Shown here: in pieces, positions 1 through 64,000 of the stretch
How the letters are laid out: each line of letters begins with the position of its first letter
Position numbering within the stretch: position 1 is the stretch's first letter
From: Candidozyma auris
Lineage: Eukaryota; Ascomycota; Pichiomycetes; Serinales; Metschnikowiaceae
Assembly (NCBI RefSeq): GCF_003013715.1
Contig: NC_072814.1
Span: forward strand, 434,001 to 498,000
Length of the DNA: 64,000 bases
Direction of reading: 5' to 3'
Made by a program: the position numbers and the translations under genes
Notes under the pieces: generated by a model
The model's database searches: none
What the model saw: the letters and a program-made list of their open reading frames with translations, nothing else
What the model was told of the DNA's origin: nothing

Positions 1-548
1 AAGGCTTTCAACTCAAGCTACCTCAAAGGCACAACAGCCACCTTTCTTCGACAGGTACAGCAGAGCGTAACAAGAGTGGCATTAGCTTCCTCAACGATTT
101 GACTCACCTCAAGATCTTGGTAGCAGAAGACAATTCGGTAAATCAAGAAGTCATTAGGAGAATGCTCCGTCTCGAAGGATTCCATAATGTAACTATGGCA
201 AGCAATGGCCTCGAAGCAGTCGACTGTATTAAAAGCTCATATGAGACTGGTGAGCATTTCAACATCATATTCATGGATGTGCAGATGCCAAAGATGGATG
301 GTTTGACGGCCACTAAGCTCATACGAAACAACCTCAAGTTTCGCAAGCCTATTATCGCTTTGACTGCCTTTGCTGATGAAAGCAATGTCAAGGAGTGTTT
401 GAACTCTGGTATGTCAGGATTCCTCTCTAAACCCATCAAAAGAACCAACTTACGTCAAATAATCACCGAGTTCAGCACCGAGGTGTTGAGCGAGATCGTC
501 ACCACCCCAGTGACATACACAGACGATGATGAACGAAGATTAGCATAA
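1..548 (+). CDS. SLN1: SLN1-type hybrid histidine kinase, C-terminal receiver domain (5' end outside window)
   Basis: This is the C-terminal end of a sensor histidine kinase of the HOG osmostress pathway. The frame (codons beginning at base 3) is open to the left edge with no start, so the sensor and kinase domains lie outside the window. What is visible is a response-regulator receiver: KILVAEDN (acidic pocket), the phospho-acceptor Asp in [11 protein letters not shown], the conserved Thr in ALTAFADES and the Lys in FLSKPIKR. The spacing and the wording NQEVIRRML / GFLSKPIKR match yeast Sln1 closely and other receivers less well. In yeast, Sln1 is a plasma-membrane protein that passes phosphate to Ypd1 and then Ssk1 or Skn7. 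The protein ends about 30 residues after the receiver. The full-length kinase is inferred, not seen. Confidence 0.88.
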
Positions 549-864
549 ACTCCCTTTGCCACATCATCTTTCATAATTTCTCCTAGAATTTTTGCATTAT
601 TATAACTATACATCGGTGGCCTGAATAATATACATTTGTAAGGTTTTCGCAACCAATTCTTTACGTCATATGTAAACACCCGAGCAAGCCACCTCTATGC
701 AACAGAAGCTGGCTTGAGCCATGCGGCACGTCCTGCAATTTCTGTGTATGCAGTGCGCTACCACTAAAGCAGAAGAAATCCTCTCGTTAATTATAGAACA
801 TATTTCTTCACCATTTCGATACTGTCCTTCGTTTGATAGTTAAATAATATACACTTAATTCGGC
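549..864. other. intergenic spacer SLN1-DAP2
   Basis: This 316-base spacer holds the 3' flank of SLN1 and the presumed promoter of DAP2. It is AT-rich near the DAP2 start. The only distinct element I see is one copy, on the minus strand, of the recurrent TGGYTGCRAAAA motif. No RNA gene was recognised. Confidence 0.6.
646..654 (-). promoter_or_regulatory. recurrent motif GGYTGCRAA, copy upstream of DAP2
   Basis: The minus strand reads AATTGGTTGCGAAAACC around this core. It lies about 210 bases before the DAP2 start codon. It is one of 14 intergenic matches in the window; the binding factor is unknown. Confidence 0.45.
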
Positions 865-3393
865 ATGTCGTTGGAGAAGAAGAAGAGAGACGAAGACGTC
901 TCGGAGAAGTCTCTTTACAAAGACATCAACTCAAGGCAGATGATGAGAGCCACGGCCACGGTGCTAGCCCTTGTGGCAATCATCATTTGGGGTGCTGGAT
1001 TCCTCATAAACGCTATGGACAACTTTTCAAGCCATCACAGCGCATTTTTGCCCACCAGAAGCAATGGAAGTGTCTATAAGTCTCCTCCCCTACTAACGAA
1101 TGAGCATTCCCATGAAAGTGGAAACGGCAAGCCTTCATTGACACTAGAGGATATCCGTGAGGGTAAATTCCGTGCCCAGTACAGACATTTGCAGTGGATT
1201 TCCGCTCCAGGGTCTTCCCTTCATGATCAAGGAACGTACCTTTTGGAAGATAAAACTGGTGACAATGTCACGTATGTCGTCAAAAGCATTTTAGATAGCG
1301 ACTACCACTATGTGCTTCACAACGGAAGCAGCTTCGCTTTTGGCGGAAAAGTGTACGAAATAGACTCTTTGACAGCATCTCCGGACCTTACAAAGGCCAT
1401 TTTAAAGACAAACACCAAAAAGAATTGGAGACACTCGTCATTTGCTCTTTACTGGGTCCTCGACGTGACTTCTCAAAGCATTGAGCCGTTGTTTAATACT
1501 GAAGCTTTGGTATCGGTGTCAAAATGGGCACCAACGTCGGATAAAATTGCTTTTGTCTATGAAAACAACGTGTACATCAAGTATCTTGAAACAGACTTTA
1601 TCAAACAAGTCACATTTGATGGTGACAATAACACCTTTTACGGGATTCCCGACTGGGTTTATGAAGAAGAGGTTTTCGCTTCAGATATTGTTTTGTGGTG
1701 GTCCCCTCAAGGTGATAAGGTAGGGTTTTTGAAATTTAACGATACACACGTTCCCGATTTCACAATCCCATATTATGTGCAAGAGGGATTCGAAGAGTAC
1801 CCTGAATTGGTTTCCATAAAGTACCCTAAACCAGGATACCCAAATCCTGAGGTTGATTTGGTTCTTTACAATGTTGACGAAACCGATGATAGTGCCCAAA
1901 TAATGAAGCTTCACACATCCTTTGACGATAAGCTAATCACTGAGGTCCTTTGGGTGTCTGATGAGTATTTATTGGTGAAGACAACGAACAGAGCTAGTGA
2001 CATAATGGAAATATTTATGGTATCCAGCAAGGAAGGGTCGGAAGGAAAGTTAGTAAGAAAGCATCACGCTAAAAGCTCCTGGTTCGAGGTCACTTCGAAC
2101 GCCATCTACATTCCTAGTGATAAGTCGGCTGGCAGGCCACATGACGGTTATATCGATCTTGTTGTGCACGATGGCTATAATCATTTGGCTTACTTCTCTC
2201 CACCTGATAACGCAGAAGGCAAACTTCTTACATCGGGACAGTGGGAGGTATTGAGTAACGTTTTCGATTTTCTGACGAATAAGATCTATTTCCAATCCAC
2301 TTACAAGTCGTCTGTGGAAAGACACTATTACTCATTGGACCTTACCGAGGCCATCAAGCTGCCAAGTATCATTGAGTTCAAGAACTTGACTGATGTCAGC
2401 TCTGATGGGTGGTATGAAGCATCCTTTTCGTCAGGTGCGAAGTTTGCACTTGTTTCAAACCTAGGACCTCATGTTCCATATCAGCATTTGATTGACCTAC
2501 ATTCGCATGAGGTTGTTGAGGAAGTTGAGCGTAACGATGAAGTTGAGAAAAATTTGAATAATTATCGACTTCCTTCCACAGATTTCTTTGTTGTTGACTT
2601 GGGTAAGGATGTTGATACAGGTGACAGTATTTTGGCAAACGCTATGGAAACCAAGCCCCATGATTTTGATCCTTCTAAAAAGTACCCAGCTCTCTTTTTC
2701 GTGTATGGAGGACCTGGATCTCAGACTGTAAAGAAGACATTTGACATTGGCTTCAGTCAGGCTATCTCATCTGAACTTGATGCCATAGTTGTGACTGTTG
2801 ATGGTAGAGGTACCGGGTACAATAACAATAACCAAGTACTCGGGTCCGATTTTAAATTTATTGTTCGTGACCGTCTTGGCCATTTCGAACCAATTGACCA
2901 AATTGCTGCTGCGTCTATTTGGGCTAAGAAATCTTACGTTGACAAGGAGAGGATCGCCATCTGGGGCTGGTCTTACGGAGGCTTTCTTACTCTAAAAACA
3001 TTGGAAACTGACTACTCAAACAGGGTCTTTTCTTATGGTGTTTCAGTGGCACCAGTCACCAAGTGGAAGCTTTATGACACAATCTACACCGAAAGATATT
3101 TGAGGAGCCCTCAAGAGAACCCTGATGGTTATCAAAGTGCCAGTATATTCAACATCACGAATTTCAAAGATGTGAAGAGGTTTTTAATCATGCATGGATC
3201 AGGCGACGACAATGTTCATTTCCAGAACAGTCTCAATCTTCTTGACGACTTCAATTTGGCTGGAGTTGAAAACTTTGACTTCATGGTATTTCCTGACTCC
3301 GATCATTCCATCAAATACCACAACGGCAATGTTGTTGTATTTGATAGAATTAAGAGCTGGCTAAAGAGAGCCTTCGCTGGAGAATTCTCATAA
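865..3393 (+). CDS. DAP2: dipeptidyl aminopeptidase, type II membrane protein (DAP2/STE13 family)
   Basis: A serine peptidase of the DPP-IV family (S9B) that removes X-Pro or X-Ala dipeptides from N-termini. The 842-residue protein has a short basic cytosolic tail, one signal-anchor helix at about residues 28-50, a beta-propeller region with the DWVYEEEVF motif that positions the substrate N-terminus, and a C-terminal alpha/beta hydrolase domain. The catalytic triad is visible: Ser703 in GWSYGG, Asp in GSGDDNVHF (781/782) and His814 in DSDHS. Length (842) and the short tail fit vacuolar Dap2 better than Golgi Ste13, which has a longer cytosolic tail and matures alpha-factor. CTG-clade yeasts may have one gene serving either role. 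There are several N-glycosylation sequons in the lumenal part. Start is the first ATG of the frame. Confidence 0.88.
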   Translation: MSLEKKKRDEDVSEKSLYKDINSRQMMRATATVLALVAIIIWGAGFLINAMDNFSSHHSAFLPTRSNGSVYKSPPLLTNEHSHESGNGKPSLTLEDIREGKFRAQYRHLQWISAPGSSLHDQGTYLLEDKTGDNVTYVVKSILDSDYHYVLHNGSSFAFGGKVYEIDSLTASPDLTKAILKTNTKKNWRHSSFALYWVLDVTSQSIEPLFNTEALVSVSKWAPTSDKIAFVYENNVYIKYLETDFIKQVTFDGDNNTFYGIPDWVYEEEVFASDIVLWWSPQGDKVGFLKFNDTHVPDFTIPYYVQEGFEEYPELVSIKYPKPGYPNPEVDLVLYNVDETDDSAQIMKLHTSFDDKLITEVLWVSDEYLLVKTTNRASDIMEIFMVSSKEGSEGKLVRKHHAKSSWFEVTSNAIYIPSDKSAGRPHDGYIDLVVHDGYNHLAYFSPPDNAEGKLLTSGQWEVLSNVFDFLTNKIYFQSTYKSSVERHYYSLDLTEAIKLPSIIEFKNLTDVSSDGWYEASFSSGAKFALVSNLGPHVPYQHLIDLHSHEVVEEVERNDEVEKNLNNYRLPSTDFFVVDLGKDVDTGDSILANAMETKPHDFDPSKKYPALFFVYGGPGSQTVKKTFDIGFSQAISSELDAIVVTVDGRGTGYNNNNQVLGSDFKFIVRDRLGHFEPIDQIAAASIWAKKSYVDKERIAIWGWSYGGFLTLKTLETDYSNRVFSYGVSVAPVTKWKLYDTIYTERYLRSPQENPDGYQSASIFNITNFKDVKRFLIMHGSGDDNVHFQNSLNLLDDFNLAGVENFDFMVFPDSDHSIKYHNGNVVVFDRIKSWLKRAFAGEFS

Positions 3394-3430
3394 TTTCTCG
3401 AGATATTGGCCAATTGCCCCTTGATGAAAT

Positions 3431-3439
3431 GGCTGCAAA
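3431..3439 (+). promoter_or_regulatory. recurrent motif GGYTGCRAA, copy upstream of TMA19
   Basis: Reads AATGGCTGCAAAAAATT, about 330 bases before the TMA19 start codon and only about 40 bases after the DAP2 stop. Confidence 0.45.
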
Positions 3440-3668
3440 AAATTAAGGCATCAGGCGTGCACATCTGTGCAGATGCCATCGCTGAGTGCGTATAAGGCGG
3501 CCATCCAAATTTACGAACGTCCCTTACGTGGTGAAGTTTCGATGTATTATATAATAGCATAGCTCCAGTGCATATTTTAAATGATCCATAGAAGACCTGT
3601 ATTCGTTGGAAAACCGTTTGCTTCAAATGATAGAATCCATTTTTCTTAGCCGGGTAACCCCTGCTACT

Positions 3669-3674
3669 CACGTG
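3669..3674. promoter_or_regulatory. CACGTG (Cbf1-type) box in TMA19 promoter
   Basis: A perfect E-box, CACGTG, 96 bases before the TMA19 ATG. In Candida albicans, Cbf1 is known to bind ribosomal-protein gene promoters, and TMA19 is co-expressed with translation genes in yeast. Use of this site here is inferred. Confidence 0.4.
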
Positions 3675-3705
3675 GACGCGAATATATCTGAAAATTTTCC
3701 AGGAC

Positions 3706-3712
3706 TATATAA
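3706..3712 (+). promoter_or_regulatory. TATA box of TMA19
   Basis: TATATAA lies 58 bases upstream of the TMA19 ATG, a plausible distance for a strong, highly transcribed yeast gene. Confidence 0.5.
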
Positions 3713-3769
3713 CTACCGCATTTCCAGGTCAGTGCATCACAGCCTTATTGCAATTCAAAAAGCCCAATC

Positions 3770-4276
3770 ATGAAGATTTACACTGACGTTATCTCCAACG
3801 ACGAGTTGTTGTCCGACGCTTACGACATCAAGGAAGTCGACGGTGTCGTTTACGAGGCCGACTGTGCCATGGTCCAGGTCAAGAACGGTGGTGACATTGA
3901 CATCGGTGCCAACCCATCTGCCGAGGACGCTGCTGACGATGTTGAGGATGGTGTTGAGACCGTCAACAACATTGTTCACTCCTTCAGATTGCAGCAGACT
4001 CAATTTGACAAGAAGTCCTTTTTGACCTACATCAAGGGTTACATGAAGCAGATCAAGGCTTACTTGTCTGAGCACAACCCAGATGAGGTTGAGACTTTCG
4101 AGAAGGGCGCCCAGGCCTACGTCAAGAAGGTTATCGGCTCCTTCAAGGACTGGGAGTTCTTCACTGGTGAGTCTATGGACCCAGATGCCATGATCGTGTT
4201 GTTGAACTACCGTGAAGACGGTACCACCCCTTTTGTTGCTGTGTGGAAGCACGGTGTTAAGGAGACTAAGATCTAA
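3770..4276 (+). CDS. TMA19: translationally controlled tumour protein homologue (TCTP)
   Basis: A conserved, abundant eukaryotic protein that associates with ribosomes; in yeast it moves to mitochondria under stress. At 168 residues it has the usual TCTP length and begins MKIYTDVISNDELLSD. The TCTP signature with GANPSAE is at about residues 46-55, and the helical hairpin with YIKGYMKQIKAYL and the C-terminal motif EFFTGESMDPDAM(I)VLLNYREDG follow. Codon use is strongly biased: all leucines are TTG and I see no in-frame CTG, which fits high expression. The gene is convergent with TRM13, with 73 bases between stop codons. Confidence 0.96.
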   Translation: MKIYTDVISNDELLSDAYDIKEVDGVVYEADCAMVQVKNGGDIDIGANPSAEDAADDVEDGVETVNNIVHSFRLQQTQFDKKSFLTYIKGYMKQIKAYLSEHNPDEVETFEKGAQAYVKKVIGSFKDWEFFTGESMDPDAMIVLLNYREDGTTPFVAVWKHGVKETKI

Positions 4277-4349
4277 GCTTGCCTGTTTCTTCAACTGTTT
4301 AATTAGCACAATATACTTTTTGGTGGATTTGAAAGTTTCTTAACCATTC

Positions 4350-5636
4350 TCATTTTCTTGTAATGCAGATGCTTGAGTTTTCCAACGTGATGGCTCTATC
4401 AGTATAATTGAAAAGCTCAACATTGTACGCTGGCATTGCTTCGCGGATAGCATAGACTCGGCTCTCGTCGATCATGCGACGAGCTGCGAGCCCCAACAAC
4501 TCCTTGTCTTCATGACGCTCTTCAATCTCTTCAGCGGGCGTTACCTTATCTCTTGTTCCACAAACTGCCCATGTTGCCATCTGTCTCAATATCATGAAAT
4601 CCTGCTTGTTCTCTATTCCGTGTCTCTTCAAAAAGTCTCTTGACTTTGGTAAAAGCTGCTCGTAGCTACATGCATGTCGACAGCACATGGCTACTAAAAG
4701 ACCATGCAATTTGGAATTATTGATTATTGACGAATGAAGAATCAGTTTGATTGTAAGGTCGGTAGCCATCCCACATAAATGCTTCGATATGCAAACGATT
4801 TGATCAGGTGTTTCGGTCTCCAAAAACTTATCTAGATGAAGATGCTCGATATCCATTTTGGATCTCTTCAATTTTGGCATCGTTGGCAAACCAATCTCCC
4901 CGCAGTCTTTTATTATCTTACTGTCCATTTTCATCCTGTTGTTCCCTCTGTCTATGAGACCAAAACCGTACGTGGGTCCTATGGTCTTGCAATCATGAAG
5001 AACGCAGGTGTTCACAGCTCTAGAGAGCTCAGCTTTTCCACAACCAAATTCAATGTAAAAGTTGTCACAAGATAGAAGGGAGTTTTCCTTCAAGTTTCCA
5101 ATTAGCGACAGCTGTTGTAGGATATGCTTTTGATTCTCTTTCGCTTCTAGCCAAGGTATGAGAGCAGGATGAGAATTGGCTCTATATTCCAACGGCTCGA
5201 CCTTGTCGTTAAATTCCTTTAGGATACTTATCATACGTCCAAAATCCTCCTTTTCAGGCCCCGCTACCTCCACATGGTCCACTTCATCCTCACCATATTT
5301 TGTATTGAAATTCTTCACGTACCATGATTCATGAGTCTCCTTGGGCTTTGCATTACACTTCTTGAGATGGAAGGCCAAATCTTTTAGCCATACACTATGC
5401 TTTGGGTCTAAAGGACAAGGTACTCTCTCGCCTTTAGCCTCTACTTGTTTCTTTGAATTCTCATGGACCATGTGCTCGGAACAGTATCGGTTTCCTTTCT
5501 TTCTTTGCATGGAACACTGCCTATTTTTGTGAGGCAAGAAAAACTCACACCTATTAGGAGAAGGCTTCTTGTCCTTCTTGGTCTTCTTCTGTCGCTTAGT
5601 GCTGCTGCATTCTGTAACTGTCTCTGTTCGACTCAT
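4350..5636 (-). CDS. TRM13: tRNA 2'-O-methyltransferase Trm13
   Basis: Trm13 methylates the ribose 2'-OH at position 4 in the acceptor stem of certain tRNAs (Gly, His and Pro in yeast), using S-adenosylmethionine. The 428-residue protein has a Lys-rich N-terminus, a first zinc module (CEFFLPHKNRQC ... YCSEHM, about residues 30-57), a second CHHC-type finger (CPLDPKHSVWLKDLAFHLKKC, about 74-95) and a Rossmann-like methyltransferase domain whose SAM loop is FYIEFGCGKAELSRAV near residue 200. A further conserved motif, CISKHLCGMATD, and an MCCRHACSYE segment lie downstream. Its start is the first ATG. It is divergent from BUD22 across an A-rich spacer of under 300 bases. Confidence 0.92.
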   Translation of the reverse strand: MSRTETVTECSSTKRQKKTKKDKKPSPNRCEFFLPHKNRQCSMQRKKGNRYCSEHMVHENSKKQVEAKGERVPCPLDPKHSVWLKDLAFHLKKCNAKPKETHESWYVKNFNTKYGEDEVDHVEVAGPEKEDFGRMISILKEFNDKVEPLEYRANSHPALIPWLEAKENQKHILQQLSLIGNLKENSLLSCDNFYIEFGCGKAELSRAVNTCVLHDCKTIGPTYGFGLIDRGNNRMKMDSKIIKDCGEIGLPTMPKLKRSKMDIEHLHLDKFLETETPDQIVCISKHLCGMATDLTIKLILHSSIINNSKLHGLLVAMCCRHACSYEQLLPKSRDFLKRHGIENKQDFMILRQMATWAVCGTRDKVTPAEEIEERHEDKELLGLAARRMIDESRVYAIREAMPAYNVELFNYTDRAITLENSSICITRK

Positions 5637-5922
5637 GCCTCAAGAGGTAGCCGTTTATGTTTCGCAGCACTACACCACAGAGTAGAAGTAGGACGAGTCA
5701 GAGAGGGTTACGACGAACCAAAAAAAAAGAAGAATAAAAAAAAAATGAGCTTGTAAAAAAAAATATAGCTTTTGAAGTCAAGCGACTCGATAGATGAACA
5801 TGGATTCTACATCATATTGTGGCTTCACTTTTACTGCCTGACTCTGGATCCATATGGGTGCGAAATTTCCATGCGATGCCCATCACATATTCCTTCCATA
5901 CCCAACAAGTCTACCCGTCGAT

Positions 5923-7422
5923 ATGAAGCTGGGCAAGAACGAGCTCTGGAAATTGGATCTTATAGAATGCAAGTTTTTCAAAGCGACTCCCAGACTACAG
6001 TCTACGAAAAAGCTTTTGAATGCTAAAAACAATAATAAGCTCATGAAGAAGCTACCCAGGACGAGGGAGGAAGCATTTGCTCAGATTAACGAAATCAAGC
6101 GTGAATTATTGAAGAAGAAATTTCATGGATCGTTTGTTAAGCTTCATCGTGAAGCATCTAAAAAGATGAAAGCAGACCTGCGATCTTGGAAGAAAGAATC
6201 GCACGGCTCGTTAATAGCTTTGTATGAATCGCCCGAAAAGGTGAACCATATGATCGAGGCTAAGCTTGTCAAGTGCCTAATATCTGCTGTCCTAACTACG
6301 AAAGACTTAAGAGCGTCTCCTCCAGAGTGGGTTTATGAAGAGTTGAAGGACATGGTCGTGAAGAAAAGCAATCCTAGTAACCCATCGAGATTCTTCATCG
6401 ACCACTGTAAGAATGACAAGGTGGTCAATCTGTATATATCCAAAATGTGGAACATGAAAGACATAAAGAGACTCACACAAGAGATTGAATGGTCGTTTAA
6501 GAAGGTCAGAGGTGAGTTGACAGTGGATGAGAAGAAGGCTAGAGCGGCTGTCACCGGTAAGAAGGTGGGTGCACAAAGTGACATTGAGAGCGATAGTGAA
6601 GAGAGTGAAGATGATGGTGACTCAGATTCAGACAGTGAATCTGGTCACCTGAGTTTTGGAAGTGAGGATGTCAATATGGAAGACAACAACGAAGGTGAAG
6701 AAATTGATGCTGAGGAAGCCTTTGAAAAGTTTGCCGGTTTTGATGGCATGGTTGCTGACTCTGATGACGAAGATACTTTCCATCCTGATCCAAACGTTGA
6801 TTATAATGAGATTACAGATGAGGAGGGCACAGAAGGTGAAGATAGTGAAAATGAAGATCCTTTCTTAGATGACCCCCTGGACGAAGAGGAAATAAATGAC
6901 GAGATTGAGAAGAAGGAGAAGGTTGAGAAGAGAGAAAGGAAGGATAAGAAAGAGAAGAAGGATAAGAAGGACAAGAAGGACAAGAAAGAAAAACTCAAAT
7001 TGCCAGCATTGGCCTCTGGCTATTTCTCTGGAGGATCAGATGACGAAGAGGATGTTGATAATGATAAGATTGTGAAGGAGGTCACAACCACCAGAAAAAA
7101 CAGGAGAGGACAGCGTGCGAGACAGAAGATCTGGGAGCAGAAGTATGGTTCCAAGGCGAAACACGTCCAGAAGGAGAAGCAAAGAATTCTTAGTGAGAGG
7201 CAACAAAAACAACTAGAGTTTGAGGAGAGGCAACGAAAGAGGGAAATGAAGGCGAAGCTTGCTCGGGAAGCAGCACAAGAGAACAGCAAACCACCTGAGG
7301 ACCAGACTAAAAAGCCATCTGCTGCAGCTCAAAAAATGCACCCTTCTTGGGAAGCAAAGAAATTGGCAGAAGAAAAGATGAAGAGTGTGAAATTTACAGG
7401 AAAGAAGATCACATTCGATTAA
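5923..7422 (+). CDS. BUD22: BUD22-like ribosome biogenesis protein
   Basis: Bud22 is a nucleolar factor needed for 18S rRNA processing and small-subunit assembly. The chosen ATG gives 499 residues beginning MKLGKNELWKLDLIECKFF, which matches the family's N-terminus. An earlier in-frame ATG at 5854 would add 23 residues (ending PYPTSLPVD) that do not look conserved. A conserved helical, Lys-rich N-terminal half is followed by acidic Ser/Asp/Glu runs (about 220-340), a KKDKKDKKDKK-type lysine block (about 355-370), and the C-terminal family motif around NRRGQRARQKIWEQKYG and LHPSWEAKK-type sequence near the end (MHPSWEAKKLAEEK). Only 8 bases separate its stop codon from that of GTB1 on the other strand. 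Confidence 0.88.
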   Translation: MKLGKNELWKLDLIECKFFKATPRLQSTKKLLNAKNNNKLMKKLPRTREEAFAQINEIKRELLKKKFHGSFVKLHREASKKMKADLRSWKKESHGSLIALYESPEKVNHMIEAKLVKCLISAVLTTKDLRASPPEWVYEELKDMVVKKSNPSNPSRFFIDHCKNDKVVNLYISKMWNMKDIKRLTQEIEWSFKKVRGELTVDEKKARAAVTGKKVGAQSDIESDSEESEDDGDSDSDSESGHLSFGSEDVNMEDNNEGEEIDAEEAFEKFAGFDGMVADSDDEDTFHPDPNVDYNEITDEEGTEGEDSENEDPFLDDPLDEEEINDEIEKKEKVEKRERKDKKEKKDKKDKKDKKEKLKLPALASGYFSGGSDDEEDVDNDKIVKEVTTTRKNRRGQRARQKIWEQKYGSKAKHVQKEKQRILSERQQKQLEFEERQRKREMKAKLAREAAQENSKPPEDQTKKPSAAAQKMHPSWEAKKLAEEKMKSVKFTGKKITFD

Positions 7423-7430
7423 TCCTATGT

Positions 7431-8927
7431 TCAAAGATCAGATGGATCAACGGAGAATTCGTCAGCTATCTGCTCGTCGCTTTTTGCTTCGCAGACGATC
7501 GGTGTCTCCAACAAGAACCTATACTGGCATTTTTCGGGCTCACTTACCGACACCAATCTGCTCTTTGGGGCACATACCATGTCCACGAATGCAGATCTAT
7601 GAGGACCATTCCAGCATTTTGCTCCGTGCTCAAAGTGTAAAGTTGAACCTTTCACCAGAGTTAAACGACCGACAAGTGTATTGTCCTGATAAATGGAGTC
7701 AAGATATCCAATTTTGTAGTTATATTCACCTATCTTACGGTGAACCCACTCTCCTTCAACGGCTCTGAAAATGTCATCTGTGCCAAACTGTCTCAGTAAG
7801 TTCTCTTCATATATTGAGGCTTCAGACTTCTTTGAATGGAGTGTCTTGTCAAGTTTCTTGATTTTCTCTTCGATTGCAATTGTGCGTTTGTTGGACACAT
7901 TGTCCTGAGTAGTTGAACGTACGGCCACTTGTTCTTCTTTAGGTTTGAATGTGCTAATCAACTTCATGTAGTAGTGATGGACCATGTTGCCAATAGACGG
8001 CTCAATAGACACCATGTTTTGGCTCAGAGACTGCAAGTGAGGCTTAAGACTCTTTAGCTTCTCTTTGAAGAGCTCGACTGAGAAGCTCGATTCTGGTTTA
8101 TTGTCTTCTTCTTTGCCGCTGATGTACTCTCGGAATAGCCTGACGCATTGCTTGACTGTAGCATCATTATAGTTAGGGTTGTAGTTCTCTGACAAGTCTT
8201 GAAGAAGCGATTCAAGTTGTACTATGGTAGAACGACTCTTCTTTTCAGATGCAACGAAGTCACTTATGAAGTTTTCAAGTTGAGTACTGAGTTGGGATAT
8301 TTCTTCGAGTGCACCTTGCTCGCCCGAGTCCAGCTCTTCGGCAGAACTGATAGCAGCTTTGAGTTTACGATTTTCCTCTCCGATCTGGACTTCTAAATCG
8401 GAAATCTCCACCTGAAGTCTTTCCAATTTCTTGCCCACATCAGCTTTTGCTCGCTCAGCCTTCTTCACGTACTCTTCTCTGATCTGCAAAGCACGACGAA
8501 TGTCGGCTCGTTTTTTCTCGACAAACTCATCAAACTGCTGTCTCACGATTGCACACTTGTTTGGGCATTTGCCAGTGGCCCACTCGTCAGAGCCATCACA
8601 GCATATATCGTAGTCACATACGCCATCATTCACCTTAAAGCTCTCAATGTATTTCGGGAAGAAACCCTCATTGGCACAGTAAAATAACTGCTTCTTCTCT
8701 TTCGTTGAAGGGCAAGCTGCCGTGCCCGGCTCATCTGATCCATCTGGACAATCGCATATTCCATCGTTGATCTGGTCATATTTTAGCACCACTGACGGAT
8801 CCAGAAGACAGGCCCAATTGCCATTCGAGTCCGGTTTATACAAATGCTGATTTTCTGGAGCAACGCCAATGACATTGCCTGCAGCAATACAAGCAACATA
8901 CGCTAAAAGCGTCAAAAGGTTGAGCAT
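7431..8927 (-). CDS. GTB1: glucosidase II beta subunit (PRKCSH family)
   Basis: The beta subunit supports glucosidase II in the ER, helping it trim glucose from N-glycans. The 498-residue protein has a signal peptide (about residues 1-16, MLNLLTLLAYVACIAAG), two LDL-receptor class A-like Ca-binding motifs (NDGICDCPDGSDEPG and NDGVCDYDICCDGSDEW, between about 55 and 115), a long coiled coil (about 135-230), and a C-terminal MRH lectin domain (EGEWVHRKIGEYNYKIGYL ... FLLETPIVCEA, about 380-475). It is clearly shorter than S. cerevisiae Gtb1 (about 700). It ends SVDPSDL, with no HDEL-type retrieval signal, so retention probably depends on the alpha subunit. Confidence 0.9.
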   Translation of the reverse strand: MLNLLTLLAYVACIAAGNVIGVAPENQHLYKPDSNGNWACLLDPSVVLKYDQINDGICDCPDGSDEPGTAACPSTKEKKQLFYCANEGFFPKYIESFKVNDGVCDYDICCDGSDEWATGKCPNKCAIVRQQFDEFVEKKRADIRRALQIREEYVKKAERAKADVGKKLERLQVEISDLEVQIGEENRKLKAAISSAEELDSGEQGALEEISQLSTQLENFISDFVASEKKSRSTIVQLESLLQDLSENYNPNYNDATVKQCVRLFREYISGKEEDNKPESSFSVELFKEKLKSLKPHLQSLSQNMVSIEPSIGNMVHHYYMKLISTFKPKEEQVAVRSTTQDNVSNKRTIAIEEKIKKLDKTLHSKKSEASIYEENLLRQFGTDDIFRAVEGEWVHRKIGEYNYKIGYLDSIYQDNTLVGRLTLVKGSTLHFEHGAKCWNGPHRSAFVDMVCAPKSRLVSVSEPEKCQYRFLLETPIVCEAKSDEQIADEFSVDPSDL

Positions 8928-9149
8928 GTTGGAAAGTCGTTAGGAGAACGAGTTTCTGTTAGGTCGCGCAGCTTTCTATAGGTGTATGTTGATTTAAGAT
9001 AACTGCACAATATTGCACCTTCTTACCAACTCCATCGAAAGGAAACAAAAGAGATAATCTTCTGATGATATAGCGCTCATTACACTGCATCATCATCTTG
9101 CAATATCGTCCAAGAGTCGCCTAACGGAAAATCAAACAGCTCACAACCA

Positions 9150-9164
9150 ATGCGCTATGCGTAA
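9150..9164 (+). promoter_or_regulatory. four-codon upstream ORF overlapping the next start codon
   Basis: ATG at 9150 opens ATG CGC TAT GCG TAA. It contains the downstream ATG (9157) in another frame and ends 5 bases after that codon. A scanning ribosome meets this ATG first. Confidence 0.35.
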
Positions 9165-10770
9165 GAAAAACACCCATAAAGGTACTCTCACCATACCAAG
9201 ATGCAAACGAATAATTCGACCGTTGATCTCGAAAATTGCTTCGCTTACTGGGTTATACATTAAACATCCCTTCAAATTTGATCTCGGTATAGAAAGCTTC
9301 GACATTGTCCAGGAGAATCATGGACAGTCAGTGAAGTTTATAAACCCTTCGACTTCTGACGACCGTCTTCTTTATTTGAAGCCCTACTTGAACCCTGAAA
9401 TATACCAAACTTACGTTGAAATATTCACACTTTTCAAAAGCATTGTTCGAGCGTGGCTGGAAACTGGACCTCCAGCAAAAACTAGAGTACCGAAATTATC
9501 AACAATCTCATCTTTGAAGGTCGGAAAAATGATCACATTGGGAACAAAAAGCACTCACTATAGATTGAATCAGACGGCGTTATTCGATGCAGAAAGCATT
9601 CCGAGATACTTACAGAAGTACAAAGATGAACTTGCCGACGATATTGATGACTGGTTGTCAATGGAACCACAGTATGTCATGCAAACGCATATGATAGACT
9701 TGCTATACGGTTATGTCATTCACCTTCTTATATTCAATCTGAGAACAACTTTGTATTGTTTAATTCCCGTCCTTGTTCATTGGCTTCAGGAACAAGACGA
9801 TTCTCATCTAAAGTCTCTCCTGAGGACACTCCTTTATGAATTCTTCATTTTCCTGCCAATCGATGCAGACCAAAGAGCAGTGAAAGAGTTGACAAGTGAA
9901 GTTGCTCAGCACGATCCGTCTATACCAATTTTCTGGCTCTTTCATGGCATTGGCTATTGGAAACGGTTATGTTTCCTTTGTAAACTCGACTCGATTAATG
10001 TCAGTGCTAAACTCTACGAACCTTACGACAGTCTCTTCATTGATGTTCTCGCCAAAACAGACCGACTTTTTCTAACCGACGTTATCGATCTACCTCATAT
10101 ATACTCGACATTGCAAAGAAACCCGCAGCATCCACATAACACCTCGCTCATGATGTCCATATTAGCGCAAATAATCAGTTTATTCAAGAAAACCTTGGAC
10201 TCCTCAAGGACTTCTACTACGGCTCTCCGAACACTACAGGCGGGTATAAATGACTTCACCGAATTTGTGAGAACCTGGCTATCACTAAGCAGTGACTGTG
10301 TGTTCAACTCCTTGGATGGTGGCAACGAGGAAACATTTGAAGCTTTGATAAACGTGCTTAAGTTCATGAGAAGGCATTGTGATGGAGCAATTTCGTACAT
10401 TGAAGACAGTCTTCTGCGAAACCGGATAATCAAACTTGAGGATGTGCTTTCCAAGTTCAAGCAAGCAAACTCATCAATCAGTGACTTCTTCTTTAACATA
10501 CGCGTGCTACAAGCTTACTACCTTGATAATCCTGACCTATGTGACCTTGAAGGCGTCAAACTACCCAGCGCTAGCCATAGCTTGGCTTACCTTATGGCTC
10601 ATAACTGTGAGTTTGATGAAGTTGTCAACCTTCTTGCTTGGATTAGAGATCTCCCAAACGAAAAAGGTTTACGCATGTCCAAGTTGCTCTTCAGAGAGTT
10701 TTTCAAGGAGAATCTGGTGTTGGGTGAAATGGACGTAGAGCATGTTGCATGGGAATTATACGATCTATAA
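9157..10770 (+). CDS. uncharacterised helical protein, 537 aa
   Basis: I do not recognise this protein. It is predicted by eye to be almost wholly alpha-helical, with amphipathic and Leu-rich helices (for example YGYVIHLLIFNLRTTLYCLIPVLVHWL at about residues 187-213, which I read as buried helix, not a membrane span). It has no zinc or nucleotide-binding motif. The early segment LYIKHPFKFDLGIESFDIV and the repeated helices faintly recall the CENP-I/Ctf3/Mis6 kinetochore family, but the match is too weak to assign. The frame is open for 33 codons before the ATG without another ATG. A missed 5' exon is therefore possible, and no clear splice donor was seen. It is convergent with OAR1, 7 bases apart. 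Confidence 0.75.
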   Translation: MRKKNTHKGTLTIPRCKRIIRPLISKIASLTGLYIKHPFKFDLGIESFDIVQENHGQSVKFINPSTSDDRLLYLKPYLNPEIYQTYVEIFTLFKSIVRAWLETGPPAKTRVPKLSTISSLKVGKMITLGTKSTHYRLNQTALFDAESIPRYLQKYKDELADDIDDWLSMEPQYVMQTHMIDLLYGYVIHLLIFNLRTTLYCLIPVLVHWLQEQDDSHLKSLLRTLLYEFFIFLPIDADQRAVKELTSEVAQHDPSIPIFWLFHGIGYWKRLCFLCKLDSINVSAKLYEPYDSLFIDVLAKTDRLFLTDVIDLPHIYSTLQRNPQHPHNTSLMMSILAQIISLFKKTLDSSRTSTTALRTLQAGINDFTEFVRTWLSLSSDCVFNSLDGGNEETFEALINVLKFMRRHCDGAISYIEDSLLRNRIIKLEDVLSKFKQANSSISDFFFNIRVLQAYYLDNPDLCDLEGVKLPSASHSLAYLMAHNCEFDEVVNLLAWIRDLPNEKGLRMSKLLFREFFKENLVLGEMDVEHVAWELYDL

Positions 10771-10777
10771 TACATGT

Positions 10778-11536
10778 TTATTTGTTGGGACTTGTTTCTA
10801 AGAACCGAGGGCCCTTGCCATCTGCTATGAGTAACTTTCCATTGAGAGACTCATCTGTTATAAGCTCTACTGTGTTGTTGACAGCATCTTCCATCTTTAT
10901 CACAGGAAAATTGTTTCCTGCTGGTGCCGTTTTTCCCATATCTGTCTCCTTCACAAGCGCTGGTAACACTGCGTTTACACGAATGGAGCCTCTCAATTCG
11001 GATGCAAGAGACTTCGTAAACCCTAAAAGACCGGCTTTCAGAGCTGCATAAACTGTAGTACCTGGACTGGTGATGCCAGTGAACGAAAGAACAGAGGCAA
11101 CATTGACAATGACAGGTTTTTGGTCTTGCAGCTTCGAGATCTTTGTAAAGGGCTTTATAGCCAACTTGCTCAACACGATGGGGGCGATGAGATTAGTACT
11201 TATGGTATCCACGATGGACTGCTGGGGTGCCCTTGCCAATAGAGTATTTGCAGTTGTACCAGCGCAATTGACTAGAATTGAAGACTCATTGAAAGCCTCC
11301 AATAAAAAACCGTGGTTTTCAGGCTCCTGTCCACGAGCCAATGCTGCAAGATCATACGAGACAAACTTGTGCTCCTGCTTCTCCGGAGTTGCCAACGTTT
11401 TCACGTTGTCATATAAGGCATCTGAGTTTCTTGCCAACATTGTCACGGAGGCACCCAACTCAGCAAGAGATTTGGAGATGCTCAAGCCAATGCCTCTTGA
11501 GGCACCCGTCACTATAGCACGTCTTCCGGCAAGCAT
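10778..11536 (-). CDS. OAR1: mitochondrial 3-oxoacyl-ACP reductase (short-chain dehydrogenase)
   Basis: Oar1 catalyses the NADPH-dependent 3-ketoacyl-ACP reduction step of mitochondrial type II fatty acid synthesis, which feeds lipoic acid production. SDR hallmarks are present: the cofactor loop TGASRGIG directly after the start, NCAGTT, the catalytic Ser in NVASVLSF and YAALK (Tyr and Lys of the active site). The first ATG in the frame gives MLAGRRAIVTG, 252 residues, with no targeting peptide. The frame stays open upstream to a TGA at about 11650. The segment 11537-11625 encodes a presequence-like stretch rich in Leu, Arg, Lys and Ser with no acidic residue, but contains no ATG. Possible upstream non-AUG starts are ACG (about 11614-11616) and TTG (11597-11599). 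Confidence 0.88.
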   Translation of the reverse strand: MLAGRRAIVTGASRGIGLSISKSLAELGASVTMLARNSDALYDNVKTLATPEKQEHKFVSYDLAALARGQEPENHGFLLEAFNESSILVNCAGTTANTLLARAPQQSIVDTISTNLIAPIVLSKLAIKPFTKISKLQDQKPVIVNVASVLSFTGITSPGTTVYAALKAGLLGFTKSLASELRGSIRVNAVLPALVKETDMGKTAPAGNNFPVIKMEDAVNNTVELITDESLNGKLLIADGKGPRFLETSPNK

Positions 11537-11950
11537 TGATGAAAAGAGACTGTTGCGAGGAGGTAAACTTTTATACAGACGAGGCTTGAGAAGCAGCAAT
11601 TGCTTGTGGATAGCAAACGTAACGCAACAGAGGGAGAGAGCTCAGCAGTGAGGATCTCAAAATGGCACAAAATAAGAAGAGACAGCGACCGTCTTGTGAC
11701 ACGGCTATTGGTCAACAATTTAAGTTGCAAAGTCCTAGAATACCAGCAATGTTTGGTTAGATTCAATATATTGTTTTAGGTCGAAAAGTAATGGTGCCCT
11801 TTCAAGGACATTTCCTTGAGTAATTTGTAGCAATTTTTTTGATAACTCTGGACAAGTGTGGCGGAAATTAGACGTTCTCGCACTGAAGAAAAAGTCTACT
11901 ACCCCACAAATACTACCTTTAAAAAAGAAAAGTATTTAAAAATAAGAATT
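11537..11950. other. divergent spacer OAR1 / YCII gene
   Basis: Shared upstream region of two divergent genes. The part next to OAR1 (11537-11625) reads in frame as a mitochondrial presequence-like peptide without ATG. The rest is AT-rich, especially before 11951. No further elements recognised. Confidence 0.5.
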
Positions 11951-12280
11951 ATGAGCAAAGCATTGAAAAAACTCGAGTGGCTTGTAATCATTTACGATAA
12001 GCCGATTAATCAGAGACTTAAGTTTAGACCCCAACACTTTCAGAATTTTCCGAAATTGTTGGAGAGCGGAAATGTCACAAGTGCTGGGCCTGTCTTCAAA
12101 GACGACGAGAGAACGCAGTTTGCTGGATCAGCTTTCACGATTGCCGCTGAAAAGAAGTCTGATGTCATTGACTTGTTGAAAAAGGACGTTTATGCCAAAG
12201 AAGATGTGTGGGATTTCGACAACGTTATCATTCACCCATACACGCCAGTGGTGAGGACTCTCAAGGAATTTCCCCAATGA
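11951..12280 (+). CDS. YCII-domain protein
   Basis: A small protein of the YciI-related family (ferredoxin-like fold, dimeric, enzymatic role unclear in fungi). The ATG at 11951 gives 109 residues starting MSKALKKLEWLVIIYDKP. The family features are the N-terminal beta strand EWLVIIYDKP, the His (RPQHFQNFPKLLESG), GPVFKDD, and the terminal strand segment with DNVIIHPYTPV. The frame is open upstream, but only from a GTG at 11858, through low-complexity AT-rich sequence, so I reject the longer form. Function in yeast is unknown; homologues exist across Candida species. Confidence 0.78.
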   Translation: MSKALKKLEWLVIIYDKPINQRLKFRPQHFQNFPKLLESGNVTSAGPVFKDDERTQFAGSAFTIAAEKKSDVIDLLKKDVYAKEDVWDFDNVIIHPYTPVVRTLKEFPQ

Positions 12281-12445
12281 ACAATATAAGAAGCTACAAA
12301 TAAATAAGTGAGAAATAAGAGATTCCATTAAAATTATAGGCGAAAAAGTTTTGACTTTGGGACGAAAATTTCGGAGTGAAGATGAGTATGAAAGAATAAA
12401 GGAAGAAATCCACCGAGTGTAGATCATGAGAAATGCTATGCTTTT
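12281..12445. other. convergent 3' spacer
   Basis: Short AT-rich 3' flanks of the YCII gene and the CCW12-like gene. No distinct element seen. Confidence 0.5.
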
Positions 12446-12883
12446 TTAAACAAGAGCGGCAGCAATGGCAGCCAATCCAGCAGCAGCACCAACAGCGGCC
12501 TTGCCAGCATTGTTAGGAGCAGTCGATACTCCAGCAATGCTGCTTGGCTGGCTGGAGGAAGCTGGAGGCTTCGACTCAGGCGCTGTGGTGGTTGGAGCAG
12601 TCTCGCCTGGACCTGGTTTGGTTGGAGCTGGCCCGCCTGGACCTGGCTGGGTTGGAGTTGGAGCTGGCTGCACAATGGTGGTTGGGATGGTGCAGGGGCC
12701 AGTGACAGTCAAAGTGGTGGCTTCAGTGACGGTGATGGTCTTGTTGTTCACCACAACGTGGGTTGGCTCAGGACAGTAAGTGGTGTAGTCAGTAACCACA
12801 ATGTGGGTGGTGACGGTAGTGTTGGCGTGAGCAGAGGCGGCGCCAGTGAGAGCAGCAGCGGCAGCGACAGTTGAGAACTTCAT
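12446..12883 (-). CDS. small GPI-anchored cell-wall protein, CCW12-like
   Basis: A 145-residue mannoprotein precursor, probably one of the abundant structural wall proteins. It has a signal peptide (MKFSTVAAAAALTGAASA), N-glycosylation sequons (NTT, NKT), the motif DYTTYCPEPTHVV, which corresponds to the YTTWCP motif of S. cerevisiae Ccw12, and a Pro/Thr-rich repeat-like spacer (PGPGGPAPTKPGPGETAPTT). A GPI-attachment tail follows (NNAGKAAVGAAAGLAAIAAALV: a small-residue omega site followed by a hydrophobic end). The codon bias looks strong. A TTTATA on the plus strand at 12964-12969 (TATAAA for this gene) lies about 80 bases upstream. Confidence 0.82.
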   Translation of the reverse strand: MKFSTVAAAAALTGAASAHANTTVTTHIVVTDYTTYCPEPTHVVVNNKTITVTEATTLTVTGPCTIPTTIVQPAPTPTQPGPGGPAPTKPGPGETAPTTTAPESKPPASSSQPSSIAGVSTAPNNAGKAAVGAAAGLAAIAAALV

Positions 12884-13499
12884 TTAAGCGAGTGGACTAG
12901 TTTTGGATAGTGGTTGCAAAAAAAAAAAAGGAAGAAGGTTGGTGAAGAGGGAACTGGAACTAATTTATACTACGGAGCCACGCTTCGGATGGTGCAGCAA
13001 AAACATGCTTTGTTACTGAGCATTTTGCCTGTTTAAGAATGGGCTTGTCTACTTTAGCATCAGGGGAGCCACTTCCGTGAGAATGGCGTAGGCCACTCAG
13101 CAGAGATGTCAAACTGTGTATTACTTCCAGCCACAGTGAAGCCACACATGGAAAGACGCTATCTTGCATAAACGTGCCTGTTCGGGAATCGCCTTCCAAG
13201 TACGTGAAAACAAAGAATAGCTTGCTCGTGGTATCGCTATTTTTATCTTGATACCAGAAATGTTTTCTGTTAGAAGCGGCAAAATATTGTTTTGGTGTGG
13301 CGGCTGTTTTTCTCCTTAGATGTTCTTCTGCACTCGCACATGCAGCCCTTTCATTTAGGCTTCTATCATTTTAGAGTATTTGGTGGTGCCACATTATGAA
13401 AGTCAAAATAAGCTTATGACCATGTATCTCATGTATTTCATTCTTTACTTCTTCTATTTCTCTATTCCTCGTCTGTCACCCATCTCAGATGTTATTTGA
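12884..13499. other. spacer between CCW12-like gene and UBP3
   Basis: This 616-base region contains the promoter of the CCW12-like gene (minus strand) and the 3' flank of UBP3. It holds a GGTTGCAAAA motif copy only 29 bases before the CCW12-like ATG and a 12-base A run next to it. The short minus-strand frame at 12960-13199 looks like chance. Confidence 0.5.
12912..12920 (+). promoter_or_regulatory. recurrent motif GGYTGCRAA, copy in CCW12-like 5' leader
   Basis: Reads AGTGGTTGCAAAAAAAAAAA. It is closer to a start codon (29 bases) than the other copies, so it may lie in the transcribed leader. Confidence 0.4.
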
Positions 13500-16124
13500 T
13501 TATTTCCTCTGGTACATCAAGATATAGGCGCTTTTATCCTTAGCCTCGGGGGTCTCGATGACAGCGTCTGAAGTGATAGCTTCCACCGCGGTATCATCGA
13601 TACGTAACCACTTCTTGTCCCCCACGTTTGCCGACTCGGCAATGCCGTTACGGTACACATCACAGGTATAGTGTCCGCCCTCGGCGTTACGGCCATGATG
13701 GTAGATGACACCGACGAGCTTGTAATCAGTTTTTTCGTTAGCTGCCCGAAGGGTTGCAGAAAGACATTCTGGTGGTATCGTCAAATTCAACCCAAACTTC
13801 ACTTCTTTCATAACCTTTTCTATAGTGCCATATGCGACTCTTTCGTTGCCGTTTGACTCGTCAGATTCATCCCGTTTTTCATTGCTGCTGGCGTCCTCCT
13901 GTTGGTATGCAAATCTTTTGAGTTGAAGAAGCAATACTTCCGGAAGCTGGTCGATGAATGTACGCTTCTTAGCGATGACCTCCCTCTCAGAGTCAATCTT
14001 AAAAGGAATTTTTTCTATCTGATGCAGACTCCACAACGCATCTTCGATAGTTGTTACACCCTTCTGGGTGATGTCAACCAGCATACACCTGAAAGGATCA
14101 ACGGTGATAGATTGTGATTCTTTGCCCTTTGGGATTGTCAAGACACTGCGGAACCTGCCGCCAAAAATCAGGGTGATTGGTGATGGTTCTACATCGACAA
14201 CCCTCTTTTTGGAAACCCGTTTCCCGGTGCCGACCTCAGACCAACCACTAGTCTCTTCTTCTCCTTCCAGAGCATCTATTTCTTCCTCGCCAGCATTATG
14301 CGAAGTTCTAGTAACCCTGTACGCTGACTTTATTTTGCTCTTGATATTTTGTTTGACTGTGCTGTCATTTGTGTTTGCTTGACAAGACTCTATGAGTTCA
14401 TCAATTTGCGCAGGAGAAATACCTGCCGCTGCCTTGACAAAATCCTCGTGAAGGCCGTCAAGAAAATAAGTTAAGAACTCCTCGGCGTCCTCTTGCTGTC
14501 CCCACTTCAAGTGCTTGAATTTGGTGTTTTCGACTAACTTTTGGTAGAGAACCTCGGGTGAGAGTGGACGGCCAATAACTATGCCATGGCTATTAAGAGT
14601 GCCGTTGCTGTTGTTAGAACCATTCTGGGAAGTCACCTTCAAGAAGTCCTTAATGAACTGAATAGTGGCGTCAATGATAGGTTGCAGTGAATTTTTATCA
14701 AGTGACCCAACAGCTTTCTCATCGACATAGCGAATTAGCTTATTGAACGGCTCACAGAACATGAGACATTGGAGAACGGCATTCATGTAACAGATATTAC
14801 CTGTATTTGTCAACCCTCTTGGATTGATTCTGTACGATGGGAAGGAAGATAAGGAGAAGCTAGGGTCAAACAAGATTCTAAACAGTAACACTCCAAGGGA
14901 TTGTGGTCTGCTGTCTTGTGGCGGTGTCGCTGAGGCATCTCTTGATATTTCAATTGGGGTGTAAGCAGGCTTAGAAGGCGTGGAAGTCTTTTTGCTAACC
15001 TTCTTCGCGGCAGTGCTTTGCAATACTGAGGCCCAGTTGGTAGGTATAGTTTTTTGTGTCTTTTCGTTCACTTCCTTGTCGTTCAGTCTTTCAGTGACAT
15101 CGAGAAGCTCAGCAGGATAAATAAGCTCTTGCGCAAACTTTCCACTTCCGTGGTCTATAAGCTGCCGAAGTCCGTTTTTGTTGATTAGGAGGTTGGACGA
15201 TCCGGAAGTGTTCTTTCGCTGCTGAACATATTTTTGAACTCGAGCCAATTTCGACTGTAATAGAGTCTGCTTTAGGCTGGCATCAGATCTTCTCAAGCTA
15301 GAATACTCGTCAAGAGTCGTGTTGAATGTGAGAGGAAGACGGCGAGCATCCTTACAATCATCCTCCTGTGGAAGTTGAGCGCTGGCTTCCTTTGCGATCT
15401 TCAATTCCGACGGGCTACCTTGAGAAGTTTCGGCAACAGAAGGCAGCCGCTGCTCTGATACTTTGTCTTCTATTTCGGTAGTTACATGGGGAGATGGTGG
15501 TGTTTGTTCAGGTAGCGTCGCTTCATGGCTTCCTTCGGTATGCTGTGGGGTATAAGATTCCGTACTGGGAGTTTCTGAACGAGTTGAGTACGGTGCATAA
15601 GAAGGCGTCGTTGGAGGCATGCCCTGAGGAAGGCCCTCCATGCTAGGGTCCATGGAAGGTCCCTGGTGATTATTATGACTGTTAGTGTTATTATATGCAT
15701 TTTGCCCCTTGGAGTACTTTTTTGGTTTACTGTTTGGAGCCATGTAGTTGGTCATGCTGTTCATATGCGGAGCCATATAGGGCTGTGGGAATGGAGTGGT
15801 GGGCATAGGGAAGTACTGGTACCCCATCATGTAGTCGGGGTATGCCATATATGGCATGTATGTACCGGGCACCTGGTTCCCGTACATCATCTGCGGATGC
15901 TGCTGGTATGGTTGATGATGTTGAGGAAATGCCTGGGGAGGGGTCTGGAACTGTTGGGCCAACACGAAAGGGGACTGTCCCGTAGGGTTGAAGGCGGGCA
16001 CATCGCCCCTGAAACGACTCTGACGTCCACTTGAGGGACGCGACGATGTAGAATTCGAAGAAGAACCTTCTTTATTGTTTGCTGGTTTGGATGAGGACGG
16101 CGTTGTGACTTTCGATGTGGACAT
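13500..16124 (-). CDS. UBP3: ubiquitin-specific protease Ubp3 (USP10 type)
   Basis: Ubp3 is a cysteine deubiquitinase that works with Bre5 in ribophagy, COPII/COPI traffic and stress responses. The 874-residue protein has a long disordered N-terminal half rich in Asn, Gln, Pro, Tyr and Ser (about 1-260) and a Bre5-interaction type region. The USP catalytic domain starts near residue 435: Cys445 in GLTNTGNICYMNAVLQC and His818 in GGHYTCDVYR, with the Asp in WLRIDDTAV. The QQEDAEEFLTYFLDGLHEDF segment is typical of Ubp3/USP10. The start is the first ATG. Confidence 0.93.
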   Translation of the reverse strand: MSTSKVTTPSSSKPANNKEGSSSNSTSSRPSSGRQSRFRGDVPAFNPTGQSPFVLAQQFQTPPQAFPQHHQPYQQHPQMMYGNQVPGTYMPYMAYPDYMMGYQYFPMPTTPFPQPYMAPHMNSMTNYMAPNSKPKKYSKGQNAYNNTNSHNNHQGPSMDPSMEGLPQGMPPTTPSYAPYSTRSETPSTESYTPQHTEGSHEATLPEQTPPSPHVTTEIEDKVSEQRLPSVAETSQGSPSELKIAKEASAQLPQEDDCKDARRLPLTFNTTLDEYSSLRRSDASLKQTLLQSKLARVQKYVQQRKNTSGSSNLLINKNGLRQLIDHGSGKFAQELIYPAELLDVTERLNDKEVNEKTQKTIPTNWASVLQSTAAKKVSKKTSTPSKPAYTPIEISRDASATPPQDSRPQSLGVLLFRILFDPSFSLSSFPSYRINPRGLTNTGNICYMNAVLQCLMFCEPFNKLIRYVDEKAVGSLDKNSLQPIIDATIQFIKDFLKVTSQNGSNNSNGTLNSHGIVIGRPLSPEVLYQKLVENTKFKHLKWGQQEDAEEFLTYFLDGLHEDFVKAAAGISPAQIDELIESCQANTNDSTVKQNIKSKIKSAYRVTRTSHNAGEEEIDALEGEEETSGWSEVGTGKRVSKKRVVDVEPSPITLIFGGRFRSVLTIPKGKESQSITVDPFRCMLVDITQKGVTTIEDALWSLHQIEKIPFKIDSEREVIAKKRTFIDQLPEVLLLQLKRFAYQQEDASSNEKRDESDESNGNERVAYGTIEKVMKEVKFGLNLTIPPECLSATLRAANEKTDYKLVGVIYHHGRNAEGGHYTCDVYRNGIAESANVGDKKWLRIDDTAVEAITSDAVIETPEAKDKSAYILMYQRK

Positions 16125-16998
16125 GTTAGTGGACGATTAGTGGATGCTGATACAAAACAGAAAGTGTATAAAAATGAAATGACGGATTATTACAACAAGT
16201 GTACTGCGCTGATGGAGAAATAGGGGTCCGTTAATGCTTCATGAAAAGGACCAGGTCGATGACGGTATGGAAGACGACAAATAAGCTTCGATAGGTTTTT
16301 GATTGGTGAAGCCAAAGGGGACGATGCAAAATGTGTGAAGGGTGAAAGAATTTACTCTTGATTCAAATTAATTTGAGTGACAAATTGGCCAGGTATTATT
16401 AAAGCAGCACGAAATGGATTAGACTTTTGGGGAGTGTTTAAGAGTAAGTTGAAGATATCTCGTTGAGAAAGTCTAGCGGAATATGTCGAGAGAGAAAAAA
16501 AATTAGCCAAAAATTGCTCGAAAAAAAAAGGATCTGGTGAAATATTTCTTCTCTCAGGACAAGAAGCTCACAATTCTATTGAATCATCAAGCTGTGAGTT
16601 GCAGTGAATCTTGATGTTTTCTGCCAGCTGACAGTTTATCCAATTCTATTCTGCCAATGCACAGTAGCATTTCTGTGGGACCCTTGGCCCAGTGGCTGGG
16701 AAAGCAAACTTTTTTCGCCTTCACACGATTGGTAACTAGTTTACGATCGCGAGCGGCTCCGGGGGTCCACCGACAATAGCCCGTGTGAAAGATTTGATTT
16801 GCCAGAGTGCAATTCAAAAAATCGACAACCTTAAGATGATGTGAGCGTTATTGTACACGATGAATGTTTCTGAATAATTCTCGAACTAATTTTTGCTTCA
16901 TTTTTCTCTGTTCCTGGAACATCGTGTTAATGCACCACCTGACGAAAGCTCTTGAGAGATTCCTGTCTTTAGTTCTGACTGTGAACATTCTCGGCCCA
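16125..16998. other. UBP3 upstream region
   Basis: An 874-base gene-free region between the UBP3 start and the 3' end of the next minus-strand gene. It contains two A-rich runs near 16490-16530 and a perfect 14-base palindrome, TCAAATTAATTTGA (16363-16376), about 240 bases before the UBP3 ATG. The 76-codon minus-strand frame at 16587-16817 has no protein-like character. I could not identify a tRNA or snoRNA. Confidence 0.5.
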
Positions 16999-17901
16999 TC
17001 AGTTGATACTCAAGGCCTCGAGTACCTGCCATGGCTCAGAAATTTGCTTTATCTGAATCGGTATACTTTCGTAATTGTATGCTGCTATTAAGACAGCCAA
17101 CAATTGGGTGCAAATTGGAAGCTTTTTGGGCACTTTTGGCCCACGCTTCAATAAGAAGTTGAAGAGTCGCCCGTTTACCTCATTCCTCTCGTACCCTTCT
17201 AGTAGCTGCTCGCTGGAAATATGCTCCTTGTCGTCGCCTGAGTCACAAATGAACTCTTCACTGGAGCAAAACCAATTGTATGGATCAACGCTAGTGTACC
17301 CACCTTCTGGCCATACTCGGCCTCTCTTCTCCGATGGATCATTGTCTATCCCCACCTTCTTAGTGTTAAGATTCAACGTAGCTCCAACTTTTCCAAGCAT
17401 ACGCCGTAGCTCGAGCCAATGGTTTCTTTCCTTCACAGCCACATGCTCGTCGATGATATTATTGTATACCCTGAGAAATATGGGATACATCTTTTCCGAT
17501 TGGTTTCCCGTCATGAACTGCCTCACAAGCTCTTCCAATTGATCCTGTCTCAACTCTTCAGCATTCAACACATCTGCTCTAATATTACCTCCAGTGGCCA
17601 TAGACAATGCTTGTGTGTACATATCCCCAAAAGCATAGGTCAAAAGAATGGTCTTATTGGGGTCGACAGAGTCGTGAAAGCTGTTTTTGAGCTTCCTCTC
17701 TTTATCTAGCTTTTCAATGTCTTCTTTGACTTGCCGTAGAGTAGCATCGTCTTCTTGTTGCAGTAAGTGATTTATATACTCGTAAATTTTGTCTACACAT
17801 CTCTGTCTTTTAAGGAGCCTTGATGCCAAAGCAGGGAATAATGTCAACAATCGGGCATTTTCGTCCTCTAGAAGACTCCCCTTGGCCTCCTCGGATGTCA
17901 T
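16999..17901 (-). CDS. Shu2/Sws1-like SWIM-domain protein with altered zinc ligands
   Basis: A 300-residue protein. Its C-terminal third resembles the SWIM domain of Shu2/Sws1, the Shu-complex subunits that help Rad51 filaments in homologous recombination. The stretch VDPYNWFCSSEEF (Cys212) parallels VDIAHWFCSCEEF of yeast Shu2 (from memory), and LPICTQLLAVLIAAYN (Cys264) parallels its CxHLLA segment. The SWIM zinc site CxC...CxH is altered here to C212-x-S214 ... C264-x-Q266, so two of the four ligands are missing. The N-terminal part (helical, KRQRCVDKIYEYINHLLQQ) is not recognised and the protein is longer than yeast Shu2 (about 220). The assignment is tentative; it is divergent from RTT106 with 84 bases between starts. 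Confidence 0.5.
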   Translation of the reverse strand: MTSEEAKGSLLEDENARLLTLFPALASRLLKRQRCVDKIYEYINHLLQQEDDATLRQVKEDIEKLDKERKLKNSFHDSVDPNKTILLTYAFGDMYTQALSMATGGNIRADVLNAEELRQDQLEELVRQFMTGNQSEKMYPIFLRVYNNIIDEHVAVKERNHWLELRRMLGKVGATLNLNTKKVGIDNDPSEKRGRVWPEGGYTSVDPYNWFCSSEEFICDSGDDKEHISSEQLLEGYERNEVNGRLFNFLLKRGPKVPKKLPICTQLLAVLIAAYNYESIPIQIKQISEPWQVLEALSIN

Positions 17902-17985
17902 ACTGGAGCTTGGAGTGGTATGCGAACTGCTACAGTATTGACATTACTTCGCGTCTAGAATAAACACTCCCAACATTACCAACCT

Positions 17986-19371
17986 ATGGACTCGTGGATC
18001 AACACTTTGCCTGCTGATTTGCAAGCCAAAGTGAATGCTTTGGTAACCTCAGTACCTTCAAGCCGGGCAATTCTCGATGACATTCACGATTACTTGACTA
18101 CCACGAAAAAGAGGAAGACTCCAGTACAGCGAAAGCAACCGCAAGCGTTAGCGCCTGCTGCCGCAAATAACGACAATGGTCCCCCAAACCCTTATCATGT
18201 CAAGTACACTGAACCAGTGAACCCACAGGAAATAATTTTTCAGTTATCAAACTTGCCATTCACGTCTCCCGTGAGAAAAAAGTACCATCTTTTGTTCCAT
18301 TTGCTCATCGCAGACAATGTTCCCCACCCCGTTTTGTCCATAGTGAACATCGCCAATAAAACACCAGAATTATCACTAACGGGTCTCAAGTCTGCCGTCA
18401 AGCTTTGTATGTTGGCGCCAATTTTGGGCAATTCTACTGTCCTGTCGAAAAAAGATACAGGCATGCTATGCTTGTGGCTACAAGATGACGCCGCATTCGA
18501 CAAGACAAAAAATGACCCTATCATTTGCAACATTAACTTGGATGTTGTCAAAAAGCAACTAATTGAAGATGGTAAGATTCCTCCACATGCTGAGCACCAG
18601 GTAACTGATTCCGATCCTGATAATGAAGATGCTATCAAGCCTATAAATGAACAGATCATTTTCTTCTTGCAAAGGCAGTTTAGTCTATGTGGCATTGAGC
18701 TTCACAATTTCATGCCATTAGCAAGGCCCTCTCATAACACGATGAAAGTCAACGCAGATACAGCAATCGCTGTATCAACGAAGAATGATTCAATTTCTGA
18801 TTTCGTCGCTGCCAGTGCCTACAAGGGCTCCAAAGAAGGAAGCCTTTTGCTCTTGAATACCAATTCAGAAACAGCTTTTATGATATTTGGATTTAAGAAG
18901 CCGATTCTCCTTATTGAGTTTTCAAAAATAAGAGATATCTCCTACAAGGATATAACACGATTCACATTTAATATGTTGGTTACAATCGCAGCAACTCTGG
19001 AAAGTCAAGATGAGGTTATTGAGTTTAGCATGATTGACCAGCAATCCTATCAAGATATCGATGACTTTGTCAGAAGGATGAAGATTCAAGACAACTCATT
19101 TGATGCGAAGTTGAGAGAGAAACCAGAAGACAAGTCTGAGAACAATGCTGTCGAAGAGGCCCCACAAGTGGCTGTTGAAGAAGATAGTGACGACGAAGAA
19201 GAAGATGGCACTTACACTGGTGGAGTCGAGGAGGGTGACGAGGCGGATGATAGTGATGTTGCCGAGGAGTTTGATAGTGCCGCAAATGATTCCGACGGCG
19301 ATATGGATGAAGAAGATGATGATGAAGACGACGCGAATGAAGATGCTTCCGAGGACATCGGGCTGGAATGA
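17986..19371 (+). CDS. RTT106: histone chaperone Rtt106
   Basis: Rtt106 binds H3-H4 (favouring H3 K56ac) and deposits it on replicated or transcribed DNA; in yeast it also acts in histone-gene regulation and silencing. The 461-residue length matches the family (455 in S. cerevisiae). An N-terminal helical dimerisation part (about 1-60) is followed by tandem PH-like domains (about 75-330), with SNLPFTSPVRKKYHLLFH in the first and YKGSKEGSLLLLN and FGFKKPILLIEFSKI in the second. A long acidic tail of Asp/Glu (about 385-461) ends the protein, as is typical of histone chaperones. Confidence 0.92.
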   Translation: MDSWINTLPADLQAKVNALVTSVPSSRAILDDIHDYLTTTKKRKTPVQRKQPQALAPAAANNDNGPPNPYHVKYTEPVNPQEIIFQLSNLPFTSPVRKKYHLLFHLLIADNVPHPVLSIVNIANKTPELSLTGLKSAVKLCMLAPILGNSTVLSKKDTGMLCLWLQDDAAFDKTKNDPIICNINLDVVKKQLIEDGKIPPHAEHQVTDSDPDNEDAIKPINEQIIFFLQRQFSLCGIELHNFMPLARPSHNTMKVNADTAIAVSTKNDSISDFVAASAYKGSKEGSLLLLNTNSETAFMIFGFKKPILLIEFSKIRDISYKDITRFTFNMLVTIAATLESQDEVIEFSMIDQQSYQDIDDFVRRMKIQDNSFDAKLREKPEDKSENNAVEEAPQVAVEEDSDDEEEDGTYTGGVEEGDEADDSDVAEEFDSAANDSDGDMDEEDDDEDDANEDASEDIGLE

Positions 19372-19516
19372 TCTCATTGCATTCCTGACTTGTACCATAC
19401 CTACAAAATATTAATACACGGTAAGGGACCACGATATATTATTGTGGTGATGCAACTATACGAATACAAAATGGAAGGTAGTGATGAAAGGCGTCATTTG
19501 ACGGACATGGGGCAGT

Positions 19517-19858
19517 TTATTTATAGTCCTGTCCGTACTTGTCGAACAATTCGAAGAACTTGCGTGTTCTCTTTGAGGCAGTAATTCTGTGGTCGCCATC
19601 CAAGTCGAACTCATGGAATGCATCGACCTGAGCTCTCTGTTCACGTAATTGAGCCAACCTTCTGTTTAATAAGTGTCTATTTCTCTGGACAAAGTGGTCA
19701 CAGATAACATAACCACCCAAAAATGCACCGATGGACAAAGCGTAGCCAGGCACTCTATCCCAGGTTCTGCCGAACTGTTTTCCCACAAGTTGGACCTGGA
19801 GTCTTCTGGCAGAAGCACCAAGGACGGCGCTGAGAATGACACCTGCCGCAGACACCAT
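19517..19858 (-). CDS. small membrane protein, possibly a complex I accessory subunit (NUXM-like)
   Basis: A 113-residue protein with a hydrophobic N-terminus (MVSAAGVILSAVLGASARRL) and a second short hydrophobic segment (PGYALSIGAFLGGYVICDHF, about 38-57). A basic helical part follows (RNRHLLNRRLAQLREQRAQ). The arrangement of two short spans plus an Arg-rich matrix segment resembles the NUXM-type accessory subunit of fungal NADH:ubiquinone oxidoreductase, but I rely on general resemblance only. A loop FDLDGDHRIT near the C-terminus looks like part of an EF-hand; a single incomplete loop is not enough to claim calcium binding. The mitochondrial location is inferred. Confidence 0.6.
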   Translation of the reverse strand: MVSAAGVILSAVLGASARRLQVQLVGKQFGRTWDRVPGYALSIGAFLGGYVICDHFVQRNRHLLNRRLAQLREQRAQVDAFHEFDLDGDHRITASKRTRKFFELFDKYGQDYK

Positions 19859-20563
19859 AATTTAGCGATATGTAATGTTTAAAACTTTAGTATATCTTTA
19901 TGTTATAAAAACTTTTTGTGCGAAGGTTATTGGGCAGTTGACACCTGTACACCCACGGTTGTCTGGGGAAAGATAGATCTTCCATTCAGACCCAGGTTGG
20001 CTATTTTGAAGATCGAAAGATCAGTGACACTTGGGGTTGATTAAAGCCGACTCGATCACTTAAAAATCATATAAAGCAATTTCTATAGGTCGATTGCTAG
20101 CATAGTAGCCAGAGAGTAACTTTTTTACCGAATGTCTCCAAGAAGCTTGACGAGGTTTTATACTGTAATTTGTATTACCTTAGAATATTTGATGTAGGTT
20201 AATAGTTGCGCCGCTTTGATAAAAAGTTCATTTTCCCAGATTCATGTCTATGAGGTATTCGTAAGATGCCTATAAATTTAGACCAGTTCGCGAAATGGTT
20301 GCAAAACCAATGACAATTAGTACAACTAGTAAGGCTAGATTCTTTTGAAGAAGAAAAACATTTAAAAGTTGATTTCATAACGTCCCCAATCAAAGCCCAA
20401 CTCACAATATCATATAATTATTCATTTGATTTATGGTGCTAAATTTGGTATCTTAAGTATTCACCACTCAATTCCACTCCAACTGTGGATCTCCACTTGC
20501 AATATTTCGCATACAATTCCGCGGTACCGTTGATAAGCTCGACGAACAACATCCTTCTGCTCT
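19859..20563. other. divergent spacer before the aminotransferase gene
   Basis: A 705-base AT-rich region between two divergent genes. The only clear element is a motif copy at 20297-20305. No RNA gene seen. Confidence 0.5.
20297..20305 (+). promoter_or_regulatory. recurrent motif GGYTGCRAA, copy upstream of the aminotransferase gene
   Basis: Reads AATGGTTGCAAAACCAATG. Here the motif is also an imperfect inverted repeat (TGGTT-GCAA-AACCA). It lies about 260 bases before the start codon. Confidence 0.45.
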
Positions 20564-21874
20564 ATGCCCAAACAAATCAATTTCTTTAAGGGGCACCCTA
20601 CGCTCGATCTCCTACCAAAGGAAGAGCTCTCAAATGCTTTTACGAGAGTTATCAGAGACACTGCTCACACAGACTACGAATCGGATCCCGATAACCGACA
20701 CCCACTCCAGTATGGCACTGATCCAGGCAATCTAACAGCTAGACAAGCGCTAGCTCAATGGGTGAATAAACAATTTGATCGGGACTCTTTGCTGGCTAAT
20801 CAGATAAACTTGACGGGAGGTTCGTCTTATGGGGCACAAAATATACTATTGGCGACTACAAGCACAGAGATTACAAAGCAGGCTTTCATTGTACTGCCCA
20901 CGTACTTCTTGATCAATTACGCATTCATAGATGCTGGTTTTGAGGGAAAAATGACAGCAATAAAGGAAACCCCTGGCGAACAATATGAAATTGATTTGGA
21001 CTACTTGAAAGAGCAATTGGAGTATCACGATCAAAAGAATGGGTTGGAGCCCGTGGGAGATACCGAAATTAACATTTTGATCGATCCCACCGGAAGAGGC
21101 AAAAGAAAGCAGTATCGCTATGTGATGTATTTGGTTCCAACTTTTTCGAACCCTGGAGGACTCACCTACAGTGAGTCTACGAGGTCAAAGCTCGTGAAGT
21201 TGGCGAGAAAACACGACATGCTACTTCTTTCTGACGATGTGTACGACCATCTCCACTACGAAGGTAAACCTCCTGTCAGAAAGCTTAGTCAAATTGATCA
21301 AGACACTTTGCCCAAGAATTGGTCTTACGGGAATACCGTTTCTAATGCCTCATTCTCGAAAATTATAGCACCAGGTTTTCGAGTCGGTTGGCAGGAAACT
21401 GTATCTCTGGCATTGGCTCTGCAATTGGCCACCACCGGTGCCAACAAGTCAGGTGGATCACCTGGGCAGTTGAACTCGATAGTTGTGCAGCATTTCATCG
21501 AGGATGGGATTTTGAATAAGACAATAGAGTTCTATAAGAAGACATACAAGCTGAGATCCCAGACACTCAGACAAGCATTGGAGAAGCACCTTCCAACGAA
21601 GCACACAAAGATTTACGGTGGCGATGGAGGTTATTTCACTTGGGTAGAGATTAAAGATCTGAGCGTCGACTTGCAGAAGGTCATAATCACGCTTCAGAAG
21701 ACCCACAATGTGGTGATAGCAGACGGAGGGAATTTTGAGGTGGCTGGTGATTCCCTAGGGTGGAGTAAGATTGGAGCCCGTTTATGCGTAGCTCTTTTGA
21801 ACGAACAAGAGATCGAGGAAGGCATCGAACAATGGGGAAAGGTGTTACGTGAAGCTCATCCAGACCTTTACTAG
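20564..21874 (+). CDS. PLP-dependent aminotransferase, YER152C-like
   Basis: A class I/II aminotransferase of 436 residues, closest in my judgement to S. cerevisiae YER152C (a protein with 2-aminoadipate transaminase activity). The N-terminus MPKQINFFKGHPTLDLLP matches the family's G-HP-L-LLP motif. PLP contacts are visible: GGSSYGAQNILL, the Asp-containing LLSDDVYDHLHY and the Schiff-base Lys266 in ASFSKIIAPGFRVGW. The Arg that binds the substrate carboxylate lies in GARLCVAL. Codon 330 is CTG in YK-CTG-RSQTLRQAL, where Ser would suit the family better than Leu. The substrate in this yeast is unknown. Confidence 0.85.
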   Translation: MPKQINFFKGHPTLDLLPKEELSNAFTRVIRDTAHTDYESDPDNRHPLQYGTDPGNLTARQALAQWVNKQFDRDSLLANQINLTGGSSYGAQNILLATTSTEITKQAFIVLPTYFLINYAFIDAGFEGKMTAIKETPGEQYEIDLDYLKEQLEYHDQKNGLEPVGDTEINILIDPTGRGKRKQYRYVMYLVPTFSNPGGLTYSESTRSKLVKLARKHDMLLLSDDVYDHLHYEGKPPVRKLSQIDQDTLPKNWSYGNTVSNASFSKIIAPGFRVGWQETVSLALALQLATTGANKSGGSPGQLNSIVVQHFIEDGILNKTIEFYKKTYKLRSQTLRQALEKHLPTKHTKIYGGDGGYFTWVEIKDLSVDLQKVIITLQKTHNVVIADGGNFEVAGDSLGWSKIGARLCVALLNEQEIEEGIEQWGKVLREAHPDLY

Positions 21875-22359
21875 AGTTAGTACTCATTTCAAGAATTAAA
21901 CGTTAAAGCAGTATCTTCAGCGTAGATCTTGGTGTATTTAACTTTTAGTTCTCATGAATCTTCGATTCGGCGAGTGTTTTCTCATCTTGTGAACTGCATC
22001 AGTGAATTTACATACTCTGAGACAAATAGGTGTGGTAGTTTAGTTGATTATTTTTTTTTTTTTTTAATTTTTTTTTGGGTCGCTCCCCCCATCAGATCAA
22101 CTCTAGCTCAATTGTTTCGCACACTTTCGTGAGTCTCCTCTCAGGAATTACACTGAAATTATTCCTCTTTTATGTGATGAAAACTATTAAACTTCAAATA
22201 TCATGACAGATAAATATAAGATGCACTGCGCTAATTAAGTAAAACAACACTTTCTTGATACAGTTTCTGGTCATAGCCATCTCGGGAAATCCATTTGAAG
22301 CAAGTATCAATCTCGGTCCCCATTGCCAGACCAGGTTTAGTTCCATATATTTCGTAGCT
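21875..22359. other. convergent spacer with T-rich tract
   Basis: A 485-base spacer between the 3' ends of the aminotransferase gene and VAM7. Apart from the T tract at 22051-22076 I see nothing distinct. Confidence 0.5.
22051..22076 (+). repeat. poly(dA:dT) tract
   Basis: T15-AA-T9 on the plus strand, in the convergent spacer between two 3' ends. Confidence 0.8.
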
Positions 22360-23346
22360 TCACGTAATTCGTTTAGCCCTTGCACGAGCATCTTTCATCT
22401 TTTCAGAAGAGGCGTCCACTTCGTCAGTGAAGCGGTCAAGCATTTCATTATGCTCCTCGACTTCTTTGCCAATAGTCTCGCCAATTTCTCTCTGCTTGGC
22501 AATTATCTTGCGGAGCTCCTCAACCTCCTGGTCTTGGTCTTTGTGAATCTGTTGCTGCTGCTGAAGAAGCTCTTTGTTGCTCACTCCTAAAGTCTCATCG
22601 GTTTCCTTAGCGTCGTCTTTTTTGCCCAGACGCTTGGTGAAGTTGTAATGAGGTGAAGTTTCCTTTTTGGATTTGGACTCTCTTTTGAAAACCAATCTCT
22701 CAGTCTCATTCAGAATCTCTCTGAGCGAAGAGGTGCGTTGACTGAACTCAGATGAATCAATTTCTCCATTCTGATTAAGATGAGAAAGAGCACTTGCCAA
22801 TTTTTGAACATTGGGCTGAATGTATTTATTAACTTGTTCTCTGGCTTTTTTCCTTGACTCGATGTCGTCTCCCTGAGGAATGTCCGCAAGCGCAGCTCTT
22901 ACCTGTCTTAGGTACGTGAGCCATTGCATGGAATCGATATCTTGAGGCTCCTCGTCGATCAAAAACTTATTGTCGTTGCTGCCATTGCCGTCCTCGAACA
23001 TTGCAGGAGTGAACTTGAAATTGGCTGGCAATTGAAGAAAATCATGAACCGGCTTCCGGTTCTGCAAGTCTCTGTCTCGGACAACAGCGTTCAAAAACTC
23101 AGAGAGTCCATACTTCCTCTCACTAACTAGCCTGGCTTTGCTGCTGAAGAAAGACCCTTTTGGCGGGAGCTGGTAGAGGAAGTCACGACTAGAGATTCCC
23201 AACTCCTCACACAACTGGTCCACCAAAGTAACAAACTCGGAGTATCTTCTCGAAACAGTGAGCGCTCTTAAGGGCAAGGTGATTTCAATCTGGTAGTACG
23301 TAACACCATCTTTTTCGGATGAGGAGCCGATTCCTATTAGAGACAT
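22360..23346 (-). CDS. VAM7: vacuolar SNARE Vam7 (PX domain, Qc-SNARE)
   Basis: Vam7 is the soluble Qc-SNARE of yeast vacuole fusion, recruited by its PX domain binding PI3P and by the HOPS complex. The 328-residue protein has an N-terminal PX domain (about 3-110; SRRYSEFVTLVDQL, then the Pro-rich loop LPPKGSFFSSKARLVSERKYGLSEFL). A variable linker follows, then a C-terminal SNARE helix (about 260-325; QDQEVEELRKIIAKQREIGETIGKEV), with no transmembrane segment, as expected for Vam7. Length matches S. cerevisiae (316). It is divergent from the next gene across 244 bases that contain a CACGTG box at 23479-23484. Confidence 0.93.
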   Translation of the reverse strand: MSLIGIGSSSEKDGVTYYQIEITLPLRALTVSRRYSEFVTLVDQLCEELGISSRDFLYQLPPKGSFFSSKARLVSERKYGLSEFLNAVVRDRDLQNRKPVHDFLQLPANFKFTPAMFEDGNGSNDNKFLIDEEPQDIDSMQWLTYLRQVRAALADIPQGDDIESRKKAREQVNKYIQPNVQKLASALSHLNQNGEIDSSEFSQRTSSLREILNETERLVFKRESKSKKETSPHYNFTKRLGKKDDAKETDETLGVSNKELLQQQQQIHKDQDQEVEELRKIIAKQREIGETIGKEVEEHNEMLDRFTDEVDASSEKMKDARARAKRIT

Positions 23347-23478
23347 GGTGACAAGGAGGAGGTAAGGTTACTAACTGATAAGAGACTATATATACGACAA
23401 CTCCCACACATACATTCTGGCGCGTGATTGTATGCAAAGGCTAGGCGAGAAAGGCTCTCCATCTGTTTGCACCCACCG

Positions 23479-23484
23479 CACGTG
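23479..23484. promoter_or_regulatory. CACGTG box between VAM7 and the next gene
   Basis: Reads GCACGTGAC, a good Cbf1/bHLH site, 130 bases before VAM7 and about 107 bases before the gene starting at 23591. Which gene it serves cannot be told. Confidence 0.35.
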
Positions 23485-23590
23485 ACCTTCGTGGGGGTTA
23501 TGGTTCCTCATGATTGCTAATTTCCTTCTGCTGGGTATTTAGCTACATTGACAATTAATTGGGTACTTATCTCGTTGCAATTTCACTGTC

Positions 23591-25282
23591 ATGCCTGAAT
23601 CCACCTCTGCTGGAGGCGAAGAGCTGCCAGGCTCTCCAAAACAGCATGAGCCCACAACTTCTGCAAGAGAGCAACAGCATGGTGAGAGTCACAGCTCTGA
23701 GAGCCCTGACCTCGAAAGAGAGCCATTACTTCCTAATAGACGTTTTGTCGACCCAGATGATCCTATAGTGTCGCCATTGAATTTGAAGAGGATTGCAGTG
23801 TTGTGCCTGGTGCTCATTGCGGTGCTAGCAGTGAATGCGCTTGTCTTATTTTTGGTGGTCGTTTCGGACTTCATCTCGATTCCATTCTTCAACCGTAGAG
23901 GCAAGTCGTTCCTTGACTTTGATTTGGCTCTTTTGAATATTCTTACCGGCGCTGTGACCCTCTGGTGCTTCACCGTGCCTGCTTATTATGAGAGAATCTT
24001 GGGATACATAAGCTGTGCCTTGGTCTTCATCGACTTGGTGGTTTTGCTTAGTGTGCCTTACCTTCGGGGCCAACTGGGTGGGTTTGGTAACATTCTTTGG
24101 CTCTGGACTCTCCTCAACATTGCCCTTAATTGTTTCGCTGATTGGTCTGTAGAACGGGGAAAAGCTCAACAAGAAATTAGGTATACGGGAAGAGTCGAGA
24201 AGCGGAGATCAGTTTTTGAGCTTTTTGTGATGCTCGTCAAAATTTTTGTGAAATTGTTTTTGTTGTGGGTTATTTGGTGTATTTCCCTCTCGATCTGGCT
24301 TGAGGGATTTGACTCTCACGAGAAACCTTGGGGTAAATTGATTCCAGTCAACGAAGGTCAATTTAAAGTTCACTTGGCTTGCTACGGTGATGTGCATGCA
24401 CCGATGGCCAAAAATGATGAAGACGATCCCTCGAAAGCTAAGCAGCCCATCTTGTTAGTGGAAGGAGGACAACTCACGTCTTCAGAGGTGTTCCAAGAGT
24501 GGATCCAGGAACTTTATCATATGAACAAAATTGAGAGATTTTGTATCTGGGACAGGCCGGGGTATGCATTTTCCGACAGTGCCCCGCTGCCAGTGTCCAT
24601 CTCAATCATCGTTGAGTACCTTCTGGAGGCGCTTAGAGCCGAGAAGATCGAGGGGCCCTTTTCTGCCGTGGGATTCGACGAAGGTGGGCTCTACTCGCGC
24701 GTATTCGCTCTGCGTAACCTTGGCCAAATTCATTCGCTTCTACTCGTGGACAGTTGGCATGAGGATCTCCTCAAGCATTTTCCATTTAGCGGCAGCAATA
24801 AGAAAAATGAGAGCAGGAAGGTGTTTAAAAACATTTTGGAGCTCATGGACTCCTGGCAAGGCTTCAAAGTTTGGCTTAGGGGTGTTGTGTCTCCTCTTGG
24901 TATTCAGAAAAACATTCATTGGTTCTTCCATCCCCAAAGATACTCATCGAAGAGTCGAATCTTTGGTAGAGACATGGTGTACAGTCCTAAGTATCTTCGG
25001 GCAAGACTTCAGGAACAGGTCACTGCCTCTATATTGTCTTTTAATGAGGTGCAAAACGCAGCGCTACAGCTGGTCCCTCTTGCGGTGATCTCGTCGGACT
25101 TCATGATCAAAAACTCCCTCAATTGGGGCAAGTGGCAAAGAGACTTGATCAAGATAAGTGACCGCCTGTTGGAGTGGGTCGTAGCAGAAAACAGCGGCCA
25201 TAAAATTTGGGAGAGTTCCAAGGGCCGTGACCAATTGCAGCAGTTGCTTTTACGGTTGGTTAGTGAGAAATCAAACTACTAA
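23591..25282 (+). CDS. membrane-anchored alpha/beta-hydrolase-like protein
   Basis: A 563-residue protein of a fungal family of multi-span membrane proteins with a C-terminal alpha/beta-hydrolase domain (I recall it as DUF2417 plus hydrolase). A disordered acidic/Ser-rich N-terminus (1-60) is followed by five or so hydrophobic segments between about 65 and 240. The hydrolase-like domain spans about 260-560. In it, DRPGYAFSDSAPLP is the usual post-strand loop. The nucleophile elbow reads VGFDEGG, with Asp363 in place of Ser, and His537 in NSGHKIWE fits the catalytic histidine position. Asp nucleophiles occur in epoxide hydrolases and haloalkane dehalogenases (GHDWGG type), so activity of that sort is possible but unproven. 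The cellular location is not evident. Confidence 0.75.
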   Translation: MPESTSAGGEELPGSPKQHEPTTSAREQQHGESHSSESPDLEREPLLPNRRFVDPDDPIVSPLNLKRIAVLCLVLIAVLAVNALVLFLVVVSDFISIPFFNRRGKSFLDFDLALLNILTGAVTLWCFTVPAYYERILGYISCALVFIDLVVLLSVPYLRGQLGGFGNILWLWTLLNIALNCFADWSVERGKAQQEIRYTGRVEKRRSVFELFVMLVKIFVKLFLLWVIWCISLSIWLEGFDSHEKPWGKLIPVNEGQFKVHLACYGDVHAPMAKNDEDDPSKAKQPILLVEGGQLTSSEVFQEWIQELYHMNKIERFCIWDRPGYAFSDSAPLPVSISIIVEYLLEALRAEKIEGPFSAVGFDEGGLYSRVFALRNLGQIHSLLLVDSWHEDLLKHFPFSGSNKKNESRKVFKNILELMDSWQGFKVWLRGVVSPLGIQKNIHWFFHPQRYSSKSRIFGRDMVYSPKYLRARLQEQVTASILSFNEVQNAALQLVPLAVISSDFMIKNSLNWGKWQRDLIKISDRLLEWVVAENSGHKIWESSKGRDQLQQLLLRLVSEKSNY

Positions 25283-26817
25283 AACAATGAATCGGGTTGA
25301 TTATATGATAACGACGCCCTTCACAAAATAAGACATATGTGTCGCAGAGACAAGCCCGAAAACGACTTATGTTAGAATGTGTATCTATTGAGATCTTTAT
25401 AAGAGAAGCTCAGCATGATTTCTCGTGAAGTGCGACTAGAACCGCATAGTTTTCAAGTACCATCTCAGAGTCCCGTCGGGATTCCGTGCCGAGATATTAT
25501 GGCAAATGCAAGTAATACAAGAAGAAACGAGGAATGTCAGAGGCAGTGGCGGTGGTGGCTGTACACGGTTTTCCACGGGACTTCTCTTTTGGCTAATCTA
25601 ACTGTTGATTGTGACATGTGATATAGTTCTACTGTAACAATAAAGGAGAAATTTAGGCAGACGTAGCATTGGTAGCAGCATAGTCAAAGGAATATATCAA
25701 GAGTACGATACCTCTACTTTATTAGCGTTCGTCACTTGCCACTTGTGGCAATTCAACAACATACACGAAGGAACGAGAAACTCCAACAACACTCACCAAA
25801 TACACAAAGTGGCATTCTGAACCTTTCTACCAGTATTCATCCTCGCAACACACACCAATGGACACATTTGATCATTTTCCACAGAACCACTCTCCTTCTA
25901 TTTCCCTCTCACGCTGCCTCCTATCGGACTTCATACCCAAAGTGGTACTCAGCGAATGACCGACCCGGAGTTCCATTGCGTTATCAACACAAACACCACA
26001 AGTTCAGAAGAAATTCAGAAGCTTACTCATATCAGATCAACCCTCTTCTATGTTTTCAAAATGCCTACTGAGCGGCCCTTGAATTGGTTGCAAAAACAAG
26101 ACTTGGCCGCTCCTGGCGCTCGCCTATTATGGCAGGTGGCTTGCGGTGAGGGAACCTATTTAGGGCGCACTTTCTGAAACACCCATTTCGCGCTGGGGAA
26201 ACCAGGCCTCAGCACGAGCCCAAGACAATGTGACAATAGTGAATGTTAAAGGATAACGTTGTGAAACAAAGAACCGTTCCAGGTCAGCTTGCAAAGATCG
26301 ATGTTCTCTGTCAGTTTAAACGTCTCCTCTTGAGAAGCTCCCCTTGCCATTTGGCTTTTTGCAATTTCCTGAGGAGGCTCCCCTCTTTTGCACCCAACTT
26401 ATTTGCAAAATACGGAAAACCACGAGATCACCCAGGAAAAAGGGGGCTCTGGATGACTTTCTTCAGTGTTGCGGTGATCCCTCTCGTAGGCTTGGGAATG
26501 GACATTGTTTAAAATATGAATTCATCATTTTTCATTACTTTAGCTCCTTCGTATCATTCCCCTGCGTGGTGCTACTTGTTTTGCCTGACTCGGGAATGGC
26601 CTGTCTCTTTGCTGTGTCACTTTTTGGTGTATTTTTTTTTCTTGTTCAGGCCTCCTTTTATTACCTCACTTTCTCGCTCGCTGTACCCTACCACTATTCA
26701 ACAACACTCAGCTTCCAAAGTATCCTAACAGCTGCCGCTTTAAATCCTGAAAACCCTCCCATATTCCTTCTTTCATACCATCCCTCTCATCATACTTTTT
26801 CTCCCGCTGCTCCGGCC
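25283..26817. other. long spacer and leader region of DMA1
   Basis: A 1.5-kb region before DMA1. It has a motif copy at 26086-26094 and a pyrimidine-rich stretch from about 26530 to 26815. The frame of DMA1 is open back to 26344, but only from a TTG and with no protein-like sequence. A 70-codon uORF starts at 26516. No RNA gene recognised. Confidence 0.5.
26086..26094 (+). promoter_or_regulatory. recurrent motif GGYTGCRAA, copy upstream of DMA1
   Basis: Reads AATTGGTTGCAAAAACAAG, about 730 bases before the DMA1 ATG. Confidence 0.45.
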
Positions 26818-28473
26818 ATGTCTGAAAGTTTAGCTGCGGGAACGGCTCTGACTCCCGTGAGAACCCTTTCAAAGTCCAGCAACCGATCGGCGCTCTCGTC
26901 TCCAGAAAACTCGGCTCCCGGCTCCCCCAATCGTCCTGGCTTGTCATCCTCTCCTGACCCTCACGGCCCTTTGCCCATCAGCGACAACTCCAGAAACGCC
27001 GCGTCCGCTAGCCCACCTCCTATCCCTAATGACACCTCGGACGACACCACCAGGAACGGCTCTCGCCCTCAGCTGTCGTCTCCAAACGTTTCTAGCGCCT
27101 CGCCTTCCTCGATTTTAGGCTCCTCCGCGGAGAGAGTCGGAGACCGGCCAACAACCACTCCAGCAAACACTGCATTCTCCTCGGGCTCTAGCAATAACAC
27201 CACCAACAACAGCAACATCACAACAAGCAACACCATCAACACCGCAAGCAACAACGATGCTACGTACGTCACAACGCCTGTGGCGCAGTCTGCGCCTCTG
27301 GCTCCCTCCTCAAGGCCCCAGCAATCAGGGATGGTGAGACGTCCTTCCTTCGGCTTGGGTTTTCTCAGCTCCCTCTCCAACTCCATAAGAGGTTCTCACT
27401 CTCCTCAAGGCGGCTCGTCTCAACAGAACTCTTCCGAGACAACTTTCTCCTCGTCCAACTCAGGAACACTGCATCACCACACCTCCCCCGAATCGCATCC
27501 TCATTCTCATTTGCATACACATTCTTCTCATGCCGCCCCACAATCAACTCACCAATTCATGTCCAATAGTCCTACGATAGCCAACCTCAACGGTGTGGTG
27601 GACGCCCCTGCCGAGATGAGCAGCTCTTTGAACGATGCCCAGGGTTCTCTGCATCAGACCCTCTTGGCAAGACAAGACACTATGGTCAGACCTCCGCCTG
27701 TTATCGCCGAGGAAGTGGCCGAGTCTCAGTCAGAAGCAATGGAGGCCGAGGATCCTTCTGGGAAGGACAAGGATGGTTTCTTCTCTGTGCGGTTGACCCC
27801 AATAATCGACCACCTGACCTCCAATACGGGGCTCTACTTTTCTCCGATGATACGCCGCATCAAGCCCAAAGAGCTGATTCTGATCGGTAGATATACCGAG
27901 AAGAACAAGAGTGCTGCCCATGCCCCTCAGGGCTCTTCGGCACCCATTGTCTTCAAGTCCAAGGTTGTTTCCAGAACCCACGCTATGTTCCAGGTGAATG
28001 AGGACGGCCTGTGGTTCATCAAAGATTGCAAGTCGTCCTCTGGTACATTTCTCAACAACCAGCGCTTATCGCCAGCCTCTCAGGAGTCCACTCTTTGTCC
28101 ACTTGCAGACGGCGACATGGTGCAGTTGGGTTTAGATTACAGGGGAGGTACTGAAGAAGTATACAGATGCGTTAAAATGCGTTGTGAGTTCAACAGGAGC
28201 TGGCAGCGGAAGGTCAACCAGTTCAATTTGGACATTCACAAAAATTTGAAGAAGCTCAGACTTGATAACAAAACTGAAGATGACTCTGAGCTTTCTGAAT
28301 GCGCAATATGTCTCTTGAAGCTTGAGCCATGCCAGGCGCTCTTTATAAGCCCGTGTTCTCATTCCTGGCATTACAAGTGCATCAGACCCATAATTATCAA
28401 GAGCTACCCACACTTTTATTGTCCGAATTGTCGGTCTATGTGCGATCTAGAAACTGATATTGAGGATGATTGA
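26818..28473 (+). CDS. DMA1: FHA-RING E3 ubiquitin ligase Dma1/Dma2
   Basis: Dma proteins ubiquitinate septin-ring and spindle-position regulators and act like human CHFR/RNF8. The chosen ATG gives 551 residues starting MSESLAAGTALTP. A disordered N-terminal half rich in Ser, Pro and Asn is followed by an FHA phospho-Thr binding domain (about 345-450; IGRYTEK, SRTHAMF, DCKSSSGTFLNNQRLS) and a C-terminal RING-H2 finger (CAICLLKLEPCQ ... CSHSWHYKCIRP ... CPNCRSMC). Two CTG codons just before IGRY (codons 353 and 355) sit where polar residues are usual. CTG-clade yeasts generally have one such gene, hence the symbol DMA1 by convention. Confidence 0.92.
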   Translation: MSESLAAGTALTPVRTLSKSSNRSALSSPENSAPGSPNRPGLSSSPDPHGPLPISDNSRNAASASPPPIPNDTSDDTTRNGSRPQLSSPNVSSASPSSILGSSAERVGDRPTTTPANTAFSSGSSNNTTNNSNITTSNTINTASNNDATYVTTPVAQSAPLAPSSRPQQSGMVRRPSFGLGFLSSLSNSIRGSHSPQGGSSQQNSSETTFSSSNSGTLHHHTSPESHPHSHLHTHSSHAAPQSTHQFMSNSPTIANLNGVVDAPAEMSSSLNDAQGSLHQTLLARQDTMVRPPPVIAEEVAESQSEAMEAEDPSGKDKDGFFSVRLTPIIDHLTSNTGLYFSPMIRRIKPKELILIGRYTEKNKSAAHAPQGSSAPIVFKSKVVSRTHAMFQVNEDGLWFIKDCKSSSGTFLNNQRLSPASQESTLCPLADGDMVQLGLDYRGGTEEVYRCVKMRCEFNRSWQRKVNQFNLDIHKNLKKLRLDNKTEDDSELSECAICLLKLEPCQALFISPCSHSWHYKCIRPIIIKSYPHFYCPNCRSMCDLETDIEDD

Positions 28474-28728
28474 GCTTGTTTAATGAATGAACAGCTTTTA
28501 AGCGAGGACGCAAAACTTTTAACGATCATGATCACTATCAAGCCCCTTCTACATTAGAGTGGCATCTACAAAATGCTATCTGTCTTATTGTATATTTTGG
28601 GTTTGTATCCTAATATAGCGAAGAATTGAAGATGCTGGATTTCGCTTGCGAGGAATCCACATTGATTTTTACCATTAACTCGTAAGCACATATCTGAATT
28701 TCTTTTTCTTTGAGACATTGCAGCTTAA
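28474..28728. other. convergent 3' spacer DMA1 / permease
   Basis: AT-rich 3' flanks of two convergent genes; nothing else recognised. Confidence 0.5.
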
Positions 28729-30468
28729 TTAGACCTTTTCGACCTTGCTCGTCTCGACAATGTTGGTTTCGACCATGTCCCTGACACCTTCTTCACCAAA
28801 CTTGTCCATCATTTCGTCGATGTCAAACACTTCAACAGAAGTGGTCTTGAACTTTCTTGCTGGGACCTCTCTCTCGAACAACAAGTCCAATTCAGAGAAG
28901 GTTCTGTTCTTTGTTTCTGGCATCTCGAGGTAACACCAGATTGCAGCGATAAAGGCGAAACCGGCCCAGAAGAAACCTGTCTTTGCCCTCCAGTTCCAGG
29001 CAGTTGGGTTCAACATGTAAGGCATGATAATCGCGATAACGATACCGGCAATATTGTACACGTTTCTGGCTAAAATGATAGTCTTGGTTCTCAAGCTGTT
29101 CGACGGCATCTCCGCAACGACACAGTAAGTGATGGGGCCAACACAACTATCGTAAACGAAAGTGAAGATCAAAAGTAAGGATCCGACAGCCCATGATGCA
29201 CCTTCGCTTGGGAAACAGCCAAGAATACCGGTGGTAAGCAAAATGACGAACTGAGAGCACAAGCCGAAGAAGAAAATGTCGAAAAGACCGAACTTTGTAG
29301 AAGCAAACCAAGCTATTATGGTACCAATGATACCCAACACGTATTGAATGATGGAGAACGTGAACGACATGGAGGTAGACAAACCAGCCTGGATGTAGAA
29401 GTAAGTCGAATAACCCATGAAAGCAGAACCAGTAATATTTTGCATCAACCAAGTGACACATGCAATTCTAGTTCTTCTAATGTTTTTCTTATTGAAACAG
29501 TCCAAAAAGGAAATACCGGCGGTCAAGGCTTTTTCCTCCTTGATGGTCAACTTCATCTTGTCAACCATAGCTTGAGCCATAACCTCCTTGTCAGGCAAGT
29601 GCTCATTCTCGGTTAACAATCTTTTGATGGAGTGCTTGGCTTCTTGATATTTTCCCTTCTTGACCATCCACCATGGTGACTCAGGAGCGAAGTAGACACC
29701 AATCGCAATTGGGATGGGCCATACCCACTGAAGACCAAATGGAATTTTCCACGAGTCCTTAATAGTTGAGCCAACAAGGCCTCTCAAAACGCCCGACGAG
29801 ATCAATTGGCCAATTACCCAACAAGCATTGACGTACGTGGTCAAGTACAAACGCAACACAGTAGGACAAACCTCGGAAGCATACGACACAGTGATTGTTT
29901 GGAAAGCACCCCATGGAAAACCCAACAAAAGCTCACCAACTAACAACATAGCAACATTTTGAGCGAAAAACACAATGAAAATGAAAGCCGTAGTCAAAAG
30001 CAAAGCACCAATCAATGTTTTCTTGTAACCAAACCTATCAGCGATGATACCTGAAAGGAACAAACCGCAAATCTGACCAACGGAAACCGACATACTGAGA
30101 CCCGTCTGCCATCTTGCTGGGATCTCCCACTTATCCTTCTCAGGAAAATATTCTCCAAATGTTTGGACAAAGTCTGGAAATGAGTAGAAAGAATTAAGAA
30201 GGTTGTTGTCGTAACCTTCCATGATGATGGATGAAGACAATACAACAGACCACAAGGCAGCCTTGGGAAAGGTCTTGATACCTTCTTTGAGCGACATGGA
30301 TTTCTCTTTCTTGTCATTTTCCTTAGCGTTATTGGAAATGTCCAAAAACTTAGACATGTAGTCTTCCATGTACGCATCAACAGATTCGCTCATGGAACCC
30401 TTTTCGTGTTTGTCGGCCACATGGGTGGTCAACTCAGGTTTCTTGACGTCTTCGACGAACTCGGTCAT
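28729..30468 (-). CDS. maltose-type (alpha-glucoside) H+ symporter, MFS sugar transporter
   Basis: A 579-residue 12-span major facilitator of the sugar porter family, most like the MAL31/MAL11 alpha-glucoside permeases. Signs are the long charged N-terminus, the first helix motif EGYDNNLLNSFYSFPDF (typical of MAL permeases: the D-T/N-x-L-x-x-x-Y/F pattern), RFGYKK after helix 2, PESPWWMVKKGK at the helix 6 end and PETKNRTFSELDLLFE after helix 12. It is the likely partner of the zinc cluster gene downstream (31476-33344), which is of the MAL-activator type. A TATAAA box (plus-strand TTTATA at 30533-30538) lies about 65 bases upstream. The exact sugar cannot be read from sequence. Confidence 0.85.
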   Translation of the reverse strand: MTEFVEDVKKPELTTHVADKHEKGSMSESVDAYMEDYMSKFLDISNNAKENDKKEKSMSLKEGIKTFPKAALWSVVLSSSIIMEGYDNNLLNSFYSFPDFVQTFGEYFPEKDKWEIPARWQTGLSMSVSVGQICGLFLSGIIADRFGYKKTLIGALLLTTAFIFIVFFAQNVAMLLVGELLLGFPWGAFQTITVSYASEVCPTVLRLYLTTYVNACWVIGQLISSGVLRGLVGSTIKDSWKIPFGLQWVWPIPIAIGVYFAPESPWWMVKKGKYQEAKHSIKRLLTENEHLPDKEVMAQAMVDKMKLTIKEEKALTAGISFLDCFNKKNIRRTRIACVTWLMQNITGSAFMGYSTYFYIQAGLSTSMSFTFSIIQYVLGIIGTIIAWFASTKFGLFDIFFFGLCSQFVILLTTGILGCFPSEGASWAVGSLLLIFTFVYDSCVGPITYCVVAEMPSNSLRTKTIILARNVYNIAGIVIAIIMPYMLNPTAWNWRAKTGFFWAGFAFIAAIWCYLEMPETKNRTFSELDLLFEREVPARKFKTTSVEVFDIDEMMDKFGEEGVRDMVETNIVETSKVEKV

Positions 30469-31475
30469 GGTGACAAACGATGAAGTGGTAAAAGCCTACT
30501 AGATGGTGTCCAAGGAAGCAAAACACTGGGAATTTATACATGGTGAATTGCTGCAAAAAAATTCCCTGTTCCTCCACCCTAGAAATTCAACTGTGGGGCA
30601 TTAATGCGGGCAGCAAAGAGAAATGCGGGCGGCCCAGCATCGGTTCAATCATTTCGGATTTTCTTGAGGGGCTTTTTTTGAATGACTGTGCCTCCACATT
30701 TTGGTGCAAGTCCTCTGAAGAAATTCCGAAACGCGAGCCAACCGAACATTTTCTCGGTCAAAGCGCAGACACAAAGGGGTCCCCCAACCACTTTACAATT
30801 GACGTATGTGTGTCAAGAATTCACCAGACAACCGTAAAGTAGTCTATCGCATTAACAAAACAACGAACAATACGAGGCTAATAGCAAATCTTCCGCTGGC
30901 TAAACTTTGCATGGGAAAAATTTACGACTCGGGTGCAGCCGTATGCAACTTGACATCTCGTAAACCTTTCGCAAAGCGTATGGGGTTGGGCGTGCGAAGA
31001 AGGGGTGACTTCGGATCAATACTTGAAAGGATCAACCCACTTTGGGTTGGGGTTCGGTGAAACATGCATGGTAGTTTTTGCGAGTTTTTGCGAGTTCTTT
31101 ACTTTTCTGGTGCCTTGGCGCAATGCAATGCTTGAGCGTCCCCACTATTGTGCGCTGCCGCGAGGTAGGTATTGTTGCGGATCGCCTAGTTTTTCCTGAG
31201 ATTTTTGCGATCTCCACTAATCAGAGGAATATCGGGGCTTGTATAGGATGGCGAGTTATAATTGTTGGGCTCGAAGCACCCTTCGATATACACAATTAAA
31301 GTCTTCACCTTTGTCGACCCTAAGATTTTCCTGCTAATACGAGCAGAGTCGCTTTTCGTGCATTAGGCTTCGCCGGTCAAGCCCAGGGCGGAAAATTACA
31401 TGGCCATCTTGCATCCAAAACTCAAAACTCACGGCATTTTCAGTCGCTAAAAACTGCGGAGAGTTTTCGAGACAC
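30469..31475. other. permease promoter region
   Basis: A 1-kb region upstream of the permease start, which also flanks the 3' end of the regulator gene. It contains paired AATGCGGGC elements, a variant AATTGCTGCAAAAAAA motif at 30546-30561 (close to, but outside, the GGYTGCRAA consensus) and a two-copy AGTTTTTGCG repeat at 31073-31092. Confidence 0.5.
30603..30630 (+). promoter_or_regulatory. paired AATGCGGGC elements before the permease gene
   Basis: AATGCGGGC occurs at 30603-30611 and again at 30622-30630, a 19-base period, about 135-160 bases before the permease ATG. CGG triplets at such spacing are typical targets of Zn2Cys6 factors, one of which is encoded next door. The link is inferred. 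Confidence 0.4.
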
Positions 31476-33344
31476 TCATGGGGGATGCATGAAGCTGGCA
31501 AAAGATGGGGACGCACAACTCCACTGGTGCTTGGCAAATGTGCCTGTGTCCCCTTTCGTCTCCACCTCAGTAGGCTGGGGGTCCGAACACATGACGGCCT
31601 TCTGGTGAACCACTTCACCACTCTCCAATTGTCTGAATAGTGCAGTGAAAGGTGTTTCTTTTGGTGAGCTCATCGTGCTCGTTATGAGGTCACCGGGAGG
31701 TGCCAGGTCTGAACTTGAGTCATTGTCTTCATCATCTAAGAGCTCTTGGATGTTCGCCGCTACCGGCCCACATTCAAGCGACATCGGCCTGTCAACAGTA
31801 GTGTAAAGGGAGGAGAGCTTTGCTGCAACTTTATTGTAGACGTCCAAAGGAAGTAAAATATGATTCTTGAACTGATTCACGAGCTTAAACAAGGTATTTA
31901 GACATTCAGCTAGTAGCGTTGGATTATCTGGGTATGGTTTGGCGAATGTAAGCGAATTTGCGATTTCGAGCAACTTGACACAAACACCAGGACCATTGGC
32001 TTCGAACGCAACCGCTGGAAGATCTTTAGTAGCTCCAAGAAAATCTGTGGCGATACTAATGGGGAACTCTCTTGTGAAGCAATCGACTTCGAATTCGGGT
32101 TTTTTTGTCATGAGTCCATTTTCAAAGGCGATGTGCCACGCAATGGCTTGAATCCACGAACGAGAGAGTATGATATTGAGCTTCTGAGAGTCGGAGGCAT
32201 TTTTAAGAGAATCAAGGGGTTGCCGAAGTTTGGTCTGCACTTCAAGAATGTACCTCCTTTTGTTGAGGCCCTCCTGGTTCTCGATATAATCCCGAAACGC
32301 TTGCATCCTCTGCTGGTCGTCTTTACGATGTATTTCCTCAAAGAAATGCTTATCAGGAACGGAAAAGACTTTTGCTAGCTCAATGAAGCCAGCTAAGAGA
32401 CTAGGGTACTCTTCATTCTCAAGAAGTGGTAGATCTATGCACGGATCTAGGATCACTGGCATAGCGTCCTCAAAGCACACGAATCTTTCTGTCACAAGTA
32501 GAGTATAGTATATTTTTCGCCAGCGATGGCCCTCTATTGCGGACTTTTTGGCGTAGGTTTTTGGGTCATGAAAGCTAAGAAGTTGACTGATGGAAATTGC
32601 CTCCCGTAGGTACACGATTGCCTGAGATGTCTTCCCTTGCACGTTTGTGTAGTGAGCATAAAGGAAGAACGAAGAGAGAAGGGTTTCGACATTCGGATGA
32701 GATGTGTAGTCAAACAAACTACGTACCCGTTTTGCTTCATCAGCATACTCGGAACCCAGAAACGTTGCATCCGCACTGAAGATTCTATCCTTGGTGGAAA
32801 CAAAAGTCATCTGGGTAGCGATAGCAGCGCAAACAGAGCATGCTAAACTGTAGTAAAAAGCATTGTTCTCATCAAGCCGTATGGAAGTAGTATGTTGACT
32901 CATCACATTACTACTCGTCACTTTCAGAATAATCTCAGCCACAGAGAGCATGGGCCAGTACCCGTAGAACCACGTTTGGTAGATCTGGAGATTTGATATG
33001 AGTTTATCTAGAGGGATACGAGCACAATAAGGGTCCATAAGAAACGAATAAGGGTTTGTCAAAGTCATGATCTCTGTTGGTTCGGGGAATTGAGCATTGT
33101 TCGGCGTAGCAACCGTTTCAGTGGGAGCCCGAAAGGCACCATTACTCTCAGAGCTGGAAGATCCTCTAGCTTTGCTCTTGGGACCTGTTTTCCTTCGAAT
33201 TCGATGTTGAGTACATTGAACATTGTGGTTCACACAGACTCGGCATCGGTCAGCCTCATTGTCAAACACGCATCGAACTCTTCGAGTAGCGCAAAGGTCA
33301 CAGGGTCTTCCGTAGGAGCCTCGTCTTTTAGTCTGCCCTGTCAT
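31476..33344 (-). CDS. Zn2Cys6 transcription factor, SUC1/MAL-activator type
   Basis: A 622-residue fungal zinc cluster regulator. The ATG chosen gives MTGQTKRRGSYGRPCDLC; the frame further upstream opens only with TTG. The cluster CDLCATRRVRC ... CRVC ... C has spacing C-x2-C-x6-C-x8-C-x2-C-x6-C. The linker HRIRRKTGPKSK strongly recalls Candida albicans SUC1 and the S. cerevisiae MAL activators (RKxGPK), which induce sucrose/maltose genes. The central part matches the fungal-specific regulatory domain only loosely (WFYGYWPMLSVAEI is typical). Together with the neighbouring MAL-type permease this suggests a sugar-inducible pair; no maltase gene is in view. Confidence 0.85.
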   Translation of the reverse strand: MTGQTKRRGSYGRPCDLCATRRVRCVFDNEADRCRVCVNHNVQCTQHRIRRKTGPKSKARGSSSSESNGAFRAPTETVATPNNAQFPEPTEIMTLTNPYSFLMDPYCARIPLDKLISNLQIYQTWFYGYWPMLSVAEIILKVTSSNVMSQHTTSIRLDENNAFYYSLACSVCAAIATQMTFVSTKDRIFSADATFLGSEYADEAKRVRSLFDYTSHPNVETLLSSFFLYAHYTNVQGKTSQAIVYLREAISISQLLSFHDPKTYAKKSAIEGHRWRKIYYTLLVTERFVCFEDAMPVILDPCIDLPLLENEEYPSLLAGFIELAKVFSVPDKHFFEEIHRKDDQQRMQAFRDYIENQEGLNKRRYILEVQTKLRQPLDSLKNASDSQKLNIILSRSWIQAIAWHIAFENGLMTKKPEFEVDCFTREFPISIATDFLGATKDLPAVAFEANGPGVCVKLLEIANSLTFAKPYPDNPTLLAECLNTLFKLVNQFKNHILLPLDVYNKVAAKLSSLYTTVDRPMSLECGPVAANIQELLDDEDNDSSSDLAPPGDLITSTMSSPKETPFTALFRQLESGEVVHQKAVMCSDPQPTEVETKGDTGTFAKHQWSCASPSFASFMHPP

Positions 33345-33844
33345 AGAGGCATATGGTTTTTTGGGTCGAAAGGTCGCAAGAACACTTGTAGTTAGTGCAG
33401 TTCTACTTGAGGAGACCAATTGGTGGGGAAAGACTAGTGTTTGCAGTCGCGATTCACCGAATGGCCGAAAAGTGGGTGAGCTCACCTCAGTGAATAATTG
33501 TCTAAAGCAAAGCAACTATGATCGGAAAAATTGAACCTATTTTTTTTCTTTGTTATTAAGCACTTCATTAGATTCTTTCCTTCTATAGTTAATGTGTAAT
33601 GATCTTTCCTTGTGACGGAGAGTGAGCACTGGGTCCTCAAATGATTTGCAACATGGTAAGTGCAACGACAAATTGTAGATATCAAATGATTTCAAGTATT
33701 GGTTGATTTACAGACTGCCATTAGGAGGGCATGAATCCCACGTCATTTGTGACGCTTATGACGACATGTACATACAAAGGCGTGAGAAAACACGGGTTTT
33801 CGTCGTCAAGAGCAACAAGAATTAAACTTTAAGCGAGGTTGGCA

Positions 33845-33867
33845 TTTTTTTTTTTTTTATTTTTTTT
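33845..33867 (+). repeat. poly(dA:dT) tract
   Basis: T14-A-T8 on the plus strand, about 500 bases before the start of the SUC1-like regulator gene. Confidence 0.8.
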
Positions 33868-34821
33868 CTCAAAGTTTAATTGGAGACCAGCTGGTCAGAT
33901 CTTGAGCGTAGTGTCGTCTCTAAACCATGGCAAATGGTTTCGCTGGAAATAAGCAGACAAAAGAAGAGAATCAAAATCAGACTTAAGCATACTTGAAGCT
34001 GTCCTGGAGCATTTTCTAGCTGAACAATCTTATTCTAGTTTGTATAATCTTCGTCAACACAACATACTTTCATGCTAAGCGCAAAAATTTTATTCCAACT
34101 GAAAAAGGTCATTGGAAGCAATTTGCTGGAGTAACAGAGCTGCCTTAGAAGATCGTAAACCCCACCCAACGAAGTACTCCAACTTGAGATGGTAATACCA
34201 TGGCATGTTTTTAAGTTATCCCACATTGCACACCGCCTGGATAGATTGATTTGACAAGGAATACTTAGCAAGCTGTACATTTACCCTTCGTGGAAGGTCA
34301 AACCTAGCACGAGCCGTTTTGTGGCCCAACCGTATTGCGAGATTTCGGATAAACTTCGAGCAAATGGACACGAACACTGGGGCGGCGCAAACGTCCATTT
34401 ACCTCACATATTTTTGGAAACGCAAGATACGCTACCCCGAGCACCCTGGGCAGTTGCAAGGAGAGCAATGCTATTGGCTACTTGACCATAAGCGATGTAC
34501 AGCTGCTGTTTGAGCGGCGGTATATGCAACGAAATCTCAAGCATCAACATGACAGGCCGCTTACTCAGCACACTGCTTGACTCACTAATAGTGCACAGCG
34601 CATACTCAAATCACCCTTCACGCTTACGTTATACAAGTGTAAGGCAAGTACGGTGAGAAGAGGGAATAAGCAGGCAAGCAAGCATCTGGGTGGTCGCATC
34701 GGGGTGGTCAGTCGCTGGCTGCAAGGCCTTCTGAGGACCAAGCCTTGATTGCCCTATTTCGTACCTCAGTCAAAGAGGCTACGCCATCACCCATTTACCA
34801 CAGTGAGCAAGTTTTTCCGTT

Positions 34822-34830
34822 GGCTGCAAA
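34822..34830 (+). promoter_or_regulatory. recurrent motif GGYTGCRAA, extended copy
   Basis: Part of TTGGCTGCAAATTGG, which recurs with one change (GCG for GCA) at 44468-44482. A partial copy, CTGGCTGCAAGG, lies about 105 bases upstream. Confidence 0.45.
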
Positions 34831-35544
34831 TTGGGTAAAAGTCTCATTCGAGAAGGAAGCTCCCTCGGCAAAGCCAGGGTGCGAAATAATCCGAGGATCA
34901 TGAGAGACCATGACATTTTCACCTTAACAATGGGATCGCTGACTGATTGTAATTATCCGTTCTGGACTGGCAAAAGCAGTGGCGAAACGCTAACCGTCGC
35001 CTCAGCTAGTTTTAGCATTCTAAGCGTTGCAGATTCTCAACTCCTGTGTCGTCTGCCCACGCTCTCTTTTCCTCGCTTATTACGAATACGCTGCGTGAAA
35101 GATTCCCCAGTGTGCTCGTCTGCGCCATCCATTGCCAGAGCCCCGAGCTGCGGAGCCTCAGCCTTGTGCTGCCAAGCCTGCAAACATTCACCCCGTCAAC
35201 TTGATGGAGGTAAGTAAACTTGGGGTTAAATGGCAGTTAAAATGCCAGGAAAAAAACTTTACCTCCAAAAGTGGGGCCTCTGACCTCGTCAACTTGATTA
35301 TCTTTGGCATCGCTGTCTTGGTTCTTCCAGAACCCCACTAACGGGGCCTCACAACCAATACGCATCCACCGCAGTGCGCACTGCACTCTCACGGGCTTCC
35401 TTCCCTGCGGCATTTCAGTCTGGACCCTCACACAGGATCTCCATAACGGTTCTACTTCACGCCATCACTCATTTATATCCAACCCATCTTCTTGCTGCTT
35501 CACGAATTCTCCGCCATTTCTTGTGTACTTACAAGCTCTGCACA

Positions 35545-37398
35545 ATGTACACCACCCTTCAGGCGGACTCGTTGAAGCAGATCGTGGTGCAGACCGCCGA
35601 TGAGATCAATCTGGAGAACATCTCCACCGTGACCGGGAAACCCAAACGGACCCGCTCAAAAACAGGCTGTTTGTGTTGTCGGATGAGAAAGAAGAAGTGT
35701 GATGAACAACGGCCCTCGTGTGGGCTCTGTACTTCTCGAGGCATTCAGTGTGTGTATTCGAGTTCTCCTCCAACAAGATCCAAAACGCCGAAGAAGACCA
35801 CTATCAAGGAAGAGCCCTCTGAGCTTGTATGTGGGTCGAGCTCTGGTTCTGCTGAAATATCCCCAGAGTCTGTTTCTTTGCTGGGACCACCTATTCTGCT
35901 GACAACAACGGCTGGCCAGCTTGAGCCGGTGGTTCTGGCATTTGCTGAACTGAAAGGTCCTGTGAGATTAGATCCGATGGGGACCAGCGAGTCATTTGAC
36001 GAGTTTCTTTTCTTGTCTTCAGGAAAAGAGCAACCGGTAATTGATGTTCCTGCTTCCAACGAGTTTAATCTTATTCCTATGGATGAATCTAAAGCTGCGA
36101 TAGTGCCAACGTGCTCAAAAGACATGGAAGATAAACTCGCGCAGCCGAACATCCTAGTGGAACCTGTTGACCCTTTCAGGCTTGTGCTAGATGAGCGCGG
36201 TTACCAGCTTGTTTATTACTTTCACAACGAGATCATCCACAAGATATGTATCGCCCCAAGATCGGTACAAAATCATTTTGCATCCACTTTTACCGGGGTG
36301 TCGTACCGTGATGAAAGCGTTCTACGGCTTCTTGCAGCATGGGGAGCTTTATTCGTCGACGGGCCCAATTCAGCAAGTCTCAAGTCTCGAATGCAAGAGG
36401 CTGATTTCTCCTTAAGGAGACTTTACTCAAACAAGGTGCTAGATGACCAAGACAAGTTCAATCTCATATGCTTCCACCTCAATGCAGCTGGCATCGGTGT
36501 ATGTTCTGGTGACACTAAAGAATGGGTGCACCATCATCGCAAATGTGGAGAGCTTATACGTGGGTTTGGATCGGTAAAGAATTTTCTCGCTAAAATGAAC
36601 TATTCAAACGGTGCCAAGTGGGTCATCTCGAATCTACATTACAACGATGTGATGTCCTCTGAATCCATAAAGAACGGTACATTGCTTAGCAGTGAGGAAT
36701 ACGGATCTCCCTTCAAAGACGAAGAGGATTATTCTTATGGAATTGATCCCCTTCAAGGCTGCATGCATTCAGTTTTTTTGGTTCTTTGCGATATTCTTCA
36801 TGCTTACTCCATCTTATCTGCTGCTAGAAGAAGTATAGACGCGGACTTCAAGAAAGCACCTCACGACCCTTCAATTAGCATGGAGAACCTCAACTCGCGC
36901 CGTATTCAACACTTCGTGGAAACAGAAAAGCAGGCCAAAAGACTAATGAACAAAATTCAGGCCTGCAAGCCTCGCAAAAACCAAGAGTGCTTTATCGACC
37001 CTAGTGAGCTACACCACCATCACACTCTATTTGAAGCATTCAGGAACACTTGCAAGTTATATGTGCTCATGTACATACGAGATCTCCCTCCACGTACCCC
37101 GGAGGTACAAATGGTGCTTTTGGACACTTTCAAGCTCCTTGATGTCCTCATTGAATGTGATCTTCGAGCTGCGGTCACCAAGGTTATGCTCCTTTGTGGC
37201 ATTGCGTGCTACAAGGAGGTTGATCGCATGGAACTAAGACACAAATTCATTCGCTTACAGACCTACTACAAAGTGTTTAATGTTCACAATGTCAGGCACA
37301 TTGTTGAGCAAATATGGCTTTCCAACCCTGACGGTCTTCTTACCATCGATTGGGGCGAAACCTGTGAAAAGATGGGTTGGACTGTCGCTGCATTATAG
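35545..37398 (+). CDS. Zn2Cys6 transcription factor, Fungal_trans_2-like
   Basis: A 617-residue zinc cluster protein. The first ATG of the frame begins MYTTLQADSLKQ; the upstream extension opens only with GTG. The cluster (about residues 37-64), preceded by KRTRSKTG, reads CLCCRMRKKKCDEQRPSCGLC ... C with canonical C-x2-C-x6-C-x6-C-x2-C-x6-C spacing. The wording RSKTGCxxCRxRKKKCDE is typical of the Fungal_trans_2 (Arg81/ARGR2-like) group. The rest is helical with a proline/serine-poor middle and a conserved-looking C-terminus. I cannot assign a named orthologue. It lies just upstream of the acetyltransferase gene in the same direction, whose promoter has a CCG-N8-CGG site. Confidence 0.85.
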   Translation: MYTTLQADSLKQIVVQTADEINLENISTVTGKPKRTRSKTGCLCCRMRKKKCDEQRPSCGLCTSRGIQCVYSSSPPTRSKTPKKTTIKEEPSELVCGSSSGSAEISPESVSLLGPPILLTTTAGQLEPVVLAFAELKGPVRLDPMGTSESFDEFLFLSSGKEQPVIDVPASNEFNLIPMDESKAAIVPTCSKDMEDKLAQPNILVEPVDPFRLVLDERGYQLVYYFHNEIIHKICIAPRSVQNHFASTFTGVSYRDESVLRLLAAWGALFVDGPNSASLKSRMQEADFSLRRLYSNKVLDDQDKFNLICFHLNAAGIGVCSGDTKEWVHHHRKCGELIRGFGSVKNFLAKMNYSNGAKWVISNLHYNDVMSSESIKNGTLLSSEEYGSPFKDEEDYSYGIDPLQGCMHSVFLVLCDILHAYSILSAARRSIDADFKKAPHDPSISMENLNSRRIQHFVETEKQAKRLMNKIQACKPRKNQECFIDPSELHHHHTLFEAFRNTCKLYVLMYIRDLPPRTPEVQMVLLDTFKLLDVLIECDLRAAVTKVMLLCGIACYKEVDRMELRHKFIRLQTYYKVFNVHNVRHIVEQIWLSNPDGLLTIDWGETCEKMGWTVAAL

Positions 37399-37459
37399 TG
37401 TTCATTTCTACAAATTTGATGTGGGGTACTAAGTATGACGACAGTCTCCACAAATTGTC

Positions 37460-37551
37460 TGAGTCACGATTACAAGGCTGACTCATGACACGTTAATTCT
37501 TTTAGATGACGGTATTTACACTTTACAGAGTCACGATTGCAACTTGACTCA
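37460..37551. promoter_or_regulatory. duplicated Gcn4/AP-1-like site pairs
   Basis: TGAGTCA at 37460-37466 and TGACTCA at 37479-37485 form the first pair; AGAGTCA at 37527-37533 and TGACTCA at 37545-37551 form the second. Both pairs share GAGTCACGATTRCAA at their start, so the unit was apparently duplicated 68 bases apart. TGACTCA is the consensus of the bZIP factor Gcn4. Confidence 0.6.
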
Positions 37552-37647
37552 TGGGACTTACTTTCTTTTCGAGGGCCGCGCCCCCGTTCGTATGTCTGGT
37601 CTCACTATCTCCAAAGAGCCCCGCGCGACCCCCTTGTATTAGTCAAA

Positions 37648-37663
37648 GCCGCCAATTAGCGGC
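37648..37663. promoter_or_regulatory. CCG-N8-CGG inverted repeat
   Basis: GCCGCCAATTAGCGGC is a 5-base perfect inverted repeat containing everted CGG triplets, a possible zinc cluster factor site. It is 65-80 bases before the acetyltransferase ATG. Confidence 0.35.
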
Positions 37664-37678
37664 ATTCCCATCCAAAGA

Positions 37679-37686
37679 TATAAAAG
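37679..37686 (+). promoter_or_regulatory. TATA box of the acetyltransferase gene
   Basis: TATAAAAG, about 43-50 bases upstream of the ATG at 37729. Confidence 0.5.
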
Positions 37687-37728
37687 AGACGGTTTCCTTT
37701 CAGTGTCGAATGGCCAGTTCAAACCATC

Positions 37729-38190
37729 ATGTCATTTACGATAAGGCCAATAGAGGCTACTGATAAGGCTGAATGGAAGGCATTGTGGAGCAATCCACAA
37801 GATTCTTACATGGAATTTTACGAGGCTTTGGACAGAGTATCTGATAAGGCAACTGAGACGACGTTCAGCAGGTTCCTTGACGAAAAAGAGCCAGTCTACT
37901 GTGCTGTTGCTGTTGACGAGTCGGGCAAAGTAATTGGTTTTGTGACTTACATCACCCACCGCAATACTTGGACCGTGGAAGATGCTTTGTACATCCATGA
38001 CTTGTATGTTAGCACAAAGTCAAGACTCAAGGGTGTTGGACGTGCCCTTATTGAATTCTGTTACAAGGAAGCGGACAGGTTCAATTGTCCCAAGTGTTAT
38101 TGGAGCACGCAGTTTGATAACCACAGAGCTCAACTCTTGTATACAAAAGTTGGTAAGAAGTCTGGTTTTCTCATCTACCGCAGACCTTGA
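37729..38190 (+). CDS. GNAT N-acetyltransferase, Hpa3/Hpa2-like
   Basis: A 153-residue GCN5-related acetyltransferase. The family layout is complete: N-terminal strand MSFTIRPIEATDKAEW, central strands with VIGFVTYITHRNTW, IHDLYVSTKSRLKGVGRALIE (motif A, acetyl-CoA pyrophosphate loop) and the C-terminal YWSTQFDNHRAQLLYTKVG. The NHxAxxLYxKxG ending and IHDLYV are characteristic of Hpa2/Hpa3. In S. cerevisiae Hpa3 acetylates D-amino acids (and polyamines weakly). The promoter carries several Gcn4-like sites, which would fit an amino-acid-related role. Confidence 0.8.
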   Translation: MSFTIRPIEATDKAEWKALWSNPQDSYMEFYEALDRVSDKATETTFSRFLDEKEPVYCAVAVDESGKVIGFVTYITHRNTWTVEDALYIHDLYVSTKSRLKGVGRALIEFCYKEADRFNCPKCYWSTQFDNHRAQLLYTKVGKKSGFLIYRRP

Positions 38191-38283
38191 ACGGTTATCA
38201 CAAATTATCCATATGCAGTATATACCCACTTATGGACTCTTTCTGGCGTAAAAACCTGTAGTTACACTTCCACCTCCAACAGA

Positions 38284-38973
38284 ATGACTAAAGAAATTAA
38301 ACCCAACGTAGACCCCAACATCATCAGGGTTTTTGTGGTTCGTCACGGCAGGACCGAGTTCAACAGCAAGAAAATCATCCAAGGCCATCTAGACATCGAT
38401 ATAGACGCCACGGGCGAAGAACAAGCGATGAAATTGGCTAAATACTTCGATGACTTCAATTTCGACGCCTGTGTGACCTCAGATTTGGTTCGTTGCCGCA
38501 GCACAATCAAGGATATCTTGAAAAAAAACGATCACTTGACCGAAGACAATATAAGGACCACCCCAAACTTGAGAGAAAGAATGATGGGCCCAGTGCAAGG
38601 GATGTTCATAGGCGATGCCAAAGAGAAGTACGGAGCCCAATTTAAGTCCATGGGTGAGCAAGAAGAGGACCTTCTTAGCAGAGTCGAGAGTGAGTGGGAA
38701 TTGTTGGTGAAGAAAGCTACTGCTGATGGTCATTTAAACACTTTGTTCTGTACCCACGGGGGTGTGATAACGTCTTTCACAAATTACTTACACGATGTCA
38801 AGAAGTACAAGCTTGGCGAGGGCCTCAGTGCTGAGAACTTGAGGGTTCCGTTCAACACTTCCATAACTGTCGTGGACATCATTAAGAGTACGGGTGAAGG
38901 TACTATACAAAAATTTGGAGTGACTGAGCACTTAGGAGGACAGTTCGAGGTCAAAAACCAGGACTTGAGATAG
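38284..38973 (+). CDS. histidine phosphatase superfamily protein, YOR283W-like
   Basis: A 229-residue phosphoglycerate-mutase-like phosphatase. S. cerevisiae YOR283W, of almost equal length (230), has broad phosphatase activity. The phospho-His motif is VVRHGRTEFN (His21), followed by the usual QGHLDIDIDATGEEQA, TSDLVRCRST, LRERMMGPVQGM and the second catalytic histidine in FCTHGGVITSF. The preference for a particular substrate cannot be inferred. The gene follows the acetyltransferase gene by 93 bases in the same direction and has its own promoter of that length at most. Confidence 0.82.
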   Translation: MTKEIKPNVDPNIIRVFVVRHGRTEFNSKKIIQGHLDIDIDATGEEQAMKLAKYFDDFNFDACVTSDLVRCRSTIKDILKKNDHLTEDNIRTTPNLRERMMGPVQGMFIGDAKEKYGAQFKSMGEQEEDLLSRVESEWELLVKKATADGHLNTLFCTHGGVITSFTNYLHDVKKYKLGEGLSAENLRVPFNTSITVVDIIKSTGEGTIQKFGVTEHLGGQFEVKNQDLR

Positions 38974-39170
38974 AGGATAGAATGATATGGGTACATTGGA
39001 TACATAATATAGTATAGACATAATAGGAACTACAAGCTGCTGTCGTGAATGAATGATGATTACGTAAATGGCTGTATATGAATAAACCGAAATATCACAC
39101 GCGAAGAACCAGCGCATGTCAACCCAAATAAGTTATGATGTAAAACAAGTGTCTAAAGGAAGTAAAAGTT
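38974..39170. other. convergent 3' spacer
   Basis: AT-rich 3' flanks of the phosphatase gene and ENA1; nothing else seen. Confidence 0.5.
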
Positions 39171-42100
39171 TTAAGCAAGCATATCCGGGTCGAGGGTGTT
39201 CGATCTGGAAAAAGATGCATATCTCTGGAATGGATCTTTTCTTTCCAACTCGTATTCTGGATTTTTAACCTTGGGGCTCCACTTTCTTTTGTAGATTCTC
39301 TTACCCCACTTCCATGCTTCAGCAGCAAGCAAGAAAAAGAGCGTGCAAGCAATGGCCAATCCCCATTCCCAACCTATTGGGTCGTGAAGGAAAACTTTGT
39401 CATTGATAACTGGAATGTAGACAACAGGGAACACAGTAACAAAACCACCGATGACTGACCAGAACAAAAACTGGTTGTCCCAAAGATCAATAGCAGTTTG
39501 CTTCCACCATGGATTGTCAGTGTCCTGTCTCATGTAAAACAAGGAATTGGTTGGGTGAATACATTCCCAGGCAAGAACGAGGGCACACCACGTCATGGTA
39601 GCGAACGAAGCGGATCTTCCCCTGAAGACCAAGTTACAGCTAACGCCATCACTGTTGTTACAGTTGTGACCCAAGTTTCCGTCACCTTTACCAAAAACAA
39701 CAACAACAAAAGAAAGCATGCAGCTGATAGCCATGAAGAGACCGAGAGCGCACATGTCAATGATGATTTCAGGGGTAAAAATGTGGCGGTTTGGAGGCTG
39801 CTCCAAGACGTCGTCAGCAGCCTTTTCTTGACCCAAACCCATGGCTGGGAAACAGGACGTAACAACCAAAATCCACAAGACCTCAACAGGAGACAATGGG
39901 AACACAGAGAGTCCATCATCATCCTGGAATGCCAAACCAACCATTAAGTAGATAGCCTGTGCAACGTTTTCAGCAAGAAGTTGTAAAATGAACTTCTGAA
40001 TGTTAGCAGCCATTCTACGACCTTCTTCAATAGCATGCAAGATGGAAGCGAAGTTGTCGTCAGTCAAAACAATATCGGACGCATCCTTAGCAACATCAGA
40101 ACCGTTCTGGCCCATAGCAATACCAACATCTGCCTTTTTCAAGGATGGAGAATCATTGACACCGTCACCAGTCATAGCGCAGAATTTTTCACGGCGGTGC
40201 AAAGCATCAATCATTCTGACCTTCGTCTGCGGAGCACAACGAGCGATAACCAAAGGCAAAACGGGCAATGCATCAATCTGCTCATCAGTCAACTCGTCAA
40301 ACTCGCTGGCAGTCATACACATAGCCTTTACTACTTCATCGGAGTAGTGGTACAAGTTGTGTGGCAATATACCAACCTCCTGAGCAATAGCCTTCGCAGT
40401 ACTTGGATGGTCACCGGTAACCATATGGACGTTAATACCAGCTTTATGACACTTCTTAACGGAGGGAGCCGTCTCCAATCTTGGTGGATCGTAAATACCG
40501 ACTAAGCCATGGAAGATCAAATTGTCCTCGATGGAGTCTCTGTCTTCAAGTTTATCCTTGTTGTGGTCGAAGTCTCTACTAGCGAATGCCAACACACGCA
40601 AACCTTGCGAGGACAAAGCATCCATGTTAGCTTCGATCTCGGCAATGTCGTCCTCGGTCAAATCAACGAGCTTGTCAGTGTCAGTTTTCTCTTCAGGGTT
40701 TCCTGTCCATTTGGTACATTTGCGAATAATTCTTTCCACAGCACCTTTGGTGAAAATCTTGGTCTCGTTTCCCATTTCCCAAATGGAGGACATTCTCTTG
40801 ATGGAGGAGTCAAAGGGATATTCCTCGATGTGCTTGAAACTCTTGGAATATTCATCTCTTCCGAAACCAACTCTGCAGCAAAAGACCTGAATGGCAATTT
40901 CAGTAGCATCACCGTGGGCCTTCCACACCAACTCACCTGAGTTTTCGTCCTTGGTTTGGTGGACGGAGGCAATGTTCGCTAAGGTAGCAACGTTCAACCA
41001 TTTCTTGAAGTTCTCAGGGAATACATCAGGATTGGATCTATCCATGGGCAAGAAGTCAATCTCCTCATCAGTTTCCTTAATATACTTTGGAGAGTATTGA
41101 GTGAAGCCCAAGTCTCCTTCTGTAGGGTTGAAGGCTTCATTTGAGTTTTCCATGCTGAAGGTACCAACCGATGGCACCCAAACTCTTTTGGTTACCATTC
41201 TACCTTGAGTCAACGTACCAGTCTTATCAGAGCAAATGTCGTTGATACCGCCCAAGGCTTCCAAAGAGTCGAGCTTTCTGACAATCACATTTCTGGAAAC
41301 CATGACTTGGGCACCAACGGCCATTGTGATGGTCAAGACGACGATCAAAGCAGATGGAATCATGGACAATGCAACACAGATGGCGTAGATGGCGACTTCT
41401 CTATTGACGTTCATTTCTTGAGTGGCCATAACGACAATGGCGAAAACAACGGCAACCCAAAACAAGAAAATAGCCAACCAGGACAATTTTCTTTGCAAAG
41501 GTGTGCCAACTGTGACACCCAAAAAGTTACCGATAATGTCCTTGATTGTACCAAAAAATGCGTTGGAGTATTCCTTTGGACCAGGCAGCTTGTCACCAGA
41601 CTTATCAACCTTTCTGATGACGCCGCTGTCACCTTTCAAGGATTGGGCAATCTGACCAATTTCAGTTTGCAACCCTGTAGCGATGGCAATACCAGTACCT
41701 CTTCCTTTAGCAACGACAGAAGAAGAAAATGCCATGTTCAATCTGTCACCCACAGGCACATACTCCTTTGGGTTTGAGTACACCTCGTTGTGGTTTTTGA
41801 CGACGGGCAAAGACTCACCTGTCAAGAGGGCCTCGTCAGTTTCCAAGTTCATGGTGTCGATCAATCTCAAGTCGGCAGGAACAGTGTCACCAACCTTAAT
41901 GTGGACTATGTCACCCGGGACAACGTCTTCTGCGGGAATGTCCCCTTCATCTCCGTTCCGAGTGACTCTAGCCGACGGAGAAGACAAGGACCTTAATGAG
42001 CCCATAGTTTTCTCCGCTTTGACTTCTTGCACAAAGCCAATGGAAATGTTAATGAATACGACAGCGCCAATCACACCACCAGAAATCCAGTCGCGGATGG

Positions 42101-42422
42101 CCAATGCAATGATCATGGAGATGATCAAAACCATGATCATGGCATTGAACACTTGATGGGCAAGGCATTTCGTATACGAGACTTTATCGCCTTCGCCCAA
42201 CGTATTGGGCCCGTATTTTTTGATGAGTTCAGCGTGCTGCGACGAGGTCAACCCGTCACACACATTGGTGCCAAACTGCTCTGCCACCTTATCGGCGGGA
42301 AGTCTATAAGGTAGAAGGGACGATTCAGCAATTGCCGTGGAGGCGGAATCGTCCGTGTCGATTCTCAGTTGTTCTTTATGGTTGTTGTTCTTCTCATTGT
42401 ACTCTACCGATGATGCAGACAT
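39171..42422 (-). CDS. ENA1: P-type Na+/K+ efflux ATPase (ENA, type IID)
   Basis: A plasma-membrane ATPase that exports Na+ (and K+/Li+) and is the main salt and alkali tolerance pump of yeasts. The 1083-residue protein (S. cerevisiae Ena1 is 1091) has all P-type landmarks: TGES in the A domain, the phosphorylated Asp399 in CSDKTGTLTQGRM, MVTGDHPSTAKAIA, and TGDGVNDSPSLKKADVGIAMG. About ten hydrophobic spans surround these. The N-terminal VAEQFGTNVCDGLTSS and PSALIVVLTITMAVGAQVM are typical of the ENA/IID class. In yeast ENA1 expression is induced by salt, calcineurin/Crz1, and Rim101 at alkaline pH; candidate Rim101 sites are just upstream. Confidence 0.95.
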   Translation of the reverse strand: MSASSVEYNEKNNNHKEQLRIDTDDSASTAIAESSLLPYRLPADKVAEQFGTNVCDGLTSSQHAELIKKYGPNTLGEGDKVSYTKCLAHQVFNAMIMVLIISMIIALAIRDWISGGVIGAVVFINISIGFVQEVKAEKTMGSLRSLSSPSARVTRNGDEGDIPAEDVVPGDIVHIKVGDTVPADLRLIDTMNLETDEALLTGESLPVVKNHNEVYSNPKEYVPVGDRLNMAFSSSVVAKGRGTGIAIATGLQTEIGQIAQSLKGDSGVIRKVDKSGDKLPGPKEYSNAFFGTIKDIIGNFLGVTVGTPLQRKLSWLAIFLFWVAVVFAIVVMATQEMNVNREVAIYAICVALSMIPSALIVVLTITMAVGAQVMVSRNVIVRKLDSLEALGGINDICSDKTGTLTQGRMVTKRVWVPSVGTFSMENSNEAFNPTEGDLGFTQYSPKYIKETDEEIDFLPMDRSNPDVFPENFKKWLNVATLANIASVHQTKDENSGELVWKAHGDATEIAIQVFCCRVGFGRDEYSKSFKHIEEYPFDSSIKRMSSIWEMGNETKIFTKGAVERIIRKCTKWTGNPEEKTDTDKLVDLTEDDIAEIEANMDALSSQGLRVLAFASRDFDHNKDKLEDRDSIEDNLIFHGLVGIYDPPRLETAPSVKKCHKAGINVHMVTGDHPSTAKAIAQEVGILPHNLYHYSDEVVKAMCMTASEFDELTDEQIDALPVLPLVIARCAPQTKVRMIDALHRREKFCAMTGDGVNDSPSLKKADVGIAMGQNGSDVAKDASDIVLTDDNFASILHAIEEGRRMAANIQKFILQLLAENVAQAIYLMVGLAFQDDDGLSVFPLSPVEVLWILVVTSCFPAMGLGQEKAADDVLEQPPNRHIFTPEIIIDMCALGLFMAISCMLSFVVVVFGKGDGNLGHNCNNSDGVSCNLVFRGRSASFATMTWCALVLAWECIHPTNSLFYMRQDTDNPWWKQTAIDLWDNQFLFWSVIGGFVTVFPVVYIPVINDKVFLHDPIGWEWGLAIACTLFFLLAAEAWKWGKRIYKRKWSPKVKNPEYELERKDPFQRYASFSRSNTLDPDMLA

Positions 42423-42513
42423 GATGAGGGAGAGATGAGAAGAAGTGAATGAAAAATGGTGGATGTAGAGAAACTACGAATTAGGAGTTGGGGAAAGGGG
42501 GGCATCGCACCGA

Positions 42514-42522
42514 TATATATAT
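42514..42522 (-). promoter_or_regulatory. TATA box of ENA1
   Basis: TATATATAT, about 92-100 bases upstream of the ENA1 ATG. Confidence 0.45.
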
Positions 42523-42614
42523 CACTAGGTTGGAGGCGGAAGGAAGCGAAGAAAAGAAATTTCCCGTGGTAATATTGCAGCAAGTTGTGGGTGAGCCAGA
42601 AAAAAAATGATGCA

Positions 42615-42629
42615 GCCAAGATAGCCAAG
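42615..42629 (+). promoter_or_regulatory. tandem GCCAAG (Rim101/PacC-type) sites before ENA1
   Basis: GCCAAG occurs at 42615-42620 and 42624-42629, a 9-base period, about 195-205 bases before the ENA1 ATG. GCCARG is the consensus of the alkaline-response factor PacC/Rim101. Binding is inferred. Confidence 0.5.
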
Positions 42630-43809
42630 AATCATCTAACTCAATGGCCCAGGCTATTGTGGAGGTGCACTGCAGACACAAGAAAAGAAAAAGACAACGT
42701 GGGTAGATCTGTGCAGGCAATCTGAGATATCGATCGAAAGGTACAAATAAGAAGCTCCCATGGCATCCAATTGCTATGTGGGCAGCTATTGTAAGGCAGA
42801 TGGTGGAACAGGCCTCACGCACGTAGAACAAGGGTCAGCTGTAAGGCCGTGAGGCGGACAGGTGTGTGCAGGAGGGGCTACAGATAAGCACCACAGATTT
42901 GCGCGGCGATGAAGAAGAACATGAGCATGGATGAGGGCCCCGCATGCAGGATATCACCCAGGGCGTTTTTCCGGTCTCACTCTCCACAATCCATCTCGGT
43001 ACTGCAGCCAGGGTAATCTCCATTGACCTTTTACCACTTATCTTCAGCACCGGGCTTGGCACCAGGCCCAATCTAAAAAGTAAGAGTCAAACGCCATATC
43101 CTGCCGAGGGGCTGGCGCGGGGACCGAGGGGCGAAGCCGCTTTACAGTCTCGGAAGGTGCCCGAAACGTTAAGTGTTCACAAGTTTGTGTGTCACCTGCC
43201 AGTGGTCACGCGACGCTCGGCTTCAGCCGCCTACGCGCCGGCCCGGCCGCCTCGTTTGCCTCGGAAGTGTCGGTGGGCTCACGTCTGATTAGGCATGTAT
43301 CCACGTGCGCGATTACGCTTGTTGGAAGAGCACCTCGTTTCGCCTGAGCTTGCCGGTCCTTAATCAATGGGGAATTGAGATTGTGGCCACCGGCTGCGTG
43401 CGTGTGCAGGATTCTACGGGACGACCGACTGGTACTCGACAAGGATCTCAAATGAGGCAACAGGCAACAATAAAAAAGGCTCCTTCGTTCGACTGTGTCA
43501 AGTTCAAGTTTCTGTGCTGCTTGGTTCCTTGCTGGCCATGTCACGTGGCCACCACCAACCGTTCGACAATCGCTTTAGCCGAGGTGCCGCGCCCAGCAAC
43601 CTTTGCACTTATTCTAAGACCACCTCTTGTCTAGCCATCGAGGCGAGAGTGCGCATTTTGGGTGCAAAAGTTGCCCAAGCACGCCGGGTACTTCTTGAAC
43701 TGCCATTAACGACACTGAGCAATTCGCTGTCCCCCTAGTGCTTATCGTAGACTGTATATCACAATTACACTACGTTGCTATATCTACTATCATTGTTGTC
43801 TATCAAATT

Positions 43810-43859
43810 GCTCTCAGAGTGTGCTCTCAAAGTGTGCTCTCAGTGTGCTCTCAGAGTAT
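43810..43859 (+). repeat. tandem repeat, four units of GCTCTCARAGTGT
   Basis: Four head-to-tail units of 13, 13, 11 and 13 bases: GCTCTCAGAGTGT, GCTCTCAAAGTGT, GCTCTCAGTGT, GCTCTCAGAGTAT. Each unit contains the near palindrome CTCTCAGAG. No function known. Confidence 0.8.
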
Positions 43860-44098
43860 GCACCCTCATTGCCTACGGAGACACTCCGGAGGGGAGCGTT
43901 TGTCTTGGATTGAGCGTTGAAAAAGTCGAGGAAATCCGTGCGGAGAAGGGCGAAGGGCAAAAAGGGTTGAGGCGAACGTTGGGTATCTGGAGATCCCTTT
44001 CCACTTTCCTGTAGGAGATCCTCGTCGAAAGGGGTATTGAGTTTCTCATGTCACCTGGACCCCTGGAGGTTTGTCGTAATTGTGCGAAGTGACCGCAC

Positions 44099-44478
44099 GG
44101 TTGCAAAACGGGTAAAACGTGTTGATTGCTGGAAATATGACACGTGTGCTGCAAACGTAAGAAAGGCTGCCTCGATCGAAAGTGACAGTTTGCTAGTTCC
44201 CAATGGCGGGTTTTTCGATTCATGAAGCCCTGCTCCGTACTAACGCTTACATCACCCATTTTCGCAACCAATTGGGCGAGCGGCGACCTCCAAGAACTTG
44301 GCTAGTAGCGCCCAAGAAACAACGCAAGCCTATCTGTTCTTTAAAATGCCAGCAGCAGCTCCACGTATATAAATGCCAATGAGAGCTTTCAAATTTGTGA
44401 TGCAGTGATCTTAGGAGTTGATATGGAGGAACGCTGTTGTTGTGCCAACCCAATGATTCTTGGGTGCTTGGCTGCGAA
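44099..44478. promoter_or_regulatory. three copies of the recurrent motif before MDM20
   Basis: Copies at 44099-44107 (plus, CACGGTTGCAAAACGG), 44261-44269 (minus, AATTGGTTGCGAAAATGG) and 44470-44478 (plus, TTGGCTGCGAATTGG). They lie 375-750 bases before the MDM20 ATG. Confidence 0.5.
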
Positions 44479-44852
44479 TTGGCAAATGCAACTTACCACG
44501 AGAATTGCAACGCTGAAAAAGTATAGCCAAGAGAAGTGTGATAAGGCCAGTCCACCCATACAAATTCAGGCGGAATACTATTACGGAGCTTGACAGCCGT
44601 GCACAGGCCAAACTACAATGTGCAACCCCACCTTCATTCAAGTCGAACCTAAGTGATTGAACCAACACATGTCCAACCTCATACGAAGTGTTCACTAGAA
44701 TTCAAAATCTTGCTTAATTCCAATGATAGTTAGACTCTTCTTTGCCCCAATCGGTAGGTTTCTCACTTGTACCATTGTCTTCTTCCTTCTCTACAGCGGT
44801 ACTGGTGTAATTTTTCACCTCACCAGCTCCATACTACTCTTGACACACTGGC

Positions 44853-47114
44853 ATGCCGGAGTCAGATATTCTCTCGGCCATTCAGGAGGGTCGCTTGTCT
44901 CTGGCCAAGGTAGACTTGGAAAGGCTTCTCAAACGGTTCCCGAACAAGTCGTACTATTGGGCGTTGAACTGCTACCTTCTCTATGCTCAAGGACGACTTT
45001 CTCAGGCCACTTCCCAGTGTAAAGAGCTAGCTCAAAAAGTTCCAAGCGACGTACATGCCTTGTCTGTGCTTTATGACGTATACGTGAAGTTGGGCTTGTC
45101 GAAAGAGGCAGGTCAATTGTACGAGAGAGCCATCAAGAAGTACCCAACAAGGGAATTGATCGAGGCTTACCTCGAGAAATCCTTGGATAACTTCGATTCC
45201 TCGGGAATGCAGAAAGCGTCGATGCAGTTGCTCAAGAATTTTAAGTCTACGAGAGAATATGCCTACAGAGCTGCCATCACTTGCTACTTCATGAGTACAC
45301 GAGGCACAGACAAAGAAAGAACCCTTTACCTTGGATTGGGCACTGGCATTGTTGAGAAAATGGCACCTCATGAAAATAACCAGGAAATTTTCGTTCACGC
45401 CAAGCTCTTGCATGTTCAAGAGAGATTCGCTGAAGTCGTAAATCTAATTGAGCCCTTACAACACAGAGACTTGGAGCTTTTGCTCTTGTATCGTGACAGC
45501 TTGGAAAAGTCCGAGAATTGGCAACAACTTTACGACGAATCTTATAAACTCTTGTTTGAGTTAAACTTTAATGACTTCAGCACATGGAAGCATCTTATTT
45601 ACTCCGCAACTAAGCTCGAGAAGTCTTACGAGGAGGTGTCAAAACTGATTTCTCTTGATAACCGAAATGCATACTTCGCTAAAATTTATTTAGCAACGGC
45701 ATATGGCTTAAATCAGCTTGAGACTCTTGAAAACTTTTACCTCAAATTTCAAGACAAGCCCTCATGCGCAGTTGACCTCCTCAACTTTCATTTACCGAGC
45801 CCTCTTCTAGACAAGATACACACAGACTACAAGGGCCTCATTGAAAAACCGGCATTCTCTTCTAAACAAGCGATTCACCTTGTCAATTGTATCAAAATCT
45901 TGTTGCCTTCTAAAAGGCTTCACTTGAATGAGATCGATCTTCTGATGTTCCCCAACCCTGAGCTTATTGATTTGCATCTCGTGAAAATGATTGAGTCTTT
46001 GAGAGCAGACTCTTCAAGTGACAATATCGTCAAGTATATTATCACACTCGAAGAATACAAAGTCAGAGATCCGGAGAATTTCAAGGTGAAAGTTTGGCTA
46101 CTCAACTTTTACACTGCCATTGGTGCCACACCACTGGCGATCAAGGTGTACAAAGATCTCAGAATCAAAATGATCCAGCAAGATACACTTCTGCATAAGC
46201 TTGATTTGTTGCCCTCTGTTGGTAACTTGAGTGAGCTTATCAATACTTACAGATTTTACATGACAGCAGATGGTGAAGTCCGTCCTTACGTTCGGAATGC
46301 TCTTCAAAAGAGCCTATACACCAAAGTAGAAGACTTTTTCAAATTTGGCGAGCGTCTTACACACTCGTTACTGAGACACTTGTTGACTTTGCGCATCCTC
46401 AAAACCTCGAGAATGCTTGGTAATGACTATTATAATTATTTTTACAGGCTAATGAGAGACAACAAGGCTTCTATTCTTAGTGATAACTTCGTGTTGCATG
46501 ACAACAGAGACTTTACGTCCGAATACAATCTTGGTGTCGAAATCCCGCAACTTGATCTTCTCGAATATGAGAGAAGAAAAGGAACGGAATATGTCAAGTT
46601 AAATTACCTTAAAGAGCTTCTTATAGCCGAGAAGGATCCAAACGAAATCGAAAAGTTGATCAAGCTCTTCAATAAGTGGATCAGCAGTCCAGAATACATC
46701 TCGCAATTGAGCAAATTTGAGGGGCATCTCGTTAAGCTATACTACAGCATCTTCAAGTTGGCCAAATTAAAAGAATTTAAGGATAAGGATCTGGTAACTA
46801 AATTCCTTTTGAAAAACTTGAACATGAACAAGATCGATGCCAACTTTCTTCAAAAAACTCAGCCAATCTCTGCTGAAAGGCAGCGTATTTTCTTGGATAC
46901 ATTCGAGCTCATCAAGGTCGTGCAACTTTTGATTAATGACAAGAGCATCACCGATGCTGCTGGAAAGATGCAAATAGATATGGTAAGTTTATTGAGCGTC
47001 AAGCCACAATTGCTGCCTGAGATCAAACTGAGCTTGAAACTCCAACATGAGTTTGTGAGCGATCAGTTCGATGCCATCAATGACGCTCTCAAGCTTTCAT
47101 CATTGAAACTCTAA
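44853..47114 (+). CDS. MDM20: NatB N-terminal acetyltransferase auxiliary subunit Mdm20
   Basis: Mdm20 (Naa25) is the non-catalytic subunit of the NatB complex, which with Nat3 acetylates N-termini beginning Met-Asp/Glu/Asn/Gln co-translationally; loss affects tropomyosin and actin cables. The 753-residue protein is a helical TPR-type superhelix: typical TPR wording is seen near the N-terminus (YYWALNCYLLYAQGRLSQA, ALSVLYDVYVKLGLSKEAGQLYERAIKKYP). The middle part with LFELNFNDFSTWKHLIYSA matches the family, and the length is close to S. cerevisiae Mdm20 (796). It ends 8 bases from the stop codon of the convergent LYR protein gene. Confidence 0.87.
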   Translation: MPESDILSAIQEGRLSLAKVDLERLLKRFPNKSYYWALNCYLLYAQGRLSQATSQCKELAQKVPSDVHALSVLYDVYVKLGLSKEAGQLYERAIKKYPTRELIEAYLEKSLDNFDSSGMQKASMQLLKNFKSTREYAYRAAITCYFMSTRGTDKERTLYLGLGTGIVEKMAPHENNQEIFVHAKLLHVQERFAEVVNLIEPLQHRDLELLLLYRDSLEKSENWQQLYDESYKLLFELNFNDFSTWKHLIYSATKLEKSYEEVSKLISLDNRNAYFAKIYLATAYGLNQLETLENFYLKFQDKPSCAVDLLNFHLPSPLLDKIHTDYKGLIEKPAFSSKQAIHLVNCIKILLPSKRLHLNEIDLLMFPNPELIDLHLVKMIESLRADSSSDNIVKYIITLEEYKVRDPENFKVKVWLLNFYTAIGATPLAIKVYKDLRIKMIQQDTLLHKLDLLPSVGNLSELINTYRFYMTADGEVRPYVRNALQKSLYTKVEDFFKFGERLTHSLLRHLLTLRILKTSRMLGNDYYNYFYRLMRDNKASILSDNFVLHDNRDFTSEYNLGVEIPQLDLLEYERRKGTEYVKLNYLKELLIAEKDPNEIEKLIKLFNKWISSPEYISQLSKFEGHLVKLYYSIFKLAKLKEFKDKDLVTKFLLKNLNMNKIDANFLQKTQPISAERQRIFLDTFELIKVVQLLINDKSITDAAGKMQIDMVSLLSVKPQLLPEIKLSLKLQHEFVSDQFDAINDALKLSSLKL

Positions 47115-47122
47115 TAAAAGAC

Positions 47123-47404
47123 TTAGAGATTTGCATTGAGACCCAAGAGCTTGCTCATTTCGTTGATACGATTGACGCCTGTCAGAAGAAGATACTTTCT
47201 ATGGGCCAAGTCAGTTTCATTCATGTTAAGATGAAACTCTTCTCTAGCGAACTTTGCGAGCTCTGCCTTCTCATGGTGCTTGTATATGATGCGCATTAGA
47301 CCTCTATAAGTGTGAAGAATTTTTTGACGTAGAAGAAACTCCTCTAAACTCATGAAGTTTTGCTTGGCGGGTTTCTTCACGCATCGGATTCCAGAGTTGA
47401 ACAT
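47123..47404 (-). CDS. LYR-motif protein, LYRM2-like
   Basis: A 93-residue protein of the complex1_LYR family. The segment SLEEFLLRQKILHTYRGLMRII ... FAREEFHLNMNETD aligns well with human LYRM2 (FVRRQQVLLLYRRIL ... WAREEFRRNKSATE, from memory), including the terminal TGVNRINEMSKLL. LYR proteins are small, basic mitochondrial matrix factors that bind acyl-ACP and serve complex I or Fe-S assembly. In this protein the name-giving LYR is TYR. It fits a genome that retains complex I. The mitochondrial location is inferred. Confidence 0.75.
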   Translation of the reverse strand: MFNSGIRCVKKPAKQNFMSLEEFLLRQKILHTYRGLMRIIYKHHEKAELAKFAREEFHLNMNETDLAHRKYLLLTGVNRINEMSKLLGLNANL

Positions 47405-47471
47405 AATATACTTTATAGGCTCGTATGATAACTCGATCTATATATGCAAGTGGTGTACGGGTCACACTAGA

Positions 47472-48650
47472 CTAGGCCTCCTTGACCAGACGGTCCGAAC
47501 ATAGAAGGTTAGGTAAGAGACCATTGATTCTCCATCTCCACCTGAGCTTTTGTTTGAGAACCTTGAGCCATTCAGGTTCGTATTCCCCTTCATGAGCAAT
47601 CTCATTCAAATGATGAAGCCTCTGCTTCAAGTCTAAGGAAAATTCTTTCGCAGAAGGGCTTGACGTAGAATCATACGTTTCTCTAATGCTGGAGAATATA
47701 TTGTGAAGTCTTCTTGAAGTCTCTGATCTCTCTTTTTCACTACAGGCAAGAGGCTGATCCTCGCAAAATTCTGCTAGGAACTGCTCGTAGATGTCGACAC
47801 AATCCCAACAGACGAATTCATTGCACATTTGTGACCCTGGTAGACGTCCCCTTGGAGCTGCTTCACAGCTACCAATGATTGAGCTTATTTCGTAAAGAGG
47901 GCGATCACATAGACTGCAATGTTTGAGTCGGTCTGTACCTGGAATTTTACCAAAGATGGCTTCCAAGTCTTCTTGAACAGGCATCGTATCTATCAGATCT
48001 CCAGAAACATTTCTCGTAGATGTTTCAACGGAATTTTCGGATCCCAAATCGCTGTGAAGACGTTTTTTGAACGTGTGCAATGATTTCTTTCTCTCGATCT
48101 GATCTTTTGAGCTGTAGGATGCCAAGTAGTCTTCGACCAAGACGATAAGATCTCCAGATTCCTCAAACGTCTCATCAATGTATTCGGATGTAATTGTCAT
48201 GTCTGTTATGTCGTAAGTGTAGTCATTTTCGTTTTCCTGAGCATTGTCGTTTCTGCTCGTGATGCAAGTGTCAAGACAAGATGGGTTTTGATTTTCTTGT
48301 TTTTGCTGCTTTGACGCCGTTGTGGGCGCCAGAGGACCAAGTAATCCTCTTTTTAGCTTTGATCTCGCTGGTGGTGGAGGTAGCGGTAGCGATGTCAACG
48401 TAGTATGATCTATAAGATCTAGTTTCGACGGGTGCAGAAGCAAGGGTTTTTTACGGGTAGAGTCGTTGGTTGTCAGAAGAGATAGCTCATGCACTTCAGG
48501 ACGAATGGACTGTGCTGTTGCCGGAGAAGCCGAATACTTCTCAAATAGATCGATCTCACCCACAGAGCCGACAATCACAGTATCTGTACTTACAGCTATT
48601 GGGACAGTACCTGACTCTGCCGGCGCTTTCCCTAGTAGCGTTAAGGACAT
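47472..48650 (-). CDS. uncharacterised protein with Cys-rich putative zinc-binding segment
   Basis: Not recognised. The ATG at 48650 gives 392 residues (MSLTLLGKAPAESG); a longer frame starts only with GTG. The N-terminal half is polar and probably disordered, with a Leu/Pro-rich stretch (LTSLPLPPPPARSKLKRGLLGPL). The conserved-looking part is C-terminal: HCSLCDRPLYE ... MCNEFVCWDCVDIYEQFLAEF, with two CxxC pairs (CSLC and CWDC) plus further Cys, suggesting one zinc site. A Trp/Arg-rich ending (LKQKLRWRWRINGLLP) follows. No domain name can be given. An MCB box (ACGCGT, 49088-49093) lies upstream. Confidence 0.7.
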   Translation of the reverse strand: MSLTLLGKAPAESGTVPIAVSTDTVIVGSVGEIDLFEKYSASPATAQSIRPEVHELSLLTTNDSTRKKPLLLHPSKLDLIDHTTLTSLPLPPPPARSKLKRGLLGPLAPTTASKQQKQENQNPSCLDTCITSRNDNAQENENDYTYDITDMTITSEYIDETFEESGDLIVLVEDYLASYSSKDQIERKKSLHTFKKRLHSDLGSENSVETSTRNVSGDLIDTMPVQEDLEAIFGKIPGTDRLKHCSLCDRPLYEISSIIGSCEAAPRGRLPGSQMCNEFVCWDCVDIYEQFLAEFCEDQPLACSEKERSETSRRLHNIFSSIRETYDSTSSPSAKEFSLDLKQRLHHLNEIAHEGEYEPEWLKVLKQKLRWRWRINGLLPNLLCSDRLVKEA

Positions 48651-49295
48651 CTTGTGGGAGTTTAGATGTGGACAAGTGACTTCAGCTATAAGTGCCGTAT
48701 TGTAACAAAAACAACAACTGGTAAGGGTAAGCAGACGAGGTTCGGCCACCTGGAACGAGTGAATAATTCAAATTTGTCGAGTTTGGGTTGTATAGCTATT
48801 GCAAAGGAACGAATCTTGTCCACATAAGCAGGTGTTTTGCCAAAAAAGGATACTAGTAAAGAACCTTTAGACGAGTGCTGAGCCCTGGTGCGAAATCAGA
48901 CCCTCGATGTAGCAGGACAAAAACACAGAGTAAGCGCGGTCCACCGTCTAAATACAAAATGTAGTGACATGTATGGCGAGAAAAATAAGCTACGTAATAT
49001 AGGTAGCCATTAAGTGCAAAGCTCAATAATTAATCTACTCCAAATTGTCAATATCATGTTTTGGTGAAAGGGATAAAACGGTCTGCGACGCGTCGGTAGC
49101 TCTTCTGATTTGTCTAGAAGAACGGGCAAAACCAATCTCTCTTCAGTGATGAGGCAATGCCCTTAAGTTTACGGCCACAGCGTACTCAACAAGTGGGGGT
49201 TCATCTAGAGCCTCTACAATTCAATTGTGTACGTCATAAGTATTATTATGCTGATCTCGTTGAAGATACTCTTCAAATGCATATGTTGATATGCT
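48651..49295. other. spacer upstream of the Cys-rich gene
   Basis: A 645-base region that is the presumed promoter of the Cys-rich gene and the 3' flank of AMN1. It contains one ACGCGT (49088-49093), the MCB consensus of G1/S factors. Nothing else stands out. Confidence 0.5.
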
Positions 49296-51047
49296 TTACG
49301 ATATGCTGATTGTGCGTCTTTCTCTGCCACTTCTGGCTAGAAGAAGGTCCGCGTGGGCCAAATCATCGTCCTTGCCGTTGGCCCACTCGCTGATATCCTG
49401 AACCACTCGTTCCAGAATCAACCTGTCCATGTGCTTCTCTTGTTCTTTCATGCGAACGAAGAGCTCCTCGCACGTCTCCACAAGCACATTAAGTCTTCTG
49501 GCTGCCTGACGTCTTTTGTAAGCGATAATGGGCTCGAAGTTTGTGATTCTGGTGTTGAAACGGATCTCGAGCACCGTGAGACGCTTCAACAAGTTATGGT
49601 GCAAGATGACGGGAATTGACTGGTCACTAATGTAAGGACAGTTGTTTAATGAGAGTCGTTCAAGGCGCTTGCCACACGATATAGTGAGCTGCCAAAGCGA
49701 CCGATCTGTGATGTAGCACCCGGCAACACCAACAGTAGTCAAATTAGGATTGTTCAAGGCAACAGCACACACGCTGTGGTCTGTGATGAGATGGCCTCTT
49801 CTTTTGCGTCCCAAGTTGAGGGCTTTTAATTTCTTGCACTTTTGACCTACCATGTAGACTCCATGGTCAGTAACATTTTCGCAAGCCCGTATGTCAAGTA
49901 TTTCTAGATTAGGACAAGTAGATGCTACTGCTGCCAATTTCGTATCTTCAAGTGCCTTAGAACCAGTGACAATCAATGTCTTCAAGGTAGGCAGCAAGAA
50001 GCTACGGGTAGGAGCGATCTTAGGGCACATGTACAATTCGAGCCACTCGAGCCTGCTCAAATCTATGTTTGCGGCAATGGAGTTGAAATGAGGTTGACGA
50101 AGAAACAACATTTTGCTGAGCACCAATGTCTTGGGGCTCATTCCGTCGTAGAATTGCTGAGACGACTTTGGCGCAATAAATTTGGCGAGGGTACGCTCTT
50201 CAGTGAAGAAGAGCCTTTCCCCTAGAATTTCCTTAGTGATGTGGTGGAAAAGCTTGTTGACAAGCAAGCATGTGTGAAGCACATTCAGCCTATTGGAAGG
50301 TTGTGGCTCTTGGAGTGTTGAGAAAGCGCCTTCCATGGCCAATTTTGCTGCCTCTTCGTTGCCGTGCACTAGCAAGGCGTGCTGAAAAGAAAGCGGTTTA
50401 CGACACACGGGGGTCTTTTCCCTTGGAATGATTGTATTTTGAGCATCGGCGTAAACGATAATTTTGTGGACTAGCTCAGGAATCTCGAATATCGATGGCT
50501 GCGAAATTGGCTCTAGTTGCGAAATCTGTATATCCACATCCATATCTTCAACACAGGTAGCGTTCCGAAGAGGAGTCAGGGCTGGAGCCAGTGAAAGTCT
50601 CTTCAATGGCAGCTCGAATGTGTCGAAGTAAGAAACGCTTGGGCGGAAAGGCGTAAGCGGGCTCCTTGTCGATGCAGTGGAGGTGGAGGAGTCGTCTAGC
50701 TCAGGTAGGGAGTCAGTGTCTGAATCCGAAACACCTGCGCTGAACTGGAACTCCAGGTCGCTGAGTTCAGAGACAGGGGTGGTAGTATCAGGCGTTGGCG
50801 AGGCCAAACGGAGCAAGCGGCTCGCTCTCCTTCTGGGAGGTGAATATCCCAGCGAAACCAGTCTGAACATGGGAGTCGCTAGAGGAGAAGGCAATACCCT
50901 CGACAGCTTTGCCCTTTTTAGGTTTCGAGCAGGCAGTGCCGGCAACGGTCTGTAACTCGAGAAGGTGCTGCACTGATTGTTTCTTGTAGGGGTCGATACA
51001 TTGCAGTTTGGAGGGCTCTGAGGGGAGGTGGGAGCAGCATGGGCCAT
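49296..51047 (-). CDS. AMN1: Amn1, F-box/LRR-type antagonist of mitotic exit
   Basis: Amn1 is a daughter-cell regulator that inhibits the mitotic exit network and, as an SCF-type adaptor, promotes Ace2 degradation and cell-clumping phenotypes in yeasts. The 583-residue protein (549 in S. cerevisiae) has a disordered Ser/Pro-rich N-terminus and a weak F-box-like helix region (FEIPELVHKIIVYAD ... LHTCLLVNKLFHHIT). Seven or so leucine-rich repeats of the AMN1/cysteine-containing type follow (CPNLEILDIRACENVTDHGV, CKKLKALNLGRKRRGHLITD, NPNLTTVGVAGCYITDRSL, KRLERLSLNNCPYISDQSI). The C-terminal tail is helical and basic. Confidence 0.88.
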   Translation of the reverse strand: MAHAAPTSPQSPPNCNVSTPTRNNQCSTFSSYRPLPALPARNLKRAKLSRVLPSPLATPMFRLVSLGYSPPRRRASRLLRLASPTPDTTTPVSELSDLEFQFSAGVSDSDTDSLPELDDSSTSTASTRSPLTPFRPSVSYFDTFELPLKRLSLAPALTPLRNATCVEDMDVDIQISQLEPISQPSIFEIPELVHKIIVYADAQNTIIPREKTPVCRKPLSFQHALLVHGNEEAAKLAMEGAFSTLQEPQPSNRLNVLHTCLLVNKLFHHITKEILGERLFFTEERTLAKFIAPKSSQQFYDGMSPKTLVLSKMLFLRQPHFNSIAANIDLSRLEWLELYMCPKIAPTRSFLLPTLKTLIVTGSKALEDTKLAAVASTCPNLEILDIRACENVTDHGVYMVGQKCKKLKALNLGRKRRGHLITDHSVCAVALNNPNLTTVGVAGCYITDRSLWQLTISCGKRLERLSLNNCPYISDQSIPVILHHNLLKRLTVLEIRFNTRITNFEPIIAYKRRQAARRLNVLVETCEELFVRMKEQEKHMDRLILERVVQDISEWANGKDDDLAHADLLLARSGRERRTISIS

Positions 51048-53338
51048 AATTCAAAGGAGTGTAGAAGTTGGAGGGGGCCCGCTCACAAAACAAGATGATT
51101 AATGCCAAAAAAAAAATTCAAAGAAGTGAAGTGAAGTAATGATGGTGGAGGGATTAAAAGGAATGTGCCCTAGAGGGGACAGCTAGTGTGGGTGACAGAG
51201 TCCTGGGGAAGGAGGATGATTGGACCCAGTTGCAAATGGCGAACACAAGAAAAAGAAGCAGGGGAAATCTTCCGAAGGAAACCAACAAACTTTATATATC
51301 AGGGGAGGATTTCAGGCACCCGAGCAGCAATGGAGCACAATCGCTGGCGACAAGCATGAGGATCTGTGGGAAGGGTGGTACCTTGGTCGAAAGCGGGAGG
51401 AACAGTTACCGGTTGCAGTGCGAGAGCCAGCCGCCTTAAGCGAAAGAAGGCCCGCGAGCTGGAACAAGCTGCCTGTCACAGAGCAGTCTGGGCGGCAGGA
51501 ACAAAATGAGAATGAAAATAAAATATTATAAAAAAAATTGTAAAATTAAAATCCATCTTTGGTCCATTGCTGGTTGAGACCGGTGTTCGACAGTGGACTC
51601 TTCTACATGGCACTAAGTGCACTGCGCAAGGTACACCCAACACTTCCACACGAACATTTACCCTTGCATGGACAGAGAAGACTATTTTTTCTTGATTGCT
51701 TCTGGGCCCTTGCAAGTCATGTCAGAGAAGTAATAGAGAGTCTGGGCAAGTTTTAGTTCAGAATGGTATAATGACATCACTAGTCATGGCTGCGAAAAAA
51801 ACGAAGCAGGCGGCTGTCCCTGTGTGGTGCGCAGTGAGAGAGAGGGTCGAGGGCTGGCTTTTGCAACCACTTAAGCAGTGCGCCGTCCATTCGTGGGAGA
51901 GCCGCGGCAGGATGCTTGTTTACCTCAAATAAAGAACAAAAAGTTACATAATTTTTATGTCTTGGCCGTCTGCAAAGACGTGTCATCTGGGGATGTTGGT
52001 GTTATCGTCTAGGTCTAAGCCACGAAGGTTACTTTGACGAGAGTCGACACTTGAAGGATGGCTGGCGGTTGCGAAAAAAATAAAAAAAGTGGTGAGGCAG
52101 CATAAAAAAAATAACGGTTCTCGACTGCGATATTTTTTTTAAGAGATGTCAGGTGGGTTCCGTTTGTGTCAGATTCGAGCGGGCCCAGCACATCTCGGCT
52201 CGGCTAATCTGAAACAATCAAGGACATTGGGAATTAGAGATATTCTCTTTTTATTTTTGTTTTATCCTCGAGGTGGCATATTTACACGAAAAGTAAAGAG
52301 TTTAATGGGGGATGAAGGCAAGTCAAATCCTCTCACGTAAGCATCACGCCAACTACAAGAACTCAGCTGTAAACCAAACGACCATCAAAACTTCCCAAAT
52401 TTCCACTGCTTCAAGAGCGGCTTTCAAATTGAATCAAGTGAACTCCTGGATGCGCAAGCTGCCAGTGCGAGCCAGCTGTTAAACTTAGGTTGCACTGCAG
52501 GGGCAGAGCAGTAGTAGCGTCCTAATCTAATCAAAAGAGGAAAATAAATGGTCACTTGATGAATATAGACGCGTCAAGAATTAAAAGAAAAAAAAAATTA
52601 CATTTGTCAAATTTTCTCACTCTCGTTTTGTCTTTGTCTACACTCACCCCTCTGGAGTGCACCCTGTCTATTATAGACAGCTGCCCGGCGTGCACCTCAC
52701 ACACATTTTGCAACCATTGTGTTGAGGAATTGCTTTGACCTCTTAGAGTTGCCATACCCTATAGATCCCACACGACACCTTTACAAATGGTTATCACGAT
52801 CAATATGTTATCGGACGAATCATCGCCAGGGGCCTTGAACAGCCACGTGACGAGAGTCATGATGTGATTCACTGTGCTGTGCTGCTGTCTTCTGTACCTG
52901 CCTGCGCCGGATCAATACCACCGAGATCTGGTAAGCTTGGAAAGGGCGTACAAATTCAGCCTTTACTATGCCAACAATCACCAAATATCTTGTTAGTCTT
53001 AGGCATTTGCTACTTTTGTCTCATTGAATTTTTTTTTTGTCTTCTTTTTCCTCAAGAAGAGATTTCGTTGACATGGTCCCTTGACCAGTTGCTTTTCAGA
53101 TTGCGCTCTGCTCTGTCTACTTTCACCGCGACAAAAGAAATAATGCGTTCTATCTCTAATGTAAGTGAAAAAAAAATGGCAGGGCTTGAATGCACGATCA
53201 CTGCCTTCTCGGATTAATTAAACCATCAACCAAAGCATTTTTCATTTTCCTTCTTTTTTATCACCCTCTCTTTCACCCTAGTGAATTTCATCTCTCATAA
53301 CATATTGACTATCACTCAGCTGAAGCCTTGCAAGGACG
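51048..53338. other. 2.3-kb divergent spacer AMN1 / ROD1
   Basis: A long gene-free region between divergent AMN1 and ROD1. It contains four copies of the recurrent GGYTGCRAA motif within about 930 bases, an ACGCGT (52569-52574), a CACGTG (52844-52849) and several short A or T runs. Frames up to about 117 codons have no protein-like character. Confidence 0.6.
51788..52715. promoter_or_regulatory. four copies of the recurrent motif between AMN1 and ROD1
   Basis: Copies at 51788-51796 (plus, CATGGCTGCGAAAAAAA), 51860-51868 (minus, AGTGGTTGCAAAAGCC), 52067-52075 (plus, GGCGGTTGCGAAAAAAA) and 52707-52715 (minus, AATGGTTGCAAAATGT). This is the densest cluster in the window. Confidence 0.5.
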
Positions 53339-55606
53339 ATGCCAAAGCAGAAATCGAAGACGGCGACGTTGTTCGATATCCGATTGAAGAACTGCAACCA
53401 CGATGTCTTGTTGCTTAAGGGATCAGAACATAATGCTGCGTCCACTTTCATTAGCGGCAAAATTGTGCTTTCGGTCAACGAGCCCATTTCCGTGAAAAAG
53501 ATCACCCTTAGGTTATACGGTACCCTTCGTCTAAGGTATACCGACGCAAGGGGCTCCGTACCTAAACCAGCAAGATTCGAGAAGAAAGTTTATGAGTATG
53601 TTTGGGATCCAGCCGAAATTTCGAAGTACTTGAACAACATGTATGAGAACTCCAGCAGTGGGGGCAGTGCCGCCTTCACAGGAGCTTCTCCGCCAAGCTC
53701 GGGAAATGGTCTCGCCAGAAGTCCAATCAAGTCCAAGGCATCCTCAACTTCGTTGAAGAGCTTGGGCATGACATTTCGCTCGATGTCTTCAACGTCGTTA
53801 TCTCACCATGGAAATCTGACGGGCCATGGTGGTTCCTCGGCGTCATCGTCATCCTCGAATTTAAACTCAAGGGGAAGTCATCTTCTCGTCCAGGGCAATT
53901 ATGAATTCCCTTTCAGTGCGATTCTACCAGGTGACATGCCTGAATCTGTGGAGGGGTTGCCAGGCGCCAGCGTGGTGTACAAGCTTGAGTCTACTATTGA
54001 CAGAGGAAAGTTTCATCATCCTATGGTGACCAAGAAGCACGTTAGAGTGGTGAGAACCTTGACGACAGACTCTGTCGAGCTTTCTGAGACAGTGGCTGTT
54101 GACAATACCTGGCCTAAGAAAGTCGAGTATTCCCTCAATGTTCCCAGCAAAGCTATTGCCGTCGGGTCAGGTACACCCATTTCTCTAATGCTTGTTCCTC
54201 TTCTTAAAGGCCTACAATTGGGTGAGATAAGAATATCTTTGGTGGAACTTTACTCATACGTGGGCTACTTGCCACCCGCTTACACAGACGAGCGCATAGT
54301 TTGCGAGAAAGTCATCCCAATGCCTCGTCCCGATGATCCACATTTTCAAATGGACAAATGGGAGATCGACACATTCCTTAGAATACCACCAAGCTTGTCG
54401 AAGTGCACTCAGGACTGTGACATACAAACTCATGTCAAAGTCAGACATAAGCTTAAGTTCAATATTGGCTTGTGTAACCCTGATGGTCACACATCCGAGC
54501 TTCGTGCTTCCTTACCGGTACAGATATTCATTTCCCCATTTGTTACCGTTAGTGCCAGAACTGATGATAGTGAGGATCTTCAAGAACCACAACACCATAA
54601 TGAAAACGCCGACGAAGAAGTGTTGTTCTCTAGTGATCCTCACAACACATCGTTGACCAATTTGCATCAGTATGAGCAACTGTTCCGAAACTCAGACGAT
54701 GCCAGCCCAAATGAACCTCTACGGTCCAACCCGCACTCATACTCATCTTTTACTGGACTCATTGCACCTCCAATGTATGAGCAACATGTCTACGATCAAT
54801 TGTGGTCAGATGTGTCACCAATGGAATCACCAATCACATCGGGTGCATCGACGCCCAGATCCAGACCTAGCGCAGATGTGCTGCAGTTTAGTATGAGCAG
54901 TATTGACACCGCCCAATTGACAGAAAACTTGCGTCAGCTCAAGTTGCAAAGGCAGCTTCAGGAAGGCCCCGAAGGAAACACTGTTCTGTCGCCAGCGTCG
55001 CGGGAAAGAGCCATCTTCACAATGGACGGTGAGCAGGAGGGTGATTACTTCGCCAGACGACCAGCTTTGCAATCACATCTTCTGCAAGGCCATAACAGTT
55101 GCTCTGGAACGAACTCAGCATTAGGCACTCCAGGTGGCTATTACGGCGGTGCTATACAATCTCCAGGTCTTATGACACCGCCAGTACATCTTTCACGTAC
55201 TACGTCGGAAACCAACCTTGAACCCGATGACATGTACCGAGTGCCCAGCTATAACGAGGCCATCAAGGGTGACGTCCAGGACACACTCTCGCCTGCGTAT
55301 CAGCCTCCGCAGCCAGGCTCCAACATCAATGCCGAGGAAGTGAATAGAAGATTTGAGGAGAACATATCACGATCGACCACGCCTGTTGGGCTGGCGCCAA
55401 ACAGAAACAACAGAGGGCTTTTGAGTCGCGCAGGCAGCTCAATCAACTTGATGAGCTCTTCGAGAGCTTCCTCCAACAAACTGTCTCCATCATCATCCAG
55501 GAATGTGTCGAGCACCAACTTGTCGAACTTGCTGGGAGACAACGTTTCACGCCAGTCCCTGAGACGAGGCCGGGGCACGGCCACCTTTTCAATGACTCCG
55601 ATTTAA
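53339..55606 (+). CDS. ROD1: alpha-arrestin, Rod1/Rog3 (Art4/Art7)-like
   Basis: Arrestin-related trafficking adaptors bring the Rsp5 ubiquitin ligase to nutrient transporters for endocytosis; Rod1 acts on hexose and monocarboxylate carriers and is controlled by Snf1. The 755-residue protein has an arrestin N-domain (about 10-85 and, after a Ser/Gly-rich loop, 180-235: FDIRLKNCNHDVLLLKG, GNYEFPFSAILPGDMPESVEG) and C-domain (about 250-410). Rsp5-binding PY-type motifs follow: PPAY (within the arrestin part), PPMY (APPMYEQHVY) and VPSY (YRVPSYNEAI). The long Ser/Asn-rich tail has many possible phosphosites. Whether it is the Rod1 or Rog3 orthologue cannot be decided. Confidence 0.87.
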   Translation: MPKQKSKTATLFDIRLKNCNHDVLLLKGSEHNAASTFISGKIVLSVNEPISVKKITLRLYGTLRLRYTDARGSVPKPARFEKKVYEYVWDPAEISKYLNNMYENSSSGGSAAFTGASPPSSGNGLARSPIKSKASSTSLKSLGMTFRSMSSTSLSHHGNLTGHGGSSASSSSSNLNSRGSHLLVQGNYEFPFSAILPGDMPESVEGLPGASVVYKLESTIDRGKFHHPMVTKKHVRVVRTLTTDSVELSETVAVDNTWPKKVEYSLNVPSKAIAVGSGTPISLMLVPLLKGLQLGEIRISLVELYSYVGYLPPAYTDERIVCEKVIPMPRPDDPHFQMDKWEIDTFLRIPPSLSKCTQDCDIQTHVKVRHKLKFNIGLCNPDGHTSELRASLPVQIFISPFVTVSARTDDSEDLQEPQHHNENADEEVLFSSDPHNTSLTNLHQYEQLFRNSDDASPNEPLRSNPHSYSSFTGLIAPPMYEQHVYDQLWSDVSPMESPITSGASTPRSRPSADVLQFSMSSIDTAQLTENLRQLKLQRQLQEGPEGNTVLSPASRERAIFTMDGEQEGDYFARRPALQSHLLQGHNSCSGTNSALGTPGGYYGGAIQSPGLMTPPVHLSRTTSETNLEPDDMYRVPSYNEAIKGDVQDTLSPAYQPPQPGSNINAEEVNRRFEENISRSTTPVGLAPNRNNRGLLSRAGSSINLMSSSRASSNKLSPSSSRNVSSTNLSNLLGDNVSRQSLRRGRGTATFSMTPI

Positions 55607-55740
55607 CACACCTCACAGTCACAGAGCATAGACCTCACTGATAGACGAAAATAGATATAAAGATACTTCAATCAAATCACTCATGAAACAAAGTCAGGTA
55701 CCTTATATGTATAGCTCCACATTCATTTCCTTAATCATAT

Positions 55741-55749
55741 TTTGCAGCC
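55741..55749 (-). promoter_or_regulatory. recurrent motif GGYTGCRAA, copy upstream of TLG2
   Basis: The minus strand reads CACTGGCTGCAAAATAT, about 90 bases before the TLG2 ATG. Confidence 0.45.
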
Positions 55750-55836
55750 AGTGTAGTGCGCATCTTGCCAGCTCACGTACACTCCGCAACTAATACTGCT
55801 TCAATCAATTACACCTCAAAAGTCTATAACCACTTT

Positions 55837-56910
55837 ATGTTCAGAGACAGAACAAATTTATATCTTTCGTATAGGCGGACAGTTCCCCGTCGACAAGCTA
55901 ATCAAGAAGCAAAATTTGTGGCGTTGGCTGAAGAAGAGGAAGGGCTCATGGGATCAAGACGAGTATCCTCTAACAACCAAAGAAGGAAGGGCCAGTATAA
56001 GGATGCTGGAGAAGAGGCAATCGAAATGAAACCAATCGCTCCTTCGATCTTTGATATATCAAATGGGTTGGATGAGAACTTGAGCAAAATTAAGTCGCAA
56101 ACTAATGAATTGAGCTCTTTGTACAAGAAGCTTCTAATAACGAGAGACAACGAGAAGCAAAGGTTAGAAACACGCATTGAAGATTTGAATTTCGAAACAA
56201 CAAAATTATTTGAAAACTGCTACGTGCTCATAAAGAAATTCGAGTTTCTACAGAAGAACTTCAAGAGGCTCAAGCTAGAGTACACTCAGGATGAGATTTC
56301 GATTATTGAGAATTATAAAAAGACATACGCCCTAAAAATCCAGGACAGCTCTCTCATCTACAGAAATTTGCAGAATAACTACATCAAATTCCTCAAGGAC
56401 GATGATGATGCAGAAACTGATCGACTACTATCGTCTAGCAATACGTCGACTGTTGCTCTAGATGAAGAAGATTCCAAGAATATTGAAGACTACTCAAAGA
56501 TGGTACTCCAACAAGCTCAGACACAAATTCAGAATAATCCCAACTCACAAATACTAGCACAAAGGGAGCGCGAAATTTCTAGATTGGCTATGGGAATTCT
56601 CGAAATCTCCACCATTTTTAAGGAAATGGAGACTCTCATCGTGGACCAAGGAAGCATGCTAGATCGCATTGATTACAATTTGACCCGAACGGTAGAGGAT
56701 CTAAAATCTTCAGACAAAGAGTTGCTAAAGGCTCAATCTTACCAAAAGAGAACTACAAAGTGTAAGATAATTTTTCTTTTGAGTTTGGTTGTTTTGGCCT
56801 TGTTTCTCTTTGTGTTATTTAGATCACCTACCAAAACCAAGATAATCGAAAAACCTAGCGATTCGAGGCCAGTACCCGAAAATCAGCCTGCTGAAGGTGA
56901 TCAGAAATGA
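55837..56910 (+). CDS. TLG2: endosomal/TGN t-SNARE Tlg2 (syntaxin 16 type)
   Basis: Tlg2 is the Qa-SNARE for retrograde and endosome-to-Golgi fusion, working with Vps45, Tlg1 and Vti1. The first ATG of the frame gives 357 residues starting MFRDRTNLYLSYRRT, which is the conserved N-terminal peptide that binds Vps45; the 27 codons before it open with GTG. An Habc-like helical region (about 85-200), an acidic linker, the SNARE helix (about 240-300; REREISRLAMGILEISTIFKEM and the zero-layer Gln in IVDQGSMLDRID) and a single C-terminal anchor (IIFLLSLVVLALFLFVLF) follow. A short lumenal tail rich in Pro and Glu ends it, similar to S. cerevisiae Tlg2. Confidence 0.93.
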   Translation: MFRDRTNLYLSYRRTVPRRQANQEAKFVALAEEEEGLMGSRRVSSNNQRRKGQYKDAGEEAIEMKPIAPSIFDISNGLDENLSKIKSQTNELSSLYKKLLITRDNEKQRLETRIEDLNFETTKLFENCYVLIKKFEFLQKNFKRLKLEYTQDEISIIENYKKTYALKIQDSSLIYRNLQNNYIKFLKDDDDAETDRLLSSSNTSTVALDEEDSKNIEDYSKMVLQQAQTQIQNNPNSQILAQREREISRLAMGILEISTIFKEMETLIVDQGSMLDRIDYNLTRTVEDLKSSDKELLKAQSYQKRTTKCKIIFLLSLVVLALFLFVLFRSPTKTKIIEKPSDSRPVPENQPAEGDQK

Positions 56911-57159
56911 TTACAATGGTTCACAATCGACCCTGATGCTCATAATCATGTCAATTGACCTATCACAAAACTTGTTCATTCATTCACGACCTTGTTCATC
57001 TATGAAAATACTGTTACAAGACTGAGCCAGACAGTTGTGGCCCTAAGCTTTCCACCGCGCCCAGCACAGTGAATACTAAACAAATTAATCGTACAAATTC
57101 TTCAGGTTCGACCCGTAGCGTTCCCTTTAGCTCTATAAGCTCGATTGAAAGCTTGACTT

Positions 57160-58797
57160 TTAAATCATGCCGTAGGGCCCGTCTCTGGGGGGCCTATTGC
57201 CAGGTCTATGGAGTGGTTGCCCGCCGTAGCGATTCTGGTAAGCCGGGTTGCCGTATTGCTTCCTCCTTGCCATGCCACCTACAGCAAAATCAGGATTGTT
57301 ATTCAAAACATTGTCAGATACTGAAGGCTTTGGAGGACGTGCCTGCGCATAGCCCCCACTGCCAGGGCCACCGCCATAAGGACCCTGGTAAGGGATGCCT
57401 CTGCTTGGAGGATCGCCATAGAATGACAGCAGTTGTGGTGAAGGTGAAGGCTGGTATCCGCCTTGCTGCTGGTAATTTTGCTGGTAATGAGGTTGATACT
57501 GAGAAACACTGGGATACTGCTGGGTCTGTTGCTGGGGAGCACCGCCCGGCCGATAGACAGCACCCGAAACGGCATGAGAGGCTTGTCCAGGTCCCGGTAC
57601 ATTCGGTGCAGCGCTGTTGTTGTACGCGCCCACATTGGGTTGCCTTTGGGAGATACTGGTGAAATCGGAGCCGTCGTCGTTATCCAAGTCAGCTTGTTGA
57701 TGCTCGGGCAGTTCGTCGCCCAATTCGGTGAATGGCTGATGTCCTTCAACGTTTGGGTGATGATCAAATACGCCATACTTTTGCAGGTTGTTCAATGCCA
57801 CAGATCCACGCTCCGATGCTGGGTAGGGCAAGGTGCCTGATCCATTTTCATCTGACTTCACCGCAACATTGGGCACAAATGTCGGAGCCATCTTTTGCTT
57901 CGCAGACACAGGAGTGCTTGGTCCGTTGTTGAGATTGACACTGGCGTCTTCGTAGTAACTGCCACTACCGTTGGGAAAATTGGTAATGCCTGGCTTGGTG
58001 ACATCATTGGCAGTACGAGGCTGCGACTCATACAAACTGTGAGAAGAATCATCCTTGGCCGTGTATCCTCTCGTGGCGCCTCTGTAAGTCGACTCTTTGA
58101 CGAGAGAGCTCTCGTCATCGTTGGTACTGTCTCTTTGAAGGTTGTTGAAAGTGTACGCCGGTTGTGGACGCACCCCACCAATGGCGGGGCCAGTAAAACC
58201 TGAGTTACCGGCAGAGTCAAGTTTATTGTAGGAAACAAAGTTGCTCTTAGACTCCGTTTCATCATCGTCGTCGACATCACGCTGAGGATGGACGCGAATC
58301 GCGAGAATCAAGAGTGGGATGGCAATGAGAGCCAAGATAGCGGGGACCACCAAGATCCAACCGACCCACGCCACATGAGGTTGAAAAACCATGATGACCA
58401 TTACGCAGATGACAGCAGAAGCAAGAAATGCGAGCACCGTGAGCACAATGGCCAAAATGACCACCACAGTAGTATCAAAGAAAATCAGCACCACCGTAAG
58501 CACCAAGGCCAAAAACAACAAGCCTGCAGCAATGGGAGCGACAATAAACGACTTGGACAACATGTTTCTCGTGCTTCCAGAGAGAAGCCAGTCTGTCTGT
58601 CTGTCAATATTACCGAAATCAACTGGGTAGTAACTTCCAGGGCAGGATCCTCTCCAACAGTAGCCAAAGATACCAAAACTATACTCGTTGTGAGACGCCA
58701 ACTTCAATGAAGTGGTCACCGGGGACGTAACATTAGCAAGAATGGCAAACACCAACGAGATGAGTAGGAGGATGGCAGCGACAATGGAAAAGATCAT
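57160..58797 (-). CDS. RIM9: Rim9/PalI family membrane protein of the pH-sensing pathway
   Basis: Rim9 is a plasma-membrane protein of the SUR7/PalI family that supports the pH sensor Rim21 in activating Rim101 at alkaline pH. The ATG at 58797 gives 545 residues (MIFSIVAAILLL); the frame upstream opens only with TTG. Four membrane spans are present (about 2-22, 80-105, 108-135 and 143-165), with the extracellular loop between spans 1 and 2 holding the family's GYCWRGSCPG motif and a WLLSGSTRNMLSKSFIVAPIA segment. The long cytosolic tail is rich in Asn, Gln, Pro, Gly and Tyr. The tail is longer than in S. cerevisiae Rim9 (239 residues) and more like filamentous PalI. Confidence 0.85.
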   Translation of the reverse strand: MIFSIVAAILLLISLVFAILANVTSPVTTSLKLASHNEYSFGIFGYCWRGSCPGSYYPVDFGNIDRQTDWLLSGSTRNMLSKSFIVAPIAAGLLFLALVLTVVLIFFDTTVVVILAIVLTVLAFLASAVICVMVIMVFQPHVAWVGWILVVPAILALIAIPLLILAIRVHPQRDVDDDDETESKSNFVSYNKLDSAGNSGFTGPAIGGVRPQPAYTFNNLQRDSTNDDESSLVKESTYRGATRGYTAKDDSSHSLYESQPRTANDVTKPGITNFPNGSGSYYEDASVNLNNGPSTPVSAKQKMAPTFVPNVAVKSDENGSGTLPYPASERGSVALNNLQKYGVFDHHPNVEGHQPFTELGDELPEHQQADLDNDDGSDFTSISQRQPNVGAYNNSAAPNVPGPGQASHAVSGAVYRPGGAPQQQTQQYPSVSQYQPHYQQNYQQQGGYQPSPSPQLLSFYGDPPSRGIPYQGPYGGGPGSGGYAQARPPKPSVSDNVLNNNPDFAVGGMARRKQYGNPAYQNRYGGQPLHRPGNRPPRDGPYGMI

Positions 58798-59574
58798 GGT
58801 CGTTGGTCGACGTCGCAATTAATAATTTGGGGATCAGAAAGTCGAAAGCAGATATGCTGCGTTTCAGCAATAAGCGAGGGATAATATATGACCTTAGCGA
58901 CACACTGACGCTAACTATTTTCACTTCGTCAAACTCGATGTGAAATGCTCCAGCAAAAATGTCAAGAGAAGAAAAAGTTTAAAGAAAAGTCCAAGCTGCA
59001 CTTTACCTCAGGGAGCGAGATCAGACTTATTGTTTGGTTGAGCGTGCGCCGCGCCTCGACTTGAGGGAGGGAAAAAAAAAAAAAAAAAAGTGGCCCCAAA
59101 CATAGGGGTCGTGCGGCAACTGCCACGGCTAACACTGGCACTCATTTTGACAGACTCGCATCAGCCATTCCGCACGATAGCTTGTGCGAACTTGTACTGA
59201 TGAGATAGGGGGAGCGCCAGGCCCAAATACTGGGACAAAACATTACCGAGCCGCAGAGCTGGCCGATAGGCGGAGCCGGTTGGTGTGGATTATTAACTAT
59301 GGATCAACTTCAAGCGAACTTCATTTGTCTTTTTTACTTCTTTTGTTCGTGATCAGATTATTACGAAGGAGTAGTGCTCGTTTGGCTTGCCTCGTCTTCG
59401 AAAAGCTTCTTGTTTCCTGTCTGAGCTCGCTGGAAAAGGCAGAGTAGCGCATCACCTCTTGCCTCGCCCAGACGCCCTATGCAATAAACTGTGGTGCTGG
59501 AGATGTACATTTGTGTCTCCCCAATTTTATTCATTAAGGGCGTAGCAAGACCAAAGATAAGGCTGTTAGTTGGT
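58798..59574. other. RIM9 upstream region / FAB1 3' flank
   Basis: A 777-base region with an 18-base A run (59072-59089) and no credible coding frame. The FAB1 stop codon lies at its right end. Confidence 0.5.
59072..59089 (+). repeat. poly(dA:dT) tract, A18
   Basis: An uninterrupted run of 18 A residues about 280 bases upstream of RIM9. Confidence 0.85.
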
Positions 59575-62500
59575 TTAATTTGACCTGCCCTCATACCATA
59601 TATCAGGCACCTCAAGGATATACCGGTCCATCGCTTCTCGGAACCGGATTCGGTATTGCTTAGGCGTCACAATCGTAGGATCCTTACCTTTCTTCCCCAC
59701 TAACGTACTTCCCTTCACCCAATTCTCGACCTTTTTGTCCCAGGTAAATGTGCGCAACCAATCGATGATACCAACATAGAGTTTCTGTGTATTATCGTCA
59801 ATGCCAATCACCAATGAATAATCCATTACATCCATGGCAGAAAGAAACGAGGTATCGTTGAACAAAGATCCTCTCAACAATTTCTTCAGCTGCTCCTTCA
59901 CGAACACTGGGCTCTCATAGATATACTCAATCATGTTCTCGTCAAGCAACACCTCGTTTTCCTTGCCTGTTTGCTGTACGTGTCTGTTTCTCATGGACCC
60001 CTTGAGGTCGAATATTCTCGAACACTTGCAGTCGTACAAAAGATTTTCCATGATCAAGAAGTCCATCTTGAATGTCTTTCCTGAAACAGAATTTTTAATT
60101 TCAATTTGGTAAAATCCAAATATCTTCGCTATCGCTGTAGACAATGTGTAAAATGTCGACTGCGAGATGTACTTGAAGTAAAATGGTGCAATTGACACAA
60201 ATGACTCCAACTCTGACTTCAGTAGCTCTTTGATGATGTATCTGTTATCCAAAGTCTTCAAAAAGTTTGATCCACTCTTACCACCTTTAGAGTTCCATTT
60301 GATGCATCGGGAAAGACTTTGAATATATGATTTGTCCAACCCACAAGCTTTTCTGAATGCCTCAAACTGTTCACTGTAGAATATCTTACACGAAATCAGT
60401 GTGTTACCGTCAGCAAATTGGTACTTTAAGTGATTGCTCTTAGTCTTCACCATGATATTCTCGAGCTCACTCATCAGCCTGTTGGAGGATGCCATGCTTT
60501 TCTTGAACTTCTTCTCAATCTTAGTGAATTGTTCAGCCTTCTTTTGATAAGCATCATTGTGCACCGTCTCGTCCTCATCATTTGGAGTGGTGGCCATATC
60601 TTGTATCTTCTGTTGGTATACTGGTGACGAGAGGCAAAACGCCACTAAAGAACTTGGCTCATCTTCCCTTACTATCACATCGGAATCAGCAAAGGTGTGC
60701 TCCGTCACATCAAACGGGTACTCTAAGGGGTCCCACAATGTCGCAGATCTGTCGGCCCAGTAGTTCATGAGAGATTTGAGTAGTGAATTTCTCTCTGGTT
60801 GAGGAATCTCGATCCTTTGTTTCATTGTACCCTCCTTATTAGCTTTGTTTATTTCTTCCAGTATTTTTTTGGTCTGTTCGCCAAGCAACTTCTGCTCCTC
60901 CTTGCGGTCTAGAGTCTTTCTATCCAGGGTCAGGAAGTCACTTGGTACCTGACTAGTTAAATGTTCCTGGGGAGGATAACGAGTGGATTCTTCAGAAACT
61001 CTAGGCACCGTAGACGCGGAGTCAGTATGAAGTAATTTGTTTCTCTTGTTCTCATGATTCACATCCACAACATCTTCAATATTGCCGTAGATCTCCACTA
61101 TAGGCAGTGAATTGCCAATAGGTAAAGTTTTGTATTTATATGATTTCTTTTCTAATGCTTCTTCTCTTTGCCTTTGAAATTCAAGCGTCATTTGATTGAA
61201 GTAGTTGGTCAAGTCTTGAACTTTTTTTGGATTTTGAGAAAAGTTGTCTGAGGAATCACCACTAATCGAATTAGCACAAGACTTGTCCGGTGACTTAATC
61301 GAGCTTTTGTTGTCATTTTCAAATGATTGCTGAATCTGCGAGATTTTATCCTCTATGACCGCAGAAGGTACCCTAAATCTACTGATTTGAGGAACTGGTC
61401 TCTTAGGAGCTTTTTCGCCGTGTTCTTTCAAAGAATTTGGAGAGGTCCTCAGAATATTCTCTGGGCTTTCAGTATTATTTTTTGCCTTTGCAGCATCATC
61501 CTTTCTAAGATTCTCCGTGGAGCGATTCTTCAGGGTATTGTCATGATCCAATTTATCGATCAAGTAGTTCCTAAGATGGGACTGTGTGATTTTGTTGATT
61601 TCGTTTTCTGTCGGCAAAAAATCTGCTTCAAATTCGTTAAACTCAGTATCCCAAGCAACAACAACATCCTGCAATTCACGTTGAATGGCATTTAACAGAA
61701 CATAATTGGTGGGTTCAGTCTGCTTGTAAAAATCTAAGAGTTTTGCAGCAAGAGTTCTATGCTGAGTAGAAACACGTTCCTTAAGCTGCTCTACTCTCTC
61801 ATAACCAGCCTCGGCCTTGTCGACCGTGTCGAGCTTCACCCTGTTGAGTCTATCTGAAATGCTCTTGAAGAAAGCATCCATTTTTCTTGAGATACGTTCA
61901 AAGCTTTCGATTTTTAGGCGAATGTCTGTTTCCATTGTTGATTCTAACTTCTTCTTGGGGACAATCACCTCATAATTTGCAATTTTGGAGTACTCCATTC
62001 TTATCACGATGTCATTGTAACCAAAGTACTTTATTTGCTTTTTAAAGTAGTCATGCGAGCATTCTCCCTCGTGTCTAACACCATCTGACCAGAAGGATAG
62101 CTCAAAAAATTTACCCAAAGATAGGTAGTATATCTCATCAGTCATCACTGTGATCGGAGTTGAGTGATTACATTCTGGGCAATGACTCCACATAAGACGT
62201 TCATCCCGACCTTTAAAATCATGAGAAGTAGTATCTACTCTCTCAATAATGAAGTCCACCTTTGCATTATCATGAACGTAGGTCCTGTAATGGTCGAGAA
62301 GCAACTCTTGACACTCCTCGCAAGCCGTGGTGCATTCCTGAAGTATTTGATCTAAAAAGACACCGAGACACTTATCATTATCAGTATGAAAATCAATCAC
62401 GACAATTACTGGCCCAGCACAAGGTGTCGCATGCTTGATAGAAACAGTTGAATAAAGCACATGTATGCTTCTATGAAAAATTGGGTATAGTTGATAGCAA

Positions 62501-64000
62501 TTGAATTTGATGCTGTTTGACCAACCTCTTAATCGGCTATTAAATCCGTCCAAAAGACTCAACATGCGACTATTACACACGTAGCGAAGCATGGCAATTA
62601 TATCCTCAAAACCATTGAATCGATCAGGATCAACATCGATTTTTGCTTTAGTAAGCCACTCCACATCAAATTCATCGGGGTTTGTCACTCGTTGAATTTT
62701 TTGATAAAAAGATGCAAAGTCGATTAATGATACGAAGGCATTTACCACGTTTAATAGCACACCTGGTAAGCGAAAGTTCACCGACGGTGAGACACTCAAA
62801 TAGCGCTCGGTAAAAAGTCTGATATAGTTTACTATGCCATAATGTTCGATGGATTGAAGACAGGCGACAATAGCTGAATCGTCGATGTTCTGTGCATCTT
62901 CAATTGATCTTTCCAAGAGTTTCAATGTGTCCAAGCCTGGGCGTGGGTCCAGTTCTCGAAAAGTCAAAGAGAGGGTGTTGAAGAAGCTTTTTTCAAATTT
63001 TGCGTTCCAAAGAGCTGGCGTGAGCGTTTCAGTAGTATATTTTGCGCCACTCAAGGCTTCACTGTCTTCACCTCTCAAACAAATCGTAAATCCATATTGT
63101 GTATCACATCCCGTGAAAAAGGCGTATGTCTTGACAACGTCGGTGTGTACAAACTTTCGAATCTCGAATAACCCACAGGATCCTAAACTACCTTTCTTAA
63201 AAAAAAGATCGTTCACCGTCGAGAATATGTCGCCCCTTGTATACCTTGAAATTCGCTCAATTACTTGAGGTTTGACATTTGAAAGAACCGTCACATTAGC
63301 TTCTTCGAGCAATTTCAAGGCAAGCCCGCAAACCGTATCACCGACAACAATAACATCCGGCTCAAGCGACACTAACCGTGAAACAAGATTGCCAATGTAA
63401 ACAGATTGTTGAGAGTTGACGATTCTCAAGCTGATGAACTGTTCCTTGTGCTTCAAGTATTCAAGTGGAAACATCAACAAGGCGATTTTGGGGTTTTCAA
63501 TTCGCAGTTGCATTCGCTTAGAATCAATATTTTTAGTAATGAAAAGACCGTCCACAACGTGGGTATCTTCAATTTTACCGCCCGAAAGCTTCTTGAACTT
63601 CACATACTGCTTTATATCTAGAGTATCAGAAAGCCGAAGCTGGTAAACTTTTTTGAGAGCAGCAAACAACACATTTCCCCATCGCTTTTGATCACTGGGG
63701 TCAGATATGTCACAGTCTGCAAGTGATTGTAGTAGTAGCTTGTGCATAAAGTCATCGTAGACTTTGTCAATGGTTGGTAGGAGGCCATTAAAGTAGCCTG
63801 TCAAGTCACTGTCATGAACTTCACCGTCAAAGTTGAAAGGCTCGACAGAATGATGTGGCTCACTTGCAGAAGTCCTCTCGTCCCACGTCTTATGAGCCAA
63901 CGGAGAAGCGCTAGACAAGCCGAAAGATGTTTGAGCTTTCGTTATGCTGCTGCTCTTATCGGAATCTCTGGTATTGGGCAAGGCAACTGCGCCAAACGGA
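59575..64000 (-). CDS. FAB1: phosphatidylinositol 3-phosphate 5-kinase Fab1 (5' end outside window)
   Basis: Fab1 makes PI(3,5)P2 on the vacuole membrane, controlling vacuole size and acidity. The open frame runs to the right edge without a start (what looks like its first codon, at 63979-63981, is TTG), so roughly 1475 C-terminal residues are visible of a protein usually over 2000. The N-terminal FYVE domain lies beyond the window. Seen in order: a TCP-1/chaperonin-like domain (PDVIVVGDTVCGLALKLLEE), the Cys-rich CCR region (CTTACEECQ, CPECNHSTPI), a long disordered linker, and the C-terminal PIP kinase domain. This last has the ATP-binding Lys (RYIIKEL), FDLKGSMRNRHV, AMDVMDYSLVIGID, IIDWLRTFTWDKKVE and a final substrate-loop region KKGKDPTIVTPKQYRIRF. 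Confidence 0.95.
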   Translation of the reverse strand, partial: PFGAVALPNTRDSDKSSSITKAQTSFGLSSASPLAHKTWDERTSASEPHHSVEPFNFDGEVHDSDLTGYFNGLLPTIDKVYDDFMHKLLLQSLADCDISDPSDQKRWGNVLFAALKKVYQLRLSDTLDIKQYVKFKKLSGGKIEDTHVVDGLFITKNIDSKRMQLRIENPKIALLMFPLEYLKHKEQFISLRIVNSQQSVYIGNLVSRLVSLEPDVIVVGDTVCGLALKLLEEANVTVLSNVKPQVIERISRYTRGDIFSTVNDLFFKKGSLGSCGLFEIRKFVHTDVVKTYAFFTGCDTQYGFTICLRGEDSEALSGAKYTTETLTPALWNAKFEKSFFNTLSLTFRELDPRPGLDTLKLLERSIEDAQNIDDSAIVACLQSIEHYGIVNYIRLFTERYLSVSPSVNFRLPGVLLNVVNAFVSLIDFASFYQKIQRVTNPDEFDVEWLTKAKIDVDPDRFNGFEDIIAMLRYVCNSRMLSLLDGFNSRLRGWSNSIKFNCYQLYPIFHRSIHVLYSTVSIKHATPCAGPVIVVIDFHTDNDKCLGVFLDQILQECTTACEECQELLLDHYRTYVHDNAKVDFIIERVDTTSHDFKGRDERLMWSHCPECNHSTPITVMTDEIYYLSLGKFFELSFWSDGVRHEGECSHDYFKKQIKYFGYNDIVIRMEYSKIANYEVIVPKKKLESTMETDIRLKIESFERISRKMDAFFKSISDRLNRVKLDTVDKAEAGYERVEQLKERVSTQHRTLAAKLLDFYKQTEPTNYVLLNAIQRELQDVVVAWDTEFNEFEADFLPTENEINKITQSHLRNYLIDKLDHDNTLKNRSTENLRKDDAAKAKNNTESPENILRTSPNSLKEHGEKAPKRPVPQISRFRVPSAVIEDKISQIQQSFENDNKSSIKSPDKSCANSISGDSSDNFSQNPKKVQDLTNYFNQMTLEFQRQREEALEKKSYKYKTLPIGNSLPIVEIYGNIEDVVDVNHENKRNKLLHTDSASTVPRVSEESTRYPPQEHLTSQVPSDFLTLDRKTLDRKEEQKLLGEQTKKILEEINKANKEGTMKQRIEIPQPERNSLLKSLMNYWADRSATLWDPLEYPFDVTEHTFADSDVIVREDEPSSLVAFCLSSPVYQQKIQDMATTPNDEDETVHNDAYQKKAEQFTKIEKKFKKSMASSNRLMSELENIMVKTKSNHLKYQFADGNTLISCKIFYSEQFEAFRKACGLDKSYIQSLSRCIKWNSKGGKSGSNFLKTLDNRYIIKELLKSELESFVSIAPFYFKYISQSTFYTLSTAIAKIFGFYQIEIKNSVSGKTFKMDFLIMENLLYDCKCSRIFDLKGSMRNRHVQQTGKENEVLLDENMIEYIYESPVFVKEQLKKLLRGSLFNDTSFLSAMDVMDYSLVIGIDDNTQKLYVGIIDWLRTFTWDKKVENWVKGSTLVGKKGKDPTIVTPKQYRIRFREAMDRYILEVPDIWYEGRSN

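Follow-up and report, generated by a model that had tools for sequence, protein, structure and literature searches.

TGG[C/T/G]TGC[A/G]AAAA, an abundant intergenic word of Candidozyma auris and putative site of a general-regulatory-factor-type protein

Results and discussion

In the genome of Candidozyma auris, the word TGG[C/T/G]TGC[A/G]AAAA was found to be abundant, to prefer the DNA between ORFs and to be sharply defined at single bases. It is read here as the putative site of a protein that is abundant, binds DNA sequence-specifically and acts at a large share of promoters, i.e. a protein of the general-regulatory-factor (GRF) type, a reading held with moderate confidence; both the binding of a protein to the motif and the general role of that protein are what we infer from sequence. 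The abundant factor would occupy promoter DNA at the motif and, together with A tracts, would probably keep this DNA open, and gene-specific factors would then be able to act at the opened promoter.

Copies in the window

The window, i.e. the whole stretch of 64,000 nucleotides that was analysed, contains 16 exact matches to GGYTGCRAA on both strands. The first-pass annotation had reported 14 intergenic copies, all of which proved to be exact matches at the coordinates and on the strands given, and its flanking bases were likewise correct (T precedes 12 of 14 copies and A follows 12 of 14). The intergenic count of 14 holds, since the 2 matches it did not list are located in long ORFs, where they probably occur by chance. 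Copies with G at position 3 numbered 6, of which 4 were intergenic. The individual sites were as follows (coordinates, strand, description).

646..654 (-): motif copy (T)GGTTGCGAA, between the end of a response-regulator ORF and a DPP-IV type peptidase gene
3431..3439 (+): motif copy TGGCTGCAAA, in the spacer separating the DPP-IV type gene from a TCTP gene
12912..12920 (+): motif copy TGGTTGCAAA, merging with an A tract, 5' of ORF 12446-12883(-)
20297..20305 (+): motif copy TGGTTGCAAA, 5' of an aminotransferase gene
26086..26094 (+): motif copy TGGTTGCAAA, 5' of an FHA-RING gene
34822..34830 (+): motif copy TGGCTGCAAA, between two divergent fungal transcription-factor-type genes
44099..44107 (+): motif copy CGGTTGCAAA, 5' of a NatB subunit gene, overlapping a dubious 128-aa ORF
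44261..44269 (-): motif copy TGGTTGCGAA, region upstream of the NatB subunit gene
44470..44478 (+): motif copy TGGCTGCGAA, region upstream of the NatB subunit gene
51788..51796 (+): motif copy TGGCTGCGAA, between divergently oriented LRR and arrestin-domain genes
51860..51868 (-): motif copy TGGTTGCAAA, same divergent region (LRR/arrestin-domain)
52067..52075 (+): motif copy CGGTTGCGAA, same divergent region (LRR/arrestin-domain)
52707..52715 (-): motif copy TGGTTGCAAA, same divergent region (LRR/arrestin-domain)
55741..55749 (-): motif copy TGGCTGCAAA, 5' of a SNARE gene
23466..23474 (-): G-variant copy TGGGTGCAAA, intergenic
26387..26395 (-): G-variant copy TGGGTGCAAA, 5' of the FHA-RING gene
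34877..34885 (+): G-variant copy GGGTGCGAA, at a distance of 55 bp from the 34822 copy
43660..43668 (+): G-variant copy TGGGTGCAAA, 5' of the NatB subunit gene
41666..41674 (-): in-ORF match, within a P-type cation ATPase ORF
50497..50505 (+): in-ORF match, within an LRR-protein ORF

For the intergenic DNA of the window (18,005 bp according to our own gene list), 14 observed matches compare with a mean of 0.81 and a maximum of 6 in 1,000 shuffles of the intergenic pieces, and the earlier chance estimate of 0.5 was of the right order. The coding DNA (45,995 bp) holds 2 matches. Dinucleotide shuffles of the whole window gave a mean of 3.05, with 16 reached in 0 of 100.

Abundance in the genome

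Genome-wide counts covered 12.25 Mb in 7 contigs, with the same pattern read backwards as control. GGYTGCRAA was found 3,482 times (1777 + 1705) versus 298 (149 + 149) for the reversed pattern, TGGYTGCRAAA 1,878 versus 21 times, and TGGYTGCRAAAA 423 + 388 versus 3 + 2 times. In a 264-kb set, composed of 77 kb between ORFs and 187 kb of ORFs, all 7-, 8- and 9-mers between ORFs were counted and simple words dropped, and the motif ranked first. Here GGBTGCRAA occurred 64 times between ORFs (shuffle mean 4.7) and 20 times in ORFs (shuffle mean 9.4), which places the motif at about 15 times the shuffle expectation between ORFs and 2.3 times inside them, its density between ORFs being about 7.5 times that in ORFs. 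Upstream DNA contained 61 motif sites versus 1 to 3 for each of three control words. Intergenic density was thus unequal to that of coding and of shuffled DNA in the window as well as in the 264-kb set, the excess being intergenic, and the observation made in the first-pass annotation was confirmed as real and stronger than first claimed.

Base specificity

The wider consensus was TGG[C>T>G]TGC[A/G]AAAA. Within the 264 kb, position 3 was sharp (C, T or G, not A), as was position 7 (A or G), and words with a changed base were scarce, with 2 between ORFs and 6 in ORFs for GGATGCRAA, and 4 and 8 for GGYTGCYAA. Positions 3 and 7 were coupled (odds ratio 6.2). The information was confined to positions 0 to +10 and the flanks were flat; therefore, the copies are not pieces of a longer repeat. 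A seeded EM matrix wandered to a looser word and was left out of the claims.

Placement relative to genes

Of the 81 divergent or tandem intergenic regions, 34 had at least one motif site and 47 had none. Regions with 0, 1, 2, 3 and 4 sites numbered 47, 19, 7, 4 and 4 (Poisson expectation 44, 21, 9, 4 and 1), and from these near-Poisson numbers no clear targeted subset emerges, although regions with 4 sites were slightly more numerous than expected. In long upstream regions the sites, at most 4 in each, were scattered and reached more than 1 kb upstream, and the genes adjoining them were functionally unrelated, as judged by Pfam for the genes of the window. Positional bias relative to transcription start sites (TSS) was named in the first-pass annotation as a feature to look for. 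Measured by ATG, not TSS, density fluctuated without a peak from 50 to 1,500 bp upstream; single bins contained between 0 and 11 sites, or 0 to 1.6 per kb, and the bin counts totalled at most 62. This lack of a fixed-distance peak counts against a classical GRF. The earlier attribution to a general regulatory or chromatin factor is thus partly supported, by the density between ORFs, the share of regions with sites, the unrelated genes and the different word at proteasome genes (see below), and weakened by the missing peak. Nearer than 500 bp to a stop codon, density was 0.4-0.6 per kb versus 0.8-1.05 farther away, a weak contrast; convergent regions had 0 sites, in a mere 2,585 bp, which is too short to judge.

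Orientation was opposite to the gene for 42 of 61 sites (p 0.0044 against one half). This strand preference is weakened because words of the same letters, shuffled as a composition control, lean opposite too (56%). After this control, 25 of 36 sites in tandem regions were opposite (p 0.13), and 32 of 44 when 8 proteasome-gene sites were added (p 0.023). An A tract adjoined 9 of 64 sites 3' and 2 of 64 sites 5' (p 0.054), and T tracts were symmetric (5 and 5). After controls, both the strand preference and the A-tract asymmetry are only suggestive.

Comparison with words of known factors

The first-pass annotation had described the motif as resembling, without being, the Rpn4 element. The motif form GGTTGCAAA lies one base away from this proteasome element (PACE, GGTGGCAAA), as would be expected had the element drifted in this lineage. 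In a test set of 14 genes of the proteasome family, however, the enriched word was GTGGCGA, present within 500 bp of 6 of 14 genes versus 0.4 expected, with GGTGGCGA within 500 bp of 3 of 14 versus 0.05 expected, whereas the motif stayed at base rate, occurring within 800 bp of 8 of 14 genes where intergenic density alone predicts about 9 sites. A drifted Rpn4 element was rejected on these grounds and is very improbable. GGTGGCAAA was unenriched in the 264 kb (1 between ORFs, 1 in ORFs), and 7 of the 8 motif sites at proteasome genes had the opposite orientation. A paralogous C2H2 factor is a possible reader of the motif.

With the GRF sites of budding yeast (Reb1, Abf1, Rap1, Cbf1) the motif shares thousands of copies, unrelated genes downstream and much poorer coding DNA; it differs in lacking a fixed-distance peak from the ATG and in sequence, matching no known word of the four, as the first-pass annotation had stated for Cbf1 and Rap1. 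Counts between ORFs and in ORFs (264 kb) were 4/4 for Reb1, 3/2 for Rap1 and 8/28 for Abf1, none clearly enriched, and the Reb1/Nsi1, Rap1 and Abf1 words were rejected on this basis. Cbf1 CACGTGA was enriched (23 between ORFs versus 2 in ORFs), and Tbf1 TTAGGGC possibly so (11 versus 4). Nsi1, which in C. albicans and C. auris is orthologous to Reb1, resembles the sought factor as a proposed GRF ortholog of the same clade and differs in its word, TTACCCG being not clearly enriched here (4 between ORFs and 4 in ORFs); PMC7565893 gives its ChEC-seq word in C. albicans as TTACCCGG. PMC2897762 reports turnover of GRF words from one yeast lineage to another, the words of Abf1 and Reb1 having little explanatory power in D. 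hansenii, C. albicans and Y. lipolytica.

Candidate proteins

The reverse complement of the motif, YGCAVCC, resembles the Aft word YRCACCC with the frame kept, Aft sites being given as ANTGCACCC and BRCACCCB in a passage of PMC4161868. Regarding Aft1/Aft2 (WRKY-GCM1), one variant of the reverse-strand YGCA[G/A/C]CC contains TGCACCC exactly; the motif differs in that position 5 of YRCACCC is relaxed, C not being the commonest base there, and in its preference for a TGG...AAAA context and its thousands of sites. In the 264 kb, the density of TGCACCC between ORFs was 2.7 times that inside them, and BRCACCCB was unenriched (ratio 1.2). A CACCC core is mentioned for C. albicans Aft2 in a section of PMC3633901.

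Three WRKY-GCM1-type loci are encoded in the genome, including the Rbf1 ortholog, L031 (Aft-like) and L029 (Aft2-like), all linked by profile comparison (E 2e-14 to 3e-6). In databases, the fold class of these zinc fingers also goes by the names FAR1 and MuDR-transposase-like, and it is kin to transposases. The Rbf1 locus lies below the AFT family cut-off (19.3 versus 21.6 bits). By direct PDB sequence search, L029 matched the AFT2 structure 4lmg and Rbf1 matched no solved structure at E 1; the fold predicted for Rbf1 comes solely from profile comparison. C. albicans Rbf1 is described as an RPG-box DNA binder in part of PMC3904162, and the Rap1 word appears as CAYCCRTACAY in part of PMC10985990. 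The opposite strand of the latter contains GGRTG; since GGATG, permitted by the Rap1 word, is at background level here (264 kb), the motif fits the RPG box in part. A telomere link for Rbf1 was rejected, the telomere repeat AACCCAGACACCACCTAAGA(A) being without the motif (0 matches in 400 bp from each of 8 contig ends). Motif copies lie about 950 bp before the presumed Rbf1 gene start and about 390 bp before that of the L031 gene, the latter copy still within the L031 open frame; base rate explains both, and the Aft2-type locus has no copy.

Provided that the GRF reading is right, the motif may tentatively be assigned to a zinc finger of the WRKY-GCM1 (Aft) type. The Rbf1 ortholog is the leading candidate, at less than even odds, and the Aft-like L031 protein comes second. 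A wider proposal would make the WRKY-GCM1 zinc finger Rbf1 (fold class alias FAR1 / MuDR-transposase-like) the main GRF of the Candidozyma lineage, with TGGYTGCRAAAA replacing the Reb1, Abf1 and Rap1 words, and with the linked sub-sites CTGCG and TTGCA read via one coupled contact or by two paralogs; as a whole, this is speculative and unlikely.

Alternative readings

Remnants of a dispersed repeat, or an artefact of composition, would account for the high copy number, but have next to no probability: a dispersed repeat was rejected on the flat flanks, reversed and inner-changed words are rare, and dinucleotide shuffles fail to reproduce the excess. Hardly more credible is an RNA element in 5' untranslated regions, which the orientation excess at upstream sites and at proteasome genes would suit; it was rejected as both orientations occur, sites lie more than 1 kb upstream, and shuffled-letter words show the same lean. 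If the motif marked replication origins or chromosome structure rather than promoters, the absence of a peak relative to the ATG and the weak depletion beside stop codons would be in keeping; with about 1,900 copies of the strict and 3,500 of the relaxed form in 12 Mb, however, the motif far outnumbers the origins, of which such a genome would be expected to have a few hundred, and this makes the reading quite improbable.

A broad but not general regulator, i.e. an activator or repressor with many sites since its regulon is large, comparable to Candida network factors, is somewhat unlikely. Dispersal of up to 4 sites over long upstream regions and the siteless regions agree with it, but the near-Poisson site numbers show no clear targeted subset, proteasome genes carry the motif no more often than intergenic density predicts, and the consensus words of Ndt80 (CACAAA) and Efg1 (TGCAT), as given in a passage of PMC8075579, are unlike the motif.

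Conclusions

As whole words, the motif strings were absent from the searched literature, which is not absence from print; inside words, they were found in no yeast paper by title, in a search requiring two strings, which papers with a single string would escape. In the C. albicans ATAC-seq study PMC7559329, the stress-changed peaks described in one portion hold Cap1 and A-tract words, not the motif, and the pertinent portion of PMC7826875 has nothing on a motif. If the motif is the site of a general factor, as we favour, it would be among the commonest regulatory words of the C. auris genome and needed for reading its promoters, and it would be a further example of one yeast lineage having exchanged its GRF for another, here with a candidate protein that can be named.

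Occurrence of the motif in the window

The window (G000:C3:434001-498000; GC 0.448) was re-read for GGYTGCRAA, and all 14 intergenic sites of the first-pass annotation proved to be exact on their assigned strands, with T preceding in 12/14 and A following in 12/14, as claimed. The whole window held 16 matches, the two additional ones both inside long ORFs, against 3.05 expected from dinucleotide shuffles (0/100 attained 16). For the intergenic sequence (18,005 bp) 14 were observed versus 0.81 by shuffling (maximum 6, 1,000 shuffles); the coding sequence (45,995 bp) contained 2. Pfam matches of the neighbouring genes (DPP-IV type peptidase, TCTP, aminotransferase, FHA-RING protein, zinc-cluster and fungal-trans factors, NatB subunit, arrestin-domain protein, SNARE) showed no common class, in agreement with the claim that the genes beside the copies are unrelated. 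Two long ORFs (9157-10770 and 16999-17901) had no Pfam match at E 1e-5.

Genome-wide abundance and base specificity

The excess of the motif is real and large. Patterns were counted in 12,249,773 bases (7 contigs), using the same pattern reversed as control: GGYTGCRAA occurred 3,482 times versus 298, TGGYTGCRAAAA 811 versus 5, TGGNTGCNAAAA 1,008 versus 35, TGGCTGCGAAA 926 versus 5, TGGCTGCAAAA 528 versus 1, TGGTTGCAAAA 330 versus 5 and TGGTTGCGAAA 94 versus 10. From the last four counts, positions 3 and 7 of GGYTGCRAA are not independent; across the genome, C at position 3 goes with G at position 7, and T with A, a strong coupling (odds ratio 6.2, chi-square p 4e-51) that would reflect either one protein reading both bases together or two related proteins favouring different versions.

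Words were further counted in a 264 kb sample (the window and C1:1000001-1200000; ORFs called at ≥150 aa). Ranked against shuffles with simple words removed, TGGCTGC, TGGCTGCG and TGGCTGCGA came first among 7-, 8- and 9-mers, GGTTGCAAA and TGGGTGCAA were likewise high, and CACGTGA (Cbf1) was next among 7-mers unrelated to the motif. Density was not equal in the comparison proposed by the first-pass annotation: GGBTGCRAA was found 64 times between ORFs (77,273 bp; shuffles 4.7, maximum 11, 100 shuffles) and 20 times in ORFs (186,727 bp; shuffles 9.4, maximum 18), the latter therefore being a small excess as well. The excess was lost upon changing position 3 to A (2 between ORFs, 6 in ORFs) or position 7 to a pyrimidine (4 and 8).

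In the same sample, CACGTGA had 23 copies between ORFs and 2 within them; CTACCCC (14 between, 8 within) and CTACCCCAG were enriched between ORFs, both without obvious owner. A slightly variable telomere-like repeat of 20-21 bp, TCTTAGGTGGTGTCTGGGTT, was present in 7/8 contig-end pieces (L033-L035, L037-L040), and coding-like sequence stood in its place at the start of contig C3 (L036).

Comparison with the proteasome element

Upstream regions of 14 proteasome-family genes (L041-L054) were taken at 500 bp, and at 800 bp for the motif. GTGGCGA was present in 6/14 (0.4 expected), GGTGGCGA in 3/14 (0.05 expected) and the canonical GGTGGCAAA in 1/14; the former two are PACE-like, carrying G in place of A at position 7 of GGTGGCAAA. 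The motif lay ≤800 bp upstream in 8/14 genes, where intergenic density predicts ~9 sites. Since GTGGCGA and GGTGGCGA are enriched instead and the motif stays at base density, it is not the proteasome element of this yeast, which speaks against a drifted Rpn4 site and agrees with the earlier distinction between the two.

Position and orientation relative to genes

Both neighbours were known for 61 motif sites, of which 36 fell in tandem regions and 25 in divergent ones; of 81 regions of these two types, 34 carried at least one. Convergent regions (2,585 bp) held 0, where only ~2 were expected. The first-pass annotation proposed to look for positional bias relative to transcription start sites; as measured from the ATG, density scattered at 0-1.6 per kb over 50-1,500 bp without a peak, in small bins of 0-11 sites. 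Close to stop codons (up to 500 bp) it was 0.4-0.6 per kb versus 0.8-1.05 farther away.

The strand opposite to the gene was favoured (42/61), and words with the motif's letters shuffled showed the same lean; after correction p was 0.13 for sites in tandem regions and 0.023 once 8 sites at proteasome genes (7/8 opposite) were included. A tracts lay 3' of the motif at 9/64 sites versus 2/64 on the 5' side (p 0.054). Strand lean and A-tract preference are suggestive only.

Candidate readers

The motif's other strand reads TTTYGCA[G/A/C]CCA. PMC4161868 gives ANTGCACCC and BRCACCCB as Aft1 and Aft2 words, from which a shared Y-G-C-A-N-C-C frame follows. The Pfam AFT family matched three loci, with CTG provisionally translated as serine given the Candidozyma placement and the look of a few codons:

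L029, Aft2-type protein, matching solved AFT2; closest named relative in C. duobushaemuli (81%)
L031, Aft-like FAR1-domain protein; relatives in CTG-clade yeasts and Komagataella
L032, glutamine-rich protein below the AFT family cut-off; relatives named RBF1, the closest in Candidozyma haemuli (88%)

Profile comparison linked Rbf1 to L031 (E 2.2e-14) and to Aft2 (E 2.6e-6), and L031 to Aft2 (E 3.8e-10); C. albicans Rbf1 is listed as an RPG-box DNA binder in PMC3904162. By this resemblance, in frame, kinship and listing, Rbf1 would be the best candidate for the putative reader, but a C2H2 or other factor may fill that role.

Overall reading

Motif-string searches of a collection of papers found neither the word nor its likely reader. 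What speaks most against a classical general factor seated just upstream of the transcription start is the lack of a peak relative to the ATG. With unrelated neighbouring genes and the intergenic excess in its favour, the general-factor reading is the best supported, and the motif would be a putative general-factor site, a known kind of element.
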